A stretch of 64,000 bases of DNA, from NCBI GenBank assembly GCA_037349105.1, contig JAYJMM010000017.1, positions 620,001 to 684,000 on the forward strand, read 5' to 3'. Position numbers and translations under genes: made by a program. Source of the stretch: Limnomonas spitsbergensis. Taxonomy: Eukaryota; Chlorophyta; Chlorophyceae; Chlamydomonadales. The notes beneath the pieces were generated by a model. It saw only the letters and a list, made by a program, of their open reading frames with translations, made no database searches and was not told the DNA's origin. Numbering within the stretch: position 1 is the first letter of the stretch; every line of letters begins with the position of its first letter. Shown here piece after piece: positions 1-64,000 of this stretch.

Positions 1-455
1 AGCCTGGCCTACGGCTGTGGGTGCCTGGTGCAGCAAAGTTTGCTTGCCCCTTGGGCCTGCAGCTGGACACTGGCCGAGGTTAAATTCCCAGTGGCCCTTA
101 GCCTCCTAACGACCTGTTGCAGGTGGCCTGATACGCACAAGAATTATGTGCCTGATGCGCACAAAAATTTGTGCACTGGTGCTGGGTTTGCCTGCTGGGG
201 GGTGTGATCTATGGGGGGTGACACTGTGCAGGGTCTTAAAACTGAAGGCTTTCCTTGTCAACCTGTCTTATGCTAAGATGGTGAATGTGGACTGGCGTAG
301 AATAAGCAGTGTAAGGGGCATTTTTTCTGTTTTAGAAGCCTCGGCCTTGCCCATAAGCGCATTCCCGACTCCTGAGCCATGCAACCCCTGCTAAATTGTC
401 AGTAGACTGCATAGCCTAACCCTCTCACCTAAACGCCCGTGACTCTTCTTTGCAG
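1..455 (+). other. Intron or upstream sequence of left-edge gene
   Basis: No convincing exon is seen before the acceptor at 454-455. Bases 1-105 resemble a dispersed repeat family with related copies near 8,250-8,395 (-), 9,995-10,135 (+), 30,060-30,215 (+) and 47,500-47,590 (+), sharing phrases such as GGTGCCTGGTGCAGCAA. The polypyrimidine stretch just before 455 suits a 3' splice site. Confidence 0.4.
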
Positions 456-962
456 AGGAGCGCTGCATTGGCGACAGAGCTCAAGGAGTTCAACTTGAAG
501 CTGCGGGCAATCCAGGAGAAGAAGAAGAACACCCTGATCGCAGCTGCAGCCGCCTCCGACGGCACGGGCGGCAGCGCCGCCGCGGCCGCGGCGCGGCCCA
601 TGGCGGCAGCCTCAGCGCTCGACACCCCTCCATTGAGCCTGACGGGAGCTCCTCCCGCCCCTGAAGCGGAGCGGGCGCATCAGCCTGCTGCCGACACAGC
701 GGCTGCCGGGGCGAGCGTGATGGCCGTGTCGACAGCGGACGCGGTGGGGACTGCCGCTGAGGTTTCGGCGCCTATGCCTGCAGAGTCTGCTGCCGCTTCG
801 GCTCCACCTGGCAGCGGGTCTCCCCCTGGGTCCAGCAGCGCGGACTCGTCCCTCGGGAATCACGTAGCGGACGACCAGCTCAGCCGCGCGCTCATGGCGT
901 TGGACATGCTCCTGCCGGATGAGAAGCTGCCCGCAGCTGCCGGCAAGTCCTCCAGCAAGTGA
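456..962 (+). CDS. Terminal exon of unknown protein, left-truncated
   Basis: A splice acceptor (CTTCTTTGCAG, ending at 455) opens a frame of 168 codons ending at TGA 960-962. No initiator ATG precedes it in frame, so this is read as the last exon of a gene entering from the left. It begins with a charged, probably helical stretch (LKEFNLKLRAIQEKKKN), followed by about 110 residues of Ala/Pro/Ser/Gly-rich low complexity, and ends LDMLLPDEKLPAAAGKSSSK. GC-rich codon use is like that of the exons of the other two genes. The helical start plus disordered tail does not identify a family. The last coding bases are the first copy of the tandem repeat that follows. A chance open frame in GC-rich DNA is the alternative. 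Confidence 0.5.
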   Translation, partial: RSAALATELKEFNLKLRAIQEKKKNTLIAAAAASDGTGGSAAAAAARPMAAASALDTPPLSLTGAPPAPEAERAHQPAADTAAAGASVMAVSTADAVGTAAEVSAPMPAESAAASAPPGSGSPPGSSSADSSLGNHVADDQLSRALMALDMLLPDEKLPAAAGKSSSK

Positions 963-1235
963 GGTCCCAGATCACCTGCGAGCCAGGGGGTCTAGGCTGC
1001 CCGCAGCTGTCGGCAAGGATGCCTGCAAGACCCTAGGGGTACCTGGGGCCAGGGAGTCTTGGCTGCCAGCAGCTTCCAGCAAGGATGCCTGCAAGACCAT
1101 ATGGGTACCTGGGGCCAGGGAGTCTTGGCTGCCAGCAGCTTCCAGCAAGAATGCCTGCAAGACCATATGGGTACCTAGAGCCAGGGAGTCCTGGTGTCTT
1201 GGCTGCCCGCAGCTGCAGGCAATAATGCCTGCAAT
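925..1235 (+). repeat. 66-70-bp tandem repeat seeded by CDS end
   Basis: About five units, each opening with GGCTGCCnGCAGCT and closing with CAGGGAGTCTT-like sequence. The first unit is the end of the coding exon (codons for KLPAAAGKSSSK and the stop); later units lie in the 3' flank. Confidence 0.75.
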
Positions 1236-1454
1236 TGAGGGCGTGAGAGCCCAGGTCCCCCACCCGTCAGGCAGCCGAGGCTGCCCGTTGCTCTGGGTCC
1301 GGGTGGTTCCAGGGTGACCCCCAGGGTGCTGAGCTGGCACACAGACAAGTGTACATATACCGGTAGCCAGGACATGTTGCTTTATGGCTTGATGGTTTCA
1401 CGAAACCTGAAACACTTTGTGAGTGTGTGTCAGCCGTCTGCTCGCTACGATTTA

Positions 1455-1695
1455 CGTGTACTGCTGGCGCCCACAAGCCGCTGTCGTGTACTGCCAAAGT
1501 CAACAAGCGGCTCTTGTGTAGTGCCGTCGTCCACTAGCCGCTGTCGTGTACTGCTGAGGTCCAATAGCCGCTATCGTGTGCTGCCGCTGTCCACTACCTG
1601 CTATTGTGTACTGCGGACATCCACTAGGCTCTACCGTGTACTGCCGCTGCCCACTAGCCGCTATTGTGTACTGCCGCCGTTCATTAGGTGCTATA
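1455..1695 (+). repeat. About 30-bp minisatellite
   Basis: Eight to nine degenerate units built on CCACTAGCCGCTATCGTGTA followed by CTGCCGCTGT. No gene is seen from 1,236 to 2,200 apart from this array. Confidence 0.75.
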
Positions 1696-2227
1696 CTGCT
1701 ATCGAAGACTGCCGTGTCAGGAGAGGGCTATTTACTGATATTTTGATGTGTCCCTCAACATGTGTGGAGGTCGTATTTAAGCTGTTTCATAGTATGCCGA
1801 AATGCTGACAGCAAAAAAGTCAAAATGTTAGTTATTTCCCGCCTTGTGAAAAAGGGTGGCCTGTGACCAGGGCCTTGGAAGAGTGCTGGATTTTAACTAG
1901 AGCCTCTGGTCTTTTGGCCCAGGGCGGATGGCCATACCCACTCTGTTTCTCATCCTTGGCAGCAGGGCCCCTGACTCGTGTTCAACCTAGTGTGTACCGT
2001 AATTGTGTTTTATTTTTTATGCATCCATGTCAACGATGAGGCTATGCCCAGTCGAGGATTTGTCAACCCAATCCAATGGATATGCCTTCCAAGAATCTCC
2101 CGACATGCACACAAGTTCCACTTGCCCGCCCAAATTGTAATGTGTCCATGACGTTGCACACATGGGCCCTGCTCAAAAAATGTTGTGATGTATCCCTGGT
2201 TGTAAATAAGTGTTCTTGAGCGCACCT

Positions 2228-2312
2228 GCCAATGACATTACACCTCTGGGCCTGCTCAAAAAGGCTCAGCCGCGTGGCGCCCAAATGTCCCGTTGGAAGA
2301 AAAGAAAAGACA
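2228..2312 (+). repeat. Dispersed repeat, copy 1 of 3
   Basis: A segment with CAATGACATTACACCTCTG, then CTCAAAAAGGCTCAGCCGCG, then CGTTGGAAGAAAAG recurs at 5,064-5,150 and 12,616-12,715 in the same orientation. Here it sits just upstream of the LINE relic, so it may be part of a retroelement; nothing else identifies it. Confidence 0.6.
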
Positions 2313-2435
2313 CTGAAGGTAAGAGGGAAAGAAGAAGAGGAACACAAAGGAGAAAGAATGACCCCCCCCTATACTACGCCCCAGGCTCAGCCCCCTCCTT
2401 TTTCAGACTCAATATCAGCGATCTGCCGGGCATGA

Positions 2436-3671
2436 TTGCAGCTCAGAGCTCTGCAGAGGTCATTATGCTCCTCCATGTCAACGTCGACAAGACAGATATT
2501 GGAGTTTGGCGGCCGCTTAGCTGCGCAGCGACGGCAATCAGCCTATCCTTGCATGTATGGCCCCGATAGAATAGTGCTGGAGTGCGTCCAGGATTTTAAG
2601 TTAATGGGCATCATTCAGCTCAAGAGCGGCAGCATGAGGAAGGCCATGCAAGGTAGAGAGGTGCCTTTCGCTACCGCGTTGCACCGTGTCCGCCGCATGG
2701 CCGCCAGGGTGCACCTCAGGCATCATCTGCCTACACGCAGCTGGTTGGCATCTGTCTATGCAGCGCCTGCGGCCAACTACGGTGATGTGGTGTGGGCCAC
2801 CGATCACCTTAGGCCGCGGCATTGCCTCAACAGGAAGATGCCGTCCAGCTTCCTCCAGCATCTGCACCAGGCTGCAAGTAGGGCTACTTCTGTCCGCTGC
2901 CAGTTTGGGGGTCATGAGGGAGCTGCAGATCCAGCCGTTACAGCGAAGGTGGTGGCAGCATGTACTTCGCTTCTACAACGCGGCGGTAACACCAGCAGCA
3001 CAGCAAGACAGCCCATTCATGGCGGCAGCCTTGGCGGCCGACATGCAGCTCGCTGTCAGGCAGGGCACCGGAGGGCGCAATTGCTGCAGTGATTTGCTAG
3101 GTACCTTGCTGAAGCTGGAGATGGGATCCGCCGATCCCAAACTGCGTCAGACAGCAACTAACCTACAGCCGCTGCCTGTCAGAGAGGTGCAAGCGCTAGT
3201 TGATGCAGCATACGAGCGGGCGCAGCTGGATGCAGCTGGCAGAGGGGACCCCAGAAATTCCTGCCACTGAACACAGGTCTGCGGCCGCCTATCGCACCTG
3301 GTTTGAGTCTACGGCGGGCGCAGGCCAGGGGCCGCACCAGCCGAAGGGAGTGTGCTTGCGTGCGCACAAACTTCAGGCTGCGGCTCGGCACCGTCAGCAC
3401 GACTGACACAAGAGGTCGGCGCAGTGGTCAGCAGCGTGACGGACGGTGCTGCCAACGGTGTTGGACAAGGGGAGATGGCGAGCATGTGGAGGATGCGCTG
3501 CATGTCTGCTTCAAGTGTCCTAGCGTGAAGGAGAGGCTTAGGGAGACAGGTTGGGCAGGCCTCCCCGGAGGGCGCCCAAGACTTTCAACAGTTGTACCAG
3601 GACAGGCTTGGATCATTGGATGGGAGGCTCTGACTTCTGTTGAGGACGTTGTACGCATTGTTGAGGCCTAG
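2436..3671 (+). mobile_element. Degenerate non-LTR retrotransposon (LINE) 3' half
   Basis: Three frames used in succession together look like the region after the reverse transcriptase core of a LINE ORF2. About 2,490-2,815 contains RQILEFGGR and later FKLMGIIQLK, matching the usual K-T-x-x-L-x-F and F-K-Y-L-G-x-x-L blocks. About 2,915-3,270 contains MRELQIQPLQRRWWQHVLRF, the post-RT helix region. About 3,330-3,671 has a Cys/His cluster CQRCWTRGDGEHVEDALHVC ending in KCPSVKERL, the CCHC-like C-terminal motif. Frame changes near 2,815 and 3,270 show it is dead. The endonuclease and RT catalytic (YADD) part is not present upstream. Family assignment is from motif order only. Confidence 0.7.
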
Positions 3672-4385
3672 ATGTGTTGTTTTTCTTTGCCGTCTTGGGG
3701 GAATTGACTTGAGAGGGGCAAAGATACTTCGGGCTGAGGGGGGAGCAAAAAACAACGAAAAACACCCCATCCTCGAAAAATATGGAGCTTGACGAGAGCT
3801 TTTCCATCTCTGGTCTTAAAATGTTTTTTGTTTTTGGCCCAATGCCTGGTGACTGAGGTACACAGAGCCAAACAACTAAGATTTCGTAGATTTCAAAAAA
3901 GCTTATTTTGCGAAGAACATCTCAGGCCCGAGAAAACAGAACTTAAGTAAATTACAATTTTGCCGTTGCGCATGAGTTTTTCACTTCTTTTTTGGCTGCG
4001 CGACGAAAAAAATAAGTGTTTTGGGGGGTGCGCGGACCCTAATGCGTTTAACGACATTCTTCCTGCAAATGGGATCATCAGGACCAGTGGGATCATCAGG
4101 ACCAAGGAACCCTGATCAGGACAGTCTTGAGGCCCCTGAAATCCTGAATTCGCAATGGACCATCACCATGGTTGATGGCTGTGCTTATCCTCAGCTAAAG
4201 TTGCGGTTTGGCACAAATCTAGGTACGTCGTGGTTAGGAAGGGGTAATTTTCAACGATAATCAATGTGGAAGACAAAGACATGTCGTAATTTCCCTTACT
4301 GGATGAGCACGCGGCTGAGGGTGGTGTCCGTCACAAGCAAGGGCTAGGGCTAGGATAAACCGGCGATCTCCGGCGGAAAATGTGT
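3672..4385. other. No gene seen
   Basis: LINE 3' flank, then AT-richer unique sequence. At 4,073-4,110 there is an 18-bp direct repeat (GGGATCATCAGGACCAGT type). Short open frames on both strands have no recognisable motif or splice context. Confidence 0.5.
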
Positions 4386-4467
4386 GGAACCACTGGGGCT
4401 CGAACCCAGGCGCACTGGGTGCAACGCATCTTAAGTGCGTCCCGTTAACCAACTCCGGCATGGATCC
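4386..4467 (-). tRNA. tRNA-Leu (anticodon UAA)
   Basis: On the minus strand the 82-nt segment folds as a class II tRNA. Acceptor arms are GGATCCA and TGGTTCC (six pairs plus one T-T mismatch). The D arm has CCG/CGG with loop GAGTTGGTTAA. The anticodon stem is a perfect ACGCA/TGCGT around loop CTTAAGA (anticodon TAA). A long variable arm (GCAC/GTGC) is followed by T stem CTGGG/CCCAG with loop TTCGAGC. Length, long variable arm and anticodon all fit leucine. There is no intron. The acceptor mismatch means a recent pseudogene cannot be excluded. Confidence 0.75.
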
Positions 4468-6974
4468 AGATTTCAGGGTTACGACCATTGCTAGTCCAGT
4501 ATCCATATAGAATTAATAAAATTAAGATGAAAATGGAGCGGATGGCCCTGGATGGGGCCAGGGCCACCAGCGGGTGCTATTTTTGTGGGACATAATGGCA
4601 GCACAACAGAGGCGGACGGATCCGGAGGCGCCTTTATGACTTCGTCGCCCCCCGCCCTCTCGGTCCGCACCGCCGCACCGATTCCCGCATGCTTCTTGCG
4701 CCAACCCAAGAACAGCGCAAAAAGGCGCGAACCAGCTTCATTCGTGGCTTGGGCCTTGTCCATGGAAGTTGATTACGATAGTTGAGCCTGTGGCGGATGC
4801 GCAGGTTGATGCAGCGGCGTCTGCGAACAGAACCTCCATGCAATCCCTTTGTAAGCTGGCATGGGAAATGAGGGCAACAAGACCTTCTGGCAGCTTCCAG
4901 GAGACCTTCGGTCAACGTCATCCCAGTAGCTGGAGGTCATGGCATTGCGCATCCTGGACCATGCCCTTGCGACTGGCAGGGCTCACCTCCAGCACAGGAG
5001 CAACTGCATTACTGTACCGAGCTATGCAGCAGCAGACTCATGTCTTCTGGTCATGCCCTGTCAATGACATTACGCCTCTGCCCTCAAGGCCCTGCAAAAT
5101 AAAGCTCGGCCGCGCGGGCGCCCAACTGTCTCGTTGGAAGAAAAGAAACTTAAGTTAAGAGGGAAAGACGCAGGTCATGCCCAGAGTCTTTAGTCGTGCG
5201 AGCTCCTATTAGATCAGTCTTGCCCCCGGAGACACCTCTCCCTTGCTCTTCAGCATGGCTGTTTAAGCCCCCCTCTGGCACTCTTGCTGACGTATGGTCG
5301 GTGGTGTGTGCGGCAGCTGTGGAGTGTGGGGGTCATGGAAAAGGGGTGTCGGCACCTCTGAGCGCTGGACTATGATAGCAAGGAGGCGGAAGATAGGCTT
5401 AAATGCTCCCAGTCGTATCACAGCCTTTATCCCTTTTTCTTTTATATCAGGAAATGAGCAGGCCAATTTTGTGTACCATGACCCCCACCGGGCTGTATGG
5501 TGGTGCATTTCCGGTTTTTGCTGCAAGACTTTGTGTCTCTGGCCTCCGTCCACTCTGGGTAGCAAACGGTGCCCCCATCTCACTCTTTCATTGGTGTCCG
5601 AGGAGAGGAAAGCGGGTAGCCTTGCATCTGAACTTGTCGCCTGGGGTGACTTGGGATGGTGACGGCACCTAGTTTCTTGTTGCTTGCGGCCAGGTCCCGT
5701 CTTGACTTGTGGGGCAGTTTCCTTTCCTGCGGAAGTCTTTGTTCCGATTACGGAGCTATTGCAAGACGTGCTTGTCGCTTCAGCTCTTGGCAGTTTCTTT
5801 GGGCCAGGTTTGGGAGCTTTTGGTCTCTGCCTTGACGCTGCATGTTGGAGTAGCAGGCTGATTTTTTTCTCTTGGCTTTCCTCGCAGGGGGTTCTCTCTC
5901 TCTAGCTCTTTCAGCATTGCAGGGATCTCCCTAGTTTCAGATTTTTCTTGCTCTCTCTCTTCTGAGATTGGCTCGCCCTGAGCTGAACCAGCTCGAATTT
6001 TTCGGTTTGTCTGTCTGGGATCGAGCTCTCTAGATCTAGCAGTATGGATAAGGGATGCTCAGCGGTCGGCCCCCTGTTGTAATAAAAATAAATATCAAAT
6101 GATTGATCTAAAAGTAGCCCACTGCAGGTCGTCTCTGCTAGGTGCCATATTCCCAATTTCCCATTGTAACACCTGAAGGCATTTTCTTTGAGCTACTCTA
6201 ACATTAGTGGCCAGGCACCCGCTCCATCCTAGCGTTAACCTCCCCCCCCCGGCCATGCCCACACCCGTCAGGCGTAGCCGGCGATTCTTATCATCTTTTG
6301 GACACAGCAGTCCTTTGGCGTATATTTAATTACATTGTCCTCCCAGTTCGCACTCATCACTGCCTGAGTGCCTGGCCCTTTGCAAATATAATAATCGAGT
6401 GGATGCAAGTAACAACAAGCGATGTACCAGCAACGTAATTAGGTCTGGCAGTAAGCGATGTACCAGCAACGTAATAGGGTCTGGCAGAGGTTAGGCGGCG
6501 AGTGCGTTCGGCCATGACGGAAAATATTCAAAACTAAAGCGGCTGCTGTAGCCGATAAGAAGTCAGCCACACTTGTTCTAGTCCTAGCCTGCCCTCTGCT
6601 TATTGACAGGGATACATCTGCAAGACCCCTACGGGTACAGGTTGGGGGGGGCCCAAGCGCTTGATTTACTGCCCAACTGGAAGATGACCCCCTCCCCCCT
6701 GCCCTCCCCTCCACAGCCCTGGACATTCGACTAAGAGGAGGATGATACAAACGGTTCCCCCCTTGGCAGCAGTGGCTGTAGCAATAAGAGCCACGCGTCT
6801 GGAGCCCTGGGATGCACATCGGGCCTATGAATGGATAGGCGGCCGTACACCCATTTATTGCAAGTCCCATCGAAGGCATCAAATTTGATGCACCTCCGTT
6901 GGTTCCCCCCCCCCTCCTCCCCACACACTCAAATTTACTTCGCAGCCTGCAGATCGATCCTGTGTTTGCAGGCC
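4468..6974. other. Gene-poor spacer
   Basis: It lies beyond the 3' end of the minus-strand LRR gene. It contains the second copy of the dispersed repeat (5,064-5,150), preceded by a frame with HVFWSCPVNDITPL that may be another LINE tail scrap. Two copies of GCGATGTACCAGCAACGTAA occur at 6,419-6,480. A pyrimidine-rich stretch lies near 5,860-5,960. No exon with supported splice sites was found. Confidence 0.45.
5064..5150 (+). repeat. Dispersed repeat, copy 2 of 3
   Basis: Shares CAATGACATTACGCCTCTG, CTCGGCCGCGCGGGCGCCCA and CTCGTTGGAAGAAAAGAAA with the segments at 2,228 and 12,616. Confidence 0.6.
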
Positions 6975-7149
6975 TCACACAAGCACCTCATATTGCGGAT
7001 CGACCTTCTCCACCAGGTTGAGGAGGTCCGTGACTTTCTCTCCCAGCGTCTGGCGCTCGTTCCGGGCCTCGATGAGGGCCTCCGCCTTGGCCTCGGTCGA
7101 AAAGGTTCCCGAAAGCATCGCACACAGCTCCACCGGGAGTCGGTTCCAC
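6975..7149 (-). CDS. LRR gene exon 26 (stop)
   Basis: Encodes Arg (split codon), WNRLPVELCAMLSGTFST, EAKAEALIEARNERQT, LGEKVTDLLNLVEKVDPQ, YEVLV, then TGA at 6,975-6,977. Acceptor ATCCAG, phase 2. Helical, charged tail, possibly a short coiled coil. Confidence 0.8.
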
Positions 7150-10100
7150 CTGGATCACCGTTTAGGGTTTAGGGTTTTGGGTTAAGCGTTTAGGGTTTAG
7201 GGTTAAGAGATCAAGGTTGCCAGCAGGAGCGTGCACAGCTACACCTGAACACACAGCTCCACCGGGAGTCAGTTCCACCTGGATCACGGTCAAGGTTCGA
7301 GGGTTCAGGGTTGCCAGCAGGAGCGTGCACAGCCACCCCTCGGCACAGCTAAAAGGGAAGTTGGTTTCACCTGGATCACGGTCAAGGTAAAGGGTTTAGG
7401 GTTCAGGGTTTGAGGGTTTAGGGTTTGAGGGTTCATAATTGCTATCAGGAGAGCGCACAGCTACCCCTGGGGCACAGCTAAAAGGGAGGTCAGTTCCACC
7501 AAACAAGCAAAAACAGCAACATACCCTTATTTTCAAAAGCTTGATACTGGTAGCACCCGGTGTACTAGCATTTTAAATTTCAAATTCAGAACGTACCGGT
7601 AGCTTCTGCATCCTGGGCACAGGTAAAGACCTCCAAAAGAGGTCGCATCAGGATGAAGCTCGACTGCCATTGGGTATGAGGAGCCCTGTGAGGAGCCTCA
7701 AATTGGGTGTGAGGAGCCCTCAGCCTGACCCAGACACCCCAAGGTGCACCACCGGGCAGGGGCAGCACGTTCCCCTTTCAGCCAAACTTTTACAACCTTC
7801 CCGGTCTTAGAAACAGAGGGGGGAGAAATGTCCTTGTTCTTGGAATATCACGTTTAAGATCAGACGTTAGGGCTGAGGAGCCCTCGGCTAGCGCATACAG
7901 AAAACAATGGGCATCAAATAATGGGCATCAAGGTACACGGTAGGTCCACATATTGGTCCACCTGTAGGGCGGAGAACATGTCAGGCCTCCCCGGGAAATC
8001 TCTTCACCCCTGAAATTCCGAAACTGACTGTCACGTCCCCCAGCAGGAAATCAGCTTGGGCTTGGCTCCAACGCCCAAAGGCCACCAATACCACACGCGT
8101 GCATCCCTGCCATTGTTAATTTTATTGTGCAGCAGTCCAATTGCACCACCGGGCAGGGGCAGCACATTCCATTTTTCAGCCCAACTTTTATAACTTTCCC
8201 GGGCATTGCTAATTTTAGTGTGCAGCAGTCTGCCTTCAGCAGTCCGCCCTGGCAGGCCCTTGGGTGGCCAACTGGCCACCCCTCTGCCCCTGGGGACCGA
8301 ACCTGGACCAGGCCCAACAGGTAGCCCTAGCAGCATGGCTTGCTGCCCCCCAGCCTTGGGTGGGAATGTAGCTGAATTGTAGCTGAAGCACCCTGAAATG
8401 AACTGGGTATGCGCACCTGAGGTCAATCTTGCCAAGTTCCGTGTTGTCACGGGTGAAGTGGTTGAACAGGTTCTTGTCGATGCTCTGGATAAAATTGTGC
8501 GTCACGTCGAGGTCCGTCAGAGTGGTGTTGTTCTGAGGAGGGGGACAGAAGGGGGAGGGGGGGGGAGGAGGGGGGGAGTGAGGAGAGAGTGAGGAGAGAG
8601 GGGGGAAAGAGTGTAGAGAGGGGAATGAGAGGGAAAATAGTGGGTAAGGAGAGGGAAAGGAGGAGAGGGAAATGAAATTGTGCGTCACGTCAAGGTCCGT
8701 CAGAGTGGTGTTGTTCTGAGGAGGGGGACAGAAGGGGGAGGAGGGGGAGGGGGGGAGGAGTGAGGAGAGAGTGAGAAGAGAGGGAGGAGAGAGGGAAGAG
8801 AGGGAAATGAGAGGGAAAATAGTGGGTAAGGAGTGGGAAAGGATGAGAGGGAAATGAAATTGTGCGTCACGTCGAGGTCCGTCAGAGTGGTGTTGTTCTG
8901 AGGAAAGGAGAGGAGGGGGAGGAGGGAGTGGTGTGAGGAGAGAGTAAGGAGGGAGAGGAGGGGGAGGGGTGAGTAGAGAGTGAGGAGAGGGAAAGGAGTA
9001 TGTAAGGAGGGGGGGAAAGGAGAGGGAAATGAGGAGAGGGAAATGAGTGGGTGAGGAGAGAGTGAGGAGAAGAGATGGAGATGTGAGGAGTGAGAGAGGA
9101 GAGGGAAACGAGTGGGTGAGGATGGGGAAGGAGAAGAGAGGGATAATGTGAGGAGTGAGAGATGAGAGGGAAATGAGTAGGTGAGGAGGGGGGAAGGAGA
9201 AAGGAAGGATAATGTGAGGAGTGACAAAGGAGAGGGGAAGACCTGGGTGAGGAGGGGGGAAAGGAGAAGAGAAGGAGAAGGACATCACAATGAGTGGGTA
9301 AGTGGTTGGTGAGGATGGGGAGGAATAAGAGAAAGTGGTGAGCATGGGGATATCAAAAGCTAGCAGGGGGTAAGTAAGGGGGTAAGCTAAACCCTAAACC
9401 CTGATATCTAAAGCTAGCAGGGGGTAAGCAGGGAGAGAGGGAGGGAGGGAGGGAGGGAGGGAGGGTACATGGCAACCAGTGGCAAGCGGGGGGTGAGGTG
9501 GGGCCACACCCTGGCCACCGCATGCCTCCCGCTTATTATTTGACTATGCTCTAGCTACATTCAGCTACATCCCTGGAAGGTAGCTTGGAGATCACTAAGA
9601 ATAAGGGCTGGTCCCTCCACGTCATTGCGACACAATTGCGCAATAATTCAGAAATCGTGGAAGTATTTACAGTCCTTTTCTGGTCAAAGTAGCTGGATTT
9701 TCCTTGAAATCACGGCGGGCTGAAATTCAGCTACGCAATACAGCCTCCGTAAGGTCCGTAATCAGCACATCACTGCTTTCCCATACTCCGTAACATATGT
9801 GATAAATGTAACAGCTGTAAAAGATGTAACTGCTGTTTTTCAAGCGGGAAGCAGGAAGGGGTGGTAAATCCAGGGTGAGGAATTGACCGTGGGCTGACCG
9901 GGGGATGGTTTTGCTTTCCCCCCCCTGGCTTGTTTGGCCCTGCATCTCTGCCCTTCATAGATTAGGTGAAAGAAAAGGACTATGGAGGCGCAGGCCCATT
10001 TTAGGGACTTTCAACTACAGTTTAGCTTCAATTCAAAGCCTACTTCCTTCGTAGCTTTGCCACAGGCCGCAGGCTGGTCATTGTTTGGTCCCTGTCGATC

Positions 10101-13100
10101 CAGTGGTGGCTGCCCAGTGGCCTGCCAAAGGAGGTCTGGTATGTGCACTGAAGGCAACACGGACCTGCAGCTGCATCAGCAGATCCTTGAAGCCTATAAT
10201 TTATAGTTAACTTAATCCTGAACCCTAAACCCTGGTGTGTGCACTGAAGTCAACACTGACCTGCAACTGCATCAGCAGATCCTTGAAGCTCTGGCTCGTC
10301 ATATTGACGGCGGACAGGGATAGCTGCCGCAGGTGCTACACAAGGAAAGGAACAGCAAGCAACATCATCGTCAAGATGAAGCTTAAGAAAGAAAGAAAGA
10401 AAGCATGGAAGGAGTAGCTGTCAAGACAAAGCTTCACAAGGAAAGAAACAAAGCTTCACAAGGAAGGAGCAGCACGCAACAGCATCGGCAAGGCGCTGCG
10501 CGCATGATGCGCGAGCGATCTCGCCGTCTTGCTGCCACATGCCTCAACCCCTTCTGTCAATGCGGGGGACACCCACAACGCCGAGGGGCGAACAAGTCAG
10601 GGCCACGTAAATATCTCGTAAATATCTAATGCCCTTCCAACGATTTGTTCCTGAGCCCTGGGAACCTCCAAAGACATGTCATGCATTCTGCATGTCCTGT
10701 TTTAATGCAGAGGTGCTATCGTATGCAGCCTGCACATATGTGTGTGTGTGTATGTTTTGAGTATTTGCCAGTATGTTAACGTGCATGCAGACGTTTCTGC
10801 ATCTGCTTGTGTACAAGCATGTGTGTGTGTGTGTATGTGTTGGCATGTACGTGTCAGAGCACATGTTTGTGCGTGCATGTGTGCATGTGTGAACGAAAAA
10901 GTGAGTGTGCGAATGTGCATGTGTGGCCGAACAAGTGTGTGTGCGTGTGTGCATGTGTGCATGTGTGCAAAACAAAAAGTATGTGCGTGTGTGCATGTGT
11001 GCACGAAAAAGTGTGTGTACAAAACAAAAAGTGTGTGTGTTTGTGAACCTGCATACACTTTTGTGTGTCTCACCTGCAGGTCTGAGGCGATGGACTCCAT
11101 TCCATCCAGGCCACCCTCGGTTCCAAACGGGTTGTGGCTCAGGTCCAAATCCTGCAGCGACTCGTGGCACAAAACCTCCTGCGGGCCGCGATAAACAGCA
11201 CTCGTCCATTTCTGGGAAGAATCGATTTCCAGAAGCCAGCAGTGGGAAAGGTGTGACACCGTGTGGACTTGAAAATGAGGCCAACCTAGGTTGTCAGGGT
11301 TTAGGCCTCCCGGAGACCTGCAGGTTGTCGTGAGCCACGTCGAGGGACTCTTGACCCGTCTGTGTCATCGATTCCAATAGCCCCAGTGTGTCGACTCAGC
11401 TGTCGACGAGGACCCCTTGCGCACCCGGGCTGTATTTTTTGTGTTCGCGTCTCAGGTCTCTAGGGTTGGGCGGCTGGTCTCACACCTTGTGAAGTCCTAG
11501 CAAAAGAAAAGAGTGTGTGAGGTGCAGCACTGTCGATCTCAGCGCATTTAAGCTGAGATACAGATACGATAAGAGCCTAAGACATGGCTTCTTCAGCCCC
11601 CCTTGGACATAGGCCCTTGTGAGGTGCAGCACTGTCGATCTCCAGCGCACTCAGCGACAATCCAGATACACCAAGGGACTGTGGCCAGGGGGGCCTGAGG
11701 AAGCAAGCCATGCTGCTCGGGCCACAGGCCGTGGGCCAGACAAAGTTTGGCACCCTGCTGCCCGATGGTAGCCACCCAGCGGCACCCTGAAGGTGCTCTG
11801 GCACGCACTACAACAAATACTGGGGTTCAGCCTGAACCCCATTCTTTGTTCAACCTCAAACGACAAAAACCCTTGACCAGGCACCCTGAACCGTTGAGGG
11901 TGCCTGGTGAAGGGTTTTCGTCGTTTGAGGTTGAACACTGCCAGGGTAACCTGATGCTGCTGGCAGGCAGTACCTGAGTCAGCAGCTTCACAAATTTTGC
12001 GCAGATGCGGCATTTGGAGAGCGCGAGGTACCGCAGGCCGGGGTTGTTCCGCAGAACCAGCCCGATCTGCTCCACCGACTCGCGGACGAGCTCCAGGGGC
12101 GGCAGCTCATTCTGCAAGGGGCGGGGTACGGATACGAGTGTCGAATCAGATCACCGGATCTAGATCAGATTGCCGGATCTAGATCAGCACGCCGGATCAG
12201 GTCAGAAAATATCTCTATAACAGTTCACCGGATGCAGGCCAGCGGCAGCGGCTTTTTGAACTTGAAGACTTGAAGGCAAGGAAGATTGCTTGCTTTGAAA
12301 ACCAGCAGGCGTGATCTAGATGGGGCTCGGCCGCAGGCAGGCATGGTGCTACCAACGACTGTTGTCTGCACTAAAAGCGTGTCCAGAAAATTTCGAAAGG
12401 GGCTATACAGAGGGCCAGGGCGAGGACAGGCGTGCAGGGTATGGAAGATGCGTTTAGGGTTTAAGGTTCAGGGTTTAGAGTTTAGTTTATGCAGAGGGCG
12501 AGGACCAGGACAAGCGTGCAGGGTATGGGGGATGCATGGTAGGAGCTCGAGTTGGTCTGCAGGGCATGGAGGATGCATTGCAGCTGGAGTGGCTCTGCAT
12601 TCGGGAGTGCAAATAAGCCAACAACGTTACACCTCTGCGCCCAGCTCGAAAAGGCTCACGGCCGCGTGGGCGCCCAACCGTCTGGTTGAGAGGGAAAAGG
12701 GAAGACAAAGGGCAGAGCAGAAAGTTCTCCATAATGACGGAGCAGGACAGGCAGGGCAGAAAACAAAACATAGCAGCTTTCAAATTCGAATTTGAATTCG
12801 AGCCCTGCAGCTAGCGGTGGTAGGGGTGGGGGCGCATGCTCACTTTGTGTGCATAGTCCAGATGACTGCTGTCCAGCTCCAAAGCCACCAGCATGCTCAT
12901 CGCAGCCAAGGGATCTCTAAGTGATTAGATCTAGAGATCTGAAGTGCTGGAAATTTAAGCTCGTCCCTAATGCTCACTTTGGGCGCATAGTCCAGATGAC
13001 TGTTGTCGAGCTCCAACGCCACCAGCGTGCTCATGGCAGCCAGGCCCTGGCACAACACCTTGACGCCATCGGCCGACAGGTCAGTGCTGCTCATGGACAA

Positions 13101-16100
13101 TGAGACCAGGCCGTGTTTATCACAGCGCTGCTCCCGGAAGGCGGCGGCCAGATGAGTGGCGCCTGCAGCGGGCAGTGGGTGTGCACACTAAACCCTAAGT
13201 AATGGGCATACGCCTTAAACCCTAAGTAATGGGCATACGCATAAATCCCGAAGTAATGGGCTTGCACAAACCCCAAGTACCAGGTGCCCTAGGTAGCGAA
13301 CGTGCGCATTTAACTCTAAACTAGGCCTGTAGTCAATGACAGCTCAGGTATCTTCAAGACCTCTGGTGCCGCTCTACATGGGGCAACCCAAAAGAGAAAC
13401 ACTGAACCGGTTTACCGGCAAAATGTCCCATGCAAAATGTCCCATGCATCAATTGTCCCATGCAAAATGTCCCATGCATCAATTGTCCCATGCATCAATT
13501 GTCATGCTCTGCTGGACTGTTTAAACTTCACAAAACTTCACTGTTCTGAATCCCACAAAGCTGGATAGGAATGGCAGCTGCATGCAACAAGCCTCAGAGC
13601 TCTACCGCACGCAGACCAAATGCGGGCTTCAAAACAAGATGCTAACAAAGTGTGACCTTCAAGGGAAACAGGCTGGTGGCATGTCGTACACATGCAGGTG
13701 CGGCCGTACCTGCGTCCCCGATCTTGGGGTTGTTCGACAGGTCCAGCACGAGCAGCGTGGTGTTGCCCTCGTTCGCGCCCTCGCCGCGCAGCGCTTCGGC
13801 GACGAGTGCCACGAAGCCGGATGTGAAGTCGGTCGATCGCAGCGTCAAGTTCTCCAGAACGTCATTCCGCATCAGCACGCTCTTGAGTGCTTCAGAGGCT
13901 GCCAACGTGAATTTGTTGTCAGAGAGGTCGACCTAGTTGGGTGGTTGGGTGGTTGGGTGGGTGTCAGTGGGAAGGATTTTACTAGGCAGCCCGGAAAGGG
14001 ACGTCAACTGGTAGGGGGTCATGCAGGCAGCGGCCTAGCCCTTTCGTCCAGTTGAGGGCGAACCCTGAACCCTAAAAAAAAAAAACGTGGGGATCTTTGA
14101 CACCTTCCCCGGGTTTCTTTTGGTGTCTTTACTTTTCTTGAACCCTTCGCTCTTTTTCAGGGTTGTTTTCTTTCGGGTGCGAACAACCATCGGCGTGTCA
14201 GTGCGATAACGCACGGTATGCAACAACTTTTTCTGCCACCGGCAGGTGTCGAACTCGCGACCTCCGTTAGATCAGTATCGTCGGTGCCAGGCTGTAAGCG
14301 ACTGACACCAGTACGGCATTAGTCACGGACGTTTACGTTGGGTGGGTGGCGGGCGAGAGGTGTCATCGCCGCGCGGCCAAAAAGCTTTTCGAATATATAT
14401 CGCCTACACCCGACGTTGGGTACAATCGAATTGCATTGCTAATGCGCTGCTCTTTATCGAGGCCGCGCTTGCGGTAGAACACTTCGTGGCAACCCACCCC
14501 TGGCCTGTGTCTGCGGAGCGTCGTGAGCCGTCGCTTCGGCATAGTAGGTTTGGTGACCGTGTTTGCTTTTTTTTCTTTCTGCCATCGGCAGGTATCGAAC
14601 TCGCGACCATCGCTTGGTCAGTATCGTCGGTGCTAGGCTGTGAGCGACTGACACCAGTACGGCATTACGCACGGACGATTACGTGGCCTGTGCCTGCGGA
14701 GCGTCGTGAGCCGTCGCTTCGGCATAGTAGGTTTGGTGTGCGTTTTTTTTTTTTTTTTTTTTTTTAGTCACTTTTTTTTTCTAGGCACACTTTTTTTACA
14801 GTCTCCCATAAAGGAGATCCCTAAAAAAAAAATGAACACTTGAGACCTTGAAGCACATGCCTTTTTGTCAAGCAAGGAGAATTTCCTAGGGCAAACAACA
14901 GCCGGCCCTTGAGCAACAGGGTTTGCTGCAACATGCTAGGGTTTAGGGTTAAGGGTTTGCAGGAGATTAATACAACAACCCAAGACCCTGAACGGCCGAC
15001 CCTTAAGCAACAGGGATTGCTTCACCAGGGTAGGGTTTAGGGTCTAGGGTTTGCAGGAGAGTAATACAAAATCCCTAACCCCCAAACGGCCGGCCTTTCA
15101 GCAATAGGGATTGCTGCACCATGTAACCCTCAGATGTAGGCCGTGAGAGGCGGAGGGTTTGCAGGAGAGAGTAATATAAAAACCTGAAGGATTTTAGTGA
15201 CAGAGGTTTTGCAGGGTTTGCAGGGTGAAGGTTTTGCAGGAGAGTTATACAGGAGCCTGAAGGATTTCAGGGACAGGACTTTCCACAGTGTGAGGCCGGC
15301 CGCCCAACCCTAGAAAAACCGTGACTTGTACTGCCTTCTTTCTATTCATCCCACATACCTCCCTCACTCATATTAACTGCTATGTCATTTGTTTGCATCC
15401 CAGTGACTCTGTTTACCTTCATCAGCCTCCTGTTGTTTGCCAGCCGCTCATTAATGACCCACGTGACCTGATCCGGCGTCAGGCCTGTTGACCCAACAGC
15501 GTCCGCCCATTCACCTTATTGCACATCCTTACCTCCCCCAGGCCTAGGCACATGCCGCATAGTCTCCTTAAACCTCACGCCCCTGCGGGGCGCAGTTTTC
15601 TTTCTTTCTTTCTTATTTGCCGAAGGGAGTCACTGGTTTTCCCTGGCTATCCCACCCTATTCAGTCCCAGTACCGGTCTACAAGCGCACGTGCATCACGC
15701 ATCAAAAGTGATGCCCTGCTGCACTGTAAAGCACACACGAAAATACTTCAACCTCCTGCTCACCTTAATAATACTCCTGTTGTGTGCCAGCCCCTCGTTG
15801 ATGACCAGCGTGACCTGCTCCGGCGTCAGGAACGTCGAGGACAAGTTCAGCTCCTCTAGCGGGTCCAGCCGGGCGATGCACTCGGCGAACTCCTGGGCCG
15901 TGTTGTCTGCAAAGCAGTCCTAGCGGTGGCAAGGGGCACCAGGTTCAGGGTTCAGGGTTGAAGCCGATAAAGGACCCCGCCACCAGGAGCCCGCCACTGT
16001 CATCAGAGTCCAGGGTGTAGATATAAAGGTAGGGTACAGGTTCATCCTTGTAGCGGATCCAGCTAGACACTGCACTGTGAAAGTGTGAATCTTCTGGGAG

Positions 16101-19100
16101 GTCATGCCGCTCCCCCCGGGCCGCTGCTGTCTTCCAGGGAGTCTTCCTAGCAGCGGGTGCAGGGGCACCAGGTTTCGGGTTCAGGGTTGCAGCGTGGCCA
16201 CGATCATCCGCAAACAATTCCTGGCAGTGGATTTAGGCATCCAGAGCAGTAAAGGGAATAGGATGAAATCTGAAAAGCACTACTGGTAGTGGATTTAGGC
16301 ATCCAGAGCAGTAAAGGGAATAGGATGAAATCTGAAAAGCACTACTGGTAGTGGATAAAGGCATCCAGAGAAGTAAAGGGAATAGGATGAAATCTGAAAA
16401 GCACTACTGGTAGTGGATAAAGGCATCCAGAGAAGTAAAGGGAATAGGATGAAATATGAAAAGCACTCCTGGTGGTGGATTTAGGCATCCAGAGCAGTAA
16501 AGGGAATAGGATGAAATCTGAAAAGCACTACTGGTAGTGGATAAAGGCATCCAGAGCAGTTAAGGGAAAAGGATGAAATCTGAAAAACACTACTGGTAGT
16601 GGATTTAGGCATCCAGAGCAGTAAAGGGAAAAGGATGAAATCTGAAAAGCACTCCTGGTAGTGGATAAAGGCATCCAGAGAAGTAAAGGGAATAGGATGA
16701 AATATGAAAAGCACTACTGGTAGTGGATTTAGGCATCCAGAGCAGTAAAGGGAATAGGATGAAATCTGAAAAGCACTACTGGTAGTGGATAAAGGCATCC
16801 AGAGAAGTAAAGGGAATAGGATGAAATATGAAAAACACTCATGGCAGTTGATATACGGTAGGTATCAAGAGCAGTCAGGGAAGGGAACGGGTGAAATCCA
16901 CAAAAGAATCCCAGCAGTTGATGTAGGTATTGAGAGCAGTCAGGGAAGGGAACGGGTGAATTATGCAAAGCAATCCTGGCAGCGGAAAGGTACCAGGTTC
17001 AGGGTTCAGTATTAAGTGTTTCATGTTTAGGGCAGCGGAAAGGACCAGGTTCGGGGTTGAGGGTTTAGAGTTAAGTGTTTATAGGGTTAAGTGTTTATAG
17101 GGTTTAGTGTTTAGGGTGTAGCAGATCACCTTGAGCAGGTGGTTGTGGCTGAGGTCGAGCATCTCAAGCGTGAAGTTGGGCGATGAGTCATCGTCCTGGC
17201 CAAGTGCCCGCAAGACGGCCAACGCCCCGGTGCTGCCCATGAAGGTCTCGCTGAGGATCAGCTGGATCAGCGAATCGTTCCCCTGCAGGTAGCAGGGTTC
17301 AGGGTTTAGGGTTTAAGTTTGATTCAGGGTAAAGTGGATGGGGAGAACAAATCTGCTGGATAAGCGAATGATGATCCTGCGGGTAGCAGGGTTTAGGCAG
17401 GGTTTGGAGTTTAGGTTTCAGCAGCGCAGGGGGTGCGGGGGATGGGGAGAGCAATTTATAATCCTGCGGGTAGCAGGGTTTAGGGTTTAGGGCTTTAGTT
17501 GGATTTAGGGTTAAGCAGGGCAAGGGGGGGGGCTCAGGATGGGGAGAGCAAATTAGCTGGATCAGCGACTCGTTCTCCTGCGGGCAATAGGGTTGAGGGT
17601 TAAGATAGGGTTGGGAGTTTAGGGTTCAGCAGCGCAGGGGGGGGGGGGGGGGCGCAAATCATTATCCTGCGAACGGTGCGGCAGGACAACGGAGGGGACA
17701 GCGGCTCGTTCTCCTGCAGGTAGGAGTGCGGGAGGGATGGGGAGAGCAAATCTGCTGGATCAGTGACTCGTTCTCCTGCAGGTGGCACGATTAGGGTTTA
17801 GGGCCTAAGTCGGATTCAGGATTAAGCAGCGCGGGAGGGTGGAGGGAGGGGGAGGGGGAGGGGGAGGGGGAGAGCAAATCAATTATTTTGCCAGCGCTGG
17901 GGCGGCAGGACGGGGGAGGGGACGGCATCTCGTTTTCCTGTAAGTAGAAGTGCAAGGGGGGGGAGGAGAAGCAGCCGAGGAGGGTAGCAGGCCAGGGGGG
18001 TGGGAGGGCAGCAGGTGGGGAGGGTAGCAAGGCAGGGGGGGGGAAGGGTAGCAGGGCAGGGAGGGAGACAGCAGTTGGGAGTCATACTGAGGCAGGTAGG
18101 GCAACGAGTCTCCTTTGGGGGGAGGCAACAGCCCCCCCCCCCCAATTCAGACGGCTCTGCTCTGAGGCAACAGCCAGCATACCCGGAGTCCGTTGGCAAA
18201 GGCTACCAACGCAAAGGCAAAGGAAACAGCCCCCCCAAAAACCCAGAGGCAGCAGCCCCACCCCCAAACCCAGAGGCGAAAGCCAGCGCACCCGGAGACC
18301 GTTGGCAAAAGCTTCCACCGCCTCTTCCTCCAGCCGCAGCAGCCGCTCAGGCATGGACTCGTTCGCCGCCCTCGCTTGGCATGCCTCGCCGGAGCTATCG
18401 GTCCTTCTGTGGTTTCGGAGGGGGGCAGAAGCTCAATAATAGGCCCATTGAACATACCCCCCCCGTCTGCCTCCCCCTTCTGAACCCACATGAGCATGAA
18501 GAGGGGGTTGTTGTTGAGATCCAGGACTGTCATGGTCTTGGAGGTCAGAAGCTCAATAATAGGCCCATTGAACATACCCCCCCCAGTCCCCCTCCCCCTT
18601 CTGAACCCACATGAGCATGAAGAGGGGGTTGTTGTTGAGATCCAGGACTGTCATGGTCTTGGAGGTCAGAAGCTGAATAATAGGCTCGTTGAACATACCC
18701 CCCCCAGTCCCCCTCCCCCTTCCAAACCCACATGAGCATGAAGAGGAGGTTGTTGTTGAGATCCAGGACTGTCATGGTCTTGGAGGTCAGCAGCTCAATA
18801 ATAGGCCCGTTGAACATACCCCCCCCAGTCCCCCTACCCTTTCCAAACCCACATGAGCATGAAGAGGGGGTTATTGTTGAGGTCCAGGACTGTCATGGTC
18901 TTGGAGGTCAGAAGCTCAATAATAGGCCCGTTGAACATACCCCCCCCAGTCCCCCTACCCTTTCCAAACCCACATGAGCATGAAGAGGGGGTTATTGTTG
19001 AGATCCAGGACTGTCATGGTCTTGGAGGTCAGAAGCTCAATAATAAGCCCGTTGAACATACCCCCCCCGTCCCCCTCCCCCTTCCAAACCCACATGAGCA

Positions 19101-22100
19101 TGAAGAGGGGGTTGTTGTTGAGATCCAGGACTGTCATGGTCTTGGAGGTCAGAAGCTCAATAATAGGCCCGTTGAACATACCCCCCCCCGTCCCCCTCCC
19201 CCTTCCAAACCCACATGAGCATGAAGAGGTGGTTGTTGTTGAGATCCAGGACTGTCATGGTCTTGGAGGTCAGAAGCTCAATAATAGGCCCGTTGAACAT
19301 ACCCCCCCCCAGTCCCCCTCCCCTTTCCAAACCCACATGAGCATGAAGAGGGGGTTATTGTTGAGGTCCAGGACTGTCATGGTCTTGGAGGTCAGAAGCT
19401 CAATAATAGGCCCGTTGAACATACCCCCCCCGTCCCCCTCCCCCTTCCAAACCCACATGAGCATGAAGAGGTGGTTGTTGTTGAGATCCAGGACTGTCAT
19501 GGTCGTGGAGGTCAGAAGCTCAATAATAGGCCCGTTGAACATACCCCCCCCAGTCCCCCTCCCCCTTCCAAACCCACATGAGCATGAAGAGGTGGTTGTT
19601 GTTGAGATCCAGGACTGTCATGGTCGTGGAGGTCAGAAGCTCAATAATAGGCCCGTTGAACATACCCCCCCCAGTCCCCCTCCCCCTTCCAAACCCACAT
19701 GAGCATGAAGAGGGGGTTGTTGTTGAGATCCAGGACTGTCATGGTCTTGGAGGTCAGAAGCTCAATAATAGGCCCGTTGAACATACCCCCCCCCGTCCCC
19801 CTCCCCCTTCCAAACCCACATGAGCATGAAGAGGGGGTTGTTGTTGAGATCCAGGACTGTCATGGTCTTGGAGGTCAGAAGCTCAATAATAAGCCCGTTG
19901 AACATACCCCCCCCAGTCCCCCTCCCCCTTCCAAACCCACATGAGCATGAAGAGGGGGTTATTGTTGAGATCCAGGACTGTCATGGTCTTGGAGGTCAGA
20001 AGCTTAATAATAGGCCCGTTGAACATACCCCCCCCCGTCCCCCTCCCCCTTCCAAACCCACATGAGCATGAAGAGGGGGTTGTTGTTGAGATCCAGGACT
20101 GTCATGGTCTTGGAGGTCAGAAGCTCAATAATAAGCCCGTTGAACATACCCCCCCCCGTCCCCCTCCCCCTTCCAAACCCACATGAGCATGAAGAGGGGG
20201 TTGTTGTTGAGATCCAGGACTGTCATGGTCTTGGAGGTCAGAAGCTCAATAATAAGCCCGTTGAACATACCCCCCCCAGTCCCCCTCCCCCTTCCAAACC
20301 CACATGAGCATGAAGAGGGGGTTATTGTTGAGGTCCAGGACTGTCATGGTCTTGGAGGTCAGAAGCTTAATAATAGGCCCGTTGAGCATTTTCTTTTTCT
20401 CCAACTCCTTCTTGCTCCCCCCACCCCCCCTCCCCCCTCCAAACCCACATGAGCATGAAGAGCGGGTTATTGTTGAGATCCAGGACCGTCATCGTCTTTG
20501 AGGTCAGCAGCTCAATAATAGGCCCGTTGAACAGGTGGCCTTCCTCCACGATGGGGAGCATGTAAGATGCATCAATGTTGCAGTCGTGCAGGCGGACAAT
20601 GGTGAGGCTGTCCAGGATCAGGCGGTGGGAGATGAGCCAGAGGGAGAGCTGCTCAGTCGGGACGTACATGGAGTTGTTCTGAGCGGGGCAGGGGGCAGGG
20701 GGTAGGTGAAGGGGACAGGTGGCGCGTGGTAGATGGGTAGATATCTCACAAGATACTCTGAGCATGGGAAGGGGGGAGGGAGGACGTACATCGAGTTGTT
20801 CTGAGCGGGGCAGTGGGCAGTGGGCATCGTGCAGGAGGGAGGGGGAGGGGGATACGCAGTGAGCTGCTCTGAGTGGGTGCAGAGGGCATGGGACAGGGGG
20901 CAGGGGGCAGGGGGTGGGGGGGGCTAACATCAAGTTTTCAGAGTTGGGGCCGAGGGATAGGTGCAGGCTGGGGAGTGTAACATCACGTTGTTCCAAGTGG
21001 AATGGGGGCAGGGGGAAAGGACAGCCACTCGGGAGCTTCTGCTCTGTGTGAATTAGTGTGCATTGTCTTCGATGGCCATATTGCATCCTTTGAGGAGGGA
21101 GAGGACATCCCGGGCGCCTGGGCACAGCAGGGTTTAGGGTTAAGAGGGTCTAGGGTTCAGGGTGGGCGGGATGATACAAGTGTTTGCCCCCGTGGCATGC
21201 CCCCTCCCATCACCCACCATAACCTCCAATGTCTTCCTACCCATGTTTAAGTCGATCCTTTCTCATTTCACACCCTCCCACTTGCCACGTGCCAGCCAGT
21301 CACCACCCACCCACGCACCACGACATCCAAGTTAGACACACCCAAGCCCAACTCAGGTATTTCACTAAGTCCACTAATTTCACACCCATGCCTAAGTCAG
21401 TAATTTCACTACTTTCACACCCACGCACGTGTAACGTGCCACCTTGTCACCACCCAGTCATCACTCACCCACACACCATGACATATAAGTTAGACACACC
21501 CACGCCCAAGTCAATAATTTGATGCCCGCGCACTAATAGCATACCACCTAGTCAGCAGTACTCACCACCCACCCATGCACCATGACCTTGAAGGTTGACA
21601 GAACCATGTTCAAGTCAGTAATTTGACACCCACCTACTCGGGTAACTTGCCACCCACCCCCTTGAAACGTGCCACCTAGTCACCCACCACCCACCCCCTT
21701 GAAACGTGCCACCTAGTCACCCAACCCCCACCACCCACCCACGCACCCTAACCTTTATTAAGCTGGACACGCCCATGTCCACATCAGTGATTTGACACCC
21801 CTTCTCTTGTAACTAGCCACCCATTCACCAAACAATTCTCACCCACCAGCACAACAGAAAGAGAGAAAGCTACGCCACGTGGGAGGCGTGAGAGAAAAGG
21901 AAACAGCGCAGCCTGGCCAAAGCCACATCCACGCCTTTACCGTTCCCACGCACCAGAAAGAAAGAAAGAAAGCTACGCCACATGAGAGGCGTGGCAGCTA
22001 TGAAACTGCGCAGCCTAGGCCAAAGCCACATCCGCGCCGTTACTGTTCCCACCCACCCACTTACCAAACAGTCACCACCCACCCACGCACCATGACCTCC

Positions 22101-25100
22101 AAGGTTGACACGCCCATGTCCAAGTCGGTGATTTCCCGTCCGTCGTCTGTAGCCGGCAGCCAGTGCACACGGTGCAGGAGGACGGAGATCTGCACATTCT
22201 CGTCCTTGGCCAGGTTGATCTGAGAAGTGTGGAATCGGGTCATATGAAGAGCTCAGAAGATGAATTCAGGGGTGTGTTCTCGGTAAAGCAGCACCGCGAT
22301 GTTCTTCTTATTATCCTTATCATACTTGGCCAGGTTGATCTGAGAAGTGTGGAATAGAGGTATTGTTAGATTAGGTAATGGAGCACTCATTCGATGAGAT
22401 ACTTACCGAGGTGCAGCAGGACTGAGATCTGCACATTCTCGTCCTTGGCCAGGTTGGTCTGAGGTGAGTGGAATCGGGTCGTGGAGGGCTCAGATTCTCA
22501 GAAGATTAAATCAGGGGTGCTTTTCCGGTAAAGCGGCACCGCGATCTCCGTCTTATCATTATCCTTGGTCAGGCTGATCTATCTATGAAGTGTGGAAAAG
22601 AGGTATTGTTAGATTAGGTAATGAAGCAGTCATTCGATGAGATGCTCCCCGGTTCAGCACCACCACCATCTGCACATTCTCATCCTCAGCCAGGATAGCC
22701 AGGTTGATCTATGAAGTGTGGAAATGGGTCACGGAGGGCTCAAAAGATGATATCAGGGGCCAACTGGTCACGGAGGGCTCAGAAGAGTATGTCAGGCGCC
22801 AACTGGGTCACGGAACGAGGGCTCGGAAGATGTTATCAAGGTATTACCACCCGGTAAAGCACCACTGCGTCTCATTATACTAGGTAATGTAGGACTCAGG
22901 TAATAAGAATCTGATCTAACCCTGCTAGATCTACATCTGGGTATAACCCCGGAAAACAACATCCCAATCTCCATATTATCCTTGGCCAGGCTAAACTGGG
23001 CACACAAATGACATGACATGAGTGCATGTGTAACGACTTTGTACGTCCGCTTTCTGGATGCTGAATATCTCTGAATGCAGTGCGAGGGCCACCGTTCAGT
23101 GTATAAGACGCGTCTTGCAATTTCACGCATCACTCTCTGCCGGGCGCAATATCTCTGAATGCAGCGCGAGGCCCCCTGGCTGAAACGTAATGAGAATGAA
23201 GGGACACAAGTAAAAGAGGACAAACAAGATTACACAAAGGAATACGCATGCATGTCCAAGCATGTTAACTTGGAAATATCCTTTCGGCAACATCCTCTCG
23301 GACATATCCTCAAAACCCGAATTTAAATTAAAATACATTGGTTCGTTTTTGTTTATTTCCATGGATGAGTCAGGCCCAAATTCGACGCCCTGACTTGTGT
23401 CTCCCCTCTCCCTGCTCGCGCTGTCTGGCACATTTGAACAAGACTCAAACAAGACACTTCATCGCAAAAAATGCTCTCATCCCCATCTGCAACATGCCAT
23501 GTGCACCTATATATCTTATAAGGCATGTAAGAAGCCAAGATCCCTGTGGATCCAACAGCCTTGGATCTCTTTGATCCAGAGGGTCTCCAGCCAGCCCAGA
23601 TCCCTGTAGATCCAACAGCCTTGGATCTCATAGATCCAGAAAGACTCCAGCTAGCCCAGATCCCTGTAGATCCAAGATCCTTGGATGTCATAAATCTACA
23701 GAGCATCCAGTATGAAAAATCCTTATAGATCCAACTACCTTGGATTCCATAGATCCAGAAGGTCTCCAGCTAGCCCAGATCCCTCTATATCCAGCAGCCT
23801 CGGATCTCAAAAGTCAAGAAGGCCTCCACAATAACAAATCCTAAATTCCCACAGCCTCGGATCCCATAGATTAGTAATAACTTCCCCGGGACCCCTTCCT
23901 TGCTTAATCTTATGGCCCCCTCGTACGCCGGGAAGGCTTTACCTCGAGCGCCGGACCTCAAAAACACACCTCGTGGATCTTGTGAGGCATCCTCCGGTTA
24001 CGCCCGTTGGCATTCCACTCGTACAGCCACTCGATCATCTTCCGGTGCTCCAGAACCACTGTCCCCGAGGGCACTGGGCTTCCGTTGTGGCGCGCGTCCG
24101 GGTGGTTCTCCATCTTACCCGGTGTACGCAGCTTGATCACCTTTCGCCTTAGAGACATCTGCGCTCAGGAATGGGGGAATTAACACATTGACATACCGGT
24201 ACTGAGACACAACTTTTTGAATACGGTACCGGATCTAGATCCCACCTGCTTGATCTAGATCCCACCAGCAGAATCTGCCTCTGCTGAGCCAGCTTCAGCA
24301 CGTATAACTTGATTACCACTGAATCAAGTACCTGATCTTACCCTGTTAGATCTAGATCCCACCTGCTTGATCTAGATCCCATCAGCAGAATATCTATTTG
24401 ATGAGCCTGCTTGGCGAATAAAATCAACCCTCCACCTTCATAGATACACTTAGGCCTGCTGGATCCAGATCTCACCTGCAGGATCTTCATCTGTTGAGCC
24501 AGCTTCAGGATCTGGAAGTGACTCTCCAGCATCACACAAACTGGATCTAACCCTCTTGGATATAGATCTCACCTGCAGGATCTTCATCTGTTGAGCCAGC
24601 TTGAGCACGTGGAAGTTGCCCTCCACCACTGTGTGCCGGGCTGTGGTCTTATCGTCCCACTCAGGGGGCAGCTGCGCTGAGCCCTCAAACTGCATCGTCA
24701 TGCCCATGTACCTAGATGCAGATGCATGATTAAACATCATGAGATACCGTAAAGAGTGGTAGACTTCGCTCACATTAATTAACGATTGGGGTGCGCGGAA
24801 ATTGCGCGGACCTGGATTTTCCATTATCGTACATAATTTGTCATTATCGTACCTGATACGCGGCGTTACATCAAATGATCTGCAATATATTTGCCACTGC
24901 GCAGCCGTTTTTCAGCTGTTTTGGGGCTGCTCGAAAACGTTTTTGGGGGGCTACGCGGACCCTATCCCGTTTTACAGTAAACGATATTTATGTGGCAGGA
25001 ATGCAGGATTAGTGCGGTCAAAACATTTAGGAAGCAGTCAAGCAGCTGCACGGAGTACCCAAACTGCTCCTTAATGCCCATAAGTGTTCGATAAGATAGC

Positions 25101-28100
25101 AAGCTTCACCAGACTTGCAAGGTAGTGGGGTGGGGGCTCAATGCCTATTAAGTTATCCACTGGCTGTTTTCAGCCTGAGCTTATCGCATTCGGATCAACA
25201 GTGTGTTGCCTAAGTCCAGATGAGCCGGAGGTGGTGTAGATGGATTGAGGGTTCAGATCCTTAGGGTTTAGACCCTAGACTCTTAACCCAAAATCTTGAT
25301 GAGCCGGAGGTGGTGTAGATGGGTTAAGGGTTCAGACCCTCAGGGTTGAGACCCTGAACCCAATTCCTGATGAGCTGGAGGTGGTGTAGATGGGTTTATG
25401 GTTCACACCCTCAACCCTCAACCCTAAGTCCTGACGAGCCGGAGGTGGTGTAGATGCCTATTCATAACGAAGTAGCTCCTGCTTGGAGAGGTGCTCACCC
25501 AAAGAAGCTTCTGCCAGACACCTTGCTCGAGACGTAGATGGTGATGCCATTCACGATGACGTTCAGGATGGATGCGGTCAGGGCCTGCGGGAATCAACAT
25601 CAGGAATGCAACTGGCGGAGGCATCCAGGGATTTAGGGTTGTAGGGTTTTAGACTTTGTCAATGCTTTCAGCATCGGAATGATCCATTTCCGTGAACTCA
25701 GGCTATACGCTTATAAAACGCAATCACGTGTGTGCGTTTTTCAGTCTGCTACAGACAACCCTCGACAGGCTGCTTTACCGCCTCTGATCACATGATTAAT
25801 TTCAATTTCAATTTCTTGACCAACCTCTAGCCCCCCTCAGGCACCTGCTGGCAGCCAGCATTGAGCCGATCCGGACCAAACCTTGGCCCAGGCAGCAAAA
25901 AACACCTTTCTGAGACAAGCCTCCCTGGCCGTAGGACATGATGAAGCTGACAAGTAGGCCATATTGTGGCTACCAAGTAGATGTGGCAACACAAAAAATC
26001 CAGTTACCCCCCCCTCCCCCTATCAACGTCGCCACGGAGGCCAAGCTGAACTCGTCTGGCCCCTAGTTAAGGGTTTGGGGTTACCCCCCCCCCCCTTTTA
26101 CCTGCGCCACAGAGGACAAGCTGAACTCATCTGGCGCCTAGCATATTGTTTAGGGTTTAAGGTTTACCCCCCCCCCCTGATCACCTGTGCTACCGAAGAC
26201 AAGCTGAACTCATCTGGCGCCTAGCGTATTTTTTAGGGTTAAAGGTTTAAATCCCCCCCCCCTAATCACCTGTGCTACCGAAGACAAGCTGAACTCATCT
26301 GGCGCCTAGCATATTGTTTAGGGTTTAAGGTTTAACCCCCCCCCCTCCTCTATCACCTGTGCTACCGAAGACAAGCTGAACTCATCTGGCGCTGAGGAGC
26401 CCTCTGTTTTCGGTGGATGGTACTCAATGTACTTGTACATGTACGCCTGTGAAGAGAAGTATAAAGTATCACAATATGACATCAAGGAACCTCGGTTATC
26501 AGCAAATTGTACCCGGTTTAGGGTTTAGGGCGAATGATCTTCTCCATGCAGGCCTGCATTGCAAAGAGTCACGTCTGCAAATACTAGTATGAGAAGTGGG
26601 CATCGAGGAACCTCTGTAACCGGCGGATGGCACTCACACACATGCGCTCACTGCCAGAATGTTCTCCAGCATCAACTGCAGCAGCACCTCTGTGGACATG
26701 CACCCCCCCCCCCACCACACACACACTCACACACACATGCACTCACTGCATGAATGTTCTCCATCATCAACTGCAGCAACATGCCTGTGGACATGCACCC
26801 CCCCACCACCACACACACACTCACACACACATGCACTCACTGCAAGAATGGTTTGCGGTACCGATTGCAAGAGCACTTCCATTGGCACGCGCACGGTGCG
26901 GTATTGCAGCAGGAAGTTGATGAACATGTTGTTGAGGGGGTTGACGTTGTAGTGCTGATCGTCCCTGCAGAGGAGTCCAGGGTTTAGGGTTTTAAATTGC
27001 AGCCCACCAGCTTGAAACACGAGGTGGGCAGCCCACCAGCTTGAAGCATGAGGTGGGCAGCCCTCCAGCTTCAAACACGAGGTGGATAGCCCACCAGCTT
27101 GAAGCATGAGGTGGGCAGCCCACCAGCTTGAAGAATGAGGTGGGCAGCCCACCATCTTTAGACACGAGGTGGGCAGCCTACCAGCTTGAAGCATGAGGTG
27201 GACAGCCCACCATCCTTAGACACGAGGTGGGCAGCCCACCAGTTTGAAGCATGAGGTGGGCAGCCCACCAGCTTGAAACAGCCTGGTTATTGGACAACCG
27301 AATCAAACAGGATGTCAATGTATGACAGAGGAGTGGTAGGGTTGAGATGCAAAGGGCAAATGCGTGAGGCAGCTCAGATCTGATGGCCCAGTGCTGTGCC
27401 AATTACCGTCCGTGCGGTGGCTGGATTACGGACCTGAGTTTCAGGTACCGCAATTTCAAGGCGAATTCAGCTACTTTCACCAGCAATGGACCGGAATTAC
27501 TGATGCAAATACTGAATTACGGCGCAACTGCATGGCACTGGTTTGGATGCAAAGGACATATCTGGGCTGCCGAGCAGAGCAGCAGAGCCGCAGTACTGCC
27601 ACGAAGCCCATGGAGTACTAACTTATGACTCTGGCCATACTCGCCATACTCGTGTCTTAATACATTTCTAAAATGTTTTCTAAAAATATCTTTAAGATGT
27701 CTTTTAGATTATAGTATCTATTCCAGGACCTCCCAACAAACACATACTTGATCCCAAACACTCAATTATTGCCCCTTATTGAGCCATAAACATCCCTAGC
27801 ATCGTAAGCCCCACCTGGAATAGACTTATATTAAAATAAAACGAAGTTCCTAAACCATATGCACCACTCATATTTACAGCTCCATGAGCGCGGACTTCGT
27901 TTCCAGGTAGAATGCAATGAGATTGAAGCCACGCATGAGCGTATTGATGATGGGCGCCGGGACACTACCTCCCAAAAAGCACATACCTGATCCAAAACAC
28001 TCAGTTCCTGCTGTTGATGCTCAGAAATTCCAAGTGCGGCCCTCGGAAAAAATATACGGTATAATTCAATTTACAAATCCACGAGTTACAATTTACAGCC

Positions 28101-31100
28101 TACCGGCATGCCCCGCTGATATTTACAGCTCCATGGGCAACTTGCTTTATTCAAATCAAGTTACACTGTATCCACACTTTATTTACAGCTCCATGGGCAA
28201 CTCACTTTCTTCAAAATCAATTTACCCTGTATTCACAATTTATTTACACCTCAATGGGCAAAAGCTCACTTTGTCTCCAAGTAGAATGCAATGAGGTCAA
28301 AGCAGAGCATCAGCGCATCGATGATGGGTACCGCGATGCAATTGACGATGAAGCCAGCGAGGAAGGCTAGCGGGGCGGACACCAAGTACATAAACGGGCG
28401 CGAGGACAGCTTCCGCAGCCAGGTTGGGGACCTGAGGGGGGGGGGGGGGGGGGGCGGAGTCAACGAGGATCGTGATCAGGACATCAAAAACATGAACGGG
28501 CGCAAGGACAGCTTCCACAGCCAGGCTGGGTTTAATAGGCAAGATCCCAATCTGATTAGAAGTACCGGTATCGTCCTTAACCCCACGCTGGTTATCCCCT
28601 CACCCCCCAGCCCTGAACCCTCAAACCGACACAGGGGATTACACCGTGAGAGACTGGAACGATCGGTCTCATCTCCAATCATTTTTTAATTTGCCTACTT
28701 GTTTGGTTTCAGGGTGCCCTGGCTCGCTACAGTGACTGGCGTCACGAATAATCGAAAAATCATCGAAAAATGCTTGCCGTCTGTCACCTGTTGACCTTCT
28801 TCCGAGTTGGATCGATCAAGGTCTGCTTCTCCTCCTCGGCCTCCTCCTCATCATCCTCGTACTGATTGCGGTTGATGACACCCATGATGTAGTGACGCAT
28901 CCACCAGGTCAGCAGGGCCGCCAAAATCACATCTGCATGGCAGAACCAGTGAGGTGCATGGGGTATGTGGGTGCATGGGTGCATGGGTGTTGTTGATCAA
29001 CCCCATGGTGGAGTGGGACCATGCCCACCAGGTCAGCAGGGCCGCCAAAATCACATCTGCATGGCAGAACCAGTGAGGTGCATGGGGTATGTGGGTGCAT
29101 GGGTACATGGGTGCATGGGTGCATGGGTGTTGTTGATCAACCCCATGGTGGAGTGGGACCATGCCCACCAGGTCAGCAGGGCCGCCAAAATCACATCTGC
29201 ATGGCAGAACCAGTGAGGTGCATGGGGTATGTGGGTGCATGGGTACATGGGTGCATGGGTGCATGGGTGTTGTTGATCAACCCCATGGTGGAGTGGGACC
29301 ATGCCCACCAGGTCAGCAGGGCCGCCAAAATCACATCTGCATGGCAAAACCAGTGAGGTGCATGGGGTATGTGGGTGCATGGGGTATGTGGGTGCATGGG
29401 TGCATGGGTGTTGTTGATCAACCCCATGGTGGAGTGGGACCATGCCCACCAGGTCAGCAGGGCCGCCAAAATCACATCTGAATGGCAAAACCAGTGAGGT
29501 GCATGTGTGCATGGGTACATGGTTGCTGTTGAACACACCCATGGTGTATTGCCATGTCAACCACATGAGGAGGCACACCAGGATGCCGCCTAAAAGACAG
29601 TACTTATTTCAAAAGGATGCAGCTAGTCAGCTACATTTAAGCTCCACTTTGGTGACAACTCGGCGTAGGGACAGCAGGGCTCGGCGCAATCTTGGAAATC
29701 TTACTTGGCATGCTCTCAGCGTCCACATGTTCAAAAGCGGCAACGGTGGTATGGCTAACGATTAGGGTGGTATTCAAACCCAGGCTGGCAGGTCTTACGG
29801 CTAGGGTATGATATTCACACCCTTGTGATATTCACACCTTGGCAATATTCACACCCTAGTGATATTGACACCGTGGCGATATTCACACCCTGGTGATATT
29901 CGTACAGCAGGTCTCCAATTTGAAGGTTGTGTTCTTCAAATTCAAGCCAGCGCACAAAATTGAAATCAGGCACGTTGTGCATGACCCGCCAGATTGAACT
30001 CGTGAGAAGAATACCCCCCTAACAATTACATTTCTGTAGTAGCCACCAATTATCTTCCTGTGCTTCAGCTACAGTTCAGCTACAGTTGAACTACATCGCA
30101 TCTGACAGCCGTGGGTGTCTGGTGCAGCAAGCCCCGCTGCTTCAGCCACTGGCGGAAAGCCGGTCAGGGTTTGGTATCCATCGCACTAGTGGTGGCCACC
30201 GAGCAACACCCCAGCATGGTAAGTTCACTAATTCATCACTGGGTCAGGGCCCCAGGCAGAAGACGTGGAGCAGGACGGAGCAGCAGTAGTTCACTGTCCC
30301 AGAGAGATCCACCTTTAAGAGATTGACCACGAACACTGGGTCAGGGCCCCAGGCAACAGACATGGAGCAACACTCTGTTAGTTCAATGTCCCAGAGATAC
30401 CCACCTTTGAGAGATTGACTACCAACACTACAGGGAGGGCAGATGCTGTCGCATCACAGCTGAATTGCAGCTGAGTCACCCTAGATTGTAGCTGAATCAC
30501 CCTGAATTGTATCTGAGCCACCATGAATTGTAGCTGAATCACCCGCTATTGTAGCTGAATCACCCCGAATTGTAGCTGAGCCATCCTGGATTGTAGCTGA
30601 ATCACCCTGATTTAAATAGTGACTCACAGTGGTTGGCCACGAAAACCACGGAGAGGGCGAACGCCGTCACATACCCATTAGCTGCAAACCACTGCGTGTG
30701 TAAGCAAGAGTAGAGGGGGGTCAGGGCAGGAAAGAAGAGGGAGGGGGGCAGGGCAAGCAGTATTAGCTCTTAAGCATGGTATTCATTTGAATGTGGTTCC
30801 AGAATGCACTGGATAAGTCAACAAAGTAACCATCAGAGTGACCATTTGAGTGACTATCAGAGTGATCATCAGAGTAACCATCGGTGTAATCGGAGTGACT
30901 GCCAGAGAGATCATTGAAGTGATGATATGAGTGGCCATCAGAACATCAGAGTGACCTTCACAGTGACAAATGCAGAGGCCATCAGAGTGATTATTGAAGT
31001 GAACACTAGAGTGACCATCGGAGTGATGATCTGACTGACCATCAGAGTGTTCTTCACAGTGACAAATGCTGAGGCCATCAGCGTGACCAGTGGAGTATCC

Positions 31101-34100
31101 ACTAGAGTGGCCATCATAGTAATGATCTGACTGAACATTTGACCATGAGAGTGACCATCGCAGTGGTCAAGGGAACAATCAATGACCATCAGAGCTGCCT
31201 AACCATCATTGAGCATCGATCCATGCAGCTGGAGCTGTATAGGGCAGCATGCCTGGATCCTTGCAACTGCTCCCTGGCATGGCACCTTCATTCGGCGTTG
31301 GAGAGTCAAGATCGACTGTATGTGTATAGAAGGGTGGAGGATCAAAGCGTTGTAATTCTGAAGTCAAAATAGTGCCACTCAGGAGTCAGAGCTGTTGAAT
31401 TCTGAAGTGAAAGCGGTGGATCTCCTGAGTCAAAGCGGTGAAACGCTGAAGTCAGAGATGGGTAGCACTGCAGTCAAATCTGTGTAACTCCCCAGTCCAA
31501 GCTAAACGACTCTGGAATCAAAGCTGTGCGCTTCTGAAGACAAAATTGTTTAACTCCTGAGTTAAAGCTGGGTGACCCCCTAGTCAAAGCCATGTAACTC
31601 CATAGTCAAAGCTGTGTAAATCTGGAGTCAAAGCTGTGTATCTCCGTCCCCAATCAAAGCTGTGTGACTCTGAAGTCAAAGCTGTGTAACTTCCCAATCA
31701 AAGCTATGCAACTTTTGAGTTTAAGCTGTGCAAATCCGGAGTCAAAGCTGCGTAACTCCGGAGTCAAAGCTGGGTAACTCCCGGGTCAAAACTGGGTAAC
31801 TCCAAAGTCAAAGCTGCGTATATCCCTAGTCAAAGCTGTGTAACTCTGGAGTCAAAGCATTGAAGTTCTTTAAACAAAACTAAGCCACCCCGGAGCTCAT
31901 GATGTCTACCCCCCTAATCGTGACGCTGTTACTCTGGAGTCAAAACTGAGTAGTTATGGAATTTAAACTGTTAACACGCACGCCCAGTACCTGGACTCTC
32001 ACACACGACCACTTCCTGGCACTGTCACACACGACCAGTTCCTGGACTCTCACACACGACCACCTCCTGGCACTGTCACACACGCCCAGTACCTGGACTC
32101 TCACACACGACCACTTCCTGGAACTGTCACACACGCCCAGTACCTGGACTCTCACACACGACCACTTCCTGGAACTGTCACACACGACCAGTACCTGGAC
32201 TCTCACACACGACCACTTCCTGGAACTGTCACACACGCCCAGTACCTGGACTCTCACACACGACCACTTCCTGGAACTGTCACACACGCCCAGTACCTGG
32301 ACTCTCACACACGACCACTTCCTGGAACTGTCACACACGACCAGTTCCTGGACTCTCACACACGACCACTTCCTGGAACTGTCACACACGCCCAGTACCT
32401 GGACTCTCACACACGACCACTTCCTGGAACTGTCACACACGACCAGTACCTGGACTCTCACACACGACCACTTCCTGGAACTGTCACACACGCCCAGTAC
32501 CTGGACTCTCACACACGACCACTTCCTGGCACTGTCACACACGCCCAGTACCTGGACTCTCACACACGACCACTTCCTGGAACTGTCACACACGACCAGT
32601 ACCTGGACTCTCACACACGACCACTTCCTGGAACTGTCACACACGCCCAGTACCTGGACTCTCACACACGACCACTTCCTGGAACTGTCACACACGACCA
32701 GTACCTGGACTCTCACACACGACCACTTCCTGGAACTGTCACACACGACCAGTACCTGGACTCTCACACACGACCACTTCCTGGAACTGTCACACACGCC
32801 CAGTACCTGGACTCTCACACACGACCACTTCCTGGAACTGTCACACACGACCAGTACCTGGACTCTCACACACGACCACTTCCTGGAACTGTCACACACG
32901 CCCAGTACCTGGACTCTCACACACGACCACTTCCTGGCACTGTCACACACGCCCAGTACCTGGACTCTCACACACGACCACTTCCTGGCACTGTCACACA
33001 CGCCCAGTACCTGGACTCTCACACACGACCACTTCCTGGAACTGTCACACACGCCCAGTACCTGGACTCTCACACACGACCACTTCCTGGCACTGTCACA
33101 CACGCCCAGTACCTGGACTCTCACACACGACCACTTCCTGGAACTGTCACACACGCCCAGTACCTGGACTCTCACACACGACCACTTCCTGGCACTGTCA
33201 CACACGCCCAGTACCTGGACTCTCACACACGACCACTTCCTGGCACTGTCACACACGCCCAGTACCTGGACTCTCACACACGACCACTTCCTGGAACTGT
33301 CACACACGCCCAGTACCTGGACTCTCACACACGACCACTTCCTGGCACTGTCACACACGCCCAGTACCTGGACTCTCACACACGACCACTTCCTGGAACT
33401 GTCACACACGCCCAGTACCTGGACTCTCACACACGACCACTTCCTGGAACTGTCACACACGCCCAGTACCTGGACTCTCACACACGACCACTTCCTGGAA
33501 CTGTCACACACGCCCAGTACCTGGACTCTCACACACGACCACTTCCTGGAACTGTCACACACGACCAGTACCTGGACTCTCACACACGACCACTTCCTGG
33601 AACTGTCACACACGACCAGTACCTGGACTCTCACACACGACCACTTCCTGGCACTGTCACACACGCCCAGTACCTGGACTCTCACACACGACCACTTCCT
33701 GGAACTGTCACACACGCCCAGTTCCTGGACTCTCACACACGACCACTTCCTGGAACTGTCACACACGCCCAGTTCCTGGACTCTCACACACGACCACTTC
33801 CTGGAACTGTCACACACGCCCAGTACCTGGACTCTCACACACGACCACTTCCTGGAACTGTCACACACGCCCAGTACCTGGACTCTCACACACGACCGCT
33901 TCCTGGCACTGTCACACACGCCCAGTACCTGGACTCTCACACACGACCACTTCCTGGCACTGTCACACACGCCCAGTACCTGGACTCTCACACACGACCA
34001 CTTCCTGGAACTGTCACACACGCCCAGTACCTGGACTCTCACACACGACCACTTCCTGGAACTGTCACACACGCCCAGTACCTGGACTCTCACACACGAC

Positions 34101-37100
34101 CACTTCCTGGCACTGTCACACACGCCCAGTACCTGGACTCTCACACACGACCACTTCCTGGAACTGTCACACACGACCAGTACCTGGACTCTCACACACG
34201 ACCACTTCCTGGAACTGTCACACACGCCCAGTACCTGGACTCTCACACACGACCACTTCCTGGAACTGTCACACACGCCCAGTACCTGGACTCTCACACA
34301 CGACCACTTCCTGGAACTGTCACACACGACCAGTACCTGGACTCTCACACACGACCACTTCCTGGAACTGTCACACACGACCAGTACCTGGACTCTCACA
34401 CACGACCACTTCCTGGAACTGTCACACACGCCCAGTACCTGGACTCTCACACACGACCACTTCCTGGAACTGTCACACACGCCCAGTTCCTGGACTCTCA
34501 CACACGACCACTTCCTGGCACTGTCACACACGCCCAGTTCCTGGACTCTCACACACGACCACTTCCTGGAACTGTCACACACGACCAGTACCTGGACTCT
34601 CACACACGACCACTTCCTGGAACTGTCACACACGACCAGTACCTGGACTCTCACACACGACCGCTTCCTGGCACTGTCACACACGCCCAGTACCTGGACT
34701 CTCACACACGACCACTTCCTGGCACTGTCACACACGCCCAGTACCTGGACTCTCACACACGACCACTTCCTGGAACTGTCACACACGCCCAGTTCCTGGA
34801 CTCTCACACACGACCACTTCCTGGCACTGTCACACACGCCCAGTTCCTGGACTCTCACACACGACCACTTCTTGGAACTGTCACACACGCCCAGTACCTG
34901 GACTCTCACACACGACCACTTCCTGGCACTGTCACACACGCCCAGTACCTGGACTCTCACACACGACCACTTCCTGGCACTGTCACACACGCCCAGTACC
35001 TGGACTCTCACACACGACCACTTCCTGGAACTGTCACACACGCCCAGTACCTGGACTCTCACACACGACCACTTCCTGGAACTGTCACACACGCCCAGTA
35101 CCTGGACTCTCACACACGACCACTTCCTGGAACTGTCACACACGACCAGTACCTGGACTCTCACACACGACCACTTCCTGGAACTGTCACACACGCCCAG
35201 TACCTGGACTCTCACACACGACCACTTCCTGGAACTGTCACACACGCCCAGTACCTGGACTCTCACACACGACCACTTCCTGGAACTGTCACACACGCCC
35301 AGTTCCTGGACTCTCACACACGACCACTTCCTGGCACTGTCACACACGCCCAGTACCTGGACTCTCACACACGACCACTTCCTGGAACTGTCACACACGA
35401 CCAGTACCTGGACTCTCACACACGACCACTTCCTGGCACTGTCACACACGCCCAGTACCTGGACTCTCACACACGACCACTTCCTGGAACTGTCACACAC
35501 GCCCAGTACCTGGACTCTCACACACGACCACTTCCTGGAACTGTCACACACGCCCAGTACCTGGACTCTCACACACGACCACTTCCTGGAACTGTCACAC
35601 ACGACCAGTACCTGGACTCTCACACACGACCACTTCCTGGAACTGTCACACACGCCCAGTACCTGGACTCTCACACACGACCACTTCCTGGAACTGTCAC
35701 ACACGCCCAGTTCCTGGACTCTCACACACGACCACTTCCTGGCACTGTCACACACGCCCAGTTCCTGGACTCTCACACACGACCACTTCCTGGAACTGTC
35801 ACACACGCCCAGTACCTGGACTCTCACACACGACCACTTCCTGGAACTGTCACACACGCCCAGTACCTGGACTCTCACACACGACCGCTTCCTGGAACTG
35901 TCACACACGCCCAGTACCTGGACTCTCACACACGACAAACTTCCTGGCACTGTCACACACGCCCAGTACCTGGACTCTCACACACGACCACTTCCTGGCA
36001 CTGTCACACACGCCCAGTTCCTGGACTCTCACACACGACCACTTCCTGGCACTGTCACACACGCCCAGTTCCTGGACTCTCACACACGACCACTTCCTGG
36101 AACTGTCACACACGCCCAGTACCTGGACTCTCACACACGACCACTTCCTGGAACTATCACACACGCTCAGTACCTGGACTCTCACACACGACCACTTCCT
36201 GGCACTGTCACACACGCCCAGTACCTGGACTCTCACACACGACCACTTCCTGGAACTGTCACACACGCCCAGTACCTGGACTCTCACACAGGACCACTTC
36301 CTGGAACTGTCACACACGCCCAGTACCTGGACTCTCACACACGACCACTTCCTGGAACTGTCACACACGCCCAGTACCTGGACTCTCACACACGACCACT
36401 TCCTGGCACTGTCACACACGCCCAGTACCTGGACTCTCACACACGACCACTTCCTGGCACCACTGTCACACACGCCCAGTACCTGGACTCTCACACACGA
36501 CCACTTCCTGGAACTGTCACACACGCCCAGTACCTGGACTCTCACACACGACCACTTCCTGGCACTGTCACACACGCCCAGTTCCTGGACTCTCACACAC
36601 GACCACTTCCTGGAACTGTCACACACGCCCAGTACCTGGACTCTCACACACGACCACTTCCTGGAACTGTCACACACGCCCAGTACCTGGACTCTCACAC
36701 ACGACCGCTTCCTGGCACTGTCACACACGCCCAGTACCTGGACTCTCACACACGACCACTTCCTGGCACTGTCACACACGCCCAGTACCTGGACTCTCAC
36801 ACACGACCACTTCCTGGCACTGTCACACACGCCCAGTTCCTGGACTCTCACACACGACCACTTCCTGGCACTGTCACACACGCCCAGTACCTGGACTCTC
36901 ACACACGACCACTTCCTGGCACTGTCACAAACGACCAGTACCTGGACTCTCACACACGACCACTTCCTGGCACCACTGTCACACACGCCCAGTACCTGGA
37001 CTCTCACACACGACCACTTCCTGGAACTGTCACACACGACCAGTAACTGGACTCTCACACACGACCACTTCCTGGCACTGTCACACACGCCCAGTTCCTG

Positions 37101-40100
37101 GACTCTCACACACGACCACTTCCTGGAACTGTCACACACGCCCAGTACCTGGACTCTCACACACGACCACTTCCTGGCACTGTCACACACGCCCAGTACC
37201 TGGACTCTCACACACGACCACTTCCTGGCACTGTCACACACGCCCAGTTCCTGGACTCTCACACACGACCACTTCCTAGGCACTGTCACACACGCCCAGT
37301 TCCTGGACTCTCACACACGACCACTTCCTGGAACTGTCACACACGCCCAGTACCTGGACTCTCACACACGACCACTTCCTGGAACTGTCACACACGCCCA
37401 GTACCTGGACTCTCACACACGACCACTTCCTGGAACTGTCACACACGCCCAGTTCCTGGACTCTCACACACGACCACTTCCTGGAACTGTCACACACGCC
37501 CAGTACCTGGACTCTCACACACGACCACTTCCTGGAACTGTCACACACGCCCAGTACCTGGACTCTCACACACGACCGCTTCCTGGCACTGTCACACACG
37601 CCCAGTACCTGGACTCTCACACACGACCACTTCCTGGCACTGTCACACACGCCCAGTACCTGGACTCTCACACACGACCACTTCCTGGCACTGTCACACA
37701 CGCCCAGTTCCTGGACTCTCACACACGACCACTTCCTAGCACTGTCACACACGCCCAGTTCCTGGACTCTCACACACGACCACTTCCTGGAACTGTCACA
37801 CACGCCCAGTACCTGGACTCTCACACACGACCACTTCCTGGAACTGTCACACACACCCAGTACCTGGACTCTCACACACGACCACTTCCTGGAACTGTCA
37901 AACACGACCAGTACCTGGACTCTCACACACGACCACTTCCTGGAACTGTCACACACGACCAGTACATGGACTCTCACACACGACCACTTCCTGGCACTGT
38001 CACACACGCCCAGTACCTGGACTCTCACACACGACCACTTCCTGGAACTGTCACACACGACCAGTACCTGGACTCTCACACACGACCACTTCCTGGAACT
38101 GTCACACACGACCAGTACCTGGACTCTCACACACGACCACTTCCTGGAACTGTCACACACGCCCAGTACCTGGACTCTCACACACGACCACTTCCTGGAA
38201 CTGTCACACACGCCCAGTTCCTGGACTCTCACACACGACCACTTCCTGGAACTGTCACACACGCCCAGTACCTGGACTCTCACACACGACCACTTCCTGG
38301 AACTGTCACACACGCCCAGTACCTGGACTCTCACACACGACCAGCTTCCTGGCACTGTCACACACGCCCAGTATCTGGACTCTCACACACGACCACTTCC
38401 TGGCACTGTCACACACGCCCAGTACCTGGACTCTCACACACGACCACTTCCTGGCACTGTCACACACGCCCAGTTACCTGGACTCTCACACACGACCACT
38501 TCCTGGAACTGTCACACACGCCCAGTACCTGGACTCTCACACACGACCACTTCCTGGAACTGTCACACACACCCAGTACCTGGACTCTCACACACGACCA
38601 CTTCCTGGAACTGTCACACACGACCAGTAACTGGACTCTCACACACGACCACTTCCTGGAATTGTCACACACGACCAGTACATGGACTCTCACACACGAC
38701 CACTTCCTGGCACTGTCACACACGCCCAGTACCTGGACTCTCACACACGACCACTTCCTGGAACTGTCACACACGACCAGTACCTGGACTCTCACACACG
38801 ACCACTTCCTGGAACTGTCACACACGACCAGTACCTGGACTCTCACACACGACCACTTCCTGGAACTGTCACACACGCCCAGTACCTGGACTCTCACACA
38901 CGACCACTTCCTGGAACTGTCACACACGCCCAGTACCTGGACTCTCACACACGACCACTTCCTGGCACTGTCACACACGCCCAGTTCCTGGACTCTCACA
39001 CACGACCACTTCCTGGAACTGTCACACACGCCCAGTACCTGGACTCTCACACACGACCACTTCCTGGAACTGTCACACACGACCAGTACCTGGACTCTCA
39101 CACACGACCACTTCCTGGAACTGTCACACACGACCAGTACCTGGACTCTCACACACGACCACTTCCTGGCACTGTCACACACGCCCAGTACCTGGACTCT
39201 CACACACGACCACTTCCTGGAACTGTCACACACGCCCAGTACCTGGACTCTCACACACGACCACTTCCTGGCACTGTCACACACGCCCAGTACCTGGACT
39301 CTCACACACGACCACTTCCTGGAACTGTCACACACGACCAGTACCTGGACTCTCACACACGACCACTTCCTGGAACTGTCACACACGCCCAGTTCCTGGA
39401 CTCTCACACACGACCACTTCCTGGAACTGTCACACACGCCCAGTACCTGGACTCTCACACACGACCACTTCCTGGAACTGTCACACACACCCAGTACCTG
39501 GACTCTCACACACGACCACTTCCTGGAACTGTCACACACGACCAGTAACTGGACTCTCACACACGACCACTTCCTGGAATTGTCACACACGACCAGTACA
39601 TGGACTCTCACACACGACCACTTCCTGGCACTGTCACACACGCCCAGTACCTGGACTCTCACACACGACCACTTCCTGGAACTGTCACACACGACCAGTA
39701 CCTGGACTCTCACACACGACCACTTCCTGGAACTGTCACACACGACCAGTACCTGGACTCTCACACACGACCACTTCCTGGAACTGTCACACACGCCCAG
39801 TACCTGGACTCTCACACACGACCACTTCCTGGAACTGTCACACACGCCCAGTACCTGGACTCTCACACACGACCACTTCCTGGAACTGTCACACACGACC
39901 AGTTCCTGGACTCTCACACACGACCACTTCCTGGAACTGTCACACACGCCCAGTACCTGGACTCTCACACACGACCACTTCCTGGAACTGTCACACACGA
40001 CCAGTACCTGGACTCTCACACACGACCACTTCCTGGAACTGTCACACACGACCAGTACCTGGACTCTCACACACGACCACTTCCTGGCACTGTCACACAC

Positions 40101-43100
40101 GCCCAGTACCTGGACTCTCACACACGACCACTTCCTGGAACTGTCACACACGCCCAGTACCTGGACTCTCACACACGACCACTTCCTGGCACTGTCACAC
40201 ACGCCCAGTACCTGGACTCTCACACACGACCACTTCCTGGAACTGTCACACACGACCAGTACCTGGACTCTCACACACGACCACTTCCTGGAACTGTCAC
40301 ACACGCCCAGTAATTGGACTCTCACACACGACCACTTCCTGGAACTGTCACACACGCCCAGTACATGGACTCTCACACACGACCACTTCCTGGAACTGTC
40401 ACACACGACCAGTTCCTGGACTCTCACACACGACCACTTCCTGGAACTGTCACACACGCCCAATACCTGGACTCTCACACACGACCACTTCCTGGAACTG
40501 TCACACACGACCAGTACCTGGACTCTCACACACGACCACTTCCTGGAACTGTCACACACGCCCAGTACCTGGACTCTCACACACGACCACTTCCTGGCAC
40601 TGTCACACACGACCAGTACCTGGACTCTCACACACGACCACTTCCTGGCACTGTCACACACGCCCAGTACCTGGACTCTCACACACGACCACTTCCTGGC
40701 ACTGTCACACACGCCCAGTACCTGGACTCTCACACACGACCACTTCCTGGAACTGTCACACACGACCAGTACCTGGACTCTCACACACGACCACTTCCTG
40801 GAACTGTCACACACGACCAGTACCTGGACTCTCACACACGACCACTTCCTGGAACTGTCACACACGCCCAGTACCTGGACTCTCACACACGACCACTTCC
40901 TGGAACTGTCACACACGCCCAGTACCTGGACTCTCACACACGACCACTTCCTGGAACTGTCACACACGACCAGTTCCTGGACTCTCACACACGACCACTT
41001 CCTGGAACTGTAACACACGCCCAGTACCTGGACTCTCACACACGACCACTTCCTGGAACTGTCACACACGACCAGTACCTGGACTCTCACACACGACCAC
41101 TTCCTGGAACTGTCACACACGACCAGTACCTGGACTCTCACACACGACCACTTCCTGGCACTGTCACACACGCCCAGTACCTGGACTCTCACACACGACC
41201 ACTTCCTGGAACTGTCACACACGCCCAGTACCTGGACTCTCACACACGACCACTTCCTGGCACTGTCACACACGCCCAGTACCTGGACTCTCACACACGA
41301 CCACTTCCTGGAACTGTCACACACGACCAGTACCTGGACTCTCACACACGACCACTTCCTGGAACTGTCACACACGCCCAGTAATTGGACTCTCACACAC
41401 GACCACTTCCTGGAACTGTCACACACGCCCAGTACATGGACTCTCACACACGACCACTTCCTGGAACTGTCACACACGACCAGTTCCTGGACTCTCACAC
41501 ACGACCACTTCCTGGAACTGTCACACACGCCCAATACCTGGACTCTCACACACGACCACTTCCTGGAACTGTCACACACGACCAGTACCTGGACTCTCAC
41601 ACACGACCACTTCCTGGAACTGTCACACACGCCCAGTACCTGGACTCTCACACACGACCACTTCCTGGCACTGTCACACACGACCAGTACCTGGACTCTC
41701 ACACACGACCACTTCCTGGCACTGTCACACACGCCCAGTACCTGGACTCTCACACACGACCACTTCCTGGCACTGTCACACACGCCGAGTACCTGGACTC
41801 TCACACACGACCACTTCCTGGCACTGTCACACACGACCAGTACCTGGACTCTCACACACAACCACTTCCTGGCACTGTCACACACGCCCAGTACCTGGAC
41901 TCTCACACACGACCACTTCCTGGCACTGTCACACACGCCCAGTTCCTGGACTCTCACACACGACCACTTCCTGGAACTGTCACACACGACCAGTACCTGG
42001 ACTCTCACACACGACCACTTCCTGGAACTGTCACACACGCCCAGTACCTGGACTCTCACACACGACCACTTCCTGGAACTGTCACACACGACCAGTACCT
42101 GGACTCTCACACACGACCACTTCCTGGAACTGTCACACACGCCCAGTACCTGACTCTCACACACGACCACTTCCTGGCACTGTCACACACGACCAGTGCC
42201 TGGACTCTCACACACGACCACTTCCTGGCACTGTCACACACGCCCAGTACCTGGACTCTCACACACGACCACTTCCTGGCACTGTCACACACGCCCAGTT
42301 CCTGGACTCTCACACACGACCACTTCCTGGCACTGTCACACACGCCCAGTTCCTGGACTCTCACACACGACCACTTCCTGGAACTGTCACACACGCCCAG
42401 TACCTGGACTCTCACACACGACCACTTCCTGGAACTGTCACACACGCCCAGTACCTGGACTCTCACACACGACCGCTTCCTGGCACTGTCACACACGCCC
42501 AGTACCTGGACTCTCACACACGACCACTTCTTGGCACTGTCACACACGCCCAGTTCATGGACTCTCACACACGACCACTTCCTGGAACTGTCACACACGC
42601 CCAGTACCTGGACTCTCACACACGACCACTTCCTGGAACTGTCACACACGCCCAGTACCTGGACTCTCACACACGACCACTTCCTGGAACTGTCACACAC
42701 GCCCAGTACCTGGACTCTCACACACGACCACTTCCTGGAACTGTCACACACGACCAGTACCTGGACTCTCACACACGACCACTTCCTGGAACTGTCACAC
42801 ACGACCAGTACCTGGACTCTCACACACGACCACTTCCTGGCACTGTCACACACGCCGAGTACTTGGACTCTCACACACGACCACTTCCTGGCACTGTCAC
42901 ACACGCCCAGTTCCTGGACTCTCACACACGACCACTTCCTGGCACTGTCACACACGCCCAGTACCTGGACTCTCACACACGACCACTTCCTGGCACTGTC
43001 ACACACGCCCAGTACCTGGACTCTCACACACGACCACTTCCTGGAACTGTCACACACGCCCAGTACCTGGACTCTCACCCGAATGACCACAATATCTGCA

Positions 43101-46100
43101 AAATGGAGAAACACACAGATGAGTGTGTGGAGGGGGGAGTGGGGGACTGGTGGTGGTGTGTGTGTGGGGGGTGGGGGGGGGGGTACTGGGTGCCTCTGAA
43201 ATGTTCAGTATGTGTATGTGCGTAAGCGTTTGCAAAACAAATCAGATTGTCATTGAAGTGTGTAAGTGCGTATGTGTAAAACATTTAGGATTGGTGTGAG
43301 TGTGTGTCCCACACTGGATGGAAAGTTCTTGTGGGTGTGGGTGGGAGGTAGAGATCTAGAGACTGACGGGTCAATACAGGCCTGGAAAAAAAAGAACATC
43401 GCAATCTCGATGCAACATCAGCATGCCACTGTCCATACTTCAGCCAACACGGGAAGCAACCGCAGCCTAAACCCCAGAGCACATGTTTTGAACAAGACAC
43501 GTCCACATACCCACGCCCCCACCCACCCCCCACTGACCCGTGTACAAGTCGTAGACGTAGAGGAACTCGTCCGCGATCATCATGCCGATTTCGAAGACTC
43601 TGAACACGCGGGGTGACTTGCGCTTGAATACCTCGGCCTGCGCAGCATTTGGCGGTCGTGGGGCTGTCATTTTGGATCTAGACATGGGGGCGGTTGGCTT
43701 GGATCTAGATCCTGGGGGCCATTGGCTTGGATCTAGATCCTGGGGTAAGGCCAGGTCATACCGATTTCGAAGACTCTGAACAGGCGCAGTGACCATTGTT
43801 TGAACACCTTAGTTTTCCCCACAATACCCGGCGAGCGTTGCTGTGGATCTATGTGGATCTAGATCCAGGAAGCAGGACATGGGCATGCCAGCTGCACCAG
43901 AGGTGTGTGACTTGCGTGTGAACTCCTTGGCCTGATCAGCATCTGGCAAGCGGGGGCAGTGGGTCTATATCTTGATCCGGGGTTATCGCACATCTGCATG
44001 GGCATGCAAGCTCCTGCACTGAGACGGGTGGGTGCCATGTCAAGGATCCCTAATCTCTATGCTCCGAGGTCTCGCAGCAGATCGTTAGATACTAACTTCC
44101 CTAAGGTTTGCAGTGAGTATCACCCCAAGCCCTCTTGTTTCTGCTGCCTGGCCCTTCAGGAAAGGGCTGCTGGTACCGCATCGACGCCATAAAACGAGGT
44201 AACATCTGCATACATAACTGCCCCCCTGCCGGGGAACAAGCATCTCAGCTGTGGTGGCATGAACATATACCCCCCTTCCCCCTGTGTTTGCATCTGTCTC
44301 AAAGATTTTATCTTTCAGGGCTGGGGGGCCGACACCAAGGGGCCTGTCACTAGGGGGGTCGGACTAGTCCCCCAAAACAGGGGCTTTCAGTGCCCGGTTG
44401 CCGCCTTTGCACAAAGAAGAATCGGCCAGGAAAAAAAGCGATGCTCCATTTGGTATCCAATGGCTTAAGTCCTGGACGCCAGTCCATTCTTCCGTGTGCT
44501 AAGGCGCCAACCATGGGGTCGCATTATAAGCCGGGGAGGTGTCGGGGGACTAGTCCGACCCCCCTAGCGACAGGCCCCTTCCTACACCTCCTGAACAGGT
44601 GGAAACCCTGAATATCCCTAAAAGATAGGGGGGCCTAACAGCCTTAGTTCCCCATCCCCCCAAGTAGTGCCTACTTCTTGCCCAAATATTTGTTCCAAAG
44701 GCTTCGTATATCCCACCCCTTGTTGCACTCATCCGATGTACCAGTTCAACTCCCATTCTTCATCAGGATATCATTCTTGCAATCTATGGTCCCGGTATCC
44801 TTATCCCCAGTTCCCCATGTCTTGGCCTTGAATCCTAATTCTCAGTTTCCCAGCCCTCAAGTCTCCGCGCTCCTTGAACATGCACCCAGCTGCACTCGCT
44901 CAGCCCATGCCGCACTGTTTCCTGTATCCTCCTCTCAACCCTCATGCCCCAGTGGGGCGTAGTTTACTTTCCTCCTTCGCATACATGTAAACCCCAAAAC
45001 ATCAGTCCTCATGTCTCCCTCTTGAGTTCAAGTGCATGGGCATCTGAAATTTCCCAAAACCCCATGTACATGCACTTATATCACACATTTGGCATAACCC
45101 AAATCCCCATGTACATGCACTTATATCACACATTTGGCATAACCCAAATCCCCATGTACATGCACTTATATCACACATTTGGCATAACCCAAATCCCCAT
45201 GTACATGCACTTATATCACACATTTGGCATAACCCAAATCCCCTTGTACATGCACTTATATCACACATTTGGCGTACCCTAAATCCCCATGTACATGCAC
45301 TTATATCACACATTTGGCATGACCCAAATCCCCTTGTACATGCACTTATATCACACATTTGGCATAACCCAAATCCCCATGTACATGCACTTATATCACA
45401 CATTTGGCATAACCCAAATCCCCATGTACATGCACTTATATCACACATTTGGCATAACCCAAATCCCCATGTACATGCACTTATATCACACATTTGGCAT
45501 GACCCAAATCCCCATGTACATGCACTTATATCACATATTTGGCATAACCCAAATCCCCAAATCCCCATGTACATGCACTTATATCACATATTTGGCGTAA
45601 CCTAAATCCCCATGTACATGCAAGTAAGAAGTAAGAAGTAAGAACTACGTGTGGTTTCCAATCCTTCGTGATGTTTGATGAATCCCTAGGTATAGGCGAT
45701 CCCTAAGGACAACCTTCCCGTACGGGATACGTGCATTCTTCCCCGTGTCATAGCAATTGTGGATCAATCGCTCGGCGGTACCTCAGTAATCTTTTGCGAT
45801 TTCCCTCACGACCAGCTACGGCATTTCATGCCGAGAGGTTTTACCAATCGTTCAGGCGAATCCAGTGGGATTACATGCACTTATATCACACATTTGGCAT
45901 AATCCAAATCCCCATGTACATGCACTTATATCACACATTTGGCATAACCCAAATCCCCATGTACATGCACTTATATCACACATTTGGCATAACCCAAATC
46001 CCCATGTACATGCACTTATATCACACATTTGGCATAACCCAAATCCCCATGTACATGCACTTATATCACACATTTGGCATAACCCAAAACCCCATGTACA

Positions 46101-48374
46101 TGCACTTATATCACACATTTGGCATAACCTAAATCCCCATGTGCATGCACTTATATCACACATTTGGCATGACCCAAATCCCCATGTACATGCACTTATA
46201 TCACACATTTGGCATAACCCAAATCCCCATGTACATGCACTTATATCACACATTTGGCATAACCCAAATCCCCATGTACATGCACTTATATCACACATTT
46301 GGAATGACCCAAATCCCCATGTGCATGCACTTATATCACACATTTGGCATAACCCAAATCCCCATGTACATGCACTTATATCACACATTTGGCATAACCC
46401 AAATCCCCATGTACATGCACTTATATCACACATTTGGCATAATCCAAATCCCCATGTACATGCACTTATATCACACATTTGGCATGACCCAAATCCCCAT
46501 GTGCATGCACTTATATCACACATTTGGCATAACCCAAATCCCCATGTACATGCACTTATATCACACATTTGGCATGACCCAAATCCCCATGTGCATGCAC
46601 TTATATCACACATTTGGCATAACCCAAATCCCCATGTACATGCACTTATATCACACATTTGGCATAACCCAAATCCCCATGTACATGCACTTATATCACA
46701 CATTTGGCATAACCCAAATCCCCATGTACATGCACTTATATCACACATTTGGCATAACCCAAATCCCCATGTACATGCACTTATATCACACATTTGGCAT
46801 AACCCAAATCCCCATGTACATGCACTTATATCACACATTTGGCATGACCCAAATCCCCATGTACATGCACTTATATCACACATTTGGCATGACCCAAATC
46901 CCCATGTACATGCACTTATATCACACATTTGGCATAACCCAAATCCCCATGTACATGCACTTATATCACACATTTGGCATGACCCAAATCCCCATGTGCA
47001 TGCACTTATATCACACATTTGGCATAACCCAAATCCCCATGTACATGCACTTATATCACACATTTGGCATGACCCAAATCCCCATGTGCATGCACTTTTA
47101 TCACACATTTGGCATAACCCAAATCCCCATGTACATGCACGCATGGCATTGCATGCTTTCCTGTCCTTCATGCAACTGGATCCTGCTCAATGGTTTGCTT
47201 CTGTACTGAATCAGCCCTGAGGTGCAACGAGGAAGTGATGGCAGGCAGACAAGTAATGGTGCCTGTGCTGTGCCCATTACGGTCCTTACGGAGGCTGAGT
47301 TACTTAGCTAAGTTTCAGACACTGTAATTTCAAGGCAAATTTAACTACTCTTTCCAGTAATGGACCGTAATTACTTGCACAGTTCCTGAATTACGGGGCA
47401 ATCGCACAGCACTGACTGGTGCACAGTCACAACCATAGGCAGCACTAGGTTTTCAATCAGTGTTCTTTTAGTGTTCCTCAGCTTCGTCGCACCCTGCAGC
47501 CAATAAATTTTTTGTAACAAGCCCTGCTGCTTCGGCTGTGACCGGTCGTGATTTGGTCCTAATAGGCCTAAGGGTGACCGCCCTGCAGCCCCATGGGCGG
47601 CCCCTTAAGATGGCATGGTGCGTGCTGAAAATGGCACTGCTTGCTATAAACTCTCGGTGCCCCAAGCATGAATGTGGGCCCATGCATGAATGTGGGCCCA
47701 TGCATGAGTGTGGGCCCATGCATGAATGTGGGCCCATGCATGAATGTGGGCCCATGCATGGTTCAATGCGCCAGGGCAACAGTTGTGCAATACACATAAT
47801 CTGCTAGCCACTGAAGCAACGGCCTCCAGGGCAGCTGGCCTGGGCTGATGAAGCCGCATGGGCTGATGATTCCGCATGGGCTGATGAAGCCGCATGGGCT
47901 GATGAAGCCGCATGGGCTGATGAAGCCGCATGGGCTGATAATTACATATGGTCACACATGGGGCCCTTGCCTGTGCTGCAACAGCCCCGTACATGTTTGA
48001 ATGGCTGATATTCCTAATGCCCATGGGGCCATGGGAGTCACCTTAGTCAGGAAGGACTGGAACAGCACCTCGAATTTCTGTGGAGTAGCGGCAGAAGCAA
48101 GGACAGTAGGTTAGTGTGGATTCGACCTCAGCAAATGCATGGAGTCCGTGCAGGGAGCGATGCGGCACAAACAATTAGGGTCTGGTGCGGCTGCGAGCAT
48201 CTCTGCAGCCAGGAAGCGTGAGGTAGTACGCACTCGAAACAGCAAGTTTCCCTTCTTCTTTTGCTCCGGCCTGTGATTCTTGAGGCTTTCACTCCTAGCA
48301 TAGTGGCGAAAGGCTCGCTCCGACGCGGTTGTGCCAGGGCTCGCCACGATCTTCATGGACCTCCAGAACCCCAT
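6975..48374 (-). CDS. 41-kb gene: multi-pass membrane + leucine-rich repeat protein
   Basis: About 26 exons, transcribed right to left, assembled by eye from GT-AG sites with reading phase checked at each junction. The product is about 1,070 residues. Residues 1-75 are basic and charged. About 76-311 hold roughly six hydrophobic segments; the hallmark QSVPQTIL (about 253-260) and YDLYTDIVV (about 88-96) resemble the ES-x-PQ and D-x-x-TD signatures of XK/XKR membrane proteins. An acidic run EDDEEEAEEE lies at about 145-154. Residues 323-474 are a soluble linker. About 475-1,015 are ribonuclease-inhibitor-type LRRs (LDLSHNHL, LDLSNNPKIG, LALSKC, LDLSHNPFG, LDVTHNFI). A 57-residue charged tail ends the protein. 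Known LRR domains bind proteins; a membrane receptor or scaffold role is inference. Weak points: the 5' start, the exon 16/17 junction and the part between 11,395 and 11,973. No gene symbol can be given. Confidence 0.75.
7150..7510 (-). repeat. Copies of exon 26 acceptor edge with telomere-like DNA
   Basis: Three to four units of about 115-130 bp repeat GGTTCCACCTGGATCACGGT (plus strand), the exon 26 start and acceptor. They alternate with TTTAGGGTTTAGGG runs, best at 7,160-7,207. Confidence 0.85.
7580..8240. repeat. Direct repeat pair in last intron
   Basis: GCACCACCGGGCAGGGGCAG, CTTTTACAACCTTCCCGG at 7,747-7,805 recurs at 8,142-8,205 (about 85 percent). Confidence 0.6.
8417..8532 (-). CDS. 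LRR gene exon 25
   Basis: Encodes NNTTLTDLDVTHNFIQSI, DKNLFNHFTRDNTELGKI, DL plus AG. Acceptor CCTCAG, donor CTCAG|GTGCGC; phase 0 in, 2 out. The last LRR. Confidence 0.85.
8533..9350 (-). repeat. Polypurine tract with exon 25 acceptor-edge copies
   Basis: About 800 bp almost entirely G/A on the plus strand. Embedded at about 8,675-8,720 and 8,855-8,905 are two copies of the exon 25 start with acceptor (minus strand encoding NNTTLTDLDVTHNFI), nearly identical to the real exon. Confidence 0.9.
9626..9773. mobile_element. MITE-like element, copy A (diverged)
   Basis: Reverse orientation relative to 27,389 and 47,262; ends CAGTGATGTGCTGATTACGG (minus strand). About 75 percent similar by eye. 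Confidence 0.5.
9995..10135 (+). repeat. Dispersed repeat copy
   Basis: TTTCAACTACAGTTTAGCTT through GGTGGCTGCCCAGTGGCCTG; inverted relative at 8,250-8,395, direct relatives at 30,060 and 1-105. Confidence 0.5.
10261..10335 (-). CDS. LRR gene exon 24
   Basis: Encodes HLRQLSLSAVNMTSQSFK, DLLMQLQ. Acceptor TTGTGTAG, donor CAG|GTCAGT; phase 0. A copy of its donor edge lies at about 10,140-10,195. Confidence 0.8.
10735..11060. repeat. TG-rich simple repeat
   Basis: Runs of TGTGTGTGCATGTGTG and GTGTGTACAAAACAAAAAG; alternating purine-pyrimidine DNA in intron 23. The open frames here are artefacts. Confidence 0.85.
11074..11178 (-). CDS. LRR gene exon 23
   Basis: Encodes EVLCHESLQDLDLSHNPF, GTEGGLDGMESIASDLQ. 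Acceptor GCCCGCAG, donor CTGCAG|GTGAGA; phase 0. Confidence 0.85.
11318..11394 (-). CDS. LRR gene exon 22 (5' edge uncertain)
   Basis: Frame encodes DTLGLLESMTQTGQESLD, VAHDNLQ, with LRR core SLDVAHDNL, and donor CTGCAG|GTCTCC phase 0. The acceptor is one of two AGs near 11,395-11,400. Confidence 0.5.
11600..11680 (-). CDS. Possible LRR exon 21
   Basis: After acceptor GGCCACAG, phase 0, bases encode SLGVSGLSLSALEIDSAAPH, an LRR-like core that would follow exon 20 well. No convincing donor; a partial copy of the segment lies at 11,520-11,560. Confidence 0.4.
11848..11936. repeat. Near-perfect 44-bp-arm inverted repeat
   Basis: Left arm GTTCAACCTCAAACGAC... and right arm ...GTCGTTTGAGGTTGAAC pair over about 44 bp with three mismatches and almost no spacer, inside the intron after exon 20. 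Confidence 0.85.
11974..12111 (-). CDS. LRR gene exon 20
   Basis: Encodes NELPPLELVRESVEQIGL, VLRNNPGLRYLALSKCRI, CAKFVKLLTQ. Acceptor CTTGCAG, donor CAG|GTACTG; phase 0. Confidence 0.85.
12616..12715 (+). repeat. Dispersed repeat, copy 3 of 3
   Basis: CAACAACGTTACACCTCTGC, CTCACGGCCGCGTGGGCGCC and CGTCTGGTTGAGAGG match copies at 2,228 and 5,064. The rest of 12,120-12,600 holds GGATCTAGATCA repeats and telomere-like scraps. Confidence 0.6.
12836..12906 (-). repeat. Copy of exon 19 donor edge
   Basis: Repeats the exon end as MSMLVALELDSSHLDYAHK with the same GTGAGC donor; 90 percent or more like the real exon edge. Confidence 0.9.
12978..13162 (-). CDS. LRR gene exon 19
   Basis: Encodes ATHLAAAFREQRCDKHGL, VSLSMSSTDLSADGVKVL, CQGLAAMSTLVALELDN, SHLDYAPK. 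Acceptor CGCTGCAG, donor AAA|GTGAGC; phase 1 in, 0 out. Confidence 0.85.
13710..13932 (-). CDS. LRR gene exon 18
   Basis: Encodes VDLSDNKFTLAASEALKS, VLMRNDVLENLTLRSTDF, TSGFVALVAEALRGEGA, then TTLLVLDLSNNPKIGDA plus one base. Acceptor CAACTAG, donor GCAG|GTACGG; phase 0 in, 1 out. Two to three LRRs. Confidence 0.85.
14232..14327 (-). mobile_element. tRNA-derived SINE-like unit, copy 1
   Basis: About 90 percent identical to the unit at 14,578-14,672, with the same box B (GCGAGTTCGACACC) and GGCAGAAAAAG end. It may instead be a tRNA pseudogene pair. Confidence 0.5.
14578..14672 (-). mobile_element. tRNA-derived SINE-like unit, copy 2
   Basis: The minus strand reads from TGCCGTACTGGTGTCAGTCG (box A-like) to GCGAGTTCGATACC (box B) and ends GGCAG followed by an A-rich tail. 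The flanking segment GCGGAGCGTCGTGAGCCGTC is repeated about 190 bp further right, before a T-run at 14,740-14,765. Confidence 0.55.
14935..15300. repeat. About 110-bp repeat with TTTAGGG
   Basis: Three to four degenerate units with GGGTTTAGGGT, GTTTGCAGGAGAnTAATACA and CTTnAGCAACAGGGATTGCT, in intron 17. Confidence 0.75.
15405..15490 (-). repeat. Copy of exon 17 donor edge
   Basis: TCCTGTTGTTTGCCAGCCGC and GACCTGATCCGGCGTCAGG (plus strand) match the end of exon 17 at about 80 percent. Confidence 0.75.
15764..15906 (-). CDS. LRR gene exon 17
   Basis: Encodes NTAQEFAECIARLDPLEE, LNLSSTFLTPEQVTLVI, NEGLAHNRSIIK. Acceptor TTTGCAG, donor AAG|GTGAGC, phase 0 out. The incoming phase should be 1 but exon 16 ends in phase 0. 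A microexon, an indel or use of an internal AG (GCCCAG|GAGTTC) would reconcile them. Confidence 0.7.
16210..16985. repeat. 62-bp minisatellite, about 12 units
   Basis: Units of GGCATCCAGAGCAGTAAAGG, GAATAGGATGAAATCTGAAA and AGCACTACTGGTAGTGGATT, degenerating to the right into GTATTGAGAGCAGTCAGGGA. Two alternating forms (gatttaggc and gataaaggc). Confidence 0.92.
17130..17282 (-). CDS. LRR gene exon 16
   Basis: Encodes GNDSLIQLILSETFMGST, GALAVLRALGQDDDSS, PNFTLEMLDLSHNHLLK. Acceptor CCTGCAG, donor AAG|GTGATC; phase 0. Contains a full ribonuclease-inhibitor-type LRR. Confidence 0.8.
17290..17960 (-). repeat. Copies of exon 16 acceptor edge
   Basis: Six or so copies of CTGCAGGnGAACGAnTCGCT (minus strand) at about 17,380, 17,470, 17,580, 17,710, 17,780 and 17,940, mixed with TTTAGGGTTTAGGG and G-runs. 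From 17,960 to 18,120 there are GGGAGGGTAGCAGG repeats. Confidence 0.85.
18292..18406 (-). CDS. LRR gene exon 15
   Basis: Acceptor AACCACAG after a long pyrimidine run; encodes RTDSSGEACQARAANESM, PERLLRLEEEAVEAFANGLR; donor CGG|GTGCGC; phase 2 in, 0 out. A copy of its donor edge (GCCAACGGACTCCGGGTATG) lies at about 18,180-18,205. Confidence 0.65.
18420..20448 (-). repeat. 121-bp array of exon 14 donor edge, about 17 units
   Basis: Each unit repeats the last about 75 bases of exon 14 (encoding NGPIIELLTSKTMTVLDLNN, then NPLFML) plus donor ATGTGGGTTTGG, then a G-rich spacer. Variation is mostly in the C-run length and a few substitutions. There is no 3' splice site per unit, so units are donor decoys rather than exons. 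Confidence 0.95.
20449..20678 (-). CDS. LRR gene exon 14 (first clear LRRs)
   Basis: 76 codons: NNSMYVPTEQLSLWLISH, RLILDSLTIVRLHDCN, then FNGPIIELLTSKTMTVLD and LNNNPLFML. Acceptor CGCTCAG, donor CTCAT|GTGGGT; phase 0 in, 2 out. LTIVRLHDCNI and MTVLDLNNNPL are LRR cores. Confidence 0.8.
20785..20885 (-). repeat. Copies of exon 14 acceptor edge
   Basis: Two partial copies of the exon 14 acceptor and first bases (GCTCAGAACAACTCGATGTA on the minus strand) upstream of the real exon. Confidence 0.75.
21055..21117 (-). other. Possible optional exon
   Basis: After acceptor TGTGCCCAG the bases encode RDVLSLLKGCNMAIEDNAH in one frame, which would suit an LRR, but the phase does not fit exon 13 and no donor is obvious. 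Confidence 0.25.
21205..21830 (-). repeat. Copies of exon 13 donor edge
   Basis: Five to six copies of the exon 13 end and donor at about 21,215, 21,310, 21,465, 21,570 and 21,745, sharing CACCCACGCACCATGACCT (plus strand) and GACACGCCCATGTCCAAGTC. Confidence 0.8.
22091..22219 (-). CDS. LRR gene exon 13
   Basis: Encodes INLAKDENVQISVLLHRV, HWLPATDDGREITDLDMG, VSTLEVM. Acceptor CTTCTCAG; GTGCGT taken as donor (phase 0), joining in frame to the exon at 20,449. Both edges of this exon are tandemly copied into the flanking introns. Confidence 0.7.
22325..23000 (-). repeat. Copies of exon 13 acceptor edge
   Basis: Five degenerate copies (about 22,330, 22,440, 22,560, 22,680 and 22,980) of the exon 13 start and acceptor, sharing TTGGCCAGGTTGATCTGAGA (plus strand). 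Confidence 0.85.
23530..23880. repeat. 60-bp minisatellite with internal palindromes
   Basis: Five to six units containing AGATCCCTGTAGATCCAACA and TTGGATCTCATAGATCCAGA, so each unit can form small hairpins around GGATCT...AGATCC. The remaining bases 22,990-23,530 hold nothing recognised. Confidence 0.85.
23970..24158 (-). CDS. LRR gene exon 12
   Basis: 63 codons: MSLRRKVIKLRTPGKM through LYEWNANGRNRRMPHKIHE. Acceptor GAGCGCAG, donor GAG|GTGTGT; phase 0 at both ends. Soluble, basic linker before the LRRs; no copies of its edges were noticed nearby. Confidence 0.75.
24235..24535 (-). repeat. Three copies of exon 11 donor edge
   Basis: Partial copies at about 24,245, 24,358 and 24,473 of CTCACCTGCAGGATCTTCAT and CTGTTGAGCCAGCTTCAG (plus strand), i.e. 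the end of exon 11 with its donor, decreasing in similarity away from the exon. Confidence 0.8.
24573..24711 (-). CDS. LRR gene exon 11
   Basis: Encodes YMGMTMQFEGSAQLPPEW, DDKTTARHTVVEGNFHV, LKLAQQMKILQ. Acceptor GCATCTAG, donor CTGCAG|GTGAGA; phase 2 in, 0 out. Confidence 0.8.
25205..25455. repeat. About 70-bp repeat with telomere-like ends
   Basis: Four units starting GATGAGCCGGAGGTGGTGTA and ending in mixed TTTAGGG/CCCTAAA-like bases. The unit may derive from exon 10 sequence, but the match is weak. Confidence 0.75.
25499..25584 (-). CDS. LRR gene exon 10
   Basis: Encodes ALTASILNVIVNGITIYV, SSKVSGRSFF plus GG. Acceptor CCCGCAG, donor TTTGG|GTGAGC; phase 0 in, 2 out. A hydrophobic helix like the A-x-x-x-SI-x-x helix after the PQ motif in XK proteins. 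Confidence 0.8.
26000..26350 (-). repeat. Four copies of exon 9 donor edge
   Basis: Units of 78-86 bp repeat the end of exon 9 (plus strand GACAAGCTGAACTCATCTGG) with its donor, separated by C-runs and TTTAGGGTTTAAGG. Confidence 0.9.
26357..26446 (-). CDS. LRR gene exon 9
   Basis: Encodes AYMYKYIEYHPPKTEG, SSAPDEFSLSSVAQ. Acceptor CTTCACAG, donor CACAG|GTGATA; phase 0 at both ends. Confidence 0.8.
26640..26830 (-). repeat. Two copies of exon 8 donor edge
   Basis: Two units of about 100 bp repeat the last about 50 bases of exon 8 and its GTGAGTGCATG donor, each followed by a C-run and CACACACTCACACACA. Confidence 0.85.
26841..26964 (-). CDS. LRR gene exon 8 (QSVPQ motif)
   Basis: Encodes DDQHYNVNPLNNMFINFL, LQYRTVRVPMEVLLQ, SVPQTILA. 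Acceptor CTCTGCAG, donor GCA|GTGAGT; phase 2 in, 0 out. The VPMEVLLQSVPQTIL segment is the strongest match to the E-S-x-PQ-L-I-L helix of XK/XKR proteins; here the usual Glu is Gln. Confidence 0.8.
26995..27275. repeat. 30-bp minisatellite
   Basis: About nine units of GCCCACCAGCTTGAAGCATG plus AGGTGGGCAG, immediately upstream (gene sense) of exon 8. Confidence 0.9.
27389..27540. mobile_element. MITE-like element, copy B
   Basis: 152 bp bounded by CAGTGCTGTGC and GCATGGCACTG (imperfect inverted repeats), matching the element at 47,262. It lies in intron 7 of the LRR gene. Confidence 0.6.
27885..28260 (-). repeat. Exon 7 donor-edge copy and tandem repeats
   Basis: At about 27,895-27,965 a copy of the exon 7 3' end reads PIINTLMRGFNLIAFYLETK before a GTAAAT donor-like site. 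Three roughly 60-bp units carrying TTTACAGCTCCATGGGCAAC fill 28,110-28,262. Confidence 0.7.
28270..28431 (-). CDS. LRR gene exon 7
   Basis: Encodes SPTWLRKLSSRPFMYLVS, APLAFLAGFIVNCIAVPI, IDALMLCFDLIAFYLET. Acceptor CCCCTCAG, donor ACAAA|GTGAGC; phase 2 at both ends. Two closely spaced hydrophobic helices. Confidence 0.8.
28788..28932 (-). CDS. LRR gene exon 6
   Basis: Encodes Tyr (split codon), VILAALLTWWMRHYIMGV, then INRNQYEDDEEEAEEEKQ, then TLIDPTRKKVN. Acceptor CCATGCAG, donor AACAG|GTGACA; phase 1 in, phase 2 out. One membrane helix is followed by a strongly acidic loop. Confidence 0.8.
28950..29510 (-). repeat. 124-140-bp tandem copies of exon 6 acceptor edge
   Basis: Four copies repeat the acceptor and first about 35 bases of exon 6 (minus strand CATGCAGATGTGATTTTGGC), followed by diverged exon sequence (SHSTMGLINN) and CATGGGTG runs. 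The three copies nearest the exon keep an intact CAG acceptor; the farthest has TCAG. Confidence 0.9.
29519..29589 (-). pseudogene. Exon 6-like relic exon
   Basis: Between acceptor CTTTTAG and donor CAT|GTACCC lies ILVCLLMWLTWQYTMGVFNS, clearly related to exon 6 (ILAALLTWWMRHYIMGVINR). Its outgoing phase (0) does not fit exon 6 or exon 7, so it cannot simply replace or precede exon 6. A diverged ancient duplicate is the best reading. Confidence 0.55.
30060..30215 (+). repeat. Dispersed repeat copy
   Basis: CTTCAGCTACAGTTCAGCTA through GTGGTGGCCACCGAG resembles 9,995-10,135 (+) and 8,250-8,395 (-). Between 29,600 and 30,060 I see only short GATATTCACACCCT repeats (29,805-29,910). Confidence 0.5.
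30300..30620 (-). repeat. Exon 5 edge copies and 24-bp repeat
   Basis: Two degenerate copies of exon 5 (about 30,310-30,345 and 30,412-30,460) align with its 3' half and donor. Six 24-bp units of TGTAGCTGAATCACCCTGAA lie between them and the real exon (30,465-30,610). Confidence 0.65.
30628..30691 (-). CDS. LRR gene exon 5
   Basis: Encodes WFAANGYVTAFALSVVFVAN H plus one base; acceptor CACACGCAG, donor CACT|GTGAGT, phase 1. A hydrophobic helix spans most of it. In XK-type proteins a membrane helix follows the D-x-x-TD block in the same way. Confidence 0.75.
30790..31200. repeat. Short GAGTGACCATCA repeat
   Basis: Irregular units of 15-25 bp built on GAGTGACCATCAGAGTGATC, in intron 4 close to exon 5. 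Confidence 0.75.
31370..31960. repeat. About 30-bp degenerate repeat
   Basis: Some 18-20 loose units built on GAGTCAAAGCTGTGTAACTC, adjoining the 51-bp array in the same intron. Confidence 0.8.
31976..43078. repeat. 51-bp satellite array, about 217 units
   Basis: On the plus strand the unit is CCCAGTACCTGGACTCTCAC, ACACGACCACTTCCTGGCAC, TGTCACACACG. It is itself a dimer of 25 and 26 bp halves, each starting CACACACG and containing CCTGGnCT. Nearly all variation is two-state at three sites: cCcag/cAcag class (gcccag or gaccag), gTAcc/gTTcc, and ggAact/ggCact. Single-base slips at 38,342 and 38,474 and CAC insertions near 36,460 and 36,970 change frame. Rare markers recur at 14, 18, 15 and 21 unit spacings, showing higher-order duplication. 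It fills most of intron 4 of the LRR gene, starting at the donor. Confidence 0.97.
43079..43095 (-). CDS. LRR gene exon 4, 17-bp microexon
   Basis: Acceptor CATTTTGCAG and donor CGG|GTGAGAG enclose 17 bases that restore phase: G from exon 3 plus AT gives Asp, then IVVIR, phase 0 to exon 5. The joined peptide YDLYTDIVVIRWFAANG is smooth. The first base of the following intron is the first base of the 51-bp array. Confidence 0.7.
43538..43637 (-). CDS. LRR gene exon 3
   Basis: Encodes AEVFKRKSPRVFRVFEIG, MMIADEFLYVYDLYT plus one base. Acceptor GCTGCGCAG, donor ACGG|GTCAGT, phase 1. This is the start of the membrane half; the residues around YDLYTD resemble the first conserved block of XK-type proteins. 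Confidence 0.75.
43745..43950 (-). repeat. Partial copies of LRR exon 3 acceptor edge
   Basis: Two degenerate copies (about 43,745-43,800 and 43,905-43,950) of the start of exon 3 and its acceptor, sharing CCGATTTCGAAGACTCTGAA (plus strand) and CTTGAATACCTCGGCCTG-like sequence. Confidence 0.65.
44339..44578. mobile_element. MITE-like element with about 35-bp inverted ends
   Basis: The two ends (from 44,339 and up to 44,578) are inverted copies about 35 bp long with one mismatch. Each contains GGGGGGTCGGACTAGTCCCC. The interior of about 170 bp has no open frame. Inverted ends with a short non-coding interior fit a non-autonomous DNA transposon; no clear target-site duplication was found. Confidence 0.65.
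45058..45623. repeat. 45-bp satellite, block 1 (about 12.5 units)
   Basis: Same unit as the block at 45,873-47,138. One unit near 45,555 carries an extra partial CCAAATC. Confidence 0.95.
45624..45872. other. Unique insert between 45-bp blocks
   Basis: About 245 bp of non-repetitive sequence splits the satellite, beginning after three GTAAGAA copies. The array resumes after it with the same unit, which suggests an insertion into a formerly continuous array. No open frame is recognised. Confidence 0.5.
45873..47138. repeat. 45-bp satellite, block 2 (about 28 units)
   Basis: The unit runs CCCATGTACATGCACTTATA, TCACACATTTGGCATAACCC, AAATC. Units are nearly identical; common variants are gtGcatg for gtAcatg and catGaccc for catAaccc. 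Forty-five is 15 codons and the unit lacks stops in several frames, so long artificial open frames run both ways (about 450 residues). It lies in intron 2 of the LRR gene. Confidence 0.95.
47262..47414. mobile_element. MITE-like element, copy C
   Basis: About 153 bp bounded by CCTGTGCTGTGC and GCACAGCACTG, which are inverted repeats. The interior matches 27,389-27,540 along its length and, in the other orientation, about 9,626-9,773. TGGTGC flanks both sides and may be a target-site duplication. Confidence 0.6.
47500..47600 (+). repeat. Dispersed repeat fragment
   Basis: AACAAGCCCTGCTGCTTCGG and following bases resemble 30,115-30,170 (AGCAAGCCCCGCTGCTTCAG) and, more distantly, 1-105 and 9,995-10,135. 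Confidence 0.45.
47665..47762. repeat. 18-bp tandem repeat
   Basis: Five to six units of CATGAATGTGGGCCCATG, with a central GGGCCC palindrome, in intron 2. Confidence 0.85.
47840..47945. repeat. 18-bp tandem repeat
   Basis: About six units of GCATGGGCTGATGAAGCC, just inside intron 2 of the LRR gene. Confidence 0.85.
48042..48077 (-). CDS. LRR gene exon 2
   Basis: A 36-bp exon, KFEVLFQSFLTK, between acceptor CTCCACAG and donor AAG|GTGACT; phase 0 at both ends. The preceding intron is only 156 bp with a good branch-site candidate (CACTAACC). Confidence 0.6.
48234..48374 (-). CDS. LRR gene exon 1 (start)
   Basis: Opens at ATG (minus strand, 48,374) in context GCCAACATGG. It encodes 47 residues, MGFWRSMK...KKKGNLLFR, rich in Arg/Lys/Ser and probably cytosolic. 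The donor CGA|GTGCGT is at 48,233, phase 0. An upstream non-coding exon or earlier start is possible. Confidence 0.6.
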
Positions 48375-48785
48375 GTTGGCGAATAAAATGAATATAAACT
48401 AGGGCCGAAGTTTCTGGTGCTGACGCTGAAGCATAACTCTGTTTGTCACGGGAAACTGACAGAATCTGGTCGTCCAGTGCGCCAGAGACGGCTGTACTGG
48501 ATTCACAAATATTAGGAATGGGATGCGCTTGCAATTTGCCTGTTGACCTTCGTGAGCGTCCAATACGCATCCATTAGGACCAAGAACAAAACTTCGAATG
48601 TGCTGTACAGGTACATCGACACCATGTCTTTTCGCTCATCAGCATATACCGATGTTGCGCAAATTTGCAACACATGCTCCCAGTTGTTTTTGAATCACCT
48701 AGGATTAATTTGTAGCATCTATTAGAAAACGCAAGGCTTTGACCCACAAGGCGACGCGCAACAGGGGCAGGGACAGGGGGCGAGG
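48375..48785. promoter_or_regulatory. Head-to-head intergenic region
   Basis: About 410 bp separates the two divergent start codons, so it must hold both promoters and both 5' UTRs unless upstream exons exist. No TATA box or known motif is confidently seen; it is one of the few stretches here free of tandem repeats. Confidence 0.5.
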
Positions 48786-49120
48786 ATGACTTCAAATCCT
48801 CAGGAGCTTTTCAGCCGGCCCTATCCCATCTTCCCCGAGAAGTTCATGAAGGGCGTGGGCATGTCGGTGTACCAAAACTCGGCCGATGGCCCTGCCCCCG
48901 CTCCGTCGAACTGGGGGCATTACATCGCTAAGAAGAACTACCTGGGCCAGAGGGAGTACACATCGGCATGGCAAACCTCAAATGATTTCTGGAATTTGTA
49001 CGAGACCGACATCAAGCTCGCAGCGGAGACGCTGGGCACAAACTCGTTCAGATTCTCTTTCGAGTGGAGCCGAATCGAGCCCAAAGCCCCCGGCGTGGTG
49101 GACCATGCTGCAGTAGAAAG
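48786..49120 (+). CDS. GH1 exon 1
   Basis: ATG at 48,786 (GGCGAGGATGAC). 111 codons from MTSNPQELFSRPYPIF, with MKGVGMSVYQNSADG at the position of the usual GH1 N-terminal GxxxSxYQ block, to VVDHAAVE plus AG. Donor AAAG|GTAGCA, phase 2. Confidence 0.85.
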
Positions 49121-52100
49121 GTAGCACACGCAAAAGCCAGCCCAGCTGAGGCGCGTGGAACGCGGCGTCGTTGAGGGATTCATCTCACGTGGAACCGCAC
49201 CCGTTGTTGCATGACGCCAAAATGTCACTCTAAACGTTGTTGCATGGCCCATCTGCCTATGAGGCTATAATAACACTGGAAACTGTATTATGAGCACTCT
49301 GCATATGCTTTGGTCAACATACCGTATGTCGCACTCTACGATGTCCATGTTACAGGGAATCTCTTTCAGGAGCATGTGTAGTGTGAATGCAGAGGCAAGA
49401 GACCAGTTCCTGTATGGTGCATGTGCAGGGGCATAGAACTGGGGCAACACCCAACTGTCGTCACCATCCAAACATCTGTGCAAGTTTGATGCCATCATTT
49501 ATTGCATCAAGGCTCATGGAACGGAGCCCATGCACCACTTCCACCAGGCAGCCGAGCAATCAGCCATGCGATCATCCATGCAATCATCCACGCAATCATC
49601 CATGCATGTGCAGGTTCCATTTGATCAGCCATGCATGTGCAGGTTCCATACTTCCATGCAATCATTCACTGCATGGTATGGCTCCCATGCGCTCTGTGCA
49701 CCATGCCATCATCATCCATGTGATCATCCATGCAAGCGCAGGTTCCATGAGATCATCGACTGCATCAAGGCGCACGGCATGGAGCCCATGTGCACTCTGC
49801 ACCACTTCACGCATCCCCAGTGGTTTGAGGAGATGGGCGGCTTCACAAAGCCTGAGAACATCCCGTTGTTCACGGCCTACAGCAAGCGCATGTTCACCTG
49901 GTTTGCGCCCAAGATCAGGATGTGGGCGACATTCAATGAGCCAACGGTGAGGTCCGGGGGGAGATGGGAGGCAGGGGAGGATCACAATCCGCTCCTCACG
50001 TCCGAAATAACGCTCAAGTAACCTCTTCTATCACCCCCCACACACACACATGCACGCTTAGACATGCACAGCGTGAGTGTGTGTCTGTGTGAGGGTAAGG
50101 CCATGATCCTGGTACTTCTTATGATTCCACCTCCTGGGTCGAAATTTCGGTCCTACATCTTGAGCTATGCCAGCCCTGCCCTGAAGCGGGCAAGCGGCCC
50201 CCTCGTTTGGGTGGGCAGCCCTAGCGCCTGCTTTAACGCCGATTGACGAGTGTCGCGCCTTCCCACCTTGTATCGTAGCCTTGTGCTTCTGTTGGTCTCA
50301 TCTCCGTAATATAATTTCCCAACCCTGTTCAGCTGTTATCAGGGATAAGTATTGGAAACATTCACGGTTAAGGGTTTAGGGTTCAACCCTCAACCCTAAA
50401 CTTGCCAACCCTGTATCGCTGCGCTGCCCATTCGTGCGCTTCATCGCCGCCTTGGCACCTTGTATCACACTGACGAGCTTTGCGCCCTCCCTCTATTGAT
50501 CTGTATTGATCTGTACCGACCTGAACCGACCTGTACTGACCTGTACCGACCTGTACCAACCTGTACCAACCTGTACCGACCTGTACCGATATGTACCGCC
50601 CTGTACCAACCTGTACCGACCTGTACTTATCTGTACCGACCTGTACCGCAGTGTTTCGCATTCGTGGGCTTCATCGCAGGCCTGTGGTGTCCCGGGGAGC
50701 TGCTGGAGTGCACCCTAGCAGGAACGGTGAGCAAACCCCTGAATTCTTAACCCTGGGCCCTAAACCCTAAATCTGTAACACGGAACCCTGAATCCTGAAC
50801 CCTGTCACGGAGAGCTTCTTGGAATGATAAGGGGCAGAAACGATGGAGCAGGGACGACAAGGAGGGAGAGAGGAACAAGGTCGGGCGAAGGAGGGAGGGA
50901 GGGGGATTGCCACCCCAAGGGAGGGAGGGTTGAGGATAAAAGATGGGTGAGGGAGGGGAGGAGAAAGGGAGGGGGTGAGGGCAAGGGTGGCTTGGTGTTG
51001 AATGAAGCGCGCCAACTCCCCGCTGTGCCTTGGTGCTGTGGATGCTGCTCAAAGCTGACGCGGTCATGTCTTGGGACTCAGGGCCATACTGGGCTGACCA
51101 AACTGACGTGTCATTTTAATTGAATGCCCCAACTCATTTTTGTGCCCAGGTGCTGTGCATGCTGCTCCAGGCTCAAGTGGCCATGTATTAGGGGCTCAGG
51201 GCCATAATGGGCAGACCCAACTGACATTTGATTTGAATTGAAGTCACCAACTCCCTTTTGTGCACAGGTGCTGTGCATGCTGCTCAAGGCGCACATGACC
51301 ATGCTTTAGAAGTTCAGGGCCATGCTGGGTAGACCCAACTGACGCTTGAATTGGATTGAACTTCTCAACTTGCTGTTATGTACCGGTGCTGTGCACGCTG
51401 CTCAAGGCTCACATGGCAATGCATGTGGAGCTTAAGGGCAAGGTGGGAAGACCCAACTGACGTTTGATTCAAATTGTGTGTCCCAACTCCCTTCCGTGTC
51501 CAGGTGCTGTGCACGCTGCTCAAGGCCCACGTGGCTGTGTACAAGGAGCTCAAAGCCATGCCGGGAGGTCAGGAGGCGTGCATTGGACTAGTGCACCAAC
51601 ACATCCGATTTGTCGCCAAGTCTGGGTGCTCACCACACATTGGGTGAGAGAGCTGCGCAGCAGGGGGGGGGGGGAATGGGGTGCAGGCTGTTGGCTTTAC
51701 GGTGTGGTGTTAGTGGTTTAAGTGCAAACTGATGCTTTGGGTTTAGGGTCATGGGTTAAGGAATGGCCTAGCAGTGCAAACTGATGCTTTGGGTTTAGGG
51801 TCATGGGTTTAGAAACGGCCTAGCAGTGCAAGCTGATGCTTTGGGTTTAGGGTCATGGGTTTAGAAACGGTCTAGCAGTGCAAACTGATGCTTTGGGTTT
51901 AGGGTCAAGGGTTTAGAAACGGCCTAGCAGTGCAAACTAATGCTTTGGGTTTAGGGCCAAGGGTTTAGAAACGGCCTAGCAGTGCAAACTGATGCTTTGG
52001 GTTTAGGGTCATGGGTTTAGGAACGGCCTAGCAGTGCAAACTGATGCTTTGGGTTTAGGGTTATGGGTTTAGAAACGGCCTAGCAGTGCAAACTGATGCT

Positions 52101-55100
52101 TTGGGTTAAGGGTCATGGGTTTAGGAACGGCCTAGCAGTGCAAACTGATGCTTTGGGTTTAGGGCCAAGGGTTTAGAAACGGCCTAGCAGTGCAAACTGA
52201 TGCTTTGGGTTTAGGGTCATGGGTTTAGGAACGGCCTAGCAGTGCAAACTGATGCTTTGGGTTTAGGGTTATGGGTTTAGAAACGGCCTAGCAGTGCAAA
52301 CTGATGCTTTGGGTTAAGGGTCATGGGTTTAGGAACGGCCTAGCAGTGCAAACTGATGCTTTGGGTTTAGGGTCAAGGGTTTAGAAACGGCCTAGCAGTG
52401 CAAACTGATGCTTTGGGTTTAGGGTCATGTGTTTAGAATCGGCCTAGCAGTGCAAATTGATGCTTTGGGTTTAGGGTCATGGGTTTAGAAACGGCCTAGC
52501 AGTGCAAATTGATGCTTTGGGTTTAGGGTCAAGGGTTTAGAAACGGCCTAGCAGTGCAAACTGATGCTTTGGGTTTAGGGTCATGGGTTTAGAAACGGCC
52601 TAGCAGTGCAAACTGATGCTTTGGGTTTAGGGTCAAGGGTTTAGAAACGGCCTAGCAGTGCAAACTGATGCTTTGGGTTTAGGGTCATGTGTTTAGAATC
52701 GGCCTAGCAGTGCAAATTGATGCGTTGGGTTTAGGGTCATGGGTTTAGAAACGGCCTAGCAGTGCAAACTGATGCTTTGGGTTTAGGGTCATGGGTTTAG
52801 AAATGGCCTAGCAGTGCAAACTGATGCTTTGGGTTTAGGGTCATGGGTTTAGAAACGGCCTAGCAGTGCAAACTGATGCTTTGGGTTTAGGGTCATGGGT
52901 TTAGAAACGGCCTAGCAGTGCAAACTGATGCTTTGGGTTTAGGGTCATGGGTTTAGAATCGGCCTAGCAGTGCAAACTGATGCTTTGGGTTTAGGGTCAT
53001 GGGTTTAGAATCGGCCTAGCAGTGCAAATTGATGCTTTGGGTTTAGGGTCATGGGTTTAGAATGGGCCTAGCAGTGCAAACTGATGCTTTGGGTTTAGGG
53101 TCATGGGTTTAGAAACGGCCTAGCAGTGCAAACTGATGCTTTGGGTTTAGGGTCATGGGTTTAGAAACGGCCTAGCAATGCAAACTGATGCTTTGGGTTT
53201 AGGGTCATGGGTTTAGAAACGGCCTAGCAGTGCAAACTGATGCTTTGGGTTTAGGGTCATGGGTTTAGAATCGGCCTAGCAGTGCAAACTGATGCTTTGG
53301 GTTTAGGGTCATGGGTTTAGAATCGGCCTAGCAGTGCAAACTGATGCTTTGGGTTTAGGGTCATGGGTTTAGAATGGGCCTAGCAGTGCAAATTGATGCT
53401 TTGGGTTTAGGTTCATGGGTTTAGAAACGGCCTAGCAGTGCAAACTGATGCTTTGGGTTTAGGGTCATGGGTTTAAGAACGGCCTAGCAGTGCAAACTGA
53501 TGCTTTGGGTTTAGGGTCAAGGGTTTAGAAACGGCCTAGCAGTGCAAACTGATGCTTTGGGTTTAGGGTCATGGGTTTAGAAACGGCCTAGCAGTGCAAA
53601 CTGATGCTTTGGGTTTAGGGTCAAGGGTTTAGAAACGGCCTAGCAGTGCAAACTAATGCTTTGGGTTTAGGGCCAAGGGTTTAGAAACGGCCTAGCAGTG
53701 CAAATTGATGCTTTGGGTTTAGGGTCATGGGTTTAGAAACGGCCTAGCAGTGCAAACTGATGCTTTGGGTTTAGGGTCAAGGGTTTAGAAATGGCCTAGC
53801 AGTGCAAACTGATGCTTTGGGTTTAGGGTCAAGGGTTTAGAAACGGCCTAGCAGTGCAAACTGATGCTTTGGGTTTAGGGTCATGGGTTTAGAATCGGCC
53901 TAGCAGTGCAAATTGATGCTTTGGGTTTAGGGTCATGGGTTTAGAAACGGCCTAGCAGTGCAAACTGATGCTTTGGGTTTAGGGTCATGGGTTTAGGAAC
54001 GGCCTAGCAGTGCAAACTGATGCTTTGGGTTTAGGGTCAAGGGTTTAGAAACGGCCTAGCAGTGCAAACTGATGCTTTGGGTTTAGGGTCATGGGTTTAG
54101 AAACGGCCTAGCAGTGCAAACTGATGCTTTGGGTTTAGGGTCAAGGGTTTAGAAACAGCCTAGCAGTGCAAACTGATGCTTTGGGTTTAGGGTCATGGGT
54201 TTAGGAACGGCCTAGCAGTGCAAACTGATGCTTTGGGTTTAGGGTCAAGGGTTTAGAAACGGCCTAGCAGTGGAAACTGATGCTTTGGGTTTAGGGTCAT
54301 GGGTTTAGAAACGGCCTAGCAGTGCAAACTGATGCTTTGGGTTTAGGGTCAAGGGTTTAGAATCGGCCTAGCAGTGCAAACTAATGCTTTGGGTTTAGGG
54401 CCAAGGGTTTAGAAACGGCCTAGCAGTGCAAACTGATGCTTTGGGTTTAGGGTCATGGGTTTAGAAACGGCCTAGCAGTGCAAACTGATGCTTTGGGTTT
54501 AGGGTCATGGGTTTAGAAACGGCCTAGCAGTGCAAACTGATGCTTTGGGTTTAGGGTCATGGGTTTAGAAACGGCCTAGCAGTGCAAACTGATGCTTTGG
54601 GTTTAGGGTCATGGGTTTAGAATCGGCCTAGCAGTGCAAACTGATGCTTTGGGTTTAGGGTCATGGGTTTAGAATGGGCCTAGCAGTGCAAATTGATGCT
54701 TTGGGTTTAGGTTCATGGGTTTAGAAACGGCCTAGCAGTGCAAACTGATGCTTTGGGTTTAGGGTCATGGGTTTAAGAACGGCCTAGCAGTGCAAACTGA
54801 TGCTTTGGGTTTAGGGTCAAGGGTTTAGAAACGGCCTAGCAGTGCAAACTGATGCTTTGGGTTTAGGGTCATGGGTTTAGAAACGGCCTAGCAGTGCAAA
54901 CTGATGCTTTGGGTTTAGGGTCAAGGGTTTAGAAACGGCCTAGCAGTGCAAACTAATGCTTTGGGTTTAGGGCCAAGGGTTTAGAAACGGCCTAGCAGTG
55001 CAAATTGATGCTTTGGGTTTAGGGTCATGGGTTTAGAAACGGCCTAGCAGTGCAAACTGATGCTTTGGGTTTAGGGTCAAGGGTTTAGAAATGGCCTAGC

Positions 55101-58100
55101 AGTGCAAACTGATGCTTTGGGTTTAGGGTCAAGGGTTTAGAAACGGCCTAGCAGTGCAAACTGATGCTTTGGGTTTAGGGTCATGGGTTTAGAATCGGCC
55201 TAGCAGTGCAAATTGATGCTTTGGGTTTAGGGTCATGGGTTTAGAAACGGCCTAGCAGTGCAAACTGATGCTTTGGGTTTAGGGTCATGGGTTTAGGAAC
55301 GGCCTAGCAGTGCAAACTGATGCTTTGGGTTTAGGGTCAAGGGTTTAGAAACGGCCTAGCAGTGCAAACTGATGCTTTGGGTTTAGGGTCATGGGTTTAG
55401 AAACGGCCTAGCAGTGCAAACTGATGCTTTGGGTTTAGGGTCAAGGGTTTAGAAACAGCCTAGCAGTGCAAACTGATGCTTTGGGTTTAGGGTCATGGGT
55501 TTAGGAACGGCCTAGCAGTGCAAACTGATGCTTTGGGTTTAGGGTCAAGGGTTTAGAAACGGCCTAGCAGTGGAAACTGATGCTTTGGGTTTAGGGTCAT
55601 GGGTTTAGAAACGGCCTAGCAGTGCAAACTGATGCTTTGGGTTTAGGGTCAAGGGTTTAGAATCGGCCTAGCAGTGCAAACTAATGCTTTGGGTTTAGGG
55701 CCAAGGGTTTAGAAACGGCCTAGCAGTGCAAACTGATGCTTTGGGTTTAGGGTCATGGGTTTAGAAACGGCCTAGCAGTGCAAACTGATGCTTTGGGTTT
55801 AGGGTCATGGGTTTAGAAACGGCCTAGCAGTGCAAACTGATGCTTTGGGTTTAGGGTCATGGGTTTAGAAACGGCCTAGCAGTGCAAACTGATGCTTTGG
55901 GTTTAGGGTCAAGGGTTTAGAAACGGCCTACAGTGCAAACTGATGCTTTGGGTTTAGGGTCATGTGTTAAGAATCGGCCTAGCAGTGCAAATTGATGCTT
56001 TGGGTTTAGGGTCATGGGTTTAGAAACGGCCTAGCAGTGCAAACTGATGCTTTGGGTTTAGGGTCATGGGTTTAGGAACGGCCTAGCAGTGCAAACTGAT
56101 GCTTTGGGTTTAGGGTCAAGGGTTTAGAAACGGCCTAGCAGTGCAAACTGATGCTTTGGGTTTAGGGTCATGGGTTTAGAAACGGCCTAGCAGTGCAAAC
56201 TGATGCTTTGGGTTTAGGGTCAAGGGTTTAGAAACGGCCTAGCAGTGCAAACTAATGCTTTGGGTTTAGGGCCAAGGGTTTAGAAACGGCCTAGCAGTGC
56301 AAACTGATGCTTTGGGTTTAGGGTCAAGTGTTTAGAAATGGCCTAGCAGTGCAAACTGATGCTTTGGGTATAGGGTCAAGGGTTTAGAAACGGCCTAGCA
56401 GTGCAAACTGATGCTTTGGGTTTAGGGTCATGGGTTTAGAATCGGCCTAGCAGTGCAAATTGATGCTTTGGGTTTAGGGTCATGGGTTTAGAATCGGCCT
56501 AGCAGTGCAAATTGATGCTTTGGGTTTAGGGTCATGGGTTTAGAAACGGCCTAGCAGTGCAAACTGATGCTTTGGGTTTAGGGTCATGGGTTTAGAAACG
56601 GCCTAGCAGTGCAAACGGATGCTTTGGGTTTAGGGTCAAGGGTTTAGAAACGGCCTACAGTGCAAACTGATGCTTTGGGTTTAGGGTCATGGGTTTAGAA
56701 ACGGCCTAGCAGTGCAAATTGATGCGTTGGGTTTAGGGTCATGGGTTTAGAAACGGCCTAGCAGTGCAAACTGATGCTTTGGGTTTAGGGTCATGGGTTT
56801 AGAATCGGCCTAGCAGTGCAAACTGATGCTTTGGGTTTAGGGTCATGGGTTTAGAAACGGCCTAGCAGTGCAAACTGATGCTTTGGGTTTAGGGTCATGG
56901 GTTTAGAAACGGCCTAGCAGTGCAAACTGATGCTTTGGGTTTAGGGTCAAGGGTTTAGAAACGGCCTACAGTGCAAACTGATGCTTTGGGTTTAGGGTCA
57001 TGGGTTTAGAATCGGCCTAGCAGTGCAAATTGATGCTTTGGGTTTAGGGTCAAGGGTTTAGAAACGGCCTAGCAGTGCAAACTGATGCTTTGGGTTTAGG
57101 GTCATGGGTTTAGAATCGGCCTAGCAGTGCAAATTGATGCTTTGGGTTTAGGGTCATGGGTTTAGAATCGGCCTAGCAGTGCAAATTGATGCTTTTGGTT
57201 TAGGGTCATGGGTTTAGAAACGGCCTAGCAGTGCAAACTGATGCTTTGGGTTTAGGGTCATGGGTTTAGAAACGGCCTAGCAGTGCAAACTGATGCTTTG
57301 GGTTTAGGGTCAAGGGTTTAGAAACGGCCTACAGTGCAAACTGATGCTTTGGGTTTAGGGTCATGGGTTTAGAAACGGCCTAGCATTGCAAATTGATGCG
57401 TTGGGTTTAGGGTCATGGGTTTAGAAACGGCCTAGCAGTGCAAACTGATGCTTTGGGTTTAGGGTCATGGGTTTAGAATCGGCCTAGCAGTGCAAACTGA
57501 TGCTTTGGGTTTAGGGTCATGGGTTTAGAAACGGCCTAGCAGTGCAAACTGATGCTTTGGGTTTAGGGTCATGGGTTTAGAAACGGCCTAGCAGTGCAAA
57601 CTGATGCTTTGGGTTTAGGGTCAAGGGTTAAGAAACGGCCTACAATGCAAACTGATGCTTTGGGTTTAGGGTCATGGGTTTAGAAACGGCCTAGCAGTGC
57701 AAATTGATGCGTTGGGTTTAGGGTCATGGGTTTAGAAACGGCCTAGCAGTGCAAACTGATGCTTTGGGTTTAGGGTCATGGGTTTAGAATCGGCCTAGCA
57801 GTGCAAACTGATGCTTTGGGTTTAGGGTCATGGGTTTAGAAACGGCCTAGCAGTGCAAACTGATGCTTTGGATTTAGGGTCATGGGTTTAGAAACGGCCT
57901 AGCAGTGCAAACTGATGCTTTGGGTTTAGGGTCATGGGTTTAGAAACGGCCTAGCAGTGCAAACTGATGCTTTGGGTTTAGGGTCATGGGTTTAGAATCG
58001 GCCTAGCAGTGCAAATTGATGCTTTGGGTTTAGGGTCATGGGTTAAGAAACGGCCTAGCAGTGCAAACTGATGCTTTGGGTTTAGGGTCATGGGTTTAGA

Positions 58101-61100
58101 AACGGCCTAGCAGTGCAAACTGATGCTTTGGGTTTAGGGTCATGGGTTTAGAAACGGCCTAGCAATGCAAACTGATGCTTTGGGTTTAGGGTCATGGGTT
58201 TAGAAACGGCCTAGCAGTGCAAACTGATGCTTTGGGTTTAGGGTCATGGGTTTAGAATCGGCCTAGCAGTGCAAACTGATGCTTTGGGTTTAGGGTCATG
58301 GGTTTAGAATCGGCCTAGCAGTGCAAACTGATGCTTTGGGTTTAGGGTCATGGGTTTAGAATCGGCCTAGCAGTGCAAATTGATGCTTTGGGTTTAGGGT
58401 CATGGGTTTAGAAACGGCCTAGCAGTGCAAACTGATGCTTTGGGTTTAGGGTCATGGGTTTAGAAACGGCCTAGCAGTGCAAACTGATGCTTTGGGTTTA
58501 GGGTCAAGGGTTTAGAAACGGCCTAGCAGTGCAAATTGATGCTTTGGGTTTAGGGTCAAGGGTTTAGAAACGGCCTAGCAGTGCAAACTGATGCTTTGGG
58601 TTTAGGGTCATGGGTTTAGAAACGGCCTAGCAGTGCAAACTGATGCTTTGGGTTTAGGGTCATGGGTTTAGAATGGGCCTAGCTGTGCAAATTGATGCTT
58701 TGGGTTTAGGGTCATGGGTTTAGAAACGGCCTAGCAGTGCAAACTGATGCTTTGGGTTTAGGGTCATGGGTTTAGGAACGGCCTAGCAGTGCAAACTGAT
58801 GCTTTGGGTTTAGGGTCAAGGGTTTAGAAACGGCCTAGCAGTGCAAACTGATGCTTTGGGTTTAGGGTCATGGGTTTAGAAACGGCCTAGCAGTGCAAAC
58901 TGATGCTTTGGGTTTAGGGTCAAGGGTTTAGAATCGGCCTAGCAGTGCAAACTAATGCTTTGGGTTTAGGGCCAAGGGTTTAGAAACGGCCTAGCAGTGC
59001 AAACTGATGCTTTGGGTTTAGGGTCATGGGTTTAGAAACGGCCTAGCAGTGCAAACTGATGCTTTGGGTTTACGGTCATGGGTTTAGAAACGGCCTAGCA
59101 GTGCAAACTGATGCTTTGGGTTTAGGGTCATGGGTTTAGAAACGGCCTAGCAGTGCAAACTGATGCTTTGGGTTTAGGGTCAAGGGTTTAGAAACGGCCT
59201 ACAGTGCAAACTGATGCTTTGGGTTTAGGGTCATGGGTTTAGAATCGGCCTAGCAGTGCAAACTGATGCGTTGGGTTTAGGGTCATGGGTTTAGAAACGG
59301 CCTAGCAGTGCAAACTGATGCTTTGGGTTTAGGGTCATGGGTTTAGAAACGGCCTAGCAGTGCAAACTGATGCTTTGGGTTTAGGGTCATGGGTTTAGAA
59401 ACGGCCTAGCAGTGCAAACTGATGCTTTGGGTTTAGGGTCATGGGTTTAGAATCGGCCTAGCAGTGCAAACTGATGCTTTGGGTTTAGGGTCATGGGTTT
59501 AGAATCGGCCTAGCAGTGCAAATTGATGCTTTGGGTTTAGGATCATGGGTTAAGAAACGGCCTAGCAGTGCAAACTGATGCTTTGGGTTTAGGGTCATGG
59601 GTTTAGAAACGGCCTAGCAGTGCAAACTGATGCTTTGGGTTTAGGGTCATGGGTTTAGAAACGGCCTAGCAATGCAAACTGATGCTTTGGGTTTAGGGTC
59701 ATGGGTTTAGAAACGGCCTAGCAGTGCAAACTGATGCTTTGGGTTTAGGGTCATGGGTTTAGAATCGGCCTAGCAGTGCAAACTGATGCTTTGGGTTTAG
59801 GGTCATGGGTTTAGAATCGGCCTAGCAGTGCAAACTGATGCTTTGGGTTTAGGGTCATGGGTTTAGAATCGGCCTAGCAGTGCAAATTGATGCTTTGGGT
59901 TTAGGGTCATGGGTTTAGAAACGGCCTAGCAGTGCAAACTGATGCTTTGGGTTTAGGGTCATGGGTTTAGAAACGGCCTAGCAGTGCAAACTGATGCTTT
60001 GGGTTTAGGGTCATGGGTTTAGAAACGGCCTAGCAGTGCAAACTGATGCTTTGGGTTTAGGGTCATGGGTTTAGAATCGGCCTAGCAGTGCAAACTGATG
60101 CTTTGGGTTTAGGGTCATGGGTTTAGAATCGGCCTAGCAGTGCAAATTGATGCTTTGGGTTTAGGGTCATGGGTTTAGAAACGGCCTAGCAGTGCAAACT
60201 GATGCTTTGGGTTTAGGGTCATGGGTTTAGAAACGGCCTAGCAGTGCAAACTGATGCTTTGGGTTTAGGTTCATGGGTTTAGAAACGGCCTAGCAATGCA
60301 AACTGATGCTTTGGGTTTTGGGTCATGGGTTTAGAAACGGCCTAGCAGTGCAAACTGATGCTTTGGGTTTAGGGTCATGGGTTTAGAAACGGCCTAGCAG
60401 GGCAAACTGATGCTTTGGGTTTAGGGTCATGGGTTTAGAATCGGCCTAGCAGTGCAAACTGATGCTTTGGGTTTAGGGTCATGGGTTTAGAATGGGCCTA
60501 GCAGTGCAAATTGATGCTTTGGGTTTAGGGTCATGGGTTTAGAAACGGCCTAGCAGTGCAAACTGATGCTTTGGGTTTAGGGTCATGGGTTTAGGAACGG
60601 CCTAGCAGTGCAAACTGATGCTTTGGGTTTAGGGTCAAGGGTTTAGAAACGGCCTAGCAGTGCAAACTGATGCTTTGGGTTTAGGGTCATGGGTTTAGAA
60701 ACGGCCTAGCAGTGCAAACTGATGCTTTGGGTTTAGGGTCATGGGTTTAGAAACGGCCTAGCAGTGCAAACTGATGCTTTGGGTTTAGGGTCAAGGGTTT
60801 AGAAACGGCTTAGCAGTGCAAACTGATGCTTTGGGTTTAGGGTCATGTGTTTAGAATCGGCCTAGCAGGGCAAATTGATGCGTTGGGTTTAGGGTCATGG
60901 GTTTAGAAACGGCCTAGCAGTGCAAACTGATGCTTTGGGTTTAGGGTCATGGGTTTAGAAACGGCCTAGCAGTGCAAACTGATGCTTTGGGTTTAGGGTC
61001 ATGGGTTTAGAAACGGCCTAGCAGTGCAAACTGATGCTTTGGGTTTAGGGTCATGGGTTTAGAAACGGCCTAGCAGTGCAAACTGATGCTTTGGGTTTAG

Positions 61101-64000
61101 GGTCAAGGGTTTAGAAACGGCTTAGCAGTGCAAACTGATGCTTTGGGTTTAGGGTCATGTGTTTAGAATCGGCCTAGCAGTGCAAATTGATGCGTTGGGT
61201 TTAGGGTCATGGGTTTAGAAACGGCCTAGCAGTGCAAACTGATGCGTTGGGTTTAGGGTCATGGGTTTAGAAACGGCCTAGCAGTGCAAACTGATGCTTT
61301 GGGTTTAGGGTCATGGGTTTAGAATCGGCCTAGCAGTGCAAACTGATGCTTTGGGTTTAGGGTCATGGGTTTAGAAACGGCCTAGCAGTGCAAACTGATG
61401 CTTTGGGTTTAGGGTCATGGGTTTAGAAACGGCCTAGCAGTGCAAACTGATGCTTTGGGTTTAGGGTCATGGGTTTAGAAACGGCCTAGCAGTGCAAACT
61501 GATGCTTTGGGTTTAGGGTCATGGGTTTAGAAACGGCCTAGCAATGCAAACTGATGCTTTGGGTTTAGGGTCATGGGTTTAGAAACGGCCTAGAAGTGCA
61601 AACTGATGCTTTGGGTTTAGGGTCATGGGTTTAGAATCGGCCTAGCAGTGCAAACTGATGCTTTGGGTTTAGGGTCATGGGTTTAGAATCGGCCTAGCAG
61701 TGCAAATTGATGCTTTGGGTTTAGGGTCATGGGTTTAGAAACGGCCTAGCAGTGCAAACTGATGCTTTGGGTTTAGGGTCATGGGTTTAGAAACGGCCTA
61801 GCAGTGCAAACTGATGCTTTGGGTTTAGGGTCATGGGTTTAGAAACGGCCTAGCAGTGCAAACTGATGCTTTGGGTTTAGGGTCAAGGGTTTAGAAACGG
61901 CCTAGCAGTGCAAACTGATGCTTTGGGTTTAGGGTCAAGGGTTTAGAAACGGCCTAGCAGTGCAAATTGATGCTTTGGGTTTAGGGTCAAGGGTTTAGAA
62001 ACGGCCTAGCAGTGCAAACTGATGCTTTGGGTTTAGGGTCATGGGTTTAGAAACGGCCTAGCAGTGCAAACTGATGCTTTGGGTTTAGGGTCAAGGGTTT
62101 AGAAACGGCCTAGCAGTGCAAACTAATGCTTTGGGTTTAGGGTCATGGGTTTAGAAACGGCCTAGCAGTGCAAACTAATGCTTTGGGTATAGGGTCAAGG
62201 GTTTAGAAACGGCCTCGCACTCTAGTAGTGCAAAGTGGCGGTGATGAGCATATCTTACCAACCAGGGATACACGTTTTATATGAGGGTTGTACATTGAAT
62301 GTGTGTCGTCACTTTGTCAACCCCCCCAACGTTATTTCGAATGGCCAAGCAGTGCAAAGTGGTGTTACATGGCGCATTTTGCCATCCAGCGACAGAGGTA
62401 TTCGACGAGGTCTGTGCATTTAATGCGTCAGTTTGTCAACTGGGGCCCGGCCTTTTGATGCTTTAGGGACACGCCGATGACCTGCTGTTGTGGCTCCTCC
62501 TCCCCACCGTCCCCCCCCTTCTCTTGCTCCCTTACTCATGCTCCCCTCCTCCCTCACCCTTGCCTCCTCCTCCAAGCCTGATGTGTAAGTGGTTTATCCT
62601 ACTGGTTTGGCTGCTCCCCACGGCCCGCCCCCCGGTCCCATGGGGTACCTTACTCATAATCCCCTCTTCCCTCACCCCTGCCTCCTCCTCCCAGCCTGAT
62701 GTGCAAGTAGATGGCTTCTAGTTCAGCTCCTCCACCCCACCATCCTGCCCTCTCCCCTTCCCTTCCCTAGCCTGCTATGCAAGTGGGTAACCTTAGGTTG
62801 TGGCTCCTCCTCCCCACCTTCCTACCCCTTCCCGTGTTCCCTTACTCATGCTCCCCTCCTCCCTCACCCTTGCCTCCTCCTCCTTGTCTGCTGTGCAAGT
62901 GGGTAACCTACTGACTTGGCTCCTCTGTCCCACTGTCCTCCCCCTTACTTGTGTTCCCCTAATCCCCCCCCCCCCCCCCTCCCACACCCCTTTCTCCTCC
63001 TCCCAGCCTGCTGTGCAAGTGGATGACCTACTGGCTTGACTCCTCTGTCCCACTGTCCTCCCCCTTGTGTTCCACCAATCCCCCCCCCCCCCCCCCCCCC
63101 TCCCACACCCCTTTCTCCTCCTCCCAGCCTGCTGTGCAAGTGGATGACCTACTGGTTTGGCTCCGAATCCATCCTGCGTTTCTTCAAGACCGGCCTGTTT
63201 GAGTGGAAGGTGCCGTTCAAGGGGGTCATGGTGCGCTTCAAGTGCGAGGAGGCACCCAGCACAATTGACTGGTGAGAGAGGGGGGGGCGGCTTTTAGTGA
63301 CAGGGGGGGGGTCTGTGACTGGTTTGTGAGAGGGGGGTGGGATCCGTTTACTAAGAGGGGGGGATTCGTTTAGTGAGAGAGGGGGGGGGGGGCGTTAAGT
63401 GAGAGGGGGGAGGTCCGTTCAGTGAGAGGAAGGGTTTCTTTTAGTGTGAGGGGGGGATTCGTTTACTGAGAGGGGGGGATTTACTTACTGAGAGGGGTGT
63501 GGGATCTCTATGTTAGTGAGTCGGGGGTGGCTTCCCTGGGGTTGAAGGTGCAATCCTAAAATTTGCTTGGGATTGAAGCTGACTCAGAGCCCTAAACCCT
63601 AAACCCCAAACCCTTGGCAGCAGGGGGGGGTAGAGGGGGAGAGGGAGGGGGGGGGGAGTGGTCTGGGGGGCATATGGGGGCAGCGCATTGGCGGCGGTTT
63701 CATCACGGGCACCCTCACCGTAAAACCGTAATACCTCACCTCTATTAAGTGCAATTTGTACCTCGGGTCACTCTCCTTGCCAACATTGGTCACACTTTGT
63801 GATGCATCCCTATCGCCATCTAACTTGTGTGTGTTTGTTGCTGTGTCACTCTATTTGCCCGCCTTTGTCACGCTATGTGATGTCACTCATGTTGCATTTC
63901 CATGTCACTATCTCTGCCTGCCTTTGTCACGCTGTGTGATGTCACTCGTGTTTGCTGCCATGTCACTCCATTTGCCTGCCATTGTCACGCTGCGTGATGT
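48786..64000 (+). CDS. Glycoside hydrolase family 1 (beta-glucosidase-like), 3' incomplete
   Basis: Five exons visible (48,786-49,120; 49,742-49,946; 50,652-50,726; 51,504-51,643; 63,128-63,271), all phase-consistent, giving about 300 of the roughly 450-500 residues usual for GH1. Family marks in order: FRFSFEWSRIEP (about 90-101), CTLHHFTHPQWFEEMGG (about 128-144), and WATFNEPT with the acid/base Glu at about 178. Then LLKAHVAVYKELK, IGLVHQHIRF and KWMTYWFG followed by GLFEWKVP. GH1 enzymes hydrolyse or transfer beta-linked sugars by a retaining mechanism. The nucleophile motif (I/V-TENG) should lie past 64,000. There is no signal peptide at this start, suggesting a cytosolic or plastid enzyme. 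The substrate cannot be told. A 11.5-kb intron holds the 52-bp satellite. Confidence 0.85.
49480..49740 (+). repeat. Copies of GH1 exon 2 acceptor edge
   Basis: Diverged copies at about 49,478-49,560 (CATCAAGGCTCATGGAACGG), 49,608-49,635 and 49,634-49,715 of the real exon start, with CAATCATCCATG simple repeats between. Confidence 0.8.
49742..49946 (+). CDS. GH1 exon 2 (catalytic acid/base)
   Basis: Acceptor AGCGCAG; encodes FHEIIDCIKAHGMEPMCT, LHHFTHPQWFEEMGGFTK, through FTWFAPKIRMWATFNEPT. Donor ACG|GTGAGG, phase 0. Glu of NEP is the conserved proton donor. Confidence 0.9.
50240..50651 (+). repeat. Exon 3 edge copies and 10-bp repeat
   Basis: Copies of the exon 3 start at about 50,265 and 50,405-50,455 (CATTCGTGCGCTTCATCGCC), then about 15 units of CCTGTACCGA (50,505-50,648) running straight into the exon 3 acceptor CCTGTACCGCAG. 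Confidence 0.85.
50652..50726 (+). CDS. GH1 exon 3
   Basis: 25 codons, CFAFVGFIAGLWCPGELL, ECTLAGT; donor ACG|GTGAGC, phase 0. Follows NEP as the usual Y/G-x-x-x-G-x-x-P-G segment of GH1. Confidence 0.85.
51020..51480 (+). repeat. Four copies of GH1 exon 4 acceptor edge
   Basis: Units of about 118-120 bp, each with CAACTCC...CAG followed by GTGCTGTGCATGCTGCTCAA. Copies at about 51,034, 51,150, 51,268 and 51,387 look like exon starts. In the exon frame, three of the four hit a stop soon after (TAT TAG, CTT TAG, AAC TGA). Confidence 0.92.
51504..51643 (+). CDS. GH1 exon 4
   Basis: Acceptor GTGTCCAG; encodes VLCTLLKAHVAVYKELKA, MPGGQEACIGLVHQHIRF, VAKSGCSPHI plus GG. Donor TTGG|GTGAGA, phase 2. 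Confidence 0.85.
51722..62225. repeat. 52-bp telomere-like satellite, about 202 units
   Basis: The unit is AAACGGCCTAGCAGTGCAAA, CTGATGCTTTGGGTTTAGGG, TCATGGGTTTAG, so it contains a TTTAGGG motif and three GGG runs on the transcribed-sense strand. Most variants are shared two-state sites (tcaTggg/tcaAggg, aaACgg/aaTCgg, aaaCtga/aaaTtga, gctTtgg/gcGttgg). A 51-bp form lacking one G occurs near 55,930, 56,654, 56,965, 57,328, 57,639 and 59,200. It fills most of GH1 intron 4. Confidence 0.97.
53270..55900. repeat. 1,300-bp higher-order duplication in 52-bp array
   Basis: About 53,270-54,600 is repeated at about 54,570-55,900 with an exact offset of 1,300 bp (25 units). Rare variants coincide: gttcatggg (53,411/54,711), gtttaagaac (53,471/54,771), agaaacagcc (54,151/55,451), cagtggaaac (54,269/55,569). 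Confidence 0.92.
62226..63127 (+). repeat. Five copies of GH1 exon 5 acceptor edge
   Basis: After 62,226-62,460, which holds diverged scraps of the 52-bp unit, units of about 110-120 bp follow. Each has C/T-rich DNA with CCTCCTCCCAGCCTGCTGTG then CAAGTGGATGACCTACTGG-like sequence, at about 62,572, 62,693, 62,770, 62,885 and 63,003. Similarity to the real exon rises towards it. Confidence 0.92.
63128..63271 (+). CDS. GH1 exon 5
   Basis: Acceptor CTCCCAG; encodes Gly (split codon), LLCKWMTYWFGSESILRF, FKTGLFEWKVPFKGVM, VRFKCEEAPSTID plus TG. Donor ACTG|GTGAGA, phase 2. The next exon should begin with the GH1 G-x-N-Y-Y block. Confidence 0.85.
63275..63510 (+). repeat. G-rich copies of GH1 exon 5 donor edge
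   Basis: Six or seven 35-45-bp units with GnTTnnnTGAGAGGGGGG, derived from the ACTGGTGAGAGAGGGG donor region. Confidence 0.75.
63740..64000. repeat. About 60-70-bp repeat at window edge
   Basis: Four units with CTTTGTCACGCTGTGTGATG and TCACTC...CCATGTCACT, continuing past the edge. By analogy it may be an edge copy series of the next GH1 exon. Confidence 0.7.

Follow-up and report, generated by a model that had tools for sequence, protein, structure and literature searches.

Many introns in a 64,000-nt stretch of the Limnomonas spitsbergensis genome (contig JAYJMM010000017.1, positions 620,001 to 684,000; hereafter the window) contain partial tandem copies of the exon edge next to them, splice site included. 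The question is whether the exon-intron junction itself serves as the template or target of this copying, as a preliminary description of the window had proposed, or whether junctions are simply caught up in duplications that arise elsewhere as readily. The genome comprises 260.248 Mb on 124 contigs with a mean intron of 788 nt (PMC11228838).

Gene models, exon edges included, were predicted from protein homology; full-length transcripts exist for the species (PMC11228838). Spliced alignment of a C. eustigma protein (P0121, score 2397, 50% identical to the gene product) gave a leucine-rich repeat (LRR) gene of 20 coding exons at 6978..30739 on the minus strand, with all 19 modelled introns GT-AG. 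The 26 exons claimed earlier were not recovered, and the earlier exon numbers have no one-to-one match in our model. A glycoside hydrolase family 1 (GH1) gene, aligned with algal proteins, has 10 coding exons on the plus strand; it starts at 48786 and runs past the window (48786..64000) to a 3' end at ~75,780 in window numbering. A second GH1 query suggested two extra doubtful 3' exons, which were left unused. Our main sample of 117 modelled introns and 234 junctions consisted of these two genes, a GH1 paralog on contig C9 and ten CCT/Cpn60 genes. The CCT/Cpn60 control set represents 10 of 17 PF00118 gene loci, picked by coordinates ahead of any repeat search, six initially, followed by two pairs of paralogs whose introns are longer. 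Introns with doubtful models were excluded before counting: 8 of the 51 in the first six genes and 2 of the 39 in the paralog pairs. Two kinesin genes (7 introns, 14 junctions) were tallied separately, with seven edges placed by eye, one of which was off by a base. Counts across the GH1 copies or the CCT pairs are not independent, as some arrays are common to paralogs.

Copies of exon edges are common. Tandemly copied segments enclose 40 of the 234 junctions, acceptors being crossed more often than donors (25 vs. 15). The exon part in these 40 cases ranges from 15 nt, our chosen threshold for a junction-including copy, to 118 nt (median depth 48.5 nt), slightly more than the 15–100 nt first reported; the median unit is 134 nt and the copies are 57–96% identical to the real edge. 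Local repeats were found in 0 of 114 introns shuffled with a first-order Markov model, so the edge copies are not due to chance. They are also present in 13 of 80 CCT/Cpn60 introns and at 4 of 14 kinesin junctions. The statement that the copies always include the splice site was a product of case selection: other arrays hold no junction, among them the two longest in the window (51 nt × 217 and 52 nt × 202 copies).

Along the LRR gene, splice-site-including copies occur in 12 of 19 introns (7 donors and 7 acceptors), supporting 14 of 38 junctions where 18 had been listed; all positions that follow are on the minus strand. The donor-edge array of exon 10 (20449-20678), at 18426..20548, has 16 copies of 121 nt with up to 100 nt of exon. 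Smaller donor-edge arrays belong to exon 4 (26841-26964; ~95 nt × 2 at 26635..26850) and exon 5 (26357-26446; ~85 nt × 4–5 at 26003..26392). In intron 7 (24159..24572) the donor edge of exon 7 (24573-24711) is copied three times, with one copy at 24479-24532, and a degenerate donor-edge copy of exon 3 (28270-28431) was placed at 27877..27960 from a 374-nt shift and by eye. Acceptor edges are copied upstream of exon 2 (28788-28932; ~140 nt × 4 at 28953..29505, with up to 62 nt of exon), exon 9 (22091-22219; 22220..22491) and exon 20 (6978-7149; 7211..7403). Intron 11 (17283..18291) contains acceptor-edge copies of exon 12 (17130-17282) with 26 nt of exon, and intron 12 (15920..17129) a single one of exon 13 (15764-15919) with 28 nt. 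One exon had been described as copied at both edges; the both-edge cases that we found are introns, namely intron 9 (20679..22090) and intron 18. The latter carries a donor-edge copy of exon 18 (10261-10335) at 10140..10193, 93% identical with 29 nt of exon, and an acceptor-edge array of ~182 nt × 3 at 8533..9046, upstream of exon 19 (8417-8532).

At the GH1 locus of the window, four of the nine introns carry copies, at 1 donor and 4 acceptors in all, and one of these introns lies beyond the window. On the plus strand, acceptor-edge copies lie at 49460..49636, upstream of exon 2 (49742-49946). Four units of 118 nt lie at 50998..51503, upstream of exon 4 (51504-51643), with copy acceptors at 51033, 51150, 51268 and 51386. 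An array of ~120-nt units with 37 nt of exon lies at 62476..63127, upstream of exon 5 (63128-63271). Most of intron 4 is the 52 nt × 202 array (51721..62219), which has no exon sequence. The exon 3 acceptor and exon 5 donor, previously given as copied edges, were unsupported at our threshold of at least 15 nt. Some corresponding junctions bear copies in both GH1 paralogs, and the exon 4 array, in intron 3, is common to both, with a common breakpoint, and is homogenised within each. The C9 paralog has 22–23 copies at a single acceptor; of the 1–17 or more copies per edge first described, the maximum at any one window donor is the 16 in LRR intron 10. Intron 7 of the C9 paralog holds three sets of three copies with 100% identity across the 65 nt compared, while copies of the same sets are only 88–89% identical to the real junction. 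The arrays resemble intronic minisatellites: head-to-tail copies of units of tens to hundreds of nucleotides are present, copy-number change and homogenisation among units are seen in the arrays examined (intron 7 in the C9 paralog and GH1 intron 3). Boundary-crossing duplication, as in the potato RdRp gene discussed below, is likewise present. Five other stretches (L006, L010-L013) had 2–17% repeat coverage, on a different E-value scale and without gene models, and no weight is placed on them.

Array frequency climbs with intron length. By rising length class, introns with an array number 0/16, 1/18, 4/22, 12/24, 15/21 and 16/16 (n=117), that is 1 of 34 introns below 300 nt vs. 16 of 16 introns of at least 1500 nt, and the 69 array-free introns have a median length of 309 nt. 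Long introns in this green alga consist for the most part of short tandem duplications. Growth of introns by tandem duplication, proposed from two genes, is therefore borne out, and exon edges are copied in further genes too.

Is the junction favoured? A first point-coverage test suggested no enrichment (29 of 74 junctions vs. 57% of intron points), but it was circular because crossing arrays fill their own introns, and array-level nulls and a distance profile were used instead. Across the LRR gene, GH1 and its paralog, donor-side repeat coverage runs through 0.06, 0.24 and 0.37 in the exon to 0.42, 0.44, 0.52, 0.59, 0.58 and 0.66 in the intron, and acceptor-side coverage through 0.08, 0.29 and 0.49 to 0.56, 0.63, 0.61, 0.61, 0.63 and 0.65. 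Coverage climbs from exon to intron and does not clearly peak at the splice site. Among the CCT/Cpn60 acceptors the profile is slightly raised in the last exon bin (0.18, followed by 0.14 and 0.13). When array units were dropped at random onto ordinary 300-nt introns, 22.4 ± 3.3 of 48 arrays in LRR, GH1 and the paralog were expected to cross a junction and 24 did. Genes that the preliminary description had not seen gave no significant excess, with 7 of 18 crossing vs. 8.8 ± 2.1 expected on 300-nt introns (3.7–11.6 across the values tried) and 7.4 or 5.1 ± 1.8 under other nulls; kinesins gave 2 of 7 vs. 2.1. Three nulls on present-day intron lengths behaved differently for LRR, GH1 and the paralog: 32/53 vs. 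11.8 ± 2.8 (run with the eight doubtful introns of the six CCT/Cpn60 genes still in), 24/48 vs. 10.2 ± 2.6 and 24/48 vs. 13.7 ± 3.0, a 1.75- to 2.7-fold excess. Arrays of at least 80% identity gave 14 of 30 crossing vs. 6.5 or 7.9 expected under such nulls.

Similarity to the real exon rises towards it, as first described, but as a tendency: among the 20 arrays with three or more copies, identity correlates negatively by rank with distance from the real junction in 17 (two-sided sign test, p~0.003, with non-independent paralogous arrays in the sample). In 13 of 20 arrays mean copy-to-copy identity is below mean copy-to-real identity, an outcome that a slowly changing exon would by itself produce. 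A count by maximum, biased to large arrays, puts another copy ahead of the real junction in 12 of 20 arrays; by means the figure is 7 of 20. The largest arrays expanded via copying of copies, a statement that concerns large arrays only.

The copies are real, and no evidence here demands the splice site itself as the thing copied. We consider ordinary tandem duplication, unusually pervasive, blind to splice sites and tolerated as long as the real splice site prevails, to be the probable explanation. Tandem duplications of ~100–150 nt would arise without regard to the splice site, presumably by slippage, unequal exchange or repair of staggered breaks. Those within an exon would break the protein and be lost; those within an intron, or reaching from the intron into an exon edge, would leave the exon intact next to its proper splice site and be retained, with the outermost splice site probably the one used. 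Some arrays may then have enlarged and homogenised further by slippage or unequal exchange among copies. With ordinary introns of ~300 nt and units of ~130 nt, close to half of tolerated duplications would cross an edge. Repeated copying of the junction into the intron, through a process linked to R-loops, co-transcriptional repair or the splice-site DNA, seems improbable. The gradient, the 13 arrays whose copies resemble the real junction more, on average, than one another, the junctions with copies in both paralogs and the excess on present-day intron lengths would all suit such templating. However, donor-side coverage is still climbing into the intron with no clear junction peak, the unseen genes lack a significant excess, the largest arrays copied themselves, the common GH1 intron 3 breakpoint points to one old event, and both edges are used. 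The preliminary description was thus right about tandem growth and exon-edge copying, while a templating or targeting role of the junction is unsupported by coverage or by the unseen genes. This verdict depends on the ancestral intron length, which we infer to have been ordinary when the arrays started. If introns were already long, the 1.75- to 2.7-fold excess would leave room for a mild edge preference: at ~650 nt, 11.4 of 48 crossings are expected vs. the 24 observed. Arrays would then preferentially begin at exon edges and spread outward, splice-site DNA being a weak tandem-duplication hotspot in this lineage, which would account for the gradient in the 17 arrays. This reading would stand for introns of about 650 nt or longer at array start, and we think it unlikely.

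Blind tandem duplication also has to be weighed against a use for the copies, as spare or recursive splice sites under selection. GT or AG is retained in 115 of 138 copies counted (AG in 65/82 acceptor copies, GT in 50/56 donor copies), above the rate for AG and GT at other intron-side positions (62/149 and 107/201). Per intron, retention is 0.725 vs. 0.396 for acceptors (paired p 0.012, 12 introns) and 0.778 vs. 0.645 for donors (p 0.26, 15 introns). However, the real site is fixed whereas control positions change on both sides, so the fair yardstick is the square root of the control rate (0.63 for acceptors and 0.80 for donors per intron). Against it donors are at expectation and acceptors only somewhat above; raw counts exceed it (0.79 vs. 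0.65 and 0.89 vs. 0.73) but are dominated by a few big arrays. Selection looked likely until this one-sided constraint was allowed for, and an acceptor remainder persists. Decoy splice sites decay roughly like neutral sequence, and a splicing role for them is very improbable. Mobile or introner-like elements, inserted at many junctions with splice sites of their own, are an even more remote prospect. Introner families are known in algae, but the copies here come from the adjacent exon itself. A scan of the entire assembly with two of the arrays (very common words skipped) found no related copies dispersed over many genes: that of GH1 intron 3 hit nothing beyond its own locus and the C9 paralog, and that of LRR intron 1 hit its own locus, a C9 counterpart, a weak place on C29 (65–66%, ~300 nt) and otherwise many stretches shorter than 80 nt that fall in a GGTGCATG-like motif. 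False duplication from noisy long reads is just as hard to credit. The assembly, at 260 Mb, exceeds a k-mer estimate of 233 Mb (PMC11228838), and unit-exact copy number is unreliable in near-identical arrays of at least 10 kb. Against this, 57–96% identity to the real edge is not something that assemblers invent, arrays are common to paralogs on another contig, and the read L50 is 33 kb (PMC11228838).

Have such arrays been seen before? In Chlamydomonas reinhardtii and Volvox carteri, tandem-repeat density is highest in introns, with significant enrichment near intron-exon junctions (G3 2013, PMC3887541). Those repeats are likewise intronic, near junctions and in green algae, but their units are 1–50 nt and the passages available from that paper do not describe exon-edge copies, whereas ours are mostly 80–200 nt and include exon sequence. 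The potato RdRp gene carries a tandem duplication over an intron-exon boundary, with intron end and exon start copied (PeerJ 2016, PMC4974935). That was one event and made a new intron; here 40 junctions are involved, with up to 23 copies, and the predicted gene models skip the copies inside one longer intron. Published intron gain by tandem duplication, as far as we have its accounts, similarly involves duplicated gene segments with splice-site-like sequence but creates new introns, whereas here introns lengthen at positions common to paralogs. The available passages of the L. spitsbergensis genome paper give repeat totals and do not mention junction copies (PMC11228838), and we found no account of pervasive exon-edge arrays among the matches listed in the open-access literature.

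With at least one tandemly copied exon edge in 35 of 117 introns, tandem duplication offers a simple route to longer introns full of decoy splice sites, and raises the question of how the spliceosome picks the right site among up to 23 look-alikes. It is also a warning to gene predictors and to readers of raw sequence, since in this genome exon copies next to exons do not indicate additional exons. A telomere-like motif, TTTAGGG/CCCTAAA, was considered as a mechanism and rejected, 48% of 61 occurrences lying within 30 nt of duplication ends vs. 45% at random. Outside two big arrays, the motif is over-represented (39 vs. 5.4 expected).

The assembly searched is eukaryotic, with 260,226,709 bases in 124 contigs, and the window lies at C17:620001-684000. 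Gene models were built with a purpose-written spliced protein-to-genome aligner. The glycoside hydrolase family 1 (GH1) gene, on the forward strand from 48786 and running beyond the window end, has its closest relatives in chlamydomonadalean green algae, with C. eustigma at the top (67%). Its internal edges were identical with either query, P0001 from C. eustigma or P0002 from a second alga; 10 coding exons were retained, and spliced alignment gave a paralog on contig C9 the same 10 exons. For the leucine-rich-repeat (LRR) gene (6978-30739, reverse strand), alignment to P0121 of C. eustigma gave 20 exons separated by 19 introns, all GT-AG. Models of ten control genes outside the window (CCT/Cpn60, PF00118) came from Pfam-guided composites together with comparison of paralogs.

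A junction was counted as crossed when a local direct repeat covered it with 15 nt or more on both sides. With repeat spacing unlimited, 12 donors and 17 acceptors were crossed among the 37 introns of LRR, GH1 and the GH1 paralog (the window set). When spacing was held to 700 nt or less and the ten CCT/Cpn60 genes were included, 35 of 117 introns had at least one crossed junction, for a total of 15 donors and 25 acceptors. No local repeats were found in 114 Markov-shuffled introns (three introns >4 kb were left unshuffled). Exon-edge copies are therefore real, and also present outside the window. A crossed edge occurs in 16/28 introns of the two window genes, 6/9 of the GH1 paralog and 13/80 of the CCT/Cpn60 genes, whose introns are shorter; in two kinesin genes, 4 of 14 junctions were crossed. 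Acceptors are crossed oftener than donors across the 117 introns, mainly in CCT/Cpn60 (10 vs. 3). In intron 4 of the C101 kinesin stretch (L024), where the arrays all stop short of the acceptor, two matches nevertheless span it; the exon-edge copies concerned thus lie apart from the exon.

Introns lengthen by arrays. Detected from intron sequence alone, arrays occur in 0/16 introns shorter than 150 nt, 1/18 of 150-300 nt, 4/22 of 300-500 nt, 12/24 of 500-800 nt, 15/21 of 800-1500 nt and 16/16 of those of at least 1500 nt. Much of this length is supplied by exon-free arrays; one in GH1 intron 4, without exon sequence, holds 202 copies of a 52-nt unit.

Array-level comparisons disagree with one another on whether the junction is preferred. 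When final footprints were dropped randomly in the gene, with exon-swallowing placements rejected, 32/53 arrays in the window set crossed a junction vs. 11.8 expected, and 6/10 in six CCT genes vs. 4.8. Restricting array detection to intron sequence, so that the slow change of exons confers no advantage, gave 24/48 crossing in the window set (10.2 expected) and 7/18 in the ten CCT/Cpn60 genes (7.4 expected). For a single unit placed in a shrunken intron (array length deducted), the expectations for these 24 and 7 were 13.7 and 5.1; for a 300-nt intron (the median of 69 array-free introns is 309 nt), 22.4 and 8.8; and for a fixed 650 nt, 11.4 and 4.5. Among arrays of at least 80% identity, 14/30 crossed in the window set, against 6.5 by intron-only placement or 7.9 by the shrunken intron, and 0/7 in the control set, against 2.7 or 1.3. 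A clear excess is thus limited to the genes of first sighting and the paralog, and only given introns that were long beforehand. A distance profile of repeat coverage is free of any placement model. Coverage by local repeats climbs from deep exon across the junction to an intron plateau, and on the donor side is still climbing at 200-300 nt; only CCT/Cpn60 acceptors depart from this, with a slight rise to 0.18 in the final exon bin, followed by 0.14 and 0.13. Junction-seeded arrays should be densest at junctions. The lack of a clear junction peak in this profile, together with CCT/Cpn60 crossing near expectation, argues against the proposal that the junction is a special template.

The reported rise in similarity towards the real exon was recovered in 17 of 20 arrays with at least three copies; it is compatible either with neighbour exchange at a tandem-array end or with growth at the exon. 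In 7/20 arrays, the largest among them, copies resemble one another, by mean identity, more than they resemble the real junction. The reverse holds in 13/20, which fits either repeated templating or merely slow exon change. In GH1 paralog intron 7, three sets, each of three copies, show 100% identity over 65 nt; they lie several units apart and are 88-89% identical to the real junction. What was copied there is array blocks, not the exon. A 118-nt array occupies GH1 intron 3 in both paralogs, with a similar breakpoint, judged by eye to lie ~62 nt inside the exon, and copies in each are closer to their own exon than to the other paralog's, so this array is old and homogenised. The CCT paralogs on C39 and C99 have copies in common at introns 3 and 8; at intron 6, copies were found in C39 only.

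Decoy splice sites escape purging. AG is kept in 65/82 acceptor copies and GT in 50/56 donor copies; at other intron-side positions these dinucleotides survive in 62/149 and 107/201 cases. At a control position both partners are free to mutate, while at a splice site only the copy is, so we took the square root of the per-intron control retention rates as the expectation. Retention per intron was 0.725 vs. 0.63 expected for acceptors and 0.778 vs. 0.80 for donors: decoy donors are neutral, decoy acceptors somewhat above expectation.

Exon-edge copies are most simply explained by tandem duplication that would strike indiscriminately, with selection acting only against protein damage; duplication may have a mild preference for exon edges. 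In C. reinhardtii and V. carteri, introns and the surroundings of junctions are reported to be richer in tandem repeats, of 1-50 nt per unit (PMC3887541), and in potato a single boundary-crossing duplication created a new intron (PMC4974935). The present case is of the same kinds, on a larger scale. Where a Chlamydomonas comparative genomics study discusses long algal introns, it leaves the mechanism unnamed (PMC8226300). Two arrays searched across the whole assembly had no element-like dispersed relatives. The copies are informative on intron growth and splice-site choice.

At C9:1573379-1574181, near the GH1 paralog (in L007-L009, C9:1543001-1573000), lie DNA relatives of LRR intron 1. This suggests that the GH1-LRR block was duplicated as a whole, apparently including the neighbouring LRR gene. 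CCT/Cpn60 genes also seem paired (C39/C99, C36/C119, perhaps C84/C114), together hinting at large-scale duplication.

Telomere-like TTTAGGG/CCCTAAA heptamers are over-represented in the window (39 vs. 5.4 expected, the two largest arrays excluded). They lie in introns (e.g. 7160-7440, 16978-17113, 51721-62219), with none in modelled exons of the window; on the coding strand, LRR introns hold 26 CCCTAAA vs. 4 TTTAGGG. Between the two genes, a 51-nt unit is repeated ~217 times (31975-43078, 97% matches); the unit length is divisible by 3, and on both strands the array is crossed by frames of >1000 codons. Upstream of GH1, two arrays of one 45-nt unit hold 12 and 28 copies (45053-47140).
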